Assembly (NCBI RefSeq): GCF_021134715.1
Contig: NC_060024.1
Coordinates: forward strand, 6,944,001-7,008,000
Source: Daphnia pulex
Lineage: Eukaryota > Arthropoda > Branchiopoda > Diplostraca > Daphniidae
Length of the DNA: 64,000 nucleotides
Direction of reading: 5' to 3'
This document shows positions 1 to 64,000 of the stretch, piece after piece. Below the pieces are notes generated by a model. It did not search any database, was not told the DNA's origin, and worked only from the letters and a program-made list of their open reading frames with translations. The first letter of the stretch is position 1, and every line of letters starts with the position of its first letter. A program made the position numbers and the translations under genes.

Positions 1-132
1 GGCAATATCCAGTAAAAAATACGTTCCTTCCATTTTCAACTAATGCCAAAATAATACATTGTAGTCCATGTAGTATCACCCATCTTGGGAAGCACTTCAA
101 TTCAATTGGATTCACAAAAATAAAATAATTCC

Positions 133-252
133 ATGCCAACAGCATCCCGTATTCCCAAGCGGTCACCCATCCAAGTACTAACGGGACCCGACATAGCTTA
201 ACTTCCGGGAGCTGACGAGACCGGGTGAGTTCTATGTGGTATGGCCGTTGAC
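133..252 (-). rRNA. 5S rRNA, copy A, unit 1
   Basis: Exactly 120 nt. The minus strand reads GTCAACGGCCATACCACA at the 5' end and ends GGATGCTGTTGGCAT, as in metazoan 5S rRNA. The internal control region (AGCTATGTCGGG, then GGATGGGTGACCGC) is intact. T-rich sequence follows the 3' end, as expected for Pol III termination. Confidence 0.97.
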
Positions 253-1697
253 ATTAAACTAGACGCAATTACCCGACCATATTCGCCTCTAATCTATTAC
301 TTGTGCTTGAGATTTATCTTTTTGAAATACACACTAATCTTACCAAAACCACCGAAAAACTATCAGTTTGTCATTTTACAAATGTTGTCAGTATGTAGTA
401 GTAGAATATCTTTGTTTCCGCATACAGACGTTTTTAATTTTTCATTTATTCAAAGTGCCCAATCAGAAGACCGGGCGTTAAAAAAATAAGTCATATAGAC
501 TCATCAATGCTCCTAACCACGGAAATCTTTAGTAAAAGGCGAAAGATTTATCCGGGTATTGATTAGAAACCAGAGTAAATAACAGTGGTATGCCTTGTAT
601 TTATATTCATTTCAAAATTTTGAAGTGCGCTTGTAAGGTTTTTTTTCGAAACATGCGTTTACATATCAAAATCCTTGTGCAATTCTTTATCAATGGGTAC
701 AGTTATTTTAAAGTAAATATCATGTATAAAGCTCGTTAACATGTTTTTGAACGAAACAGTTGTGCGCAGTGTTATTTTTGAAAAAAATGAACGATCTTTA
801 TGGTACAAGCCCAACACGTAGGTGGTGGGATCAGATGTTTACCCCGACATTCACCCTACAGCGGTTAACAATTTATTGAACTTCCCCTTTAAACATGGTG
901 GAATCTTTTCACCTTGTCATTTGGAATCACCTTTTCAAATATTTTCCCCGTGTTCACAATGTTCCAACTGACTGATATTAATGGCCTTCAGCGAACGAAT
1001 TAATCAGCCTTGTCTGACGTGCAATACCAACTAAATGGAAACAAAAATCACTTATACGATTTCACTTTCACCGTTTAATGTTATAAACACACTATGCAAC
1101 ACTCCAATTTTTCTAACTGACTGTAATTTTTTTTTCTTGTACGCTGAAATGCTCCTGATGGAGCTATCAAAAATTGCCGACGACAAAGATTATTTCACTT
1201 CATCGTGGCGGGGTATTGGTTAAAGTTTTCAACTAGCAATAATCACACCTCGGGAGACCCTCATTGGTTATGATATTGCCACTGCGCAAAGCTAAATTAT
1301 AATCAGAAAAGCAAGTCTACTTAAGCATTTGCTGAATTCGTTCTGCTTGGACGTGTTGGACCAACAATTTCGTTCAGAAATATTCATTTAGATTACCCTA
1401 GGCAAATTTTAATTTCCATCTCCCATTGGACTAATACCAACAGGGGACAGTTCATTACATACATGAAATAATTTTTGTCTTAATATCGGGTCAAATACTT
1501 GAAATTCTGTAAATGTGTATTTTTCTTCCATACATTTCAACAACTTCCTGCACACACAAAAAAAGGGAGGGGGAATTTCAGGTTTTCATTCCAAATTGTT
1601 TTTCACATTATGAACTATTGAAGTGAGCGAGCATTACTTTCCAACCAAACAAAATTTATAGTTAATCTGCGTGTTGACGTGAAAAATCAGTTTTCAG
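253..1697. other. Unit spacer between 5S A and tRNA-His (repeats each period)
   Basis: About 1.4 kb of AT-rich spacer, repeated at 9124-10568, 17995-19439 and 26866-28310. The first 100 bases resemble the upstream flank of 5S copy B. Short open frames here have no recognisable protein, start next to RNA genes and show no coding bias, so I do not call genes. I recognise no further RNA gene in it. Confidence 0.6.
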
Positions 1698-1787
1698 TGC
1701 CGTGACCAGGATTCGAACCTGGGTTACTACGGATTCATATCTAGTAGGTACCACAACGTAGGGTCCTAACCACTAGACGATCACGGC
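1698..1787 (-). tRNA. tRNA-His (GTG) with an 18-nt intron-like insert, unit 1
   Basis: The minus strand gives acceptor stem GCCGTGA/TCACGGC with discriminator A, a D arm (TCTAGTGGTTAGGA), anticodon stem CTACG/CGTAG and a T arm with GGTTCGAATCC. Anticodon GTG lies at 1752-1754. Without the insert the tRNA is 72 nt, as usual for tRNA-His. The insert (1733-1750) sits one base 3' of the anticodon, the standard place for a nuclear tRNA intron. The isotype is odd, because animal tRNA introns are known mainly in Tyr, Leu(CAA), Ile(UAU) and Arg(UCU). Stems are undamaged, so decay is not evident, but a non-functional copy remains possible. Confidence 0.85.
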
Positions 1788-1880
1788 CAATCCATTGGCC
1801 ATGATGATTTATATTAAAGTAGCTAAACATGAATTTCATTACTTTGTTGTTTCTTCCCAGAAAGAAAATCTGATGCTTCG

Positions 1881-1954
1881 CGTATTCCCAAGCGGTCAAC
1901 CCTACCGTTTACTAACGGGACCAGATTTAGTTCAACTTCCGGCAGATGACAAGA
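1881..1954 (-). pseudogene. 5S rRNA relic, unit 1
   Basis: The plus strand CGTATTCCCAAGCGGTCA, ACTAACGGGACC and TTCAACTTCCGG follow the order of a 5S gene read backwards, but with many changes and no recognisable 5' third. The internal promoter is altered. It lies just downstream of U1, suggesting U1 entered the cluster beside, or by recombination at, a former 5S gene. Confidence 0.85.
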
Positions 1955-1979
1955 ATTTTTCTTACATTTATAGTGTGTT

Positions 1980-2143
1980 CAGGGAACGGCGCGAACGCAG
2001 TCCCCCACTACCAAAAATTGTACTCCCGAGTTAATCACATTTGGATTAATCGCAAGGGTCAGCCCATCCTTAGTGCAATGGAAAGGCCTCGCCCTGGAGG
2101 AACCACCTTGGTGATCATGGTTGCCTCTGAGCCAGGTAAGTAT
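1980..2143 (-). ncRNA. U1 snRNA, unit 1
   Basis: 164 nt, the usual U1 length. The 5' end ATACTTACCTGG is the 5'-splice-site recognition sequence. Stem-loop I carries GATCACCAAGG and stem-loop II carries ATTGCAC (the U1A-binding loop). An Sm site AATTTTTGG is followed by a 3' stem ending CGTTCCCTG. The product pairs with intron 5' ends in the spliceosome. It is transcribed towards the tRNA. I could not define a PSE-type promoter with confidence. Confidence 0.96.
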
Positions 2144-2655
2144 GATTGTGGATGCTTTTTCACTTTGTTTAATACTTTGTATACAGCAGAACAATATTGA
2201 CAAAGAGTGTTCAAGTATTTGACTGACGTTTAGAGAATACCACCCACTTTCTTTCATCGACTTGAATTACGAACTCGAGCAAAATATAGTAAATAAAGCT
2301 CAGTATTTATTTCATGGTCTTGATCTTTGCAAATACTTTTCAAGAAACAAATTGCTTGTTTTTTTTCATTTGGTCGTCCAATTGGCAAATAAGAAAATAA
2401 GAAAATCGACTTTTCATATGAAAATACACGCATCTTCATATTTAAAAAAAAAACATCACATCGAAAGATGAACAGTACTAATTAGTTAACACAATCAAGT
2501 ACGTATTTTTTTATGCTTTTCTTGATATTACGAAAAAAATACAATTAGAAAAAATTACAAACATGTCTACATGACAGTTTTGCAATTATACATGGTCTTT
2601 TATTATACGGTGCTAAGACAATTTCTGTTTTATTCAATATGTTCTCCCTCATAGA
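2144..2655. other. Spacer between U1 and the U2 3' end (repeats each period)
   Basis: It contains the upstream region of the minus-strand U1 gene and the 3' flank of U2. AT-rich with homopolymer runs; no protein or further RNA gene seen. Repeated at 11015-11526, 19886-20397 and 28757-29268. Confidence 0.6.
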
Positions 2656-2805
2656 GGGTGAGCCGATCCCGGAGGTACTGCAATACCGGGTCAACCCGTG
2701 GCGGGAGCAGTGCAAGCACTGTATTCCCACCGTATGCCAAAAATCAGTTTAATATTCTGGGGTCCATTTGAACCCGTATCAGATATTAAGCTGATAAGAA
2801 CAGAT
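2656..2805 (-). pseudogene. U2 snRNA 3' part (150 nt), split by Utopia-like element, unit 1
   Basis: Matches the last 150 nt of the intact U2 (29269-29418) exactly in position and sequence. It includes the Sm site and 3' stem-loops. At 2805/2806 U2 sequence stops and the 3' end of the retrotransposon begins. Confidence 0.96.
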
Positions 2806-2923
2806 TTTATGCATTGTATTTTCCAAAGGACTGGGAATAAACATATATACAATGATTTATTTTAGTTGATTTTGAAGGGAAAAAGTTCGCGAGACGACGT
2901 GTCAACGCTACGTTAAAAAACCC

Positions 2924-5900
2924 TTAGTTTGAGGAAGAGGGAGGACTTGCGCCCTCTTCTGCTTCTTCTTCTTCGGGTTCGGGATCGCTTGCTTCGGTCT
3001 GGTATGCCAGATGTTTGGCTATGATTTGAGTTGTTCCTTGGATGGCCAGTAGTTTCATCTTCTTCTTGAGGCTCTGCCATTTTCTACCCGAGAATCCCAG
3101 GGCAAGACATATCTCATCGTTGCTTGGGAGCCAGGACCCTAGTGAACCAACCACGAGAGGGAGTACCACACCAAGATGTTTGTACTTTTCAATTTTCCTT
3201 GCCTGTGCCTTCTCGAGTCCATCCGCGCTGCTGAGGGGAACCGTGACGTCGATGATGATGGGAGGGTTGGTGGAAGTGACCACCAGGTCTGGTCTGAGTC
3301 CGGAGTTGTCCACGGCGAGGTTGACGGAGACGGTGTGGCCAAGTTTCTCCGTTTCTTCCGCCATCAGTCCTAAGATAGAATTATGACGATTAATAGAAAG
3401 AGCGGAGTTTACCTGGCACCCACAGACAACATGGTCTGTGGTTTCCAGCTTCGTACAACCTAGTCGACAGGTTTTGACTGTCGACTTTGATCCTGGGCCA
3501 CCTCGGACTGGCAGTATCCCTAGTCTCGCCTTGTGGAGAAAGTGCCATTCCTGGAAGGACAGTGGCGTTCGGCATGATAAGAGACCTGCGTTCTCCTTGG
3601 CCATGTCAAGAGCTAATCCGGTTGCCGTCTTTCCTTGTTGAGCTGACAGGAGTCTGCTTGTCCACCTTTGCCTCATCGCGGTCCGGAGTCCTCTGACTGC
3701 CTTGATGGAGATTGTGGAGATGTCATCGGCGATAACTTTGCTGTACTCTTCGCCGGATACATCAATCCTTATCCTCTTCAAACAGCCCGAGGCCTTCCTT
3801 GCGCGGGTCCAAAGGTTCATCGATGCTCCTCCATGTCTGATTGCTCCAAGTCCCTTTTCCATGGAACCTGCCAAGTACTCGTTAATAGGAAGTGGAAAGG
3901 GGACCTCGTTCCTGCCGTATCCCAATTTGATGGTTTCTTCTAGTTGTGCCATTGCCACTTCACTGACGTTCTTGTCTTTGCTATCTAGGAGTTGCAGTGC
4001 TCTTGCCAGGGTCCAAATGTCAGCCTCGTCTGTGAGGGGGAGAGCTCCAAGTCCTCCCACGCGGCGATCTGAGTAGAAAAAAGCAGTGTTAGCGGACATA
4101 GGGACACAGGCTACCTTGCGAAGGAAATCTCTGCAGGCGACGTCCAGGTCGTAGAGGGATCTTTTCTCGACTCTTCCCGATGCAAGGTGGTGGGAAAGTG
4201 ATGGGAGTAGTACACTTCTGTACACTTCCAGCTTTTGCCAGGGAGCCAAACCGGAGTCGCCAATCTTTATCAAATTTCCGAGAAGTGACGTGGTGGGTCG
4301 GAAGGTTAGTCGTGAGCCTAGTGGAGTCCCTAGATAGTTTTCCTGTTCGTCCTCGGCTAGGGCCCTTATTTGGGAGTCTCCGAGTTTCAGTGGGTTATCT
4401 ACAGAAGATTTGCCATTAATGAGTGTGAGTGACGTGCATTTGTTAGGATTAAATCTCAAGCCGAGTGAGGTTGCCGTGTTCTCGGTGGCATTGAGAGTTC
4501 CCTGGATTTCGCTGACTGAAGATCCTGCGATGGCAATGTCGTCTGCATAGGACGAAGTGGACACTCTTGACTGGTAGACTGCGAACCCGTTGTTGTTTGA
4601 TTTTACTGTCCTGATGATCGGTTCTGCCGCCAGATTGAAGACGACGCTGCTTAATGGATCTCCTTGTCGGACTCCGGCTGTTGGATGGATTTGAACTGAG
4701 TCTTGTCCGACGGCAAAGTCCATGATGTTGTTTGAGTAGATATCGGTCAGAATGCGGCGAAGTTCGTCAGGTATCGGGAGGCTTTCGAACAGGCTGTTCA
4801 GTATCGGATGAGGTATTGATCCGAATGCGTTGGTGAGATCGAGCCAAGCAATCACCAGCTTCCTTTTTGACTGTTTCGCCTGCTCGATCACCGTGTGGAG
4901 TATGTGGGTGTGCTCTTGGATACCCCTGACTCCTGGAAGGAATCCCTTTTGTTCTGGAGAAATCCATCCTAGTCTCGTGGCGGTGGCCATTATCCTGGAC
5001 GATATTATACCCGAAAATATCTTGTACATGGTTGGTAGTAAGGATATTGGCCTGAAGTTTCCATAATCAGAGGGATCTCCTTTCTTGAAGATAGGGACGG
5101 TTCGAGATGTTTTCCAGCAGGCTGGGATACCCAGAGACCACACCGCCCGGTAAATGGTTGCTAGGAGCTCGCCATTACCGTCAAGAGACCGGAGGTGGCG
5201 ATATTCAAGGCCATCCCTTCCTGGAGCAGTGTTAGCAGCTTTACCGAGTTTAAGCTTGATTTCGCTAAGACTGGGGGGAGCTGAGAGTAGCCTGATGTCG
5301 TCATCGGTCGTCTGCTTCCAATCGCAGTGGTCGAATTGAGCACGGGCTGACTCCACTTGCTCCTGAGAAGGAGCTGGCTGACAGTAGGTTTCTTTCAAAA
5401 ATGCAGTCGCTGTTTCTTTTGTTCCAGAGTATCCAGTTGATTCTTCTTCGAGAATTTTCCTGACAGCCCTGCGGGGATACAAAGAAAATAGACGTTGAAT
5501 TTTGCTCTTTTGGTCGTTTTGGGTTTGTTTGGATCTTCTGATTCTTTGTTGCTGGCGGTTTTGGCTTCGCTTTCGGTGGGCGTCTGGTGGCTTCTTTGGA
5601 GGGGGCGGTCGTTTCTGAGAAGGGGTCGAGTCTTCCGGTGTGGCAGAAAGTTTTAGCCACTCAGCACTGCACTTAGTGAGGGTGGAGTCGAGGCACTGTA
5701 CCGTGTTGCAAGCCTCTATCCTAGCGCCCCAAACACTCCTAAACGCCTCTAGTGGACACACCGCGTCTCCGGGAGCTACCAATCTACCAAGCTGGCTGGG
5801 AGATGAGGCTGGAGATTCATAAGAGGAATCATTGTTGTTGGAAGATTTTGATGAAGACGGAGAATTGAAAGAGGAAATTGATGAGTCAAGAGATTCACTG

Positions 5901-6718
5901 TTTTCTGAGATTATGTTTGGAGTAGAAGGACTCGAGCGTTGAGTGGACAAGTCTTTGGAGGTGTTTGATGCAGAAGAAAAAGAAGAAGATGAAACTGGAG
6001 AAGCTGGAGAGGAAGAGGAGGGGACGGGTGAGGTCCCCTCTCCTTCTGTGTTGTTCGGAGTATTGCGTCTCGAAGCAACAGTGGCGGTGTGACAAGAGGT
6101 GGTTGACAGTTCAAGATTGATAATTCTGAAAAACTCTCTGTTGGAAATGTTAGGAGGGAGGGGGAGGAGGGGAACAGTTGGAGAATACGGTTTTGGCGTC
6201 TCTGTTAGATGTGTTTTGTAATGCGTTTTAATGAAGTATCCATCTCCATTTGCCTCGCATTTCCTACATTGCCATCTGCGGACTGTAGTGAGACCATGTA
6301 CTCTAAACAGATGATGTTCAATGGACTGGAAAGCGACTGTTCCCTCACCCTTTGTGTGCCACTTGCATAAGGGGCATCGGCATGGGCCACCTGGATACAT
6401 GAGCGTGACTTCATTACCCATAATTGTGGTTCCTTCCACAGTGATGCTCTCATCAAGTGCACCACAACCTTTCTCATGCCTTCTAGCAATGACAACATCG
6501 CTGGTCTCGTGATCGCACGAATTGCATGTGTACATGGGAGCAACTCTCGCGTCATGTTTAGCGAACATGTGCCTGACCGAATCTTGGACTCGTGATCTTG
6601 ACGAGTATTTTCCGATTTTACAGAGAGAGCACTTAATCGTATCGGGCACAGGCCAAGGTAAGTAAATAGTTCCATCACAAGCTTGGAACTCGAAGAAGTC
6701 CACAGCTGCCCCTGCCAT
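2924..6718 (-). CDS. Utopia-like ORF: zinc-finger / reverse transcriptase / restriction-like endonuclease protein, unit 1
   Basis: The open frame runs to 6736 (1,270 codons), but codon 1 there is TTG. The first ATG is codon 7 (6718), giving 1,264 residues, and no in-frame stop precedes it inside the element. In 1,270-residue numbering: four C2H2-type fingers at about 36-62, 70-91, 119-147 and 157-176 (likely U2 DNA binding); a Ser-rich linker 205-315; a basic patch 374-415. RT follows: APGRDG 504-509, FRPISLL 561-567, motif A WLDLTNAF with Asp 633, motif B RQGDPLSS 690-697, YADD 730-733. A CCHC motif (C1090, C1094, H1102, C1107) comes before the endonuclease (RPD 1148-1150, IIDV 1161-1164, then KIEKY). 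The protein nicks U2 DNA and primes reverse transcription on it. All key residues are present. Confidence 0.95.
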   Translation of the reverse strand: MAGAAVDFFEFQACDGTIYLPWPVPDTIKCSLCKIGKYSSRSRVQDSVRHMFAKHDARVAPMYTCNSCDHETSDVVIARRHEKGCGALDESITVEGTTIMGNEVTLMYPGGPCRCPLCKWHTKGEGTVAFQSIEHHLFRVHGLTTVRRWQCRKCEANGDGYFIKTHYKTHLTETPKPYSPTVPLLPLPPNISNREFFRIINLELSTTSCHTATVASRRNTPNNTEGEGTSPVPSSSSPASPVSSSSFSSASNTSKDLSTQRSSPSTPNIISENSESLDSSISSFNSPSSSKSSNNNDSSYESPASSPSQLGRLVAPGDAVCPLEAFRSVWGARIEACNTVQCLDSTLTKCSAEWLKLSATPEDSTPSQKRPPPPKKPPDAHRKRSQNRQQQRIRRSKQTQNDQKSKIQRLFSLYPRRAVRKILEEESTGYSGTKETATAFLKETYCQPAPSQEQVESARAQFDHCDWKQTTDDDIRLLSAPPSLSEIKLKLGKAANTAPGRDGLEYRHLRSLDGNGELLATIYRAVWSLGIPACWKTSRTVPIFKKGDPSDYGNFRPISLLPTMYKIFSGIISSRIMATATRLGWISPEQKGFLPGVRGIQEHTHILHTVIEQAKQSKRKLVIAWLDLTNAFGSIPHPILNSLFESLPIPDELRRILTDIYSNNIMDFAVGQDSVQIHPTAGVRQGDPLSSVVFNLAAEPIIRTVKSNNNGFAVYQSRVSTSSYADDIAIAGSSVSEIQGTLNATENTATSLGLRFNPNKCTSLTLINGKSSVDNPLKLGDSQIRALAEDEQENYLGTPLGSRLTFRPTTSLLGNLIKIGDSGLAPWQKLEVYRSVLLPSLSHHLASGRVEKRSLYDLDVACRDFLRKVACVPMSANTAFFYSDRRVGGLGALPLTDEADIWTLARALQLLDSKDKNVSEVAMAQLEETIKLGYGRNEVPFPLPINEYLAGSMEKGLGAIRHGGASMNLWTRARKASGCLKRIRIDVSGEEYSKVIADDISTISIKAVRGLRTAMRQRWTSRLLSAQQGKTATGLALDMAKENAGLLSCRTPLSFQEWHFLHKARLGILPVRGGPGSKSTVKTCRLGCTKLETTDHVVCGCQVNSALSINRHNSILGLMAEETEKLGHTVSVNLAVDNSGLRPDLVVTSTNPPIIIDVTVPLSSADGLEKAQARKIEKYKHLGVVLPLVVGSLGSWLPSNDEICLALGFSGRKWQSLKKKMKLLAIQGTTQIIAKHLAYQTEASDPEPEEEEAEEGASPPSSSN

Positions 6719-6736
6719 TCCAGAAAGGGAGAACAA

Positions 6737-6810
6737 ATCCAGACGGTCAGACGTCTGGATCGGCTCAAGGTTGGGATGAGGGTGAGAGTCAACCCCCGCA
6801 TTTGCTTGAC
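6737..6810 (-). other. 5' leader of the Utopia-like element with hairpin
   Basis: Just before the ORF the minus strand has CCAGACG, a 6-nt loop, then CGTCTGG (6727-6746 in plus coordinates), a perfect 7-bp stem. The leader is open in the ORF frame all the way into the U2 30-nt fragment. I looked for a hepatitis-delta-like ribozyme fold as in R2 elements and could not convince myself of one. Confidence 0.6.
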
Positions 6811-6840
6811 TTGATCTTAGCCAAAAGGCCGAGAAGCGAT
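6811..6840 (-). pseudogene. U2 snRNA 5' part (30 nt), unit 1
   Basis: Minus strand reads from ATCGCTTCTCGG to GATCAA, the first 30 nt of U2. The next 8 nt of intact U2 (AGTGTAGT) are missing and replaced by the element. The native U2 promoter region lies just upstream, so the element could ride on U2 transcription. Confidence 0.95.
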
Positions 6841-7869
6841 AATGTTACAAGGATTACTGCCCAAAATAACCACTGAGGTTCAACACATTTCCGGTGGTGT
6901 ACGAAGAATACTCATATCACTCAAAACATTCAAGAAATGCTATAAAATATTGAGTTGTTCATTTTTCCAGACGCGACCACTTGATGCTTATAAAGTTCAT
7001 TTTCATTTGTTTTATTATGCTCATACTGTATTAAGGGAGATACAATTTACGCTGAAGGCGTTGCAAATTTTACTCTCGTTATCACACTAGGTCCTTTTTT
7101 TTCAGAATATGGCTTTGCCACGCCACCTGACGACAAAAGCTCTGAACGATAATTAATCATGATTAAATAACAATAACTAAAAGAATGCAATACGATCATA
7201 AAGTCATGACACATCCTCAAATTGACCAACCTCACTTTCACAATTTATTTTGCCATACAAGCAGATGATTTAAGGACACGAATACCTGGAATTATTATTA
7301 AGATTTATCTCTTTAGATTTTCAAGAATTTAAATTTGTTTTATCATCTCAACCACTCTGAACACGCTAGTTTCCTTCCGCTATTTCACATGGATTTAACG
7401 GAAACGGTCCTCAATGACTGTGTTTGATGCTGTCGAGACAGCTACACTCACAGCCTGTTTCACGCTCAGAAACCAGCGTCTTAACTCGTCATCGTGGGTT
7501 GAAAGGAGACAAGTTTCTGGTGGGAAACAAGTCAAGATATACTACAGAAATGATCCTGTGAAGTATGATCTTAAATGCAATGTTATTTTGCAGAACTCTA
7601 AATAAGGTTTGTACGATCAATGAGCTTTGGCGTAAATTACAGTGCATAGATCGATATTTCGGAATATTAAATTGAGATTTGCAATACTTGACGCACACAG
7701 TACATACATTGTCAGGTCTTGCATTTTGTTCATTTATTGAAACACCGAGAAGCTCTTTAATAGTTATAGAACAAGTGACGAGACCAATTTTGGACACAAT
7801 AAAGAATCCGCGTGCTCATCAAATCAATTTATTACAGTAATGTATTATCGATTGAGAGCCCATTTATCA
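6841..7869. other. Spacer between U2 5' end and 7SL (repeats each period)
   Basis: Holds the divergent upstream regions of U2 (minus) and 7SL (plus). Short frames are present but none is recognisable. Copies at 15712-16740 and 24583-25611; the copy after the intact U2 stops at 30202. Confidence 0.6.
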
Positions 7870-8167
7870 GCTGGGTGTTTGGCGTGCACCTATAATCCTG
7901 CTTCGGGGAGGCTTGGTAGAGTGGATGGCTTGAGTTTAGGAGCCCTGTTTCGTGATACCGCATGTTGATCAGGTGCCCGCACTAAGCTTGACATCAGCAT
8001 GGATCTGCTAGAGGAATCTAGTAGGTGCAGGTTAGCTAAGGAGGAGCGTAGTGGGTCAGGAGGGAAACCTAGCAGCCAAAAGTTCCCGTGTTCGGCAGTA
8101 GTGGGATCGTGCCAGTGAGTGGGCGTCATGCAACAGCCTCAACAAAATAGCCAAACCTCTATCTTTT
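7870..8167 (+). ncRNA. 7SL (SRP) RNA, unit 1
   Basis: About 298 nt, close to the usual 300. The 5' domain GCTGGGTGTTTGGCGTGC matches the Alu-domain start of animal 7SL. The S domain shows CAGGTGCCCGCACTAAGCTT, TTAGCTAAGGAGGAGCG (helix 6), GGGAAACCTAGCAGCC (SRP54-binding helix 8) and AGTAGTGGGATCGTGCC (helix 5 return strand). A run of nine T at 8164-8172 is the Pol III terminator. It is the scaffold of the signal recognition particle that targets secretory proteins to the ER, and the only gene of the unit on the plus strand. Confidence 0.95.
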
Positions 8168-8325
8168 TTTTTGTCGTTAAAACTACCGAGATCAAACAAA
8201 CATGCGTTCTACAATATATGGTATCATTAATCAAAGTCCCAGCAATACCCTTTTCAACTAATACCTAAAGAATACATTATATTCCATGTCTCATCTAACT
8301 TGGGGAGCAAAAATAAAATTACACC

Positions 8326-8445
8326 ATGCCAACAGCATCCCGTATTCCCAAGCGGTCACCCATCCAAGTACTAACGGGACCCGACATAGCTTAACTTCCG
8401 GGAGCTGACGAGACCGGGTGAGTTCTATGTGGTATGGCCGTTGAC
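8326..8445 (-). rRNA. 5S rRNA, copy B, unit 1
   Basis: Same 120-nt coding sequence as copy A but with diverged flanks. The upstream flank starts ATCAATTCAGTCGCCATTAC, where copy A has ATTAAACTAGACGCAATTAC. The two flanks are still alignable, so A and B come from an older local duplication (about 680 bp apart) whose coding parts stayed identical. Confidence 0.96.
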
Positions 8446-9003
8446 ATCAATTCAGTCGCCATTACCCGACCATATTCGCCTCTAAATCTAGTTCTAATGC
8501 TTGCTTACTTTCTGTTCGAAATACACACCAACCTTAGCCAAACAAACGAGGACATATAAGTACATTTGTCAATGGACAACCGAATATAAAATTTGATAAT
8601 ATTTCCAAACGCCACTATTTTTGGCTAACTGTCATTTTTAATTTTCTCGTTCCGGGGATGTCCGATCAATGAGCCAACAATCCAAGTGTCATAAGGCTAA
8701 CGATTGCTTCCCTTACTTAGCTTGCGTTGCATAAGGATCTCAGAGTCAGAGAGATTAGATAGAGCTGCCCGAAGAAACCACCAACGTACAAGCCTCTCGG
8801 CTGTGCCGTGCGCTTCGCGCACGGCGTTTCAAATATCTTTCAGCAACAAAGAGGTTGGAGGACGTCTAGTAGGCAATATCCAGTAAAAAATACGTTCCTT
8901 CCATTTTCAACTAATGCCAAAATAATACATTGTAGTCCATGTAGTATCACCCATCTTGGGAAGCACTTCAATTCAATTGGATTCACAAAAATAAAATAAT
9001 TCC
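8446..9003. other. Spacer between 5S B and the next 5S A (repeats each period)
   Basis: Upstream region of 5S copy B and 3' flank of copy A. It contains a strong GC hairpin at 8805-8825 (separate entry). Copies at 17317-17874 and 26188-26745; a rearranged copy spans 30242-31025. No gene recognised. Confidence 0.6.
8805..8825. repeat. GC-rich perfect hairpin in the unit spacer
   Basis: GCCGTGCGC, loop TTC, GCGCACGGC: a 9-bp perfect stem in AT-rich surroundings. Also at 17676-17696, 26547-26567 and, in the degenerate array edge, 30826-30846. It is unchanged in the edge copy, although its surroundings there have diverged. Confidence 0.8.
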
Positions 9004-9123
9004 ATGCCAACAGCATCCCGTATTCCCAAGCGGTCACCCATCCAAGTACTAACGGGACCCGACATAGCTTAACTTCCGGGAGCTGACGAGACCGGGTGAG
9101 TTCTATGTGGTATGGCCGTTGAC
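9004..9123 (-). rRNA. 5S rRNA, copy A, unit 2
   Basis: Identical in the 120 nt to the copy at 133-252, offset by exactly one period, with the same flanks. Confidence 0.97.
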
Positions 9124-10568
9124 ATTAAACTAGACGCAATTACCCGACCATATTCGCCTCTAATCTATTACTTGTGCTTGAGATTTATCTTTTTGAAATA
9201 CACACTAATCTTACCAAAACCACCGAAAAACTATCAGTTTGTCATTTTACAAATGTTGTCAGTATGTAGTAGTAGAATATCTTTGTTTCCGCATACAGAC
9301 GTTTTTAATTTTTCATTTATTCAAAGTGCCCAATCAGAAGACCGGGCGTTAAAAAAATAAGTCATATAGACTCATCAATGCTCCTAACCACGGAAATCTT
9401 TAGTAAAAGGCGAAAGATTTATCCGGGTATTGATTAGAAACCAGAGTAAATAACAGTGGTATGCCTTGTATTTATATTCATTTCAAAATTTTGAAGTGCG
9501 CTTGTAAGGTTTTTTTTCGAAACATGCGTTTACATATCAAAATCCTTGTGCAATTCTTTATCAATGGGTACAGTTATTTTAAAGTAAATATCATGTATAA
9601 AGCTCGTTAACATGTTTTTGAACGAAACAGTTGTGCGCAGTGTTATTTTTGAAAAAAATGAACGATCTTTATGGTACAAGCCCAACACGTAGGTGGTGGG
9701 ATCAGATGTTTACCCCGACATTCACCCTACAGCGGTTAACAATTTATTGAACTTCCCCTTTAAACATGGTGGAATCTTTTCACCTTGTCATTTGGAATCA
9801 CCTTTTCAAATATTTTCCCCGTGTTCACAATGTTCCAACTGACTGATATTAATGGCCTTCAGCGAACGAATTAATCAGCCTTGTCTGACGTGCAATACCA
9901 ACTAAATGGAAACAAAAATCACTTATACGATTTCACTTTCACCGTTTAATGTTATAAACACACTATGCAACACTCCAATTTTTCTAACTGACTGTAATTT
10001 TTTTTTCTTGTACGCTGAAATGCTCCTGATGGAGCTATCAAAAATTGCCGACGACAAAGATTATTTCACTTCATCGTGGCGGGGTATTGGTTAAAGTTTT
10101 CAACTAGCAATAATCACACCTCGGGAGACCCTCATTGGTTATGATATTGCCACTGCGCAAAGCTAAATTATAATCAGAAAAGCAAGTCTACTTAAGCATT
10201 TGCTGAATTCGTTCTGCTTGGACGTGTTGGACCAACAATTTCGTTCAGAAATATTCATTTAGATTACCCTAGGCAAATTTTAATTTCCATCTCCCATTGG
10301 ACTAATACCAACAGGGGACAGTTCATTACATACATGAAATAATTTTTGTCTTAATATCGGGTCAAATACTTGAAATTCTGTAAATGTGTATTTTTCTTCC
10401 ATACATTTCAACAACTTCCTGCACACACAAAAAAAGGGAGGGGGAATTTCAGGTTTTCATTCCAAATTGTTTTTCACATTATGAACTATTGAAGTGAGCG
10501 AGCATTACTTTCCAACCAAACAAAATTTATAGTTAATCTGCGTGTTGACGTGAAAAATCAGTTTTCAG

Positions 10569-10658
10569 TGCCGTGACCAGGATTCGAACCTGGGTTACTA
10601 CGGATTCATATCTAGTAGGTACCACAACGTAGGGTCCTAACCACTAGACGATCACGGC
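10569..10658 (-). tRNA. tRNA-His (GTG) with insert, unit 2
   Basis: Identical copy of the 90-nt gene one period on; insert at 10604-10621. Confidence 0.85.
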
Positions 10659-10751
10659 CAATCCATTGGCCATGATGATTTATATTAAAGTAGCTAAACA
10701 TGAATTTCATTACTTTGTTGTTTCTTCCCAGAAAGAAAATCTGATGCTTCG

Positions 10752-10825
10752 CGTATTCCCAAGCGGTCAACCCTACCGTTTACTAACGGGACCAGATTTA
10801 GTTCAACTTCCGGCAGATGACAAGA
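10752..10825 (-). pseudogene. 5S rRNA relic, unit 2
   Basis: Same decayed 5S copy one period on, with identical changes, so the decay came before the amplification. Confidence 0.85.
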
Positions 10826-10850
10826 ATTTTTCTTACATTTATAGTGTGTT

Positions 10851-11014
10851 CAGGGAACGGCGCGAACGCAGTCCCCCACTACCAAAAATTGTACTCCCGA
10901 GTTAATCACATTTGGATTAATCGCAAGGGTCAGCCCATCCTTAGTGCAATGGAAAGGCCTCGCCCTGGAGGAACCACCTTGGTGATCATGGTTGCCTCTG
11001 AGCCAGGTAAGTAT
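10851..11014 (-). ncRNA. U1 snRNA, unit 2
   Basis: Identical 164-nt copy with the same flanks. Confidence 0.96.
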
Positions 11015-11526
11015 GATTGTGGATGCTTTTTCACTTTGTTTAATACTTTGTATACAGCAGAACAATATTGACAAAGAGTGTTCAAGTATTTGACTGACGT
11101 TTAGAGAATACCACCCACTTTCTTTCATCGACTTGAATTACGAACTCGAGCAAAATATAGTAAATAAAGCTCAGTATTTATTTCATGGTCTTGATCTTTG
11201 CAAATACTTTTCAAGAAACAAATTGCTTGTTTTTTTTCATTTGGTCGTCCAATTGGCAAATAAGAAAATAAGAAAATCGACTTTTCATATGAAAATACAC
11301 GCATCTTCATATTTAAAAAAAAAACATCACATCGAAAGATGAACAGTACTAATTAGTTAACACAATCAAGTACGTATTTTTTTATGCTTTTCTTGATATT
11401 ACGAAAAAAATACAATTAGAAAAAATTACAAACATGTCTACATGACAGTTTTGCAATTATACATGGTCTTTTATTATACGGTGCTAAGACAATTTCTGTT
11501 TTATTCAATATGTTCTCCCTCATAGA

Positions 11527-11676
11527 GGGTGAGCCGATCCCGGAGGTACTGCAATACCGGGTCAACCCGTGGCGGGAGCAGTGCAAGCACTGTATTCCCA
11601 CCGTATGCCAAAAATCAGTTTAATATTCTGGGGTCCATTTGAACCCGTATCAGATATTAAGCTGATAAGAACAGAT
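11527..11676 (-). pseudogene. U2 snRNA 3' part, unit 2
   Basis: Same 150-nt fragment and same junction as unit 1. Confidence 0.96.
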
Positions 11677-14600
11677 TTTATGCATTGTATTTTCCAAAGG
11701 ACTGGGAATAAACATATATACAATGATTTATTTTAGTTGATTTTGAAGGGAAAAAGTTCGCGAGACGACGTGTCAACGCTACGTTAAAAAACCCTTAGTT
11801 TGAGGAAGAGGGAGGACTTGCGCCCTCTTCTGCTTCTTCTTCTTCGGGTTCGGGATCGCTTGCTTCGGTCTGGTATGCCAGATGTTTGGCTATGATTTGA
11901 GTTGTTCCTTGGATGGCCAGTAGTTTCATCTTCTTCTTGAGGCTCTGCCATTTTCTACCCGAGAATCCCAGGGCAAGACATATCTCATCGTTGCTTGGGA
12001 GCCAGGACCCTAGTGAACCAACCACGAGAGGGAGTACCACACCAAGATGTTTGTACTTTTCAATTTTCCTTGCCTGTGCCTTCTCGAGTCCATCCGCGCT
12101 GCTGAGGGGAACCGTGACGTCGATGATGATGGGAGGGTTGGTGGAAGTGACCACCAGGTCTGGTCTGAGTCCGGAGTTGTCCACGGCGAGGTTGACGGAG
12201 ACGGTGTGGCCAAGTTTCTCCGTTTCTTCCGCCATCAGTCCTAAGATAGAATTATGACGATTAATAGAAAGAGCGGAGTTTACCTGGCACCCACAGACAA
12301 CATGGTCTGTGGTTTCCAGCTTCGTACAACCTAGTCGACAGGTTTTGACTGTCGACTTTGATCCTGGGCCACCTCGGACTGGCAGTATCCCTAGTCTCGC
12401 CTTGTGGAGAAAGTGCCATTCCTGGAAGGACAGTGGCGTTCGGCATGATAAGAGACCTGCGTTCTCCTTGGCCATGTCAAGAGCTAATCCGGTTGCCGTC
12501 TTTCCTTGTTGAGCTGACAGGAGTCTGCTTGTCCACCTTTGCCTCATCGCGGTCCGGAGTCCTCTGACTGCCTTGATGGAGATTGTGGAGATGTCATCGG
12601 CGATAACTTTGCTGTACTCTTCGCCGGATACATCAATCCTTATCCTCTTCAAACAGCCCGAGGCCTTCCTTGCGCGGGTCCAAAGGTTCATCGATGCTCC
12701 TCCATGTCTGATTGCTCCAAGTCCCTTTTCCATGGAACCTGCCAAGTACTCGTTAATAGGAAGTGGAAAGGGGACCTCGTTCCTGCCGTATCCCAATTTG
12801 ATGGTTTCTTCTAGTTGTGCCATTGCCACTTCACTGACGTTCTTGTCTTTGCTATCTAGGAGTTGCAGTGCTCTTGCCAGGGTCCAAATGTCAGCCTCGT
12901 CTGTGAGGGGGAGAGCTCCAAGTCCTCCCACGCGGCGATCTGAGTAGAAAAAAGCAGTGTTAGCGGACATAGGGACACAGGCTACCTTGCGAAGGAAATC
13001 TCTGCAGGCGACGTCCAGGTCGTAGAGGGATCTTTTCTCGACTCTTCCCGATGCAAGGTGGTGGGAAAGTGATGGGAGTAGTACACTTCTGTACACTTCC
13101 AGCTTTTGCCAGGGAGCCAAACCGGAGTCGCCAATCTTTATCAAATTTCCGAGAAGTGACGTGGTGGGTCGGAAGGTTAGTCGTGAGCCTAGTGGAGTCC
13201 CTAGATAGTTTTCCTGTTCGTCCTCGGCTAGGGCCCTTATTTGGGAGTCTCCGAGTTTCAGTGGGTTATCTACAGAAGATTTGCCATTAATGAGTGTGAG
13301 TGACGTGCATTTGTTAGGATTAAATCTCAAGCCGAGTGAGGTTGCCGTGTTCTCGGTGGCATTGAGAGTTCCCTGGATTTCGCTGACTGAAGATCCTGCG
13401 ATGGCAATGTCGTCTGCATAGGACGAAGTGGACACTCTTGACTGGTAGACTGCGAACCCGTTGTTGTTTGATTTTACTGTCCTGATGATCGGTTCTGCCG
13501 CCAGATTGAAGACGACGCTGCTTAATGGATCTCCTTGTCGGACTCCGGCTGTTGGATGGATTTGAACTGAGTCTTGTCCGACGGCAAAGTCCATGATGTT
13601 GTTTGAGTAGATATCGGTCAGAATGCGGCGAAGTTCGTCAGGTATCGGGAGGCTTTCGAACAGGCTGTTCAGTATCGGATGAGGTATTGATCCGAATGCG
13701 TTGGTGAGATCGAGCCAAGCAATCACCAGCTTCCTTTTTGACTGTTTCGCCTGCTCGATCACCGTGTGGAGTATGTGGGTGTGCTCTTGGATACCCCTGA
13801 CTCCTGGAAGGAATCCCTTTTGTTCTGGAGAAATCCATCCTAGTCTCGTGGCGGTGGCCATTATCCTGGACGATATTATACCCGAAAATATCTTGTACAT
13901 GGTTGGTAGTAAGGATATTGGCCTGAAGTTTCCATAATCAGAGGGATCTCCTTTCTTGAAGATAGGGACGGTTCGAGATGTTTTCCAGCAGGCTGGGATA
14001 CCCAGAGACCACACCGCCCGGTAAATGGTTGCTAGGAGCTCGCCATTACCGTCAAGAGACCGGAGGTGGCGATATTCAAGGCCATCCCTTCCTGGAGCAG
14101 TGTTAGCAGCTTTACCGAGTTTAAGCTTGATTTCGCTAAGACTGGGGGGAGCTGAGAGTAGCCTGATGTCGTCATCGGTCGTCTGCTTCCAATCGCAGTG
14201 GTCGAATTGAGCACGGGCTGACTCCACTTGCTCCTGAGAAGGAGCTGGCTGACAGTAGGTTTCTTTCAAAAATGCAGTCGCTGTTTCTTTTGTTCCAGAG
14301 TATCCAGTTGATTCTTCTTCGAGAATTTTCCTGACAGCCCTGCGGGGATACAAAGAAAATAGACGTTGAATTTTGCTCTTTTGGTCGTTTTGGGTTTGTT
14401 TGGATCTTCTGATTCTTTGTTGCTGGCGGTTTTGGCTTCGCTTTCGGTGGGCGTCTGGTGGCTTCTTTGGAGGGGGCGGTCGTTTCTGAGAAGGGGTCGA
14501 GTCTTCCGGTGTGGCAGAAAGTTTTAGCCACTCAGCACTGCACTTAGTGAGGGTGGAGTCGAGGCACTGTACCGTGTTGCAAGCCTCTATCCTAGCGCCC

Positions 14601-15681
14601 CAAACACTCCTAAACGCCTCTAGTGGACACACCGCGTCTCCGGGAGCTACCAATCTACCAAGCTGGCTGGGAGATGAGGCTGGAGATTCATAAGAGGAAT
14701 CATTGTTGTTGGAAGATTTTGATGAAGACGGAGAATTGAAAGAGGAAATTGATGAGTCAAGAGATTCACTGTTTTCTGAGATTATGTTTGGAGTAGAAGG
14801 ACTCGAGCGTTGAGTGGACAAGTCTTTGGAGGTGTTTGATGCAGAAGAAAAAGAAGAAGATGAAACTGGAGAAGCTGGAGAGGAAGAGGAGGGGACGGGT
14901 GAGGTCCCCTCTCCTTCTGTGTTGTTCGGAGTATTGCGTCTCGAAGCAACAGTGGCGGTGTGACAAGAGGTGGTTGACAGTTCAAGATTGATAATTCTGA
15001 AAAACTCTCTGTTGGAAATGTTAGGAGGGAGGGGGAGGAGGGGAACAGTTGGAGAATACGGTTTTGGCGTCTCTGTTAGATGTGTTTTGTAATGCGTTTT
15101 AATGAAGTATCCATCTCCATTTGCCTCGCATTTCCTACATTGCCATCTGCGGACTGTAGTGAGACCATGTACTCTAAACAGATGATGTTCAATGGACTGG
15201 AAAGCGACTGTTCCCTCACCCTTTGTGTGCCACTTGCATAAGGGGCATCGGCATGGGCCACCTGGATACATGAGCGTGACTTCATTACCCATAATTGTGG
15301 TTCCTTCCACAGTGATGCTCTCATCAAGTGCACCACAACCTTTCTCATGCCTTCTAGCAATGACAACATCGCTGGTCTCGTGATCGCACGAATTGCATGT
15401 GTACATGGGAGCAACTCTCGCGTCATGTTTAGCGAACATGTGCCTGACCGAATCTTGGACTCGTGATCTTGACGAGTATTTTCCGATTTTACAGAGAGAG
15501 CACTTAATCGTATCGGGCACAGGCCAAGGTAAGTAAATAGTTCCATCACAAGCTTGGAACTCGAAGAAGTCCACAGCTGCCCCTGCCATTCCAGAAAGGG
15601 AGAACAAATCCAGACGGTCAGACGTCTGGATCGGCTCAAGGTTGGGATGAGGGTGAGAGTCAACCCCCGCATTTGCTTGAC
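11677..15681 (-). mobile_element. Utopia-like retrotransposon, unit 2
   Basis: Same length and same two junctions as in unit 1, with an identical encoded protein. This is duplication together with the host unit, not a new insertion. Confidence 0.93.
11795..15589 (-). CDS. Utopia-like ORF, unit 2
   Basis: Translates to the same protein as the ORF in unit 1 with no residue change. The open frame again extends to a TTG at 15607 and beyond without a stop up to the U2 junction. Confidence 0.95.
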   Translation of the reverse strand: MAGAAVDFFEFQACDGTIYLPWPVPDTIKCSLCKIGKYSSRSRVQDSVRHMFAKHDARVAPMYTCNSCDHETSDVVIARRHEKGCGALDESITVEGTTIMGNEVTLMYPGGPCRCPLCKWHTKGEGTVAFQSIEHHLFRVHGLTTVRRWQCRKCEANGDGYFIKTHYKTHLTETPKPYSPTVPLLPLPPNISNREFFRIINLELSTTSCHTATVASRRNTPNNTEGEGTSPVPSSSSPASPVSSSSFSSASNTSKDLSTQRSSPSTPNIISENSESLDSSISSFNSPSSSKSSNNNDSSYESPASSPSQLGRLVAPGDAVCPLEAFRSVWGARIEACNTVQCLDSTLTKCSAEWLKLSATPEDSTPSQKRPPPPKKPPDAHRKRSQNRQQQRIRRSKQTQNDQKSKIQRLFSLYPRRAVRKILEEESTGYSGTKETATAFLKETYCQPAPSQEQVESARAQFDHCDWKQTTDDDIRLLSAPPSLSEIKLKLGKAANTAPGRDGLEYRHLRSLDGNGELLATIYRAVWSLGIPACWKTSRTVPIFKKGDPSDYGNFRPISLLPTMYKIFSGIISSRIMATATRLGWISPEQKGFLPGVRGIQEHTHILHTVIEQAKQSKRKLVIAWLDLTNAFGSIPHPILNSLFESLPIPDELRRILTDIYSNNIMDFAVGQDSVQIHPTAGVRQGDPLSSVVFNLAAEPIIRTVKSNNNGFAVYQSRVSTSSYADDIAIAGSSVSEIQGTLNATENTATSLGLRFNPNKCTSLTLINGKSSVDNPLKLGDSQIRALAEDEQENYLGTPLGSRLTFRPTTSLLGNLIKIGDSGLAPWQKLEVYRSVLLPSLSHHLASGRVEKRSLYDLDVACRDFLRKVACVPMSANTAFFYSDRRVGGLGALPLTDEADIWTLARALQLLDSKDKNVSEVAMAQLEETIKLGYGRNEVPFPLPINEYLAGSMEKGLGAIRHGGASMNLWTRARKASGCLKRIRIDVSGEEYSKVIADDISTISIKAVRGLRTAMRQRWTSRLLSAQQGKTATGLALDMAKENAGLLSCRTPLSFQEWHFLHKARLGILPVRGGPGSKSTVKTCRLGCTKLETTDHVVCGCQVNSALSINRHNSILGLMAEETEKLGHTVSVNLAVDNSGLRPDLVVTSTNPPIIIDVTVPLSSADGLEKAQARKIEKYKHLGVVLPLVVGSLGSWLPSNDEICLALGFSGRKWQSLKKKMKLLAIQGTTQIIAKHLAYQTEASDPEPEEEEAEEGASPPSSSN

Positions 15682-15711
15682 TTGATCTTAGCCAAAAGGC
15701 CGAGAAGCGAT
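15682..15711 (-). pseudogene. U2 snRNA 5' part, unit 2
   Basis: Same 30-nt fragment and same 5' junction as unit 1. Confidence 0.95.
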
Positions 15712-16740
15712 AATGTTACAAGGATTACTGCCCAAAATAACCACTGAGGTTCAACACATTTCCGGTGGTGTACGAAGAATACTCATATCACTCAAAACAT
15801 TCAAGAAATGCTATAAAATATTGAGTTGTTCATTTTTCCAGACGCGACCACTTGATGCTTATAAAGTTCATTTTCATTTGTTTTATTATGCTCATACTGT
15901 ATTAAGGGAGATACAATTTACGCTGAAGGCGTTGCAAATTTTACTCTCGTTATCACACTAGGTCCTTTTTTTTCAGAATATGGCTTTGCCACGCCACCTG
16001 ACGACAAAAGCTCTGAACGATAATTAATCATGATTAAATAACAATAACTAAAAGAATGCAATACGATCATAAAGTCATGACACATCCTCAAATTGACCAA
16101 CCTCACTTTCACAATTTATTTTGCCATACAAGCAGATGATTTAAGGACACGAATACCTGGAATTATTATTAAGATTTATCTCTTTAGATTTTCAAGAATT
16201 TAAATTTGTTTTATCATCTCAACCACTCTGAACACGCTAGTTTCCTTCCGCTATTTCACATGGATTTAACGGAAACGGTCCTCAATGACTGTGTTTGATG
16301 CTGTCGAGACAGCTACACTCACAGCCTGTTTCACGCTCAGAAACCAGCGTCTTAACTCGTCATCGTGGGTTGAAAGGAGACAAGTTTCTGGTGGGAAACA
16401 AGTCAAGATATACTACAGAAATGATCCTGTGAAGTATGATCTTAAATGCAATGTTATTTTGCAGAACTCTAAATAAGGTTTGTACGATCAATGAGCTTTG
16501 GCGTAAATTACAGTGCATAGATCGATATTTCGGAATATTAAATTGAGATTTGCAATACTTGACGCACACAGTACATACATTGTCAGGTCTTGCATTTTGT
16601 TCATTTATTGAAACACCGAGAAGCTCTTTAATAGTTATAGAACAAGTGACGAGACCAATTTTGGACACAATAAAGAATCCGCGTGCTCATCAAATCAATT
16701 TATTACAGTAATGTATTATCGATTGAGAGCCCATTTATCA

Positions 16741-17038
16741 GCTGGGTGTTTGGCGTGCACCTATAATCCTGCTTCGGGGAGGCTTGGTAGAGTGGATGGC
16801 TTGAGTTTAGGAGCCCTGTTTCGTGATACCGCATGTTGATCAGGTGCCCGCACTAAGCTTGACATCAGCATGGATCTGCTAGAGGAATCTAGTAGGTGCA
16901 GGTTAGCTAAGGAGGAGCGTAGTGGGTCAGGAGGGAAACCTAGCAGCCAAAAGTTCCCGTGTTCGGCAGTAGTGGGATCGTGCCAGTGAGTGGGCGTCAT
17001 GCAACAGCCTCAACAAAATAGCCAAACCTCTATCTTTT
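16741..17038 (+). ncRNA. 7SL (SRP) RNA, unit 2
   Basis: Identical copy with the same T-run terminator. Confidence 0.95.
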
Positions 17039-17196
17039 TTTTTGTCGTTAAAACTACCGAGATCAAACAAACATGCGTTCTACAATATATGGTATCATTA
17101 ATCAAAGTCCCAGCAATACCCTTTTCAACTAATACCTAAAGAATACATTATATTCCATGTCTCATCTAACTTGGGGAGCAAAAATAAAATTACACC

Positions 17197-17316
17197 ATGC
17201 CAACAGCATCCCGTATTCCCAAGTGGTCACCCATCCAAGTACTAACGGGACCCGACATAGCTTAACTTCCGGGAGCTGACGAGACCGGGTGAGTTCTATG
17301 TGGTATGGCCGTTGAC
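17197..17316 (-). rRNA. 5S rRNA, copy B, unit 2 (one variant base)
   Basis: Copy B with one substitution: plus-strand T at 17224 where all other copies have C. This is G-to-A at about nt 93 of the RNA (GTGACCGCTTGG becomes GTGACCACTTGG), in or beside the internal C box. It could be a minor variant or an assembly error. Confidence 0.94.
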
Positions 17317-17874
17317 ATCAATTCAGTCGCCATTACCCGACCATATTCGCCTCTAAATCTAGTTCTAATGCTTGCTTACTTTCTGTTCGAAATACACACC
17401 AACCTTAGCCAAACAAACGAGGACATATAAGTACATTTGTCAATGGACAACCGAATATAAAATTTGATAATATTTCCAAACGCCACTATTTTTGGCTAAC
17501 TGTCATTTTTAATTTTCTCGTTCCGGGGATGTCCGATCAATGAGCCAACAATCCAAGTGTCATAAGGCTAACGATTGCTTCCCTTACTTAGCTTGCGTTG
17601 CATAAGGATCTCAGAGTCAGAGAGATTAGATAGAGCTGCCCGAAGAAACCACCAACGTACAAGCCTCTCGGCTGTGCCGTGCGCTTCGCGCACGGCGTTT
17701 CAAATATCTTTCAGCAACAAAGAGGTTGGAGGACGTCTAGTAGGCAATATCCAGTAAAAAATACGTTCCTTCCATTTTCAACTAATGCCAAAATAATACA
17801 TTGTAGTCCATGTAGTATCACCCATCTTGGGAAGCACTTCAATTCAATTGGATTCACAAAAATAAAATAATTCC

Positions 17875-17994
17875 ATGCCAACAGCATCCCGTATTCCCAA
17901 GCGGTCACCCATCCAAGTACTAACGGGACCCGACATAGCTTAACTTCCGGGAGCTGACGAGACCGGGTGAGTTCTATGTGGTATGGCCGTTGAC
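17875..17994 (-). rRNA. 5S rRNA, copy A, unit 3
   Basis: Same 120-nt gene one period further on; no change seen against units 1 and 2. Confidence 0.97.
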
Positions 17995-19439
17995 ATTAAA
18001 CTAGACGCAATTACCCGACCATATTCGCCTCTAATCTATTACTTGTGCTTGAGATTTATCTTTTTGAAATACACACTAATCTTACCAAAACCACCGAAAA
18101 ACTATCAGTTTGTCATTTTACAAATGTTGTCAGTATGTAGTAGTAGAATATCTTTGTTTCCGCATACAGACGTTTTTAATTTTTCATTTATTCAAAGTGC
18201 CCAATCAGAAGACCGGGCGTTAAAAAAATAAGTCATATAGACTCATCAATGCTCCTAACCACGGAAATCTTTAGTAAAAGGCGAAAGATTTATCCGGGTA
18301 TTGATTAGAAACCAGAGTAAATAACAGTGGTATGCCTTGTATTTATATTCATTTCAAAATTTTGAAGTGCGCTTGTAAGGTTTTTTTTCGAAACATGCGT
18401 TTACATATCAAAATCCTTGTGCAATTCTTTATCAATGGGTACAGTTATTTTAAAGTAAATATCATGTATAAAGCTCGTTAACATGTTTTTGAACGAAACA
18501 GTTGTGCGCAGTGTTATTTTTGAAAAAAATGAACGATCTTTATGGTACAAGCCCAACACGTAGGTGGTGGGATCAGATGTTTACCCCGACATTCACCCTA
18601 CAGCGGTTAACAATTTATTGAACTTCCCCTTTAAACATGGTGGAATCTTTTCACCTTGTCATTTGGAATCACCTTTTCAAATATTTTCCCCGTGTTCACA
18701 ATGTTCCAACTGACTGATATTAATGGCCTTCAGCGAACGAATTAATCAGCCTTGTCTGACGTGCAATACCAACTAAATGGAAACAAAAATCACTTATACG
18801 ATTTCACTTTCACCGTTTAATGTTATAAACACACTATGCAACACTCCAATTTTTCTAACTGACTGTAATTTTTTTTTCTTGTACGCTGAAATGCTCCTGA
18901 TGGAGCTATCAAAAATTGCCGACGACAAAGATTATTTCACTTCATCGTGGCGGGGTATTGGTTAAAGTTTTCAACTAGCAATAATCACACCTCGGGAGAC
19001 CCTCATTGGTTATGATATTGCCACTGCGCAAAGCTAAATTATAATCAGAAAAGCAAGTCTACTTAAGCATTTGCTGAATTCGTTCTGCTTGGACGTGTTG
19101 GACCAACAATTTCGTTCAGAAATATTCATTTAGATTACCCTAGGCAAATTTTAATTTCCATCTCCCATTGGACTAATACCAACAGGGGACAGTTCATTAC
19201 ATACATGAAATAATTTTTGTCTTAATATCGGGTCAAATACTTGAAATTCTGTAAATGTGTATTTTTCTTCCATACATTTCAACAACTTCCTGCACACACA
19301 AAAAAAGGGAGGGGGAATTTCAGGTTTTCATTCCAAATTGTTTTTCACATTATGAACTATTGAAGTGAGCGAGCATTACTTTCCAACCAAACAAAATTTA
19401 TAGTTAATCTGCGTGTTGACGTGAAAAATCAGTTTTCAG

Positions 19440-19529
19440 TGCCGTGACCAGGATTCGAACCTGGGTTACTACGGATTCATATCTAGTAGGTACCACAACG
19501 TAGGGTCCTAACCACTAGACGATCACGGC
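19440..19529 (-). tRNA. tRNA-His (GTG) with insert, unit 3
   Basis: Identical copy; insert at 19475-19492. Confidence 0.85.
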
Positions 19530-19622
19530 CAATCCATTGGCCATGATGATTTATATTAAAGTAGCTAAACATGAATTTCATTACTTTGTTGTTTCTTCCC
19601 AGAAAGAAAATCTGATGCTTCG

Positions 19623-19696
19623 CGTATTCCCAAGCGGTCAACCCTACCGTTTACTAACGGGACCAGATTTAGTTCAACTTCCGGCAGATGACAAGA
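19623..19696 (-). pseudogene. 5S rRNA relic, unit 3
   Basis: Same decayed 5S copy. Confidence 0.85.
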
Positions 19697-19721
19697 ATTT
19701 TTCTTACATTTATAGTGTGTT

Positions 19722-19885
19722 CAGGGAACGGCGCGAACGCAGTCCCCCACTACCAAAAATTGTACTCCCGAGTTAATCACATTTGGATTAATCGCAAGGG
19801 TCAGCCCATCCTTAGTGCAATGGAAAGGCCTCGCCCTGGAGGAACCACCTTGGTGATCATGGTTGCCTCTGAGCCAGGTAAGTAT
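19722..19885 (-). ncRNA. U1 snRNA, unit 3
   Basis: Identical 164-nt copy. Confidence 0.96.
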
Positions 19886-20397
19886 GATTGTGGATGCTTT
19901 TTCACTTTGTTTAATACTTTGTATACAGCAGAACAATATTGACAAAGAGTGTTCAAGTATTTGACTGACGTTTAGAGAATACCACCCACTTTCTTTCATC
20001 GACTTGAATTACGAACTCGAGCAAAATATAGTAAATAAAGCTCAGTATTTATTTCATGGTCTTGATCTTTGCAAATACTTTTCAAGAAACAAATTGCTTG
20101 TTTTTTTTCATTTGGTCGTCCAATTGGCAAATAAGAAAATAAGAAAATCGACTTTTCATATGAAAATACACGCATCTTCATATTTAAAAAAAAAACATCA
20201 CATCGAAAGATGAACAGTACTAATTAGTTAACACAATCAAGTACGTATTTTTTTATGCTTTTCTTGATATTACGAAAAAAATACAATTAGAAAAAATTAC
20301 AAACATGTCTACATGACAGTTTTGCAATTATACATGGTCTTTTATTATACGGTGCTAAGACAATTTCTGTTTTATTCAATATGTTCTCCCTCATAGA

Positions 20398-20547
20398 GGG
20401 TGAGCCGATCCCGGAGGTACTGCAATACCGGGTCAACCCGTGGCGGGAGCAGTGCAAGCACTGTATTCCCACCGTATGCCAAAAATCAGTTTAATATTCT
20501 GGGGTCCATTTGAACCCGTATCAGATATTAAGCTGATAAGAACAGAT
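20398..20547 (-). pseudogene. U2 snRNA 3' part, unit 3
   Basis: Same 150-nt fragment and same junction as unit 1. Confidence 0.96.
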
Positions 20548-23500
20548 TTTATGCATTGTATTTTCCAAAGGACTGGGAATAAACATATATACAATGATTT
20601 ATTTTAGTTGATTTTGAAGGGAAAAAGTTCGCGAGACGACGTGTCAACGCTACGTTAAAAAACCCTTAGTTTGAGGAAGAGGGAGGACTTGCGCCCTCTT
20701 CTGCTTCTTCTTCTTCGGGTTCGGGATCGCTTGCTTCGGTCTGGTATGCCAGATGTTTGGCTATGATTTGAGTTGTTCCTTGGATGGCCAGTAGTTTCAT
20801 CTTCTTCTTGAGGCTCTGCCATTTTCTACCCGAGAATCCCAGGGCAAGACATATCTCATCGTTGCTTGGGAGCCAGGACCCTAGTGAACCAACCACGAGA
20901 GGGAGTACCACACCAAGATGTTTGTACTTTTCAATTTTCCTTGCCTGTGCCTTCTCGAGTCCATCCGCGCTGCTGAGGGGAACCGTGACGTCGATGATGA
21001 TGGGAGGGTTGGTGGAAGTGACCACCAGGTCTGGTCTGAGTCCGGAGTTGTCCACGGCGAGGTTGACGGAGACGGTGTGGCCAAGTTTCTCCGTTTCTTC
21101 CGCCATCAGTCCTAAGATAGAATTATGACGATTAATAGAAAGAGCGGAGTTTACCTGGCACCCACAGACAACATGGTCTGTGGTTTCCAGCTTCGTACAA
21201 CCTAGTCGACAGGTTTTGACTGTCGACTTTGATCCTGGGCCACCTCGGACTGGCAGTATCCCTAGTCTCGCCTTGTGGAGAAAGTGCCATTCCTGGAAGG
21301 ACAGTGGCGTTCGGCATGATAAGAGACCTGCGTTCTCCTTGGCCATGTCAAGAGCTAATCCGGTTGCCGTCTTTCCTTGTTGAGCTGACAGGAGTCTGCT
21401 TGTCCACCTTTGCCTCATCGCGGTCCGGAGTCCTCTGACTGCCTTGATGGAGATTGTGGAGATGTCATCGGCGATAACTTTGCTGTACTCTTCGCCGGAT
21501 ACATCAATCCTTATCCTCTTCAAACAGCCCGAGGCCTTCCTTGCGCGGGTCCAAAGGTTCATCGATGCTCCTCCATGTCTGATTGCTCCAAGTCCCTTTT
21601 CCATGGAACCTGCCAAGTACTCGTTAATAGGAAGTGGAAAGGGGACCTCGTTCCTGCCGTATCCCAATTTGATGGTTTCTTCTAGTTGTGCCATTGCCAC
21701 TTCACTGACGTTCTTGTCTTTGCTATCTAGGAGTTGCAGTGCTCTTGCCAGGGTCCAAATGTCAGCCTCGTCTGTGAGGGGGAGAGCTCCAAGTCCTCCC
21801 ACGCGGCGATCTGAGTAGAAAAAAGCAGTGTTAGCGGACATAGGGACACAGGCTACCTTGCGAAGGAAATCTCTGCAGGCGACGTCCAGGTCGTAGAGGG
21901 ATCTTTTCTCGACTCTTCCCGATGCAAGGTGGTGGGAAAGTGATGGGAGTAGTACACTTCTGTACACTTCCAGCTTTTGCCAGGGAGCCAAACCGGAGTC
22001 GCCAATCTTTATCAAATTTCCGAGAAGTGACGTGGTGGGTCGGAAGGTTAGTCGTGAGCCTAGTGGAGTCCCTAGATAGTTTTCCTGTTCGTCCTCGGCT
22101 AGGGCCCTTATTTGGGAGTCTCCGAGTTTCAGTGGGTTATCTACAGAAGATTTGCCATTAATGAGTGTGAGTGACGTGCATTTGTTAGGATTAAATCTCA
22201 AGCCGAGTGAGGTTGCCGTGTTCTCGGTGGCATTGAGAGTTCCCTGGATTTCGCTGACTGAAGATCCTGCGATGGCAATGTCGTCTGCATAGGACGAAGT
22301 GGACACTCTTGACTGGTAGACTGCGAACCCGTTGTTGTTTGATTTTACTGTCCTGATGATCGGTTCTGCCGCCAGATTGAAGACGACGCTGCTTAATGGA
22401 TCTCCTTGTCGGACTCCGGCTGTTGGATGGATTTGAACTGAGTCTTGTCCGACGGCAAAGTCCATGATGTTGTTTGAGTAGATATCGGTCAGAATGCGGC
22501 GAAGTTCGTCTGGTATCGGGAGGCTTTCGAACAGGCTGTTCAGTATCGGATGAGGTATTGATCCGAATGCGTTGGTGAGATCGAGCCAAGCAATCACCAG
22601 CTTCCTTTTTGACTGTTTCGCCTGCTCGATCACCGTGTGGAGTATGTGGGTGTGCTCTTGGATACCCCTGACTCCTGGAAGGAATCCCTTTTGTTCTGGA
22701 GAAATCCATCCTAGTCTCGTGGCGGTGGCCATTATCCTGGACGATATTATACCCGAAAATATCTTGTACATGGTTGGTAGTAAGGATATTGGCCTGAAGT
22801 TTCCATAATCAGAGGGATCTCCTTTCTTGAAGATAGGGACGGTTCGAGATGTTTTCCAGCAGGCTGGGATACCCAGAGACCACACCGCCCGGTAAATGGT
22901 TGCTAGGAGCTCGCCATTACCGTCAAGAGACCGGAGGTGGCGATATTCAAGGCCATCCCTTCCTGGAGCAGTGTTAGCAGCTTTACCGAGTTTAAGCTTG
23001 ATTTCGCTAAGACTGGGGGGAGCTGAGAGTAGCCTGATGTCGTCATCGGTCGTCTGCTTCCAATCGCAGTGGTCGAATTGAGCACGGGCTGACTCCACTT
23101 GCTCCTGAGAAGGAGCTGGCTGACAGTAGGTTTCTTTCAAAAATGCAGTCGCTGTTTCTTTTGTTCCAGAGTATCCAGTTGATTCTTCTTCGAGAATTTT
23201 CCTGACAGCCCTGCGGGGATACAAAGAAAATAGACGTTGAATTTTGCTCTTTTGGTCGTTTTGGGTTTGTTTGGATCTTCTGATTCTTTGTTGCTGGCGG
23301 TTTTGGCTTCGCTTTCGGTGGGCGTCTGGTGGCTTCTTTGGAGGGGGCGGTCGTTTCTGAGAAGGGGTCGAGTCTTCCGGTGTGGCAGAAAGTTTTAGCC
23401 ACTCAGCACTGCACTTAGTGAGGGTGGAGTCGAGGCACTGTACCGTGTTGCAAGCCTCTATCCTAGCGCCCCAAACACTCCTAAACGCCTCTAGTGGACA

Positions 23501-24552
23501 CACCGCGTCTCCGGGAGCTACCAATCTACCAAGCTGGCTGGGAGATGAGGCTGGAGATTCATAAGAGGAATCATTGTTGTTGGAAGATTTTGATGAAGAC
23601 GGAGAATTGAAAGAGGAAATTGATGAGTCAAGAGATTCACTGTTTTCTGAGATTATGTTTGGAGTAGAAGGACTCGAGCGTTGAGTGGACAAGTCTTTGG
23701 AGGTGTTTGATGCAGAAGAAAAAGAAGAAGATGAAACTGGAGAAGCTGGAGAGGAAGAGGAGGGGACGGGTGAGGTCCCCTCTCCTTCTGTGTTGTTCGG
23801 AGTATTGCGTCTCGAAGCAACAGTGGCGGTGTGACAAGAGGTGGTTGACAGTTCAAGATTGATAATTCTGAAAAACTCTCTGTTGGAAATGTTAGGAGGG
23901 AGGGGGAGGAGGGGAACAGTTGGAGAATACGGTTTTGGCGTCTCTGTTAGATGTGTTTTGTAATGCGTTTTAATGAAGTATCCATCTCCATTTGCCTCGC
24001 ATTTCCTACATTGCCATCTGCGGACTGTAGTGAGACCATGTACTCTAAACAGATGATGTTCAATGGACTGGAAAGCGACTGTTCCCTCACCCTTTGTGTG
24101 CCACTTGCATAAGGGGCATCGGCATGGGCCACCTGGATACATGAGCGTGACTTCATTACCCATAATTGTGGTTCCTTCCACAGTGATGCTCTCATCAAGT
24201 GCACCACAACCTTTCTCATGCCTTCTAGCAATGACAACATCGCTGGTCTCGTGATCGCACGAATTGCATGTGTACATGGGAGCAACTCTCGCGTCATGTT
24301 TAGCGAACATGTGCCTGACCGAATCTTGGACTCGTGATCTTGACGAGTATTTTCCGATTTTACAGAGAGAGCACTTAATCGTATCGGGCACAGGCCAAGG
24401 TAAGTAAATAGTTCCATCACAAGCTTGGAACTCGAAGAAGTCCACAGCTGCCCCTGCCATTCCAGAAAGGGAGAACAAATCCAGACGGTCAGACGTCTGG
24501 ATCGGCTCAAGGTTGGGATGAGGGTGAGAGTCAACCCCCGCATTTGCTTGAC
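20548..24552 (-). mobile_element. Utopia-like retrotransposon, unit 3
   Basis: Same junctions. One difference seen: plus-strand T at 22511 instead of A (a CCT-to-CCA proline codon, silent). Confidence 0.93.
20666..24460 (-). CDS. Utopia-like ORF, unit 3
   Basis: Same protein as units 1 and 2. Its only visible nucleotide change (22511) is silent, in the Pro codon of the IPDEL segment after RT motif A. Confidence 0.95.
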   Translation of the reverse strand: MAGAAVDFFEFQACDGTIYLPWPVPDTIKCSLCKIGKYSSRSRVQDSVRHMFAKHDARVAPMYTCNSCDHETSDVVIARRHEKGCGALDESITVEGTTIMGNEVTLMYPGGPCRCPLCKWHTKGEGTVAFQSIEHHLFRVHGLTTVRRWQCRKCEANGDGYFIKTHYKTHLTETPKPYSPTVPLLPLPPNISNREFFRIINLELSTTSCHTATVASRRNTPNNTEGEGTSPVPSSSSPASPVSSSSFSSASNTSKDLSTQRSSPSTPNIISENSESLDSSISSFNSPSSSKSSNNNDSSYESPASSPSQLGRLVAPGDAVCPLEAFRSVWGARIEACNTVQCLDSTLTKCSAEWLKLSATPEDSTPSQKRPPPPKKPPDAHRKRSQNRQQQRIRRSKQTQNDQKSKIQRLFSLYPRRAVRKILEEESTGYSGTKETATAFLKETYCQPAPSQEQVESARAQFDHCDWKQTTDDDIRLLSAPPSLSEIKLKLGKAANTAPGRDGLEYRHLRSLDGNGELLATIYRAVWSLGIPACWKTSRTVPIFKKGDPSDYGNFRPISLLPTMYKIFSGIISSRIMATATRLGWISPEQKGFLPGVRGIQEHTHILHTVIEQAKQSKRKLVIAWLDLTNAFGSIPHPILNSLFESLPIPDELRRILTDIYSNNIMDFAVGQDSVQIHPTAGVRQGDPLSSVVFNLAAEPIIRTVKSNNNGFAVYQSRVSTSSYADDIAIAGSSVSEIQGTLNATENTATSLGLRFNPNKCTSLTLINGKSSVDNPLKLGDSQIRALAEDEQENYLGTPLGSRLTFRPTTSLLGNLIKIGDSGLAPWQKLEVYRSVLLPSLSHHLASGRVEKRSLYDLDVACRDFLRKVACVPMSANTAFFYSDRRVGGLGALPLTDEADIWTLARALQLLDSKDKNVSEVAMAQLEETIKLGYGRNEVPFPLPINEYLAGSMEKGLGAIRHGGASMNLWTRARKASGCLKRIRIDVSGEEYSKVIADDISTISIKAVRGLRTAMRQRWTSRLLSAQQGKTATGLALDMAKENAGLLSCRTPLSFQEWHFLHKARLGILPVRGGPGSKSTVKTCRLGCTKLETTDHVVCGCQVNSALSINRHNSILGLMAEETEKLGHTVSVNLAVDNSGLRPDLVVTSTNPPIIIDVTVPLSSADGLEKAQARKIEKYKHLGVVLPLVVGSLGSWLPSNDEICLALGFSGRKWQSLKKKMKLLAIQGTTQIIAKHLAYQTEASDPEPEEEEAEEGASPPSSSN

Positions 24553-24582
24553 TTGATCTTAGCCAAAAGGCCGAGAAGCGAT
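24553..24582 (-). pseudogene. U2 snRNA 5' part, unit 3
   Basis: Same 30-nt fragment and same 5' junction as unit 1. Confidence 0.95.
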
Positions 24583-25611
24583 AATGTTACAAGGATTACT
24601 GCCCAAAATAACCACTGAGGTTCAACACATTTCCGGTGGTGTACGAAGAATACTCATATCACTCAAAACATTCAAGAAATGCTATAAAATATTGAGTTGT
24701 TCATTTTTCCAGACGCGACCACTTGATGCTTATAAAGTTCATTTTCATTTGTTTTATTATGCTCATACTGTATTAAGGGAGATACAATTTACGCTGAAGG
24801 CGTTGCAAATTTTACTCTCGTTATCACACTAGGTCCTTTTTTTTCAGAATATGGCTTTGCCACGCCACCTGACGACAAAAGCTCTGAACGATAATTAATC
24901 ATGATTAAATAACAATAACTAAAAGAATGCAATACGATCATAAAGTCATGACACATCCTCAAATTGACCAACCTCACTTTCACAATTTATTTTGCCATAC
25001 AAGCAGATGATTTAAGGACACGAATACCTGGAATTATTATTAAGATTTATCTCTTTAGATTTTCAAGAATTTAAATTTGTTTTATCATCTCAACCACTCT
25101 GAACACGCTAGTTTCCTTCCGCTATTTCACATGGATTTAACGGAAACGGTCCTCAATGACTGTGTTTGATGCTGTCGAGACAGCTACACTCACAGCCTGT
25201 TTCACGCTCAGAAACCAGCGTCTTAACTCGTCATCGTGGGTTGAAAGGAGACAAGTTTCTGGTGGGAAACAAGTCAAGATATACTACAGAAATGATCCTG
25301 TGAAGTATGATCTTAAATGCAATGTTATTTTGCAGAACTCTAAATAAGGTTTGTACGATCAATGAGCTTTGGCGTAAATTACAGTGCATAGATCGATATT
25401 TCGGAATATTAAATTGAGATTTGCAATACTTGACGCACACAGTACATACATTGTCAGGTCTTGCATTTTGTTCATTTATTGAAACACCGAGAAGCTCTTT
25501 AATAGTTATAGAACAAGTGACGAGACCAATTTTGGACACAATAAAGAATCCGCGTGCTCATCAAATCAATTTATTACAGTAATGTATTATCGATTGAGAG
25601 CCCATTTATCA

Positions 25612-25909
25612 GCTGGGTGTTTGGCGTGCACCTATAATCCTGCTTCGGGGAGGCTTGGTAGAGTGGATGGCTTGAGTTTAGGAGCCCTGTTTCGTGATAC
25701 CGCATGTTGATCAGGTGCCCGCACTAAGCTTGACATCAGCATGGATCTGCTAGAGGAATCTAGTAGGTGCAGGTTAGCTAAGGAGGAGCGTAGTGGGTCA
25801 GGAGGGAAACCTAGCAGCCAAAAGTTCCCGTGTTCGGCAGTAGTGGGATCGTGCCAGTGAGTGGGCGTCATGCAACAGCCTCAACAAAATAGCCAAACCT
25901 CTATCTTTT
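25612..25909 (+). ncRNA. 7SL (SRP) RNA, unit 3
   Basis: Identical copy. Unit 4 has no 7SL because the array is cut at 30202. Confidence 0.95.
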
Positions 25910-26067
25910 TTTTTGTCGTTAAAACTACCGAGATCAAACAAACATGCGTTCTACAATATATGGTATCATTAATCAAAGTCCCAGCAATACCCTTTTCAAC
26001 TAATACCTAAAGAATACATTATATTCCATGTCTCATCTAACTTGGGGAGCAAAAATAAAATTACACC

Positions 26068-26187
26068 ATGCCAACAGCATCCCGTATTCCCAAGCGGTCA
26101 CCCATCCAAGTACTAACGGGACCCGACATAGCTTAACTTCCGGGAGCTGACGAGACCGGGTGAGTTCTATGTGGTATGGCCGTTGAC
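26068..26187 (-). rRNA. 5S rRNA, copy B, unit 3
   Basis: Intact 120-nt copy B with the standard base at the position that varies in unit 2. Confidence 0.96.
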
Positions 26188-26745
26188 ATCAATTCAGTCG
26201 CCATTACCCGACCATATTCGCCTCTAAATCTAGTTCTAATGCTTGCTTACTTTCTGTTCGAAATACACACCAACCTTAGCCAAACAAACGAGGACATATA
26301 AGTACATTTGTCAATGGACAACCGAATATAAAATTTGATAATATTTCCAAACGCCACTATTTTTGGCTAACTGTCATTTTTAATTTTCTCGTTCCGGGGA
26401 TGTCCGATCAATGAGCCAACAATCCAAGTGTCATAAGGCTAACGATTGCTTCCCTTACTTAGCTTGCGTTGCATAAGGATCTCAGAGTCAGAGAGATTAG
26501 ATAGAGCTGCCCGAAGAAACCACCAACGTACAAGCCTCTCGGCTGTGCCGTGCGCTTCGCGCACGGCGTTTCAAATATCTTTCAGCAACAAAGAGGTTGG
26601 AGGACGTCTAGTAGGCAATATCCAGTAAAAAATACGTTCCTTCCATTTTCAACTAATGCCAAAATAATACATTGTAGTCCATGTAGTATCACCCATCTTG
26701 GGAAGCACTTCAATTCAATTGGATTCACAAAAATAAAATAATTCC

Positions 26746-26865
26746 ATGCCAACAGCATCCCGTATTCCCAAGCGGTCACCCATCCAAGTACTAACGGGAC
26801 CCGACATAGCTTAACTTCCGGGAGCTGACGAGACCGGGTGAGTTCTATGTGGTATGGCCGTTGAC
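26746..26865 (-). rRNA. 5S rRNA, copy A, unit 4
   Basis: Intact 120-nt 5S. It is the last complete 5S of the array; to its right only fragments remain (30202-30241 and 31026-31060). Confidence 0.97.
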
Positions 26866-28310
26866 ATTAAACTAGACGCAATTACCCGACCATATTCGCC
26901 TCTAATCTATTACTTGTGCTTGAGATTTATCTTTTTGAAATACACACTAATCTTACCAAAACCACCGAAAAACTATCAGTTTGTCATTTTACAAATGTTG
27001 TCAGTATGTAGTAGTAGAATATCTTTGTTTCCGCATACAGACGTTTTTAATTTTTCATTTATTCAAAGTGCCCAATCAGAAGACCGGGCGTTAAAAAAAT
27101 AAGTCATATAGACTCATCAATGCTCCTAACCACGGAAATCTTTAGTAAAAGGCGAAAGATTTATCCGGGTATTGATTAGAAACCAGAGTAAATAACAGTG
27201 GTATGCCTTGTATTTATATTCATTTCAAAATTTTGAAGTGCGCTTGTAAGGTTTTTTTTCGAAACATGCGTTTACATATCAAAATCCTTGTGCAATTCTT
27301 TATCAATGGGTACAGTTATTTTAAAGTAAATATCATGTATAAAGCTCGTTAACATGTTTTTGAACGAAACAGTTGTGCGCAGTGTTATTTTTGAAAAAAA
27401 TGAACGATCTTTATGGTACAAGCCCAACACGTAGGTGGTGGGATCAGATGTTTACCCCGACATTCACCCTACAGCGGTTAACAATTTATTGAACTTCCCC
27501 TTTAAACATGGTGGAATCTTTTCACCTTGTCATTTGGAATCACCTTTTCAAATATTTTCCCCGTGTTCACAATGTTCCAACTGACTGATATTAATGGCCT
27601 TCAGCGAACGAATTAATCAGCCTTGTCTGACGTGCAATACCAACTAAATGGAAACAAAAATCACTTATACGATTTCACTTTCACCGTTTAATGTTATAAA
27701 CACACTATGCAACACTCCAATTTTTCTAACTGACTGTAATTTTTTTTTCTTGTACGCTGAAATGCTCCTGATGGAGCTATCAAAAATTGCCGACGACAAA
27801 GATTATTTCACTTCATCGTGGCGGGGTATTGGTTAAAGTTTTCAACTAGCAATAATCACACCTCGGGAGACCCTCATTGGTTATGATATTGCCACTGCGC
27901 AAAGCTAAATTATAATCAGAAAAGCAAGTCTACTTAAGCATTTGCTGAATTCGTTCTGCTTGGACGTGTTGGACCAACAATTTCGTTCAGAAATATTCAT
28001 TTAGATTACCCTAGGCAAATTTTAATTTCCATCTCCCATTGGACTAATACCAACAGGGGACAGTTCATTACATACATGAAATAATTTTTGTCTTAATATC
28101 GGGTCAAATACTTGAAATTCTGTAAATGTGTATTTTTCTTCCATACATTTCAACAACTTCCTGCACACACAAAAAAAGGGAGGGGGAATTTCAGGTTTTC
28201 ATTCCAAATTGTTTTTCACATTATGAACTATTGAAGTGAGCGAGCATTACTTTCCAACCAAACAAAATTTATAGTTAATCTGCGTGTTGACGTGAAAAAT
28301 CAGTTTTCAG

Positions 28311-28400
28311 TGCCGTGACCAGGATTCGAACCTGGGTTACTACGGATTCATATCTAGTAGGTACCACAACGTAGGGTCCTAACCACTAGACGATCACGGC
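28311..28400 (-). tRNA. tRNA-His (GTG) with insert, unit 4
   Basis: Identical copy in the truncated last unit; insert at 28346-28363. Confidence 0.85.
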
Positions 28401-28493
28401 CAATCCATTGGCCATGATGATTTATATTAAAGTAGCTAAACATGAATTTCATTACTTTGTTGTTTCTTCCCAGAAAGAAAATCTGATGCTTCG

Positions 28494-28567
28494 CGTATTC
28501 CCAAGCGGTCAACCCTACCGTTTACTAACGGGACCAGATTTAGTTCAACTTCCGGCAGATGACAAGA
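28494..28567 (-). pseudogene. 5S rRNA relic, unit 4
   Basis: Same decayed 5S copy in the truncated unit. Confidence 0.85.
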
Positions 28568-28592
28568 ATTTTTCTTACATTTATAGTGTGTT

Positions 28593-28756
28593 CAGGAAAC
28601 GGCGCGAACGCAGTCCCCCACTACCAAAAATTGTACTCCCGAGTTAATCACATTTGGATTAATCGCAAGGGTCAGCCCATCCTTAGTGCAATGGAAAGGC
28701 CTCGCCCTGGAGGAACCACCTTGGTGATCATGGTTGCCTCTGAGCCAGGTAAGTAT
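28593..28756 (-). ncRNA. U1 snRNA, unit 4 (one variant base)
   Basis: Differs from the others at 28597 (plus strand A, not G), turning CGTTCCCTG at the 3' end into CGTTTCCTG. The change is in the terminal stem, not in the splice-site or Sm regions, so function is probably kept. Confidence 0.95.
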
Positions 28757-29268
28757 GATTGTGGATGCTTTTTCACTTTGTTTAATACTTTGTATACAGC
28801 AGAACAATATTGACAAAGAGTGTTCAAGTATTTGACTGACGTTTAGAGAATACCACCCACTTTCTTTCATCGACTTGAATTACGAACTCGAGCAAAATAT
28901 AGTAAATAAAGCTCAGTATTTATTTCATGGTCTTGATCTTTGCAAATACTTTTCAAGAAACAAATTGCTTGTTTTTTTTCATTTGGTCGTCCAATTGGCA
29001 AATAAGAAAATAAGAAAATCGACTTTTCATATGAAAATACACGCATCTTCATATTTAAAAAAAAAACATCACATCGAAAGATGAACAGTACTAATTAGTT
29101 AACACAATCAAGTACGTATTTTTTTATGCTTTTCTTGATATTACGAAAAAAATACAATTAGAAAAAATTACAAACATGTCTACATGACAGTTTTGCAATT
29201 ATACATGGTCTTTTATTATACGGTGCTAAGACAATTTCTGTTTTATTCAATATGTTCTCCCTCATAGA

Positions 29269-29456
29269 GGGTGAGCCGATCCCGGAGGTACTGCAATACC
29301 GGGTCAACCCGTGGCGGGAGCAGTGCAAGCACTGTATTCCCACCGTATGCCAAAAATCAGTTTAATATTCTGGGGTCCATTTGAACCCGTATCAGATATT
29401 AAGCTGATAAGAACAGATACTACACTTTGATCTTAGCCAAAAGGCCGAGAAGCGAT
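29269..29456 (-). ncRNA. U2 snRNA, intact (unit 4)
   Basis: 188 nt, full length. The 5' end is ATCGCTTCTCGGCCTTTTGG. The branch-point recognition sequence GTAGTA lies in AAAGTGTAGTATCTG, and the Sm site TGATTTTTGG and 3' stem-loops III/IV are present, ending CGGCTCACCC. This is the only uninterrupted U2 gene in the window and shows the empty target site for the three interrupted copies. U2 pairs with the intron branch point in the spliceosome. Confidence 0.97.
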
Positions 29457-30201
29457 AATGTTACAAGGATTACTGCCCAAAATAACCACTGAGGTTCAAC
29501 ACATTTCCGGTGGTGTACGAAGAATACTCATATCACTCAAAACATTCAAGAAATGCTATAAAATATTGAGTTGTTCATTTTTCCAGACGCGACCACTTGA
29601 TGCTTATAAAGTTCATTTTCATTTGTTTTATTATGCTCATACTGTATTAAGGGAGATACAATTTACGCTGAAGGCGTTGCAAATTTTACTCTCGTTATCA
29701 CACTAGGTCCTTTTTTTTCAGAATATGGCTTTGCCACGCCACCTGACGACAAAAGCTCTGAACGATAATTAATCATGATTAAATAACAATAACTAAAAGA
29801 ATGCAATACGATCATAAAGTCATGACACATCCTCAAATTGACCAACCTCACTTTCACAATTTATTTTGCCATACAAGCAGATGATTTAAGGACACGAATA
29901 CCTGGAATTATTATTAAGATTTATCTCTTTAGATTTTCAAGAATTTAAATTTGTTTTATCATCTCAACCACTCTGAACACGCTAGTTTCCTTCCGCTATT
30001 TCACATGGATTTAACGGAAACGGTCCTCAATGACTGTGTTTGATGCTGTCGAGACAGCTACACTCACAGCCTGTTTCACGCTCAGAAACCAGCGTCTTAA
30101 CTCGTCATCGTGGGTTGAAAGGAGACAAGTTTCTGGTGGGAAACAAGTCAAGATATACTACAGAAATGATCCTGTGAAGTATGATCTTAAATGCAATGTT
30201 A

Positions 30202-30241
30202 TGAGGAGACCGGTTGAGTTCTATGTGGTATGACCGTTGAC
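30202..30241 (-). pseudogene. 5S rRNA 5' fragment at array edge
   Basis: About 40 nt matching the 5' third of 5S with several changes (minus strand GTCAACGGTCATACCACATA), joined directly to the truncated unit 4. The flank to its right matches first copy B and then copy A upstream sequence, so this is a recombinant 5S remnant. Confidence 0.85.
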
Positions 30242-30597
30242 ATCAATTCAGTCGCCATTACCCGACCATAATCGCCTTTAAATCTATTACTGGTGCTTGA
30301 GATCTATCTTTTTGAAATACACGCTAATCTTACCAAAACAGTCCATATCAACCTTGCATGGATATTGTAGAGCCAGAGCTGTGTGCAGATGCAACCGACG
30401 TAATAGCCTCGTAGAGCGTAGTAGCCTCTCGGCAGTGTGTCATAAGGCTAACGATTGCTTCCCTTACTTAGCTTGCATTGAATAAGAATCTCAGAGCCTT
30501 TGTCAGATTCTTCGTGCATGGCTCATCTAAGAGCTGTCTTTTTTCTTAGGATCTTGTATAGGTATTTCTGAGGCTGCCCGAAGAAACCGCCAACGTA
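30242..30597. other. Degenerate array-edge sequence (5S flank hybrid)
   Basis: A diverged mosaic of 5S A and 5S B flanks, including the segment CTAACGATTGCTTCCC that also occurs in the unit at about 8699. No gene seen. Confidence 0.7.
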
Positions 30598-30807
30598 CAG
30601 TATCTTCCATAAAAATCCGAACACCTTTGCCTCCTTCATTATTTTTAAAAAATATTTCGGCTTTTTTTTCTTAATTCTAATAAATGAACTTTGTAAAATA
30701 ATTAATTCTACACATAATATAAAGTCTTGAAAGTTAAAAAAAAGAAAATACATTAAACTGGGCTGTTTGAAAAAAAAATGGCGTTCGGATTTTTATGGAA
30801 GATACTG
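30598..30807. mobile_element. MITE, Tc1/mariner type (210 bp)
   Basis: Terminal inverted repeats of 28 bp with one mismatch (outer 20: CAGTATCTTCCATAAAAATC), flanked by a TA duplication (30596-30597 and 30808-30809). The array units give the empty site: CCAACGTACAAGCC without the insert. AT-rich interior with no coding capacity. TA target and CAGT ends point to mobilisation by a Tc1/mariner transposase. Confidence 0.92.
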
Positions 30808-31025
30808 TACAAGCCTCTCGGCTGTGCCGTGCGCTTCGCGCACGGCGTTTCAAATATCTTTCAGCAACAAAGGGGCTTTGAGGACGTCTAGTAGACAATA
30901 TCCAGTAAAAAATACGTTCCTTCCATTTTCAACTAATGCCAAAATAATACATTGTAGTCCATGTAGTATCACCCATCTTGGAAAGCACTTCAATTCAATT
31001 GGATTCACAAAAATAAAATAATTCC

Positions 31026-31060
31026 ATGCCAACAGGATCCCGTATTCCCAAGCGGTCACC
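31026..31060 (-). pseudogene. 5S rRNA 3' fragment at array edge
   Basis: The last 35 nt of 5S with one change (AACAGGATCC for AACAGCATCC), preceded by nearly complete copy-A 3' flank. After 31060 all similarity to the unit stops: this is the outer limit of the array. Confidence 0.88.
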
Positions 31061-31894
31061 CCGCTGCCCAAGTGAAACTACCTTATGGAGTTGAGAGACC
31101 TCCCCCTTAAAGGCTCTGCTTAAACCACGAACAAACTGTAAAATAAATCAAGTTTGTAAAAATTTAGGCAGAGGGGAACCGAAAGGCGACACAACACAAA
31201 ACTAGGTCCGGATGGACCTTCTTCTTACTTGACAGCGGGTTTCTTCCGAAGAGTTGACGCCAACAGTACCGCAACTGGGAGAATGCTTAATCAGTTCACT
31301 AAGCCAAACTCCCGGTGCTAGTCCCGTGGGTGAACGCTCACACGACGTACCTATTCACCCACGAGCCCGTAACGGGGAAGTATTTAATCAATAGTTGTTC
31401 ACAATCAAAGATTCACACAGGTTAATAAGGTTTAAGACGAGCGAGTCACAAATGGGGTTCACAATAGGAATCTGTTTTCGATCCGGAAGGAACAATCGAA
31501 CTGAACTGAGTTGTCCTTTTTTCACATCTTATAAGAGAGAGAAAACGTCATACCTCTTTCCGCTTCGCAACGTCCGGATGGCGTTCGGGTTAAGGACGGC
31601 CCGACCTTCCTTACTTTCTCTCTTGGTCGTACGGTCGTCGTCGGCTTTAGAGTTGGGACCTTTAATTGCCCTTGGTGCTGTCGACTTCGACTTTTCTTTA
31701 CAAAGTTCATTACTAATTATAATACTATTTATTAACAAAAGGCATAATTTCATCAAACTGACTTCACAATACTTCATTAATTAATAACAAAGTAAGCGTT
31801 AAACGTTTCTTATAAATTATGTTTCACGTAGAAAAAAACAATTCCTTAGGAAATTTAGAAAATTAGCCCCTGAAAGATCAGGGTTTCTTGTTTA
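31061..31894. other. Unexplained sequence next to the array
   Basis: About 830 bp with no similarity to the unit. It contains an imperfect palindrome near 31320 (CCCGTGGGTGAACG and CATTCACCCACGAG-like arms around ACGACGTA). Overlapping short frames on both strands around 31500-31780 are not convincing proteins. It may be a dispersed repeat; I cannot name it. Confidence 0.4.
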
Positions 31895-31990
31895 AGGCCC
31901 ACACGGCGGGACTCGTGCTTGGGCTCGAACCCTCAGCTGCGTTGTCATATCAGGGTCATAGCTCTACATGCTCCCATCACGCCAACCCCG
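31895..31990 (-). mobile_element. Possible tRNA-derived SINE head
   Basis: On the minus strand an A-box-like TGGCGTGATGGG (31973-31984) is followed 40 nt later by a B-box-like GGGTTCGAGCCC (31921-31932), the spacing of a Pol III internal promoter. Acceptor-stem pairing is poor, so it is not a good tRNA. A SINE head or tRNA relic is the best reading. Confidence 0.4.
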
Positions 31991-32551
31991 TGTCTGTTAC
32001 AACTAATTTTCTATGCATATTTGTTCAGCATGACAATTATGAGTTGTAACTGTCGAAGATATTTTCAGATTTCTTTCAAGTGCTTCCAATCTTCAGTTTA
32101 CATTTCACTAAATTTTTTATTCGAGTTCGTCTTTATGTATCCTAAAAGGCATGCAGTTCTTTCTTTCAATCAGCATACATGACATGACGATTTCACATGA
32201 TATTAAATTTAATTCAGTTTTACTATAGATATTTTTACTCATCAATTGATAAGATTGATTCTTTGGAAGTTCGTTGAAGGTTTTTTGTAAGCAAACGTGA
32301 CCCTCCTAGATAACTTAAAGGGTTAGCATAGTTGCGAGCCCTTTCTGCACCAAACCGTGGCAATAGAAAAATCTGATTGTCATATGTTACATTGTTTCTG
32401 GTTACTGCTGTAAAAACCAATCATCGTTAAAAAACAAAATTGGTAATGCTGCCTAGTGTTGTTCACCAGGAACTGTTGATTGCTGATTTGTAAGTTGATC
32501 ATCAGTTGAAGAAGCTGGGTATTCTGCTGTTGCCCCAGTCAATTCCTAGTA
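31991..32551. other. Region downstream of the axotactin-like gene
   Basis: AT-rich; presumably includes the 3' UTR of the minus-strand gene ending at 32552. No clear AATAAA close after the stop and no other gene seen. Confidence 0.4.
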
Positions 32552-35500
32552 TCAAATACTGTTTGTAATTTTATTTAAAAATAAAAATTTAATGCATTCT
32601 AAGTATCTAACCAGGTCTTCGGTAGAGAGGTCCACTGATGCATTGTCATCGTCAGATAGATTCGATTCGCTGATGCGTTCGATAGGTGCTCGCTTTACTG
32701 GAATGTTTGGAATTTCTTCAGAACCCACTTTATGCGACGTGTCATTTCTAGGGAGCTGCAACATAGAAGAATCGCACGACAGAAGAAAGCAACACTCATT
32801 TACAATGACAACTTGACAACATAATCTGAAAACTAATAAGATTTTGAAGTACTTACACTATTGTCTACCAATTCTTTGAGCACTGAGTTGTCAGCGTTCA
32901 TCAGATCGACAGTGTCGTTTTTTACGCTCGATTCCTCAACACCGTCCTCGAGGATGTTTTTGGCGGTACGTAAGACATCAGTTACCATGTCAATTATTGA
33001 AGGCATGCTTTCTAACAGAGCAGTGGTAAGTGGTATTTTGGAGGTATCACTATCACCATTTAAACATTCGTAGTTTTTCGGTTTTAGAGTCTCTGACTCA
33101 CTTTCATCAGTAATTTCGAGTGATGGTGAAACCGTCGTATTTGCTGCTTGGTAGTGTTGCTTGTGTGTAGACGGCCACTCTTTTGAGTCTGTTTCTGACT
33201 GCATTTCAGCGTTGAAAATTGTACTATTGAAAAATCCTAAATTTTTTTAATGAAAATTGATATGAAATACCCCTTGAAACGAGCCAGTACGTGAGATGGT
33301 TCCTGCTTCTTCGATACTTGGGACGATGCCTGAAAAGCGTTCTGCTGAAACTTCTGTTACAATATTGTCCGCCTCTGGATCATCCAAATAGCGCACTAGC
33401 ATTTCTGGAGCTGCACCACACAGATTTGGATTGTCATTGGGGCTAGACGATTGATTTTCGTTTTCTTGGCTCGAGATCGAGTCCAGTAAATTTAGTGCTA
33501 CGCCTGATCCACTTGTTGCGACAAACTCATTTTTCCAACCATTCGAGTCGGAAAGTGAAATGAGTTTTGCGTCATCTGGGACCTGTCTCAAGATACACTT
33601 AATTCAGAGAAAACACCAATGTATATTTTTTTCGAAAATTAAAAGTGGGGTGTGTATTGTTAAGAGTAAGACCTACACCAGGGACTAAACTAGGTACCGG
33701 CAAATAAGGATCAAAACTATCAGCTAAATGAATGGACTTATTATCAAGTATGAATCGGAGTACTAACGTGAGCATTCGGAGCAGTGACACCCACATTTCG
33801 AACAGGACTATTGCGCAAGGCCGGACGAATGGCTGGTTGCTTCTGAACTGACGATTGGAGAATCAGAAGCTGCTCATCGTCGTGCAAGTATTGGCGACGC
33901 TTGCTGCGCCGATGCGTCTTGCATAAATAAATCGCCAGGGCGATCGATCCTGCCAAAAAGATGCAGCCCAGTCCAACAAGAATTCCTGTTGCACCAAGTA
34001 TACGAATGCACCATCAAGTATACAAGAAGACAAGAAACGTGAATAAGTCCGATTAAGTCATCAAATGAGAATGAGTCGTGCGACCACGTACGGTTCGATG
34101 TAGTTGGGTCGTAATTGGCGGGACCAACGAACACAGGCTTGTACGGAAGTATGAGAGGAGGTTTGGGTAGCCACTCCTGGTCGGACGTGTCATTATATGA
34201 ATCCATATCATCCTCTATAACTCCGGGGGGTGTTATTGAAAATGCTGCACATCTCGCTTCTTCTTCAATGCCTACAAATTACCATTTCCAATTTGGGTTT
34301 GCAACTTTTTTTTTTTTTTTGTAACGTTAACATTTACCTTCTGGGTCGTGTGAAGTGACCGCCTCCAGTCCAGATCGCTGATAACCAAGGTAAGCCAATA
34401 AAGGATGTAACTGAGTCCCATCAAGTTCTACCACAACGTCTGTTTTTTGGTGTTGAAGAAAACGAACTCAAAGTTAAGCTACAACTTCTCTCACCGCTAA
34501 GAAAACTGTAATTAATGAGGGTTCACGTACTAGATATGCATCCGTCGAAGTGGTCATAGTCCGTAAACCGTGGGTCGTTTGTAACTTTCACTCCGCCGAT
34601 ATGGATAGCATTTTCATCTAAAAGGAATACAAAATACAAAATCAGACATGTGTGAAATGGAAAACTGTGTGAGCCGCATTTATCTGTCCATATAACGGCT
34701 GTATATTTGGTATCTCATGTCTTCTTGGTAAAACCTACCCGTCACATCAGCCAGTCCATCTGGATGTATCGATGTGCTCAACGGACGGAGAGGAACGTCG
34801 TCTCTATCTATCTGTGAATTGGAATAAATAGATTCAAGGAAAGAGGCAGCAAGTAGGGGGGGAGGCCAATAACACATCAAAGAGTCTTCCTACCAGCAAT
34901 ATGGCATTGGCTCCGTTTCGCTTATAATAAACCGAGTGGCGGGCACCATTAAGAAAATTAACAGATTTCACTTCAGCGCCGTAAACAACACCATTGCCGC
35001 GATCGTCTTCGATTCTTAAATATCCCAGCGCTGTCAAGCTTACCAAAAGGTACTTGGTTTTTCTTTGAGAGTAAAAAAAAAAATAAAAAAATAAATAAAC
35101 CGCTACAAGCAAGTATGGCAAAAAAGCATGATAAGTTGATTACGCTTTGCTTGTTTGAATCAATAACAAAGCCTGAGCAATGTTACGAACGGCCGTCGTA
35201 GAGAAAGCTAGCTGAATTTTGATTGCATCCAAGTCCAGAGAGGCATAATGTGCAGTAATATAAGAGTCACCGCGGAAATGTGCTCCTTTTTCTAACAAAT
35301 ATTTTTGCATGAATTTTCTTTTATGGTTTGCTTTTCAAAAAAAAAAAAAAAAAAAAAAAATTCTGGCAAGTTCAAAAATAGGGGTAATTTGGACATAGAA
35401 AAAGAAATAGGAGGGTAATATGACTTGGACAGTTGGACACGACTTAGTTAAAATGTGTAAGAAATGCTATCAAATGTAGTCAAACGGTAAAGGACACATG

Positions 35501-38500
35501 CATGCTTTCGTCCCCATAAGATTCCAAACGTACCTTCCGTACAATATGAGCCAGAATACGATGTCATCTCGCAATCGCAATGGTAAGTATTGGATCGGAA
35601 ATCTTCCAAACAAGCGCCTCCATTTTGACACGGCTGTTGGTCGCAAAGCATATTGCAATTGTGCACTACACCGGATTCCTCGCTTCCGTCTAAACAACCA
35701 GACAGCCAAACAATCAGAAAAAAAATAACTAAAGTATTGAAGCGTGCACACACTACTTGTAATCGTGAATTGCTTCGGATAATGAATAAATCGATTATTG
35801 AATAAAAGAGTAAGGAATGAACACCACTGGCCGACATACTATCACATCGACATCTAATTCACTAGGCCTACGGCTTTCAAGTTAGTAAACACCAATTAAA
35901 AACAGACCGTATCAGGCGAACTGGGTATTTAAACGAGTCTTCCGATCAGCACAGCGGATGTATGCCTTGTCAATTTTGAAAAAAAAAAAAAAAAAATGTG
36001 AAATGGAGAAAAACTTTTTACCTTCCGAGGCGTCTCGGTCTTGTGTGACAAGACTTCCTCTTGCCGCCCAATTGGTGACCAGGAATGTTTTACCAAATGG
36101 AAGCCAATCATTAGCATCTAGGATAATGTTCAAATGATTCGCGAAGCACAGGCGGACATTTCAAATTAAGTCTCATGTAGCAACGGGCGATGGAATGATG
36201 ATGAAAAGCCTGAAAGAGCGGTAACTTACCACGCGCAATACCATCGGCGCCCTTCGATGTGAGATCTAAAATGTTGCCACCAACACTCAGACCCCGTAGA
36301 CAACCAGTGTAGCCACCAAGCGACGTCGTCATGTAATCCTCGTCAACTCCACCAAGGAAAACTTGATAAAATTCTTCTGGTCGTCGGACAGGTCTAGGTG
36401 GTTTGATCATTTCTGCAACCCATAACAGAGAATCCGTAATAAACGATCACGTTTAATAGTGCTCCACGCAAAGTTGAGAATTGTTTTACCTTTTTCCTTG
36501 TTAATCCAGGGAGCTCGAGCATAGCTTTGCATTAAACTTAGTGGGGCTTCAATTATACTTTTGGCTGTGTTGACATGTAGAGCTGTGGATTCAGCTTCTC
36601 GATCTACTAATATTTGAATCGACTGCCCTGATGTTAACCCTAGTCGTCGAGAAATTCACCTTGTACTAAAACAACTTCGAATTTTGATAGTCGCCAATGA
36701 AAGATAGTTACCCTTGACGACAGTTGAAACGCTGTGAATCGTATTGGCTGAATTAAATGTGAAAACCACCTGATTACCGTCTTCTATGTGCAACTGGACA
36801 AAATTATTGTGATAGTCGTAAGCATAAAAAATCAGCGAACGACTATCAAATGTACGAAGGTTAATGAGAATGTCTTGGTGAAAGAATCCCCTCAATCCCA
36901 AATTGTTGGCAATATCTAATGTAGTTGCGTTGGCTTCCACAAATGACGATGCGGTCCGGAAAGTTACGGCATTTTGGTTTATGTCTTTACGTAAAACAGA
37001 AAGTTTTCTTTTACAAACAGATCAATAAATGACGAATCGATAAAAGCAATGGACTTGAGCCTTCTCACCTGTTTCGCAATTGTATCCAAAATGAGCCATA
37101 GGATTCTAAAAAAAGAAAATTGATGCGTGTTTCTTTAAACTAAGGGTGCTCTAACTTAGTCCTATGGTATACTGCCCTTTGAAATAACAGATCAAGTCGT
37201 TCTAAACGTATTTAACCTACAGAAGCATTTACTATTTTGATCTAACAACTTCAATCAACCAACTCAATCAACGTGGATCTTAGAAAGAACATAAGTCAAA
37301 GCTTTACCGTAAAAGGGCGCAAACTAACCTTGCAGACGCACTTGTAGGAGCCCCAGAACTCGACGCAAGAAGCCCCGTTTTTACACGGGTTGGGATCGCA
37401 AGAAGGTCGGCAGTGTTTTTGAATCATGTCTGGGAAGCGCGCGTTCATGTAGGCGTAAAGGTTTACAACTGAAAACAAGCAAACGTTAAATGATTTCAGA
37501 AGTGGTGGGATACTAGCGGATACATGAAAACATTGTTAGTTAAACTTGTCCTTTTAAATTGATTTAGGTCTACGTATTTCAAAGAGTATTTGTAATCCAT
37601 GTTAATGTGCAAATAAACTTTTTGAAAAATGTCACGAGCGGGTTTCCTATAATTCACCCTAAGGTGTTAGTAGCTATTATACTCCGATATTATACCTTGT
37701 GGCATTACAGTTTTGCTAATAATATCGCCCTTGACTCTTATGTTTGGTGTCACACTTACCTTCGTTATTCATAACTAATCCTCGAAAGCAGCCAACAAGC
37801 CCATCTGTATGAACTGCAGTTTCTGAGCCCAGCATTTCCCTAAATTAGTTAATCAAAACATCATTACCTAGAGAATCGGAAAAATTCAATATTTTGGTTT
37901 GAAACATCAAATGTTTGTGTGTTACTTACTCTGGAGCACCTCCGATAAAAAGGGTGGCCTCAAATGGTCCAAACTCTTCGCCGTCGTTGAGATCGACCAA
38001 TATCGATTCCTGATTGACTGTGAACCTTACATGATATTCGTTGTAGTCGATCCAGACTTGTTGCCACTCTCCGGAGTTGAGATCTCGAGAACTTTTCACC
38101 GTAACACTCCTCGGCTCACCATTAATGGAGAACTCGAGCGTCAACTTGTATTCTTTAGGACATATGAACATGAACAGAAGGTGCAGAAGGTCAATACGTT
38201 TACAGCACAGTTTTAAGATTACCATTAACAAGAAGAACTCTGAAGTAGGGATGTTTCGGGTGTAAAAGTGGCTGGTAAAGTAAAATAGCTCTTTCGCTAG
38301 ATGTACGAAAACTGAACGCCAAATCTCCACGATGCCTGTTGATAAATACATCATGGAAACGTGTAAAATATCATATGTGACATTCATGTTCTAAAATTGG
38401 TGAATTATGTTACCATCCAGGAACCTCCATGTAGGAGTCTGGAGATTTGAATGTCACTACGTACTGCTGCGTGTCTTTAAAAATGCGAAATTTGTAATCG

Positions 38501-41500
38501 GAGATGCTTTTCAATCGAATCATTTCTGCATTAATTAATAATTACTTGCTTCCACGCATTCCAAAGGCCCCAAAGTAATTCGCCCTTCTGCTTGTGGTAC
38601 AAGACGCCGCTGTTGTAGAGCAAATATTTGAGTTATCCCCAAATCCTCGGGTTGCGTTAAATACCCTTCATCGGACAGCCAGCGCGGTTCGTCAGCGTCA
38701 CAATTGCAAAATACGCTTGCGTGTTTGCAATTTTGATTTTCTGATGAGACGATGATCCAAGTTTATTGATTATTGTTATCGTAATGAAATCAAGATGGCC
38801 CTCAAAATAGTGATATAACTGATATATACGTACGTGAACAAGGGCATCGTCCAGGTTGCGCTTTTCCTAGCGGAATGGAATCCAGCAGATTTCCTGCTGC
38901 CGAGCGGAACCACGTGTACGAATGTAGTTCCAGGGGAGCTTTGTAGCAATCGTAACGAAGAATTTGTTTGCATTGCAGAGATTGAGAAATTAAACTTTGC
39001 AGCATTTCAGCGCTAAATTCTCGATAGGTCAAATTAAAAACAACATTATCCATGACACGACCGCGAATTTCCTAAAAAGGTTCAACCGATCAACCCATTG
39101 AAAAATGTTGTTGAGCTAATACAAAACGAATGAACTCTTACAGCATCTTGGGGCAGATTGTGTTCCACCACTGTCTTCCGCACTCCACTGTTAGCCTCAA
39201 ATTCACAGCGAACGTGAGCAGGTGGGTGAGGTCCATTTCCGTCAATGTCAATCTCATAAACTCCGCTCTTCATGTAGCCAAGCAGCGCCAGTTCTTCACA
39301 AGTCCTCTTGTACAGAGCTTTGAAATGATTAGAGATAATGTAATATCATTCGATTGATAGATTCGTCTTGTTTTGGCATTACAGAAAAAAGGTTGATGTA
39401 TAATCAATTACCAAAATGGCAGTTCTTTCCAGTGTAGCCTGTTCCTGTGCAATCGCAAACGACTCGACCTTCGTCAACGTTGCACAATCCGCCGTGCTCG
39501 CAAGCATTCGGGCGATGGCACGGATCTACCAACTGACAATTGTCAAGTGATATTTCCCTGACTAGGGCAGTTGAAAGTAAAGCACGAGGGTCAAGTTTCT
39601 TGCGATTCATGACAAGATCTCGAATACAACCGATAAAACCTGATAGCACAAATGGAAAACAATTTTTTTTTACGTTAAGATAGAAAAGATGATGATGCAA
39701 AACATACCGGGTTGGGAGTCGAGATAACCAACTCCAATTACAATGAGAGATTCCTCATCCAATGTAAGAGAAGGAACATTGCCTTGGTTAAGGTTTTTGA
39801 ATTCTGGTCTACGGTAATCAACGGCCAAACTAACGCCATCATGTCCGTAGACTAAATGCACTTGATGCCACGAACCATCGGCCAAGCGTTGACCCTTTTT
39901 TAGTACAACGAAACACAAAGATTCATTGGTGGCATCTTCAGATATCCGGAACTCCATTTCACCTTTGCTCAATTTTAACTGTGATAACGATCAAAAGAAA
40001 CGGCAACAATTAAATGATATTTATAGGGTATAGAGAAATTGTAAGGGAGATCCGAACGAAAAACGACGAAAAATAACCTACCTCCCACAAACCAACTACT
40101 CCGTCTACTGTTTTGCCAGTACCGTGAGCTAGTACAGCAGTTGAATTGCGTGTCTTAAAACCCAGATTAATCTGCAATTTTTGCTCTGTCATAGGAACCA
40201 TTTGTAGACTGATGGATAATTTGGATTCTTGAAAAGGAAACGTTATCGGAACTACGGGTACATCCTTGCATTGCCCTATTTCCGGCCGGAAAATGCTATG
40301 ATACAAAGCGTGTGGTGAATTTGTTCTTAGCTTCTGCAGGATGGAGACGTCATTGAAGTAGACTTCAGATAAGCAGCCTACAAAATTGTTGCTTGAACGG
40401 AGACCTACGATTTCAAAAAGAGAAATCACACGACGGTTAGAAAAGGGATTCGACAAATGTTAGATTTTGCTGCTTACTTTTACTGCTTATTAAATTCGTC
40501 AGAAAACATCTATTCTAGAGAAAGGTATTTACCTAGTCCCAATGGCTTGCGATCACCACCGACGAAAATGTGTGGGTCAAAGCGCAAGTAATAACGAGAC
40601 CCGTGGACCAACATTCTTTGTCCGCGACCATTCAGTATGAAATCCAAGGTGTTTCCGTTATGAATGAGAGTAAAGTTGTTCCAGACACCGGTAGTCAAAT
40701 CTTCCCCTAAATGAACTCCATGAGGACCATCACCTAATGCAATTAAAAATTAAAACAGCAAAATAAACAACAAAATAAAACTTATTCCGCGATCGGTGAT
40801 CGGATGTAGCAATTTCACAATCATAATTTTTTCCGTGATTTAACCACAAACAATAACGCTTGGTAGTATATGTATAGCTCGTTCCCGGACAGGTAATGAA
40901 AAAAAAAAATGGTCAATGAATTTTTACTGTTATTTGAAAACCTTAAATATCTCTGCGCACGAAAATTTGCACAGATAAAAAAGGTAGCTACTAAAGCTTC
41001 ACTGCTAGAAAAAAATAAGCTTTTCTTGGTTTGGTCGCAATTATCTGAATAATGTCGAAACCCCCAAAATTCGCAATTTTCCGCATTGGATTTTAATTTT
41101 CAATGGATATTTGAAAAATTTATTACAGCTACGACATCGCAATATAGGGCCTTTCGACTTTTAAATTTATGGCCTCGACCAAAAAAAATGATCTGTCTGA
41201 GTCCTGAATTCGTTAAAAATTATAGCAATAATTACCAAAATCCACTTCAACGTATAATGAGCTATTGGCCAATAGAGTAACGGCCACGTGATTGGTGTAC
41301 GGGAATGTTCCACCGGCATAGAAAAGAATGGAATCGCCCATCAACGCCTAATATTCGCAAGATGTTATCAGTAAATTAAGTGCACATTTCAGGATATCCA
41401 TTACTATTTGCGTTTAGAATTTCTTACGCGAAACAGAAGGCTAATACGATTGGATTCCGAGTGAGCACGGTCTTTCCAGTCGTAAATGCGATAAGAGATG

Positions 41501-43183
41501 TACGAGTAGCCCCTTAGCGTTATAGTAGTTGGACCTGTAATGGGAAACAACGATTATGAATAGTGGCTAAATAGATTCGAAATTGGCTCGCGTTCGAAGT
41601 TTACTGAGAACGTTTCCCGGGAGAATCGCCGGTATGCGTTACTTACTATCATAATCACAACTGTCTCCTTCATACTTGGTGCCGAAGCAATCGCAAGCAG
41701 TGCTGTGGTAGCGATTCAAACATTTACCGCCATTGCGACATCGATTCTCTCCCGCTTTGCATCTGAGATCAGTGGGGGGGAAAAAGAAGAAATTTCCCAG
41801 TGAATTAAAAAAGTGCATATGCCACGAATGGAAATATCATACGAACTTGTCCACGCATCCTTCGACGATGTCCCGATGGGCAGAAGCCTTTAGCGGTGTT
41901 ACGATGCTCAAATCGGATCCACTTTTGAGCTGGACGTTCCTCAGACAACCGACAAAGTGTTCGAAGAGATAACTAGATTCCACTTCATCCTGCGCCCAGT
42001 TCATTCCTACAGTAAAAAAAAAAAAAAAAAATGTGGTGCATTTCAAATGACTCGACAAAAAAACAATACATTGTGTGATTACGGAGCACGACATCGACAC
42101 TATTCAAAGATTATTTCGCTGAGGTCAAACAAATGTTGTTAATCGAGTTCAAGGTCTTATAATTACCTCCAATGAAGAGCGTCGAATTAATATGCTGGCG
42201 TCGACCATAGCCTTCATCTTTGTCGAGGCCTTCGATCACTATGGATTGGATTTCGTCGTCGACTTGCACTTGCAGCGAAGCGATCGTGGGATCGACGCGT
42301 ATCCTGACGCGATGCCACCAATCACGGTTGAGACCTTTTCCGACCAACAGCGTGGTTTCATTGGCGCCAAAAACATGAATCGTTTTCAGCTCTCCTCCTT
42401 CCAAAAGGACATACAACTCGTATTTCGGTTCGTCGGGAGGCGGATTCCTCAGGGCCTGATAGAGCAGCAATCCTTGCGCTTCCGGAGAACGAAATTCAAA
42501 AATGATTTCCCTAACCTGTCTGATATGGGTAAACGAATTGAGAGTAAGATATTCTGTTTTGCTCGTGCAAGCTGAAACAGTTCGAGTGTCGCAACTTTGA
42601 TTGTTTAAATGCCTTACCGAAGTTTGAATTCGCTAATGTCGACGGCTTTCAGCTGGATGAAAGGATATTCGGCCGAGAAAGTGAACGAAGTTTCGCTGTG
42701 GCCATTGGCTAGCGTGAGCATTTGGTCTTTGTCGCCGACCGAAGTATCCGTGGGAAAGTCGTTTTGATCGCTATCTCTAAAGGGTTGGTCGACCAAAGTG
42801 TGGGCGCACATTTTCATACAATCCGCTTCGGTGCCAAAATTGTTTTTATTTCCCTCACATCCTCCGTAGATAAACTGACGACATCTCAGAGCCGTCGAGT
42901 CGTAAAAGAACCTGATCAACTCTCCCGTGCAAGGACCGGGATCGGCCGGTGTTTGACAGGCGTGAGTTGTAGTTTCTTCGGTGGGGTGCATCAGCAATGC
43001 ATTATTAACAGTCTCCTCATGGTCTGGGAAATCGTCACGGTCCGTAAACGTAATCGAGGTGTCGGTGGTGAGATCTGGTGTGTTGTCACCCGATTCGACG
43101 TGTTCTTCATCAGCCAGAGTGAGACTCAACAGGAGGAAAAAGATGAGCGTCCGACGAGTCCACCCTCCATTACGGTGCCCCAT
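32552..43183 (-). CDS. axo: Axotactin-like neurexin/Caspr-family receptor (34 coding exons)
   Basis: Exons (minus): 42618-43183, 42167-42519, 41847-42006, 41647-41762, 41428-41534, 41236-41347, 40533-40733, 40082-40404, 39708-39978, 39412-39639, 39142-39317, 38834-39071, 38546-38740, 38414-38525, 38223-38335, 37930-38152, 37760-37839, 37329-37468, 37069-37105, 36712-36984, 36490-36639, 36230-36412, 36022-36117, 35534-35689, 35144-35291, 34894-35062, 34739-34811, 34531-34617, 34338-34439, 34092-34271, 33768-33985, 33271-33582, 32857-33198, 32552-32755. Phases agree throughout; the total is 6,444 nt, 2,147 residues. Signal peptide 1-24. Kunitz 76-126 (C76, C85, C101, C109, C122, C126, canonical spacing). 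Laminin G about 150-355, EGF 361-397, two laminin G to 775, EGF 780-812, fibrinogen-like 813-1015 (CNCDADEPRW), then laminin G/EGF to 1770. Membrane segment 1790-1811, tail of 335 residues. Neurexin IV begins with a discoidin domain, absent here. Exon 3's donor and exon 23 are the least certain. Confidence 0.85.
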
Positions 43184-43904
43184 ACTGCCATCGAGAATTT
43201 CATTTCACGAAAATTAATATTAAGAAATTGCAGCCATTACCAATCGGAAATCGGAAACAAGCCACCTCATGTTTTCTAGTTTCCGATTAAGTGTGCCGAC
43301 GGGACTGGAAACCATTCTCAACGGCACGTAATAGGTAAATCGTCAAGACCAGTCACGTCTTAAGCTGAATTATTAACAACTGACGATCGCGGCGAGATTA
43401 CTTGCATCCGATTATCAGCACGTTCAACTCCACACGCAATCTCAAATGCTGCGCATGGCTACGAATAGTAATCAGCCTCAACCCGGCGAATACTAATAAT
43501 ATCAATAACTAGTTCTCCGTTTTTCCCGGTTTTTACCGCCGCTTGTTCTTGATCAATTCATCGGAAAAAGTTAGAACCTTAACATCTTATGTGACTTTCC
43601 CCGCAAGAAATGGAAAAACTTATTTTCAGTCAACAAAGCTATGGTCTTAGCCTTGCAGATCTATAAGTGATCTCGATTAAATTCAGGTTAAAAAGCCATT
43701 AGGTCCAATGCTAATAACAGATATCAGAAAACGTGAAGGAATATACATACTCTTTTACCTATAGGACTTGGGTCTCGTTAGGTCTAGTGCACGTTTTTAG
43801 ATTTAAAACTAAAACAAAAATGTACTTAAAATTTTACCTTATCAACCCAACAACTTGAAAAAAAAAATGCATGTCGCCGAATAGCAAATACAAAAGGAAC
43901 TCAC
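43184..43904. other. Probable first intron of the axotactin-like gene
   Basis: About 720 bp between the putative 5' exon and the first main coding exon. AT-rich; no other gene seen. Confidence 0.5.
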
Positions 43905-43991
43905 CCCATGTTGCCGACGTACGGCAGTTAATAAATGGGGTAGCTAAAGCGCCTTCCACAGTCTTGACAGCGAGCAACGGAGTTTGCTACT
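43905..43991 (-). other. Probable first exon of the axotactin-like gene
   Basis: From the Inr at 43991 to a good donor (GTGAGT, 43899-43904). It carries an ATG at 43907-43909 as ATGGG at its 3' end. A splice to GGCAG|T just before 43183 would join ATG GGT ATG GGG CAC in frame and add two residues (Met-Gly). This is inferred from splice signals only. Confidence 0.55.
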
Positions 43992-44024
43992 GACAGAATT
44001 CCAACACCAATGCGGATCTTATAA
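43989..44024 (-). promoter_or_regulatory. TATA-Inr core promoter of the axotactin-like gene
   Basis: Minus strand TATAAG (44018-44023) lies 32 nt upstream of the A in TCAGT (43989-43993), the arthropod initiator consensus. Spacing and orientation are right for a start at 43991, upstream of the putative 5' exon. Confidence 0.65.
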
Positions 44025-44448
44025 CAACCTGTGAGCATTCCGTGTCGGTGGGATTGTGACGCTCAGCAGCATCGGTACGGTTCTCTATGTGTGCCTGTGG
44101 GGAAACGGAACTAGGGGAAAGAAAGGGGAAGGACGCTTAAAGCAAAGGAATTTTTTAGTTCGTCTGATGCATACAGAAGCCGCTAATTAAACTCGTCCTA
44201 GAATAATAAATAATAAAGGAGTCACGGATAGGATACAGGAACTGCATTAATTATCTTTCGCTTTTCATTTCATAAATTTTTTTAGAAATAATATTCCCAT
44301 TTTTTTTTTCTCTAAAGATCTACGTCAAGGGAAAACTAATTTTTAAAATGGTCGTCTTTGAATCAGACAATAACCTGAATGTGATCAAGAGTATATATCA
44401 AGTGTCAAAATTTTTATATTTCTCGAACAACTTATGACATTTTCAATC
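44025..44448. other. Intergenic region, axotactin-like to UTP23
   Basis: Upstream sequence of the axotactin-like gene and the 3' region of UTP23, both minus strand. No gene seen. Confidence 0.5.
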
Positions 44449-45466
44449 TCAGACCTTTGACACATTTAATCGGCCAGCCAATTCTTGTCGAATATGCTCA
44501 GCAATTTTGGCACGCCTTCGTCTTTTAGTACGCTGTGGTTGACTCGAAGATGGTCCGACGTTTTCTAAAGGTTCACGAATGTTGGCTTTCTTTTTCTTCT
44601 TCTTACAAGACAGAGGGTTTGGTCCTTTAGGTTTTCTTCTCTTGAAAGGCTTTTCCTTTATATCAGTGCCTAATTCTTGTTTTTTTATTTGTCGCAATCG
44701 TTCCATCGTGCATCCTTGACTTTGAATGCTGTAAAGCCAAACAACAATGTTTACTTGTACATGGTCTTAGATGGGCATTTTTCTTCTCTTTAGTACCTTG
44801 TTCGTATATTGAATCCAGCTAATTCACTGCTTAGTTGTGATGGTTTCTCAAGTGTCGGAGAACGAATGTGCAGATATAGAATTGGTGTTCCTGGTATAGT
44901 TCTTGCAACTTCCCTCAAACTTGGATCTTGTGTTGCAATTATATATCTAAGTAAAGGATATCTGGATTAATATTGGCTAAAAAGAATATTAAAACCTGAA
45001 TATTAATTTTTTTTAAGGTAGTAAAGATAAATGCCGTTCAACAAGTTCTGATTCAGGAAAATGTTAACCTATTTGGGTTGTTGTTGGTTATCATGGACTC
45101 AAGACATTTGGAGGCAGGGACAGGTTTCTTTTCATGGCCACATTTATGAACAGCAAATTGTTTGCAGATGCTTAGTGCCCCATTTACCGAGGAACCTGAA
45201 ATGCATGAATTAAGAAACTGCAAACTTAAAACAGATCAGTTAATCATACCTAATTTTTCCATTTCTAGAATAACACACTGTGTGGTTAATAGCTTCAGTT
45301 CACATTGGAAATATTTGATAAGTTGTTCACTGACTCTGACTTGCCCTTCAAGGGCAGCCAAACATAAAGTACCATCAATCAACACTTGATAAGGTACTCG
45401 GAACCCGAAATTATTTCGGAAAAAGCTCATGTACCGATTAACTTTTCTTTTCTGAGTGATCTTCAT
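44449..45466 (-). CDS. UTP23: rRNA-processing protein UTP23 homologue
   Basis: Exons (minus): 45250-45466, 45069-45195, 44797-44946, 44449-44728; 774 nt, 257 residues, phases consistent, near the human length of about 249. It starts MKITQKRKVNRYMSFFRNNF, typical of UTP23. The PIN-like domain covers about 20-150: LIDGTLCLAALEG at the first strand, YIIATQDPSLR at 116-126. A zinc-binding C/H cluster follows in ICKQF.VHKCGHEKKP...KC (about 80-101). The basic tail (about 168-257) has the family motif GPNPLSCKKKKKK. UTP23 acts in the nucleolar small-subunit processome in early 18S rRNA cleavage and release of snR30/U17 snoRNA. It is head to head with TGS1, about 1 kb apart. Confidence 0.93.
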
Positions 45467-46453
45467 GGTGATGATTCTCCAGCAACATACATGTGGGAAA
45501 CTTATGTCTGATCTTTTTTCTATCCCTATACCTTGTCTGCTACAGTCGTCTGCATAGCAACATTGCCAGATATTCTTTTGTGACGTATCTTTTTTAAATC
45601 AATGGCATTTGCCATATTGCCAATTGCCACATTAAATTTAAAAATAAATCATCTACATTCTACAATTAATTACAACCTTACAACTATTCTTTCGTACATG
45701 TGCATAACATTTCCCATGAATGACAGACAACTTTTAAATGTTTCTATATTTCTATATGTTTTAATTTAATTTTAATTAGTATATTATTTCAAGTAAAATT
45801 TTTTATACTTTATTTTATATTATTTCCTACGGGAACCTCGCACACCGGAACGGGATGCCAACATTTGAATTTTGAACACTTTGTTTTGAAATTTGAATCT
45901 TTCCGCTTGTTAAACGTACAAGAGCTTAGGTTGTTGGTCCGTAGATGGCATGAGTTTCCCTCTTTTTCAATTTCCCGATGAAAATTTCGATATTTTGTTA
46001 AATAATTTAAAGTAGCATCGGAACATTTAATAAGACAATAATTATTTATTCGTGCTTATTTTGATGCCCCCGGGAAAAAAATTACATGTCTGACATAGGA
46101 ATCGTATAAATCCGGTAATCCCGTCCTTATTTTCTTATGTTGAAAGCATATTATCATTGTAGTCTATGGCCTTATGTTGAAAGTAGTCTCAATGTAGGCT
46201 CCATCTTGCTCCATGGGAACTGATGCAGACGATGTTCTTAATATCTGAAAGTTTTTTTTTTAAAGATGAGTGAATTTAAATCGTGGAAATCAGTTTGTGT
46301 TTTTAATTTTAAGTTAAAGAACTCTTCAACAGAAATTTGCTGTAATTTTACACAATCATTTTTGAAGTAAACAATTCTAGGTTTTAAAAACATGTGAAAA
46401 TAAGTTTGGAAAGTTTTATATTAGTATTTTACTTTTATATAGTGATTCTCAGT
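45467..46453. promoter_or_regulatory. Shared upstream region of UTP23 (minus) and TGS1 (plus)
   Basis: Roughly 1 kb between the two divergent coding regions. AT-rich. It may hide the first small TGS1 exon: an ATG at 46266 opens MSEFKSWKS, but no splice joining it in phase to 46454 is convincing. No clear TATA or initiator chosen. Confidence 0.45.
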
Positions 46454-49085
<2,632 letters not shown>

Positions 49086-49104
49086 TGACCTTAGATTTGA
49101 TGCC

Positions 49105-49110
49105 AATAAA
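49105..49110 (+). terminator. TGS1 poly(A) signal
   Basis: AATAAA 20 nt after the TGS1 stop codon, followed by an overlapping second AATAAA-like copy. Confidence 0.75.
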
Positions 49111-49150
49111 TAAATCGCCCGGGCCTACTGTCATAAAATTCTTGCCGAGT

Positions 49151-49178
49151 TTGAGTGTCTCTTTAAAGAGACACTCAA
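49151..49178. repeat. 28-bp perfect palindrome downstream of TGS1
   Basis: TTGAGTGTCTCTTT followed directly by its exact reverse complement, with no loop. It lies about 70 nt after the TGS1 stop and 40 nt after the poly(A) signal. It could form a cruciform or an RNA hairpin at the transcript end. Confidence 0.85.
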
Positions 49179-52100
49179 TTAATTAAGAAGAAAATATAAA
49201 CTTTTGATTATACTCAACCGATATGTGTGTTCTCTGAATTAAAATGTGCCCACTTTATATTGCTTGATTCGCGAAAAATCATGAAATTTTTGTGTGGTTT
49301 GCGTAAAGGCAATCGTGTTGCCATTATTTTGAAGCAGAAGGAAAACGTTGTATATTATTCTTTCCCGCACATTTTGCAATAGTCACCGATGATTATAAAG
49401 TTTAACCTGGTAAAGTATCTTATATTTTGAATACGAAGTAGATTTTACTTTCTGTTTCACTTATGCTAGCACGAAGCTATCCAAAATTTGTGATTTTTCT
49501 CATTCAAATTGATTCGCACATGGAATAACAAATTTCAAAAATTAAATTTCAAAAAAAAAAAAACATTACGTTCTTTATCTGAGTAAAGCTATTCAGCAGT
49601 GGCGATAATCATTCTTTCGTCACTTCCATTCAGTGGGGAGTGTTGAAGAAATAGGTAGACCAATAGACTCGAAATACAAATGCGTGTCCTTGCAGCCTTT
49701 GACCTGTAAGAGCGAGAACTGGTGAAGTTGGCATGTACTCGGCGACGGGTCCACAGAAAGAACTGCCGTAATAGTGTAGAGAGTGGAATGCTGGTGGAAC
49801 GAGTCAACTCATTCAGTGCAGTCTCTTTAAGTTCGGGGACGAGTTCGAATTTCGGATATTTGATATAGCTATAGCCTGCAAGCACCCCATGGAAGCAAGG
49901 AGTGCCATATCACGGTCGTCTTCACGTAGAATTCACACGAGTGTTGTACGACCAAGTCGGGCCAGCGGGTCAACACCATCACCAGGGAACTATGTCATGT
50001 GCCGATTGGGGTTAGCGTTAGCAACCCTTGTCTCTCCCCTTTATTTCCACGATGATGGCAAATTTGTCAGACGTTGACTCAAAATAGTTTTCGAATCATT
50101 TTTTCAAACGACTGCATTACAAAATCGTGTTGATCGCTTCAACTTTCTCTGATACAAACGTACGTATAGACTGGTATACAAATAGAAGAATTCTAGTAGG
50201 AAGAACAAAGCGGAATAAAGCTGAAGGCATCACTCCTGCTGTCCTGTCATGCATTGGCCAAACTCCCCCATGAGGCCATGAAAGAGTTGTTATATATCGC
50301 CGGTCGAGTCGACCTATTGGGGAAGAGTGGGAGACCGATGAGTGAGTGAATTGCTTTGAGCTTTTGGGGTGGTTTCGGTTGCAAAGTGGTCCGATGACAG
50401 GCCATGACCCGGCCTGCCTAGTGGATGGTGTCCGCAATCCTTCGGCAACTAAAAGACATTGGGCACACGCACAAATAAAGGTTCAAATGGTTTCTACACC
50501 CATCTTTTCAGATTTGAAGCGGTCATACCAATTCATTCTTATGTGCGTTTCTGCTTATTGTGCCTCATTGTGGTTAAAACAATGGCATTTCCATGAACTT
50601 TTCTTCTCGCTCAACTTGAAGTTCATTAGATTTTGATAAAAAGTTTAAGTGAAGTGAGTTGACTATAATAAATTGATTTACTTTTGATCGCCAAAGGTTT
50701 CTTCTGATAATAAAGATAAAACTCATAAAAGAATTAAACCGAAGAAAACGGAAGAAAACCAACTCAACAGTTGGCGACAGTTGGATATCATGATTGAGTT
50801 TGACTGTATAGCGCTGCGTTATACGCGGGATAGGCCTACGTTAAAATGGAAAGAATGCCTCAAATGATAACGAGAAAGGAATGAACGCCCAAGTGTTTTG
50901 GTTACATGCTGGTGATGAACAATAGAGCGATAACAAGATGAGGGATAGACAAGAACGGAAGCGTTTACCGTCCCGCCATGTTTAAGAGGGTTGTTGATGT
51001 TTCAGCTGGGTACATGGTCAAATTCCATCGAGGAACAACAATAAACAAATGTGCCGAGCCACGTCTTGCTGGCATTGTGGCGGAAAACAAGGCCCAACCA
51101 ACTCTCAACAGCCTCTTCAAATGGCGTGTGATCTCAAAGGAGAGCCGCCGTTGGGAGGGCCATAAAACTAGATTCGGCAATCGAAGCTCATTTCTAATTA
51201 GATAAAGCAGCCACACATTTTGACTTCCCACGCCTCTTTGACGCATTTCCGATATTATCAGGCCTACCACTTTTGCAACACAGCAAAGACTAAATCTCTC
51301 CTTATGTATAATACAGAGTCCTAACAAAGATCAAATGATCAACCCATAGTTTTTTTTATGGTTTGCAGTACAATACATTTTATTGCAACATAGTACGTAG
51401 GCCTAATTGCCGATAACTTTTATTATCCATTATAGTTTTTCAGCAATGGCCAAATCGACATTGAATTCTTAGGCCTATCTTGTTATTTATTATATATTTT
51501 TAAAATTTTTGATTTGTGTAGATGTCATGTTTACGTAAACTTGTACTACAGGAAAGTCGGAGAGCGGAGCGGAGGCGGCAGTCACCCGGTGTTTGGTTGA
51601 ACAGGAAAGAGGCACAGCATGGGCCATGCACGGCCACTGTTTTTCCTGGCCCTGTATTCTGACGCCGTCGTGGCCTTTGAAGTACCTCAGCTGGCCTTTC
51701 AAGTGTGCTCGCTTCATTGGTCGATTAGGGTCCAGGGGTTTGCCCGTGCTATTGGCGCTGGGAGTGGTCTGAGAACGCAAAGCTCCACCCTTCCGCCGTC
51801 GATGACCGCCGAAGTCGAAACTCGAAAGTCAACCGAAAACGGTGAATAGTCCTGCTGCATTCTAATTTTGTCTTTTAAAGACGAATCTACCAGCTCAGTG
51901 ATCAATCCTCTTATGGTTTGCTCCTAGTTTAACATCCTTTTTCGGCGTGCAATTCAGTTTTCCTTTTATTTTGTGACTTTGCTCAAAGGATCTTGAAGTA
52001 AAGCAAGTAAGTAGTTGACTTCACTGATTCGCTCCTCTAACCTCAGGGGGGGGGGGGGGTATTGCGGTTGCCACAGGGGCCTATATTAGTATATTCTATT

Positions 52101-52275
52101 CAAATTCGTCAATCGTGATGTGAGGAGTACCGATAGTCAATTTGATATGACAAGACAATCAATAATACATAACCGTGGAATCAATACACTATTAACGCAC
52201 ATTAATTGACTTCGTTATTTGCCGAGGCAATGACAAATCTTCGTGGACTAATGCGACTATATATCTTTTTTATAG
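49179..52275. other. Intergenic region, TGS1 to bHLH gene
   Basis: About 3.1 kb without a recognisable gene. Frames at 49589-49885, 50117-50437, 50965-51327 and 51490-51780 give no known protein. A GC-richer block at 51550-51850 stands out and could be regulatory DNA or 5' UTR of the bHLH gene. A run of 14 G lies at 52046-52059. A TATATAT stretch at about 52260 directly precedes the bHLH ATG. Confidence 0.5.
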
Positions 52276-54509
52276 ATGCCGCGACGAAGAAAGGATGCGA
52301 TAAACGTGACGATCTCTTCGGCAGGGCGTGGATATTCGCAACACCTCCATCATCGGTCGACTCTCATGAAAGAGAAGCCCCAACAGCGAAATGGTAAACA
52401 GTCCATCAATCGTCACGTTAGATTGTCACGTTAGATTTCACAAGGAATACGTGACGATGTGAAATCTAGGAGATAATTTGGCTGTATTGTACGTACGTAT
52501 TGTACGTTTCTGATTTCCCCGATTCTCCCCAACAGCGGCGAATGCTAGAGAGCGGGCCCGGATGCGTGTGCTTAGCCGAGCTTTCTGCCGATTGAAGACG
52601 ACTCTACCCTGGGTGCCGGCCGATACGAAACTATCCAAACTGGACACTCTTCGGTTGGCCACCACTTACATCGGACATCTGCGAGCGGTTCTAGTCGAGG
52701 GTGGTGCAGGAAGAACTTCTCCCGTTTCTTCATCTCAGCATCCAGTCGTGTCGATGGTAGGCTGCATTTCAAACCGATTAGGGTCACTCCAATTAGGATA
52801 ACCCATAACCGCATGCAATAGCCTCAAATCAAAATGATGGCTGATTGGCAGCAGGCAGCAATTTTCTGGCGAGTTTGACTATACCTTACTGCTGACTAGC
52901 CGGCGGTTTCAGTACGTTCACGACTATATCTCACAAGCGTTTACAAACGACGTGGTTTTTATCGTTCAGAAACAGTTTTTTTTTTTTTTTTTTTTTTTAC
53001 CTACACAAGATTTCCTCTTCATTCTTGGGCCATAAATTCATACAAATGCGTTTTAACCTGAAAGGAACAAGCAACCGTTTGGGAGTCTGAAATGCATGTC
53101 CTAACAAAATAACTGAACAGGTTTCTCTTTTTTCGATTGTTCGATTTTCAATTGATTGGAAATACCTGGTAGTAGGCCTAATACCGTATGCAATTAGTAT
53201 AGTACTCTCCAAGTATACTCCAGCAATATGCAACTAGTATGATCAGAACGATGACGGTATAGATTGATAGATGTAAAGAAATATCTAACACTTCTGGAAA
53301 AAGAAAAGTTTTGAAATGAAAGTGTTGACATGTGTAGAAATCAAACTCATTTTTAGACCATGCACCGAGCAATGCTAAATTCTTAATATTGTTTTAGGTA
53401 CGTAGCGCAATTACTGCAAATCTTTGATGCGACATTTAGACCTATTTAGTCCTGTTGTTCATTACTTGGATCAAGATTTGTTTTCATTTCAAAGCTTAAT
53501 GAAGTCAATACGTGAAATAGTTGCAGTCAGAGCAAGAAATTGCCAACTTGACTCCGGACAACATTTTTAGAGAAAACTTGCACAAGTCAATCAAATTATG
53601 TAGCTTTACAACGAAAAAAAAAAAAAAAGAATTAAAACATTTAAAAAACAACACAAAAATAAAAAACAAATAAAAATTAAGGGAATGAAGAAGAACACAA
53701 AAGAAGACGTTTCAACTACTAGCGGAAGATAGCGGGGAGAGAGAGAGAAGGAAAAAAAAAATAGAATTGAGTTCCCAGCTGGGTTTCTTCGGGCTTTCGC
53801 GTGGCATCATTGACGTTAATGTTCTTTTACTTTCAACAAGACTATAAGTAGAGGAACGCGCACACAGGCTGAAAAGTCTCTAAAAAGTCTTTAACGTTTG
53901 GGCCAACACCGAGGCTAACTGCTGTGTCCACCTGGCATTAAATAATGAAAATGATTCTGCTTTATTTGTTTAAGGGTTTAAGGACAAATCTTTGAACAAA
54001 TCTCACTATATATAACTATAGTCACTGATGTGTTAAATCCAATGCGACAAACGTCGATTCTAATTTTAAAACCATTAACTAACATTTCATTTTTGGCAAT
54101 TATTTGTATTATTCGGTATTTTTTTTTATTTACCTTTCCGGTATGCCATTGCTAAAGTTTGACTAGAACTTTGAGATGTAATTTCCTTTTTCACGAATGA
54201 TTTATACAGAGCTGGCCTTTCATGTTTAATAAATCCGGTAATGGGCAATCGAATTCTTCGTCGGATAGCGGATCAGACTCTCCCATGTCCAGCGTTGATA
54301 ATTTCAATCTCCATCATGATTGTTTGGCAGCGGAAGAACACCAACCTCAAAACCAACGACAACTTCCGCACTATCAATGCAGTTCTCGAGGTGAAATGTC
54401 CATCATGAATGCAAGTTACCAGATACATCAGCAGCATCAACAAGGAGTAGACTATTCGAGCATCCCTTCGGAACTTAACTATTGTGGTAACCTGACAGAA
54501 TTACCATAA
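52276..54509 (+). CDS. HLH54F: bHLH transcription factor of the TCF21/musculin/HLH54F group
   Basis: Exons 52276-52393, 52536-52756 and 54210-54509; 639 nt, 212 residues, phases consistent. The N-terminus is short and basic ([11 protein letters not shown]). The basic region and HLH (about 36-95) read [18 protein letters not shown], then [20 protein letters not shown] and [13 protein letters not shown]. Exon 3 opens with SWPFM, the family's post-HLH tryptophan motif, and goes on with a Ser/Asp- and Gln/His-rich tail. In vertebrates TCF21/MSC and in Drosophila HLH54F act in visceral and longitudinal muscle or mesoderm founders as E-box-binding dimers with class I bHLH partners. The ATG lies right after TATAG, so it could instead be an acceptor with an exon further upstream. 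Confidence 0.92.
52394..52535 (+). other. Intron 1 of the bHLH gene with a hairpin
   Basis: 142 bp. TAGATTTCACA (52432-52442) and TGTGAAATCTA (52458-52468) form an 11-bp perfect inverted repeat. CACGTTAGAT occurs twice just before it. Confidence 0.7.
52757..54209 (+). other. Intron 2 of the bHLH gene
   Basis: 1,453 bp, unusually long for this region, with a T run of about 22 at 52978-52999. The donor (GATG|GTAGGC) is only fair. If unused, the frame would end at 52801 and the WPFM exon would be lost. Long introns of developmental regulators often carry enhancers; I see no specific site. Confidence 0.6.
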
Positions 54510-56585
54510 GTTTATTCAGATCTTGTTTTTATTTGGAACCTCAATCTTAAAAAAAAAAAAACACGTTTCCGTTTTTCAAGTGATTGCTTAAATTTCCCGG
54601 ATATTTGCATGTCAATCAATGTCATTTGTGTTGAAGCGACAACGGACCAGTCTGTCGCGCTATCTTTTTATGTTTAATTTCCCTCCTCATTAATTATCCC
54701 ATCTTTTTGCCTTATTACGAGAAGAGATATTTAGCTTTGATACTACGATTCATAATAAAACGCAAAGTTCCATTAAATTATTGCAATAGGCCTACAAACA
54801 AGTTGTAAGCTGGCTACAATATGAATTCAAAAAGCTGACGAAAGATGAAACATAATAAAGCTCATTTTGACTCGCAGCCATTGACATACTCAACATTGTA
54901 TGAAAATGATCACTATACATGGCTTCTATAGGAACAAAATGGCTGGATTGAAGTCCACGAAAAAACAATGACATTGATAAGTTGTAGGTAAAAATTATAG
55001 TGCAAAATAGGGCTGGAAACTGGAAAGGTGACGATGATTTTGACAGGGATGAACACATCAACGAAAAATAGTTTTGCAATGGTCAATGTGGTATCGTCGA
55101 TCGTTCTCGAGGTTGTTCTAATAAAAAAATTGTTTGCGCAAAAAATGTGTATAGGCAGGCCTAAAGTCTCATCAAGGCTATGTAAACGACTTGTAGGCTT
55201 TTATATTTTAATCTATTTTTTTGAAATGTATCACAGCTACGGTCGGCTACGGTTATTTGTAAAGTAAGCCTAACACAAAGTTATTTGAATTTAAAATCAC
55301 GTTTTTTTTTTTAATTTGAAAGCAAGTGCATCTTCGCTCATATCATATTTGTGACAACAACAGTTACATAAACAGATTTTAATGATTTTAATCAAAATTT
55401 ATTTTTATTTTTTTGGTTATGCAAAACTGTCCCAACATTATTGGATGGCGAATTTACTCATTTAAAGCTTCTTCTCGATCGAGCTTCTCGTATGAGCATA
55501 CATGACAACACATCAATAAACAATTTTTCACGGGGCTGAGGCGATACGCAATTCGTCCACGGGAAAGAATGGACAAGACCGTAAACTGATAAGATTACGT
55601 GATTTTAAAAAAGCATCTTAATAAAAATAAAAATAAATTAATTAATTTAAAAAACTGTAGCTACGTAGGCCACAGGCCCCATAACCTATGTGCTAGGCCT
55701 ATTGAACAGATCGAAAGCTAAGTTTTCAATTTTTCATATTTAGGTTCACCATAAAACATATTGAAATATGAAATAGGTATTGAATATTGATGCCAAAAAG
55801 ATCGGAGAAACTCACATCAGCCTTATCTCTACTAATTTTATCAACTCTTTGAATATTGATTTGATGTTACGTACAATAAGATGAGAAAAGGAAATGCAAT
55901 GTCGAGTCAAGGATTAACATCGGACGTCCTCAAGATCAAATATTGCAAATTTACAATCAAACGGAACTATATAATAAAGGCCTATATATTATATAATGTA
56001 CGATAATGTAGTAATTTATAAGCGTCTAATAAGAAAAGATATCACGATTGCGCCAGAGCTAGACTACACGAAATGAAATTTCAAAATAGTTAACTGTTAA
56101 ATTCGTTTGTTTTCCCATAAGACGATCCTTGAGGTGATGAGAACGCTTGCTAATTTTTGAACGTATTAGGCTATTTTAATTCAAAGAAACTATGATGTAA
56201 ACCTACTAAACCATGAGTTACGATTTCCGCTCTCTCGATTACTTCCGCGGGTGCCGACGGGTTTGTACTTGACATATCTCAAAAGAAATTAAAATGAAGA
56301 ACAAAATAGTGAGAAAAATGCAGGAAAAAAGAACCTCATACATCTCAATGTCGTTCCTCTTGGTTCCTCTTTTCAGATCTAGAAGAACAACGAAAAGCCC
56401 TTCTTCCAATGACTAATGACTATATATGGGACTGATGTGACTGTGCTAGATGTATCACCTAAACCTTGTCCGCATGTTGAGTTGCATTTTTTCAAAAGTG
56501 GAAAATGCGGCAGACGAAATAGTCTCCAATCCCCTTTTTCCCCCCGTTACGGGTCCGTGTTCAACTTCCCTCTTCACGGATCTAC
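54510..56585. other. Intergenic region downstream of the bHLH gene
   Basis: Starts with the bHLH 3' UTR (AATAAA at 54754-54759, 245 nt after the stop). The rest is AT-rich with no recognised gene. Confidence 0.5.
54754..54759 (+). terminator. Candidate poly(A) signal of the bHLH gene
   Basis: AATAAA in the first 250 nt after the stop codon; no closer copy seen. Confidence 0.45.
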
Positions 56586-57185
56586 GACGTTCAGGCCAGT
56601 GACGTTCAGGCCAGTGCCTGGGGAGGACTTGTTTTGAGTTGATTTAACTTGGGAATTTCAATTTGAAATGGTGTTACATAAATTGTATCACCTAATATTG
56701 TAAATCTTTATCTGCTTGACTGATTTTCGTGATCCTCATCAAATTTACGTACCAAAATCTCTTTGTATCTCCCTTTTTCTATCTATTTTCTCTTGTTTTG
56801 GCATTTGCTGCTCAAAATTGTTTTTTTTGTTGGACTTGTTAAGAAAAACTTCCGTAAATGCTAAAACTTGCTTAAACTGTCTTGACAGAAAAAAAAATTC
56901 CTTCCCAACTTCTAAAAATATTGATCTAAATACGCTAAAACAGGGTATGTAGAGACTCAAAACTTTGAAATTGAAAATTACCTACTGCCGCCACTGGCCT
57001 GAAAGGATTTGGACATTCAAGCCAGTGGCCGGGGACTTTCAGGCCACTTTCGCCCACATTCGTCTGCGGCCGGCAGGCCGCCCACATTCGTGTCCTATTA
57101 GTCAATGTTCCATGATTATTCCCACAATCGAACATCCCACATCGGGACATTCCAACCTGGCCTGAACGTCGCCTGCCTGAACGTC
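56586..57185. mobile_element. Possible non-autonomous DNA element with repeated inverted ends (about 600 bp)
   Basis: Left: two tandem copies of GACGTTCAGGCCAGT (56586-56615). Right: CTGGCCTGAACGTC (57157-57170) and a near copy CTGCCTGAACGTC to 57185, the exact inverse orientation. Interior pieces such as CCACTGGCCTGAA (about 56993) repeat the theme. No target duplication could be fixed and the interior has no coding capacity. Doubled inverted ends suggest a foldback or MITE-like element. Confidence 0.5.
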
Positions 57186-58282
57186 GCTGATGGCCTCTCC
57201 GCAACGTCTAGGACCCCTCTCACCACCCTCAGCTTCAAGGCAGCGCCTCTGCCGACCACACCCCGCGCGCATCTCTGTCGGCTGCAGCGGGCAATCTTTA
57301 AATGCAGCGGATGTCACTCACTGTTTTTTTTGTTTTTTTTTTTTAAATCTAAAACCGCTCATAACCACTTAACTCTTATAAAAAGTAAAAATGCCATCTT
57401 AGATAGCGCTTATAATAAGAGGGAAATTATATCGATATTTGTCCCCTTTTTCCGCAAGCGTTACGCGATATTTGTTGCAGCTTTTCGGCGAAAAAATCGA
57501 AAGGAGTTAAAATAGCAGTTGGGTAACCACTATTCTACTGCCTATGGTTACAGCCCCGAAAATACCTTTAACAGATCTACCAGATTCTTATAGCTATGGC
57601 TAGCATCTGCTATGACAGAAACAAACAGATGGCTGAGTCTGCTACTGGGCTATTTTTTCGATTTTTTGTTTTTTCTAGCCCGTTCTAGCCCGTTCTAGCC
57701 CTGCTCTTTCCTAGTATTCTGCGATCCGTATGTTTTAGTAAAATAAATTGATGAAACATTACACGATAATGACATAAATACAAAATTGACTATTGTACAC
57801 TTGTAAACAAGTCTAACTCTGTCTAATTTACCCTACTACTAGCAATAAGAAATAGTAAGTAGGAACTAGATGTAGCACCAGACTGACCAGAGCCAGTGGC
57901 TCTGGTAGCACTGTTGCTGTAGCTGCTGAATAATGTTTTTATGCACTGAAACTCTGAAACACTGCAATATTTTCTGATCATAAAATTAAAAGAACAGCGA
58001 TCGGTTTTATAAAAGTTAATTTCAGTTAACGATTTGATAAATAAAAACAATTTATCAATTTATTATTTATATATTATTATGCAAAACAACAAAAAACAAT
58101 CACGGATACGACCCCAGAGGGCAGCAGTATTCGCGGCTCTTTTTCCCTGTTCAGACCTCACATCTCTGTTTGACTGTTAGTCTCAGAGTCCGTCTGCATA
58201 GCTGCGCAAGCACATGTCTAAAGTCATTTTTAACAGAGCAAAGACAAACTTTTAATTGCAAAGCAATACATAGCCATAGAAG
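57186..58282. other. Intergenic region upstream of MAK16
   Basis: Contains a GC-richer stretch to about 57300, then AT-rich sequence and three tandem copies of TTCTAGCCCG near 57673-57702. A short open frame at 57105-57515 spans the inverted-repeat edge and is not protein-like. The MAK16 promoter should lie at the right end. Confidence 0.5.
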
Positions 58283-59536
58283 ATGGAAAATGATGATGTA
58301 AATTACAATTCACTTTTTCTATTTTCAGAGACCTACAACTAATTTTTGAAATCTCTATTCTAGATTGTTTGGTCGATCATAAACAAATCATTTTGTTCTT
58401 ATAAAGTGAAGTAGGGCATTTCTTGCACATATTACTGGCAATAGGTTTTAATTCTATCATATTTTTATAGCACTAAAACTCAAAGGTTCTGCAGAAATGA
58501 GTATAATCTTACTGGACTGTGCAACCGTTCATCCTGCCCACTTGCCAACAGTCAGTATGCTACGGTAAGGGAAGAAGATGGAAACTGCTTTCTTTATATG
58601 AAAACAGTTGAAAGGTAAATTCAATTGAAAACTGTTGCCTGATTAGGCAGTATGTTTATGTAATGTTTATATTTGAAGGTCTGGATTTCCTCGAAATATG
58701 TGGGAAAAAGTGAAGCTGTCAAAAAGTTTGGAGAAAGCTCTTCGTCAAATCAATGAATACCTTGTGTACTGGCCAGGTTTTCTTAAACAGAAATGCAAAC
58801 AGCGACTGCTTAAAATCTCACAATATTTAATACGCATGAGGAAATTAAGGCTGCGAAGACAGTAAGTGAATTCACACAATATGTTCCTCATTTTCTAAAT
58901 GCTCTGTTGTATTATGCTATAGGAAAAAATTAGTTCCAATCCAGAGGAAACAGGATAGACGTGAACGTCGTCGAGAAGAAAAGGCTTTGGTTGCTGCTCG
59001 TTTAGATTCCGCTATTGAAAAGGAACTACTGGAACGTCTGAAGCGTGGAACTGTATGATTATTTTATATTAATTAAAATAGCATCTTATTATAATGAAAT
59101 CATTTTTAGTATGGTGATATCTACAACTTCCCTCAAGTTGCTTTCAATAAAGCTTTGGAAGAAGAGGAAGAAGAAGAAGTTGAGCCTGAGGAATATGGAG
59201 AAGATGATGAAAATGAAGAGGAAGAAGGGGTATGTGGAGTCAAATTTACAAATTGTCAGTTGTTACATCAATCATTATCCATAAATTGGTATTTACCAGG
59301 AACTTGATGAAGAGCTTGAGAAAGAGTTGGAAGAAGAGAGTGAAAATGAAGAGATTGAATATGTTGAAGCTGATAGTGATTTAGAAGCTGAGCTGGAAGG
59401 TGAATCCGACGTTGAAGACATTCAAGTTAACAAAGCGCAATCAACAGATTCCATTAAAGAAAACATAAGAAGGAAACCAAGGCTTGAAATTGAATACGAG
59501 ACTGAAACTTCCAAAAGTTTGAAACATAAAGTTTAG
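58283..59536 (+). CDS. MAK16: MAK16 ribosome-biogenesis protein homologue
   Basis: Exons 58283-58297, 58364-58410, 58471-58614, 58679-58861, 58923-59052, 59110-59229, 59300-59536; 876 nt, 291 residues, phases consistent. The first two exons are tiny and were found from family knowledge: MENDD, then [15 protein letters not shown]. Exon 3 gives [17 protein letters not shown] with the conserved Cys set ([14 protein letters not shown]). Then come [30 protein letters not shown], a basic [11 protein letters not shown] and TYGDIYNFP. The C-terminal third is acidic (Glu/Asp runs from about 190) and ends [18 protein letters not shown]16 works with RPF1 in early nucleolar 60S pre-ribosome assembly (5.8S/25S-28S maturation). 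The GTAAGG at 58565 inside exon 3 is read through, as family alignment demands. Confidence 0.94.
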
Positions 59537-60393
59537 CTTTATCAAGACAATACACCTTCTGAACTTTCTAAGCTGGTACTCTATTGCTTAAAGAGCATAT
59601 TTATGCATCTCTTGTTATTCTTTAAACAAGATATCATCAATTTTGACGACCTTTTGCGATTGGAAGGAAGAAGATTCCCTCCACACAAAACTCATGTCCT
59701 GTAAAAAAAAAAAAAAAAAAAAAAACTCGAAATAGCTGTACGTTTGTGTGGGATAAATAGCAAATTTATGTAGGATAAATCAAAATAACCCCGAAATAGA
59801 GACGGAGTTAATGACGCTACTAATACATAACAGGGAACCTTCTATATAATGCAGTATCTATGCAATAGTATTGTTATTGATTGAAGGGCAGCAATAATAA
59901 TGTTTGATTTTTGTGACAATTTTATATAGTTAAGCAAACAAGCAAAGATGGTACGAATTGTACTAAACACCAAACAAAATCATACATCCATACTATTTTT
60001 GTATCACGCCACTTTATAGTTTGACAACATATTTAAATTTACAAAATAATAATTAAGTACCGTGTGGCTTCAGATCTGAAATAATTGTCAGCCTGTTGTA
60101 GAACGGTTAAGGCACAACGAATTCTCAAATACAACCCGAAAACAGTACACGAAAAACAAAGACTACATATTAAAATTGACACAATGAAGTGCGTTGATAA
60201 GTGTGCAGGAGGCGCGATTTCGACGACCCATTTTTGCAGTTTGTAAAGCCAAGTTACCACGTATTTTTTTTTAAATGTGAAACGGAGAAAGGTTAGAGTA
60301 AAAGATTGCCTTATTACTTTATACAAGTAAGTGGTAGCTGACCCATTTAGATATAATTTGACTTCGACTTTGCAATTCCTGCCTGTTCTCTGT
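59537..60393. other. Convergent 3' region between MAK16 and MIB2
   Basis: About 860 bp of AT-rich sequence holding both 3' UTRs. An A run of about 22 starts at 59703. The minus-strand frame at 60039-60326 is not a recognisable protein. Confidence 0.5.
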
Positions 60394-63300
60394 TCAGTAC
60401 AGATTAATTTTACGAGCTATCAATTTACGGCACATATGACAAGTACGTAAAGTTTGCGAGCAGCTGTCACACGCTCCATGGCCACAAAGGAATGCCTGCA
60501 ATAAATTCAATATTAGTATGGATAATAATGAATGAAATGTCGTTTATCTTACCACATTTCTTCGGCGTTCCATACAAATGGAACAAGTGTAAGTTTCCTC
60601 TATCTCAGCAATACGAGATTCCAAATATCTTAACCTATCTTCACTAGGTTGAGACGATGGACATAATATTGGAGTTCCGTCTATGAGAAAAGAAATAATT
60701 TGGAATCATTAGATAAAACGAGAAAAAAAAGAATGAAAAAAGATTCTTAATATACCTGAATTTGATTTGAGAGCGATCACAATGTGACATTTCAAACATT
60801 TTTTCATCCGTAGAGCACAATCAAAACAAGTGACGATATGCCCACAAGGCTCAAACCGAACGGTGGGTGGACTTTCGTAACAGACAATGCATTCCAATCC
60901 GCTGGACGGAGGTGATGGTTGAACGGTTGAGGCAGCCTTGTCTTTTGTCTCAACCGGACAAACCATAGAATCGCAATCGGTAGCCACTTCCCCGACAACC
61001 AACGGGGGAGAGAGGGATGGGCGGTGATGAACGTGGCTTACCAAAGTTTCCCAAACAGATACGTCGGCAATGAGGTCGGCACACGTTTTGTTCCGGCGAT
61101 TCCGGGCTTCCGGATTACATCCAAGTTGCACCAAATAACAGGCGATTGCAAGCGCTAGGGTGTGATTTGGATTTCGACCGTTCGAATGTAACGACTGCTG
61201 GATCTTTGATGAGAAATGACAATTGAACAATTATCGTAAGTGATGAAAGATAAAAACAAAAAAAACAAAATAACTTACATTAAAAATGTTGGGTGACAAG
61301 GTGCGACTGGCTTCTCCTTGAAGAGAATGCAACTTGAGACAGGCAACGTGGATTCCGGTATCACCGTCTTCATCGGCAGCCGTTACATCCGCGCCGGCTT
61401 CCACTAAAAGCTCGACAAGAGAAGCATGTCCTTGAGACACAGCTAAGAGTAGTGGTGTCTGTCTTCTATTGTTTAAAGTATCCACAGAGCACTGCCCGAG
61501 ATCCAATAATAGTTTTCCCATCTAAAAAAAACAAAAAAAACAAAAAAAAGCAAAAACAAAGCAAAAACAAAACAAATAATGAATGGTTCAAAGAAAAACG
61601 TGCTCTAAAATAGCTACCTACCTGAACATGTCCATTTAAACTAGCTAGGTGAAGGGCGGCGAATCCATCATCCTTTTTCACGTCGACAAGTTGCCGACTG
61701 CGCATTAGAATGCGCTCAGCAGCACTGAGGACGTGTCGCCAGGTTTGTATGAATTATGCATGTCGGACTCATTTGGACTAAAATACAAGTCGCTACTTAC
61801 AAGTAATTGCCTTTGAGAGCTGCATGATGAAGAACGTTGAAACCTCGCTTGTTTCTCAGAGTGAAGTCAACGGCTGATGCCGAAGCCAAAGCTTCGATAA
61901 TGTCAGCATTTTCCTTGCCTATGGCATCGTGCAGAGCAGTATCTCCGTACGAATCCTGGAGCAGGTTCAAAAGAAGAATCCCAATTTGACGCCCACAAGT
62001 CATCTGCTTATTATTATCAAGGTATACGTACTTGAACATTGACGTCACATCCGTATTTGAGAAGCATTTGAACACAACTGGGAAATTGCTTGTTGACGGC
62101 CACATGCAACGGAGTACATCGGCCACGGTTTGTACTGTCAATAACAGCGCCTTTTTTTATGAGCAATTCCATAACCTCGGGCTGATTGCTGTCAGGAAAT
62201 CATTTGGCAAAGGAGAAATCAATGTTTTAGTCGTTTGGCTACACGAAAATGAAATGATCCGATTACCCAAAAGCAGCATAATGTAATGCTGTATCACCGT
62301 CATCGTCAGCAATCTCCATCGATGCCATCTTGGACAGTAGCAATCCAACGAGTTCAGTGTGGCCCTGGTGAGACGCAACCTGAAGGCAAGTCTTCCCACT
62401 GCTTTTGGCATCGGCTTTATCAGGATGCTGTAGCAAGAGCTGTTCGAAAATATTAAATTGGCCTTGAGCGGCCGCTCTTACAAGCCGATCAGCCACGGTG
62501 CCTTCGCTAAACGTCCCTGGTTGTTGTGACGGCTGCGAGAGAGGGGACAACTGCAACGGCTGCTTAGGGCCACTTACAAGCAGGTGAGAGAGCAACGAAG
62601 CCAGCGGATCTGTAACGTTGAGTTGAAGAAGAAGAACAAGAAAACAAAAAAATAAATGGTATGTAAAAGGAAAGTAGTGGTGATTGGAAAGACCAACTTA
62701 TATGTTCCTGTCGAATGCTTGCAGCCATGGTGTTGTGCAGTTCGGTCGCCGAACCGGGTAAAGGAGTGAGACACAAAGGATTCAGTGTCCACGTCTGCCC
62801 ATCAACTGTAACTCTTAGATCACCGTCGTCATATACTTTGGTCACCTTTCCGATTTTCCCCAGAGCCTGGAAAGATTTCATTTGTTTCAATAAATCAGAC
62901 GCTAGTTTTCTTTTTCAAATTCTATTTTTAGAAGTGACTGCCATTTCCCCTCCTACCAGACATTTACAGCTAACCGGCGAACGCTTTCATGTTTCGATTC
63001 GGTTTCCCAACAACTTGAAACAAATTCAATCAACTACAAGTAGAAGGGAGAAAAGGCGACGTCACTACAATTGATGTCCGAAGTCTATCAAAGTACACTT
63101 ACCGACCGCATTACATCCACCCACTCTCCATGGCCTCGCTGCAGTAGTTTCACATGAGCTATGTCATCCGTCAACCTTACTGCATCGCCAACGGAAAAAG
63201 CAGATAAACGATAAATGGCTCGCGGATGGAAAGTCCAACGTTGATTGCTGCCATCGAATTGAACTCGAATATCTCCTCGTTCAGTGACACGATGAACCGT

Positions 63301-64000
63301 TCCGACGTGTCCTATACACTGTTGGCATCAAAGAGTTATTGCCAATTTGCCATCCAACTGCTTGAGACAATCATTCATTTTCCAAAAGGTGAATTCAACT
63401 TACCTCTGCCATGCGCGGGTTCCATCCTCCGTGACCTTCTTGCATTTCTCGAAGTCGATCGGCGTCAACGGTGACTTTGACTTTGTCACCTACGCTGAAC
63501 GCAGGGACACCACCAGGTGAGCCAGGACCCCGCGGAGTTCTACTCGCGGAATCGCTGGATAACCCCAAAACTGGAAGGGCTTCCCGATAGTAAAATCCAC
63601 CAACTGCAGCATGGACCAACTTGAGATCCACTTTACCCTTGTGTCCGAGACGATAAACATTCGTTGAGCCGGAGGAAGCCCAAGCTACGTTGGCAACACT
63701 GCGACCAGATTCATTATCCCAACCGCGAACATCGACGACTCTTCCAATTTTCCCTTCCCCGCCATCCTAGGTTAACAAACAACATGTGTTTCATGAACAA
63801 TGGCAGCAAAAAGCCAAATGATCATAGTTCATTACTGGCAAAAAGGCATTACGAATGCATTCAATCAATGAATTATTACAAGATCTGCTTTGATTGAATT
63901 GATAATAGCCTACACATTGACAAATATTTTTACCTGATTTCCCCAATCCCAATCAGGACCTCGGACGACTTTGGCCCCTACGAATATACCTTTGACCTGA
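60394..64000 (-). CDS. MIB2: E3 ubiquitin ligase MIB2 (mind bomb 2) homologue, 3' part
   Basis: Exons (minus): 63934-64000 and on past the edge, 63404-63766, 63103-63318, 62698-62866, 62267-62609, 62032-62188, 61801-61955, 61622-61724, 61279-61521, 60756-61203, 60553-60680, 60394-60495. They are phase-consistent, about 830 residues seen. The start lies beyond 64000. Order: second MIB/HERC2 domain ([28 protein letters not shown]), MIB repeats ([21 protein letters not shown]), about eight ankyrin repeats ([32 protein letters not shown]), then RING 1 (CIVC...CGHIVTC..C...CLKC) and RING 2 (CSIC...CGHGACDSC...CHMC). Two RINGs, plus [11 protein letters not shown] and [10 protein letters not shown], favour MIB2 over MIB1, which has three RINGs. 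The family ubiquitinates Notch ligands and, for MIB2, supports muscle integrity. Confidence 0.92.

Follow-up and report, generated by a model that had tools for sequence, protein, structure and literature searches.

The window, i.e. the whole stretch of 64,000 bp that was analysed, was searched with Rfam models at the gathering threshold. This resulted in 34 matches, all located between positions 1 and 30,202: seven to 5S rRNA, three to 7SL RNA, and four each to U1, U2, U3, U4, U5 and tRNA, with scores well over the cut-offs in every class. The genes are arranged head-to-tail in a tandem array whose complete unit contains nine genes of eight RNA classes (two 5S, U5, U4, tRNA-His, U1, U2, U3 and 7SL; Table 1), 7SL being encoded on the plus strand and all others on the minus strand. 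All major spliceosomal snRNAs except U6 are thus represented, and the array is a compound 5S/snRNA repeat in the sense of at least two RNA gene families per head-to-tail unit. As stated in a preliminary description of this DNA, genes of Pol II type (U1 and U2, to which U3, U4 and U5 are added here) and of Pol III type (5S, 7SL, tRNA-His) share one homogenised unit. The five classes listed there (5S, U1, U2, 7SL and tRNA-His) were all matched in the array by the Rfam models proposed for an Infernal-type check, but the list was too short in that U3, U4 and U5 had been missed, and complete units hold two 5S genes each.

Table 1. Features of the compound stable-RNA array (positions refer to the window).
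Feature	Position	Strand	Basis or remark
Tandem unit 1, with retrotransposon	1-8871		Lag identity and unit comparison
Tandem unit 2	8872-17742		1 mismatch vs unit 1
Tandem unit 3	17743-26613		2 mismatches vs unit 2
Partial last unit, without retrotransposon (empty site)	26614-30202		Reveals 4,874-bp unit
Decayed, rearranged array edge with 5S-region fragments	30202-31061		Sequence comparison
5S rRNA	134-252; 9005-9123; 17876-17994; 26747-26865	-	Rfam RF00001, 103.4 bits
U5 snRNA	456-578; 9327-9449; 18198-18320; 27069-27191	-	Rfam RF00020, 82.9 bits
U4 snRNA	1152-1293; 10023-10164; 18894-19035; 27765-27906	-	Rfam RF00015, 124.8 bits
tRNA-His(GTG), 18-nt intron	1697-1787; 10568-10658; 19439-19529; 28310-28400	-	ARAGORN with introns allowed; Rfam RF00005
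Decayed 5S relic (~80% identity) between tRNA-His and U1	1875-1954	-	BLAST of unit vs other copies
U1 snRNA	1980-2143; 10851-11014; 19722-19885; 28593-28756	-	Rfam RF00003, 146.7 bits (143.5 in unit 4)
Interrupted U2, 3' part (nt 39 to end)	2653-2805; likewise in units 2 and 3	-	Junction comparison
Utopia-like non-LTR retrotransposon in U2	2806-6810; likewise in units 2 and 3	-	Boundaries ~+/- 1 base
ORF of retrotransposon, 1270 aa	2924-6736	-	N-terminus zinc-finger-like (by eye), reverse transcriptase, restriction-like endonuclease
Interrupted U2, 5' part (nt 1-30; nt 31-38 gone)	6811-6840	-	Junction comparison
U3 snoRNA	7351-7572; 16222-16443; 25093-25314; 29967-30188	-	Rfam RF00012, 127.5 bits
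7SL (SRP) RNA	7870-8166; 16741-17037; 25612-25908	+	Rfam RF00017, 211.3 bits
Second 5S rRNA of pair	8327-8445; 17198-17316; 26069-26187	-	Rfam RF00001
Intact U2	29266-29456	-	Rfam RF00004, 177.2 bits vs 119.3 in interrupted copies

U6 was not found in positions 1-9500 (Rfam, E<=5). Rfam matches below the gathering threshold (snoZ155, mir-483 and others) were weak and judged to be due to chance, and a sequence-pattern search of the window for U1 gave no match. In a structured-RNA scan of the element-free part (236 windows) the top signals were the known genes; one spacer window (1481-1600, plus strand) had a z score of -3.3.

The unit length of 8,871 bp and the right edge of close array homology at 30,202 given in the preliminary description proved exact to the base. 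Identity at a lag of 8,871 bp was 1.000 or 0.998 per 500-bp bin up to position 20,500 and fell to 0.22-0.32 beyond. One base differed between units 1 and 2, two bases between units 2 and 3, and one base between units 3 and 4 in the first 2,805 bp compared. Genes and spacers were homogenised alike, with one to two differences per 8,871 bp between complete units. The retrotransposon accounts for nearly half of this length, and without it the unit measures 4,874 bp, as revealed by the partial fourth unit, which also lacks 7SL and one 5S and in which only 14 bp of array sequence are left upstream of U3.

A 100-N gap within the retrotransposon marks the start of the array on contig C8 and hides array size and unit copy number. 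Moreover, C8 itself starts within a reverse-oriented array copy, so that array length and placement are untrustworthy. Both features would fit an assembly artefact in which units were collapsed or mis-joined. However, the window is free of N, and the same junctions are present in three complete units, each of which has private differences. Since the junctions also recur, in part, in other copies on C8 (approximately 2-16% diverged), which have kept the linkages U1-U2, U3-7SL-5S and 7SL-5S-5S, we consider such an artefact highly improbable. Decay is plainly visible in the related pieces at C8:1-90 kb. Tandem TTAGG, the telomere repeat, was not seen in the six loci inspected.

U2 is not whole in the 8,871-bp units: in all three of them it is split by the 4-kb R2-like retrotransposon, which sits exactly before nt 39, and the only intact U2 of the array as assembled, and of the window, is that of the last unit. 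At the array copy of the element no target-site duplication is seen, and U2 nt 31-38 are lost. The ORF contains a reverse transcriptase (PF00078, 3.8e-28; best PDB matches including R2 proteins), and its C-terminal part aligns with the corresponding region of R2-type proteins (E 4.4e-11). The alignment includes the patterns C..C..H..C and PD..D, which we take to be a C-terminal zinc finger and the motif of a restriction-like endonuclease, respectively. Cys/His pairs were noticed by eye at the N-terminus, and a Pfam search gave no zinc-finger match. With a restriction-like endonuclease denoting Utopia and an AP endonuclease denoting Keno, the element appears to be Utopia-like, an assignment based on the U2 nt-39 site, the reverse transcriptase and the restriction-like endonuclease. 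Searches of viral contigs yielded no relatives of the element protein or of the 5S pattern.

Nine U2 3' parts were obtained on C8 by the Rfam scan, eight of them cut at nt 39 and one intact (for units 1-3 one was inspected, the others being identical there); the two U2 genes located off C8, on C9 and C5, are intact. The element 3' ends that precede the U2 cut are of two kinds: units 1-3 share theirs with the copy at C8:4.39 Mb, whereas a second kind is present at C8:11, 46, 52 and 66 kb. A 33-bp U2 duplication with two mismatches (read by eye) accompanies the C8:4.39-Mb copy, and the 5' end of the array element is shorter than that of this copy.

Genome-wide copy numbers are lower bounds. Each of the eight RNA classes is also present outside the array. 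All 17 assembly matches to 5S are on C8, eight inside and nine outside the array. The array holds four of the five U4 matches, the fifth being also on C8, and four of the six U5 matches, the other two being on C5, while 7 of the 11 tRNA-His matches are outside. At least two good copies of U1 plus two fragments, all on C8, lie outside the array, as do at least four 7SL and at least two U3 copies on C10, with Rfam scores above those of array 7SL and U3, and one U3 at the C8 end. For U6, at least four matches were found, two of them over the cut-off and all on C2. The preliminary description had proposed that such a unit would couple the dosage of spliceosome, SRP and ribosome RNAs. One copy number setting these amounts jointly would agree with the presence of eight classes in a single unit and with the share of U4, U5 and 5S matches that falls to the array, but not with the disruption of U2 in three complete units or the location of U6 elsewhere. 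As all eight classes have copies elsewhere, we regard dosage coupling as quite improbable; in view of these copies and of the broken U2, the proposal is not supported.

Array 7SL and U3 differ by 15-21% from their paralogues, with most base pairs kept. Their marked divergence from the C10 copies would also suit an unexpressed, homogenised, satellite-like array of RNA pseudogenes in which genes are retained merely through recent amplification; the broken U2 in three units and the decay at C8:1-90 kb point the same way, and the near-identity of units may mask an absence of selection. The substitutions in 7SL and U3, however, preserve structure. Compared with two of the four C10 paralogues, 62 and 63 of 297 sites were changed in array 7SL, and 89/99 and 88/98 predicted pairs were kept; random mutants bearing the same changes reached this level in none of 2000 cases in either comparison. 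In U3, 67/77 and 69/76 predicted pairs were kept, which was equalled by 8 and 4 of 2000 mutants. For 7SL and U3 alike, cells with both sides of a pair changed were more numerous than in any of 500 shuffles. A measure of further standard pair types showed no excess, being equalled or surpassed in 498/500 and 346/500 shuffles. Pair keeping in array U1 and U2, with two to nine changes each, was no better than chance. In tRNA-His, the array exons are identical by eye to those of the two readable copies among seven dispersed ones, whereas the introns are unrelated (18 vs 12 nt).

Gene and spacer differences were further compared in the diverged copies. In the C8:19.6-kb copy, 7SL differed at 4/297 sites vs 21/281 in spacer (p = 3e-4), and in the C8:46-kb copy U2 differed at 8/153 vs 64/509 (p = 0.01); the contrast was not significant for U1 of the latter copy (8/104, p = 0.18) or for the C8-end copy with its hybrid 5S flank excluded (1/621 vs 5/573, p = 0.11). 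A stronger C8-end contrast (p ~1e-6) was withdrawn because most of its 25 spacer differences lay in this flank (q8446-8544), without which only five remain.

Upstream of the five array genes of Pol II type, at approximately -162, a 14-bp motif of 10.43 bits was detected, as compared with at most 9.02 bits in 25 circular-shift controls (six restarts for the observed set, four for controls). When trained on the array, it had its top sense-strand match at -161 to -164 in five of six dispersed U1, U2 and U3 genes and in 54 of 2000 random stretches. The motif was found after the fact, and this test is not fully independent because array and dispersed genes are paralogous. The dispersed U2 on C9 is without the motif, for one U1 (L001) and one U3 (L053) the opposite strand bears a higher-scoring site elsewhere, and in a further U3 (L054) a second site scores equal to one decimal. 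None of eight Pol III genes had its top match at this distance. A signal at -60 with jointly chosen positions ranked top in four of five array genes and also in one of four Pol III controls (tRNA-His); learnt on dispersed genes alone, it was recovered in two of five array genes (U2 and U3). A free upstream motif search had given a weak result (10.2 bits vs 8.9-9.5 in six shuffles) and was superseded by these position-restricted searches. T-runs follow the Pol III genes. The structure-preserving substitutions, the identical tRNA-His exons with different intron, the -162 motif common to array and dispersed genes, the high Rfam scores of every class and the array's share of U4 and 5S matches all argue against an array of pseudogenes, which we hold to be improbable. 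As judged from sequence, the array genes look functional and are presumably transcribed.

In our view the locus is probably a compound stable-RNA tandem repeat in which a Utopia-kind element was inserted into U2 of one unit, the enlarged unit spread, and the RNA genes were kept functional. The basic 4,874-bp unit comprises nine genes in eight classes, and each gene most likely has a promoter and a terminator of its own. A site-specific Utopia-like retrotransposon would have entered U2 of one unit just before nt 39, presumably in a single insertion, and unequal exchange or conversion would then have multiplied the enlarged 8,871-bp unit. The same exchange may keep the array homogeneous while selection would keep the RNA genes functional. 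The broken U2 copies would be tolerated through redundancy, since the last unit as well as C5 and C9 retain intact U2.

More speculatively, and with rather low probability, the array might represent a second, specialised stable-RNA set (e.g. for egg-loading or the growth phase) that co-evolves as a block and also serves as a refuge of U2-specific retrotransposons. Points to be cited for a specialised set are the divergent yet structurally kept 7SL and U3 and the fixed -162 motif in the Pol II-type genes, and for a refuge the presence of at least two kinds of U2-specific retrotransposons, as told by their 3' ends. Maternal-type rRNA and snRNA sets exist in some vertebrates.

Returning to the compound repeat with a spread insertion, the array suggests a route by which a U2-specific parasite may persist, namely by riding in a homogenising array while intact U2 survives elsewhere. 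It also lends itself naturally to testing whether the linkage of Pol II with Pol III RNA genes is selected or reflects their chance accumulation at a 5S array.

Utopia elements encode a reverse transcriptase and a restriction-like endonuclease, have U2 from nt 39 as 3' flank and, in arthropods, lack a target-site duplication (Kojima and Jurka 2015, PMC4640811); the array element shares the two enzyme domains and the 3' flank. As to the duplication, none is seen at the array copy, whereas the C8:4.39-Mb copy with its 33-bp U2 duplication departs from the arthropod rule. Daphnia pulex is on the published host list, although the authors could not find the element termini in this species (PMC4640811); here, in DNA that is probably of D. 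pulex, both junctions are visible, inside a compound array.

A full-text literature search returned, in titles and abstract openings, no eight-class unit, nor any unit with the five classes listed at the outset, in line with the preliminary description. Several systems share parts of the arrangement, as far as the accessible portions of the sources describe them: (i) in the sole Solea senegalensis, 5S is closely linked to U1, U2 and U5 (Manchado et al. 2006, via PMC3464664, PMC6204057), so that 5S and three snRNA classes, Pol II and Pol III genes, are mixed as in the array, but U3, U4, 7SL and tRNA-His are unmentioned in those portions; (ii) a 2.7-kb small-RNA region of the trypanosomatid Leishmania tarentolae likewise joins U1, U3, 5S and tRNA genes, ten of the latter (PMC2784804), but is described there as one region and not as a tandem array, with U2, U4, U5 and 7SL unmentioned; (iii) the isopod Asellus aquaticus has 5S-U1 and 5S-histone repeats (PMC3215682, PMC6204057), the former a linkage also mentioned in the preliminary description, which join 5S to another gene family in a crustacean but with U1 or histone genes instead of eight classes; (iv) the Drosophila snRNA pairs U1-U2, U2-U5 and U4-U5 and the C. 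elegans 5S-SL1 array (PMC3464664, PMC11822377) are further cases of stable-RNA linkage in invertebrates, but of two classes at once. Linkages of this sort are thus already known and, as far as our searches reach, what is new is the number of RNA classes in one unit, which the array raises to eight.

Repeat analysis of the window delimited a tandem array at 1-30,202 with a period of 8,871 bp, in agreement with the preliminary description. Units 1 to 3 are all complete and differ by one base (unit 1 versus 2) and two bases (2 versus 3); the partial fourth unit differs from unit 3 by one base across its first 2,805 bp. Another incomplete unit (5,026 bp, two mismatches to unit 1) lies upstream of the window and starts directly at a run of 100 N (C8:6938874-6938973, or 4874-4973 of locus L009; C1 to C12 denote contigs of this genome, C8 being NC_060024.1). 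The array is thus cut by an assembly gap, and the number of units is that of the assembly only. As contig C8 itself starts within a reverse-oriented unit copy, and inversion of its first part would join the two, the scaffold order or orientation of C8 may be wrong. The first 90 kb or so of C8 contain decayed, reverse-oriented pieces of the unit and its elements.

Rfam at gathering threshold gave 34 matches in the whole window, every one within the array: 5S (seven), U1, U2, U3, U4, U5 and tRNA (four each) and 7SL (three); three of the U2 matches are interrupted genes. All five classes named previously (5S, U1, U2, 7SL and tRNA-His) were recovered by the Rfam and ARAGORN scans, but that list was too short, as U3, U4 and U5 also belong to the unit. 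The tRNA is tRNA-His(GTG), which ARAGORN recognized with introns allowed; a plain tRNA scan of the window did not assign its class. In plus-strand direction, the order in unit 1 is 5S, U5, U4, tRNA-His, U1, 3' part of U2, retrotransposon, 5' part of U2, U3, 7SL and 5S, with 7SL alone on the plus strand and everything else on the minus strand. Relaxing the Rfam threshold to E = 5 over 1-9500 added the split U2 piece and weak sub-gathering matches, and gave no U6. The array is a real compound repeat whose gene content is richer than first described.

Positions of features in the window and elsewhere in the genome (bare coordinates refer to the window)
Feature	Position	Strand	Remark
Spacer between U4 and tRNA-His	1481-1600	plus	unusually stable predicted fold, z about -3.3
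tRNA-His	1697-1787	minus	18-nt intron
Decayed 5S piece	1875-1954		
Open frame, 1270 aa	2924-6736	minus	reverse transcriptase PF00078, 3.8e-28
Uninterrupted U2, last unit	29266-29456		position matches the split genes
MITE-like element, 210 bp	30598-30807		in decayed right edge of array; inverted ends match at 25/26 outer bases; TA flanks both sides
Open frame, Kunitz domain	42614-43183		downstream of array
Open frame, laminin G domain	37926-38387		downstream of array
Open frame, RING-finger domain	60709-61230		downstream of array
Start of contig C8	C8:1-220		within reverse-oriented unit copy
Open frame, 1031 aa	C8:7974-10604		32% identity to window element
Gene cluster, locus L018 (48-3538)	C8:6360048-6363538	one strand	tRNA-Ile, U1, 5S within 3.5 kb
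Dispersed tRNA-His	C3:12618617		12-nt intron
Dispersed tRNA-His	C3:12620493		12-nt intron

The three open frames downstream of the array look like ordinary animal genes.

The best PDB sequence matches of the 1270-aa frame are R2-type proteins, with which its C-terminal part aligns in their C-terminal part. U2 nucleotides 1-30 precede the element and nucleotides 39 onward follow it; nucleotides 31-38 are absent. The last unit lacks the element and gives a unit length of 4,874 bp. Nine U2 3' parts were found on C8 by Rfam, one intact and eight cut at nucleotide 39, namely in units 1 to 3 (identical there, one inspected) and at C8:4.39 Mb and C8:11, 46, 52 and 66 kb; two of the cut parts have drifted (35 and 36 of 40 bases match). 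One element 3' end is shared by units 1 to 3 and C8:4.39 Mb, another by the copies at 11, 46, 52 and 66 kb. The two U2 genes off C8 (C9, C5) are both intact. The copy at C8:4.39 Mb has a longer 5' end than that of the array and shows a 33-bp U2 duplication with two mismatches (by eye).

The frame gave 43 matches in the genome (133,188,837 bases, 13 contigs), none above 51% identity off C8. Relatives that share roughly 49-50% identity and have open frames of 1077-1321 aa occur on C1, C2, C3, C4, C5, C7, C8, C9, C10 and C12 and are a separate family. The 1031-aa frame lies about 0.7 kb before a U2 piece at C8:11325 cut at nucleotide 39. It possibly represents a second U2-specific family, its membership in the element at that cut being putative.

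Matches to the RNA genes in the whole genome (all counts are lower bounds)
Gene	Matches	Location
U1	at least 8, all on C8	4 in array units, 2 good off-array copies, 2 fragments
U2	at least 16, fragments counted	intact on C9, C5 and in last array unit
7SL	at least 14, 10 over cut-off	4 of these 10 on C10
U3	at least 8	2 on C10
5S	at least 17, all on C8	8 in array
U4	at least 5, all on C8	4 in array
U5	at least 6	4 in array, 2 on C5
U6	at least 4, all on C2	2 over cut-off
tRNA-His	at least 11	4 in array

The suggestion that the unit ties together the dosage of spliceosome, SRP and ribosome RNAs is not supported by these scans, since copies also lie outside the array. The location of U6 away from it agrees with the D. 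pulex U6 arrays mentioned in an excerpt of a paper on Dada transposons (PMC3706591). The L018 cluster differs from the unit in gene order, and its spacers have no similarity to those of the array.

Several comparisons bear on whether the genes are functional. The exons of the array tRNA-His are identical by eye to those of the two readable among seven dispersed (off-array) copies; the introns are unrelated. Compared with two of the four C10 copies, L039 and L041, array 7SL has 62 and 63 differences in 297 positions and keeps 89/99 and 88/98 predicted pairs, respectively, a level equalled by none of 2000 random mutants per comparison that carried the same changes as the array gene. Array U3 keeps 67/77 and 69/76 predicted pairs (equalled by 8/2000 and 4/2000 mutants). 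In the same test, pair keeping predicted for the U1 and U2 array copies (2-9 changes) was not above chance. Pairs changed on both sides number 12/99 in 7SL and 8/72 in U3, levels reached in 3/500 and 8/500 shuffles; the two gene counts lean toward the predicted structures because these derive from the same alignments; the number of pair types in this covariation test was not above shuffles. The contrast between gene and spacer differences gave mixed results: 7SL (C8:19.6 kb) and U2 (C8:46 kb) reached significance, U1 at C8:46 kb and the C8-end copy with its hybrid 5S flank removed did not. It is possible that the array encodes a specialised second set of RNAs.

A 14-bp motif (10.43 bits; highest of 25 circular-shift control sets, 9.02 bits) is located at -160 to -164 of all five Pol II-type array genes (U1 to U5). 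The array-trained motif was the top sense-strand match at -161 to -164 in five of six dispersed genes (U1 2/2, U2 1/2, U3 2/2). One of the U3 genes has another site of equal score to one decimal, and in two genes the opposite strand scores higher at another position. Random 260-bp stretches had their top match at -165 to -160 in 54/2000 cases, giving a binomial value of 8e-8 for the dispersed genes, with a motif defined post hoc and test genes that are paralogues of the array genes. None of eight Pol III genes had its top match at that distance; one of four U6 matches did, weakly. The motif is possibly an upstream control element; we know of no factor that binds it. A signal near -60, the expected place of the snRNA-gene PSE, reached 9.78 bits in the joint gene set, which includes related genes, versus no more than 7.08 across 15 shuffles. 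In a variant with jointly chosen positions, it ranked first in four of five array genes and also in one of four Pol III controls; learnt from dispersed genes alone, it was recovered in two of five array genes. By eye, T-runs follow the Pol III genes and A/T-rich stretches the Pol II-type genes.

We infer that a 5S-bearing array gathered further RNA genes. Each gene is probably self-contained, so that tandem duplication of the block would leave the genes working, and unequal exchange would keep genes and spacers alike. A single insertion of Utopia, a U2-specific retrotransposon kind, may have spread in this way to at least four units; the element is carried by the three units in the window and the incomplete one upstream. 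The empty last unit lies at the array edge, where exchange is expected least often.

Neither the five-gene unit nor one with the full gene set of the array was found in the full-text literature searched, which covers few subscription journals, so that absence is no proof. A passage of a database paper (PMC5818627) points out that Daphnia magna lacks cytogenetic data. Excerpts of Kojima and Jurka (PMC4640811) describe this kind of U2 target for Utopia and name Daphnia pulex as a host in which the termini could not be determined; in the array element, as in their Utopia, U2 resumes at nucleotide 39. Linkage of 5S to another gene family in crustaceans and to snRNA in oysters is mentioned in parts of PMC3215682 and PMC6204057. 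As far as the available sections of the respective papers tell, the array shares the linkage of 5S with U1, U2 and U5 with Solea senegalensis (PMC3464664), and that of U1, U3, 5S and tRNA with Leishmania tarentolae, where U1, U3, 5S and ten tRNAs lie within 2.7 kb (PMC2784804).
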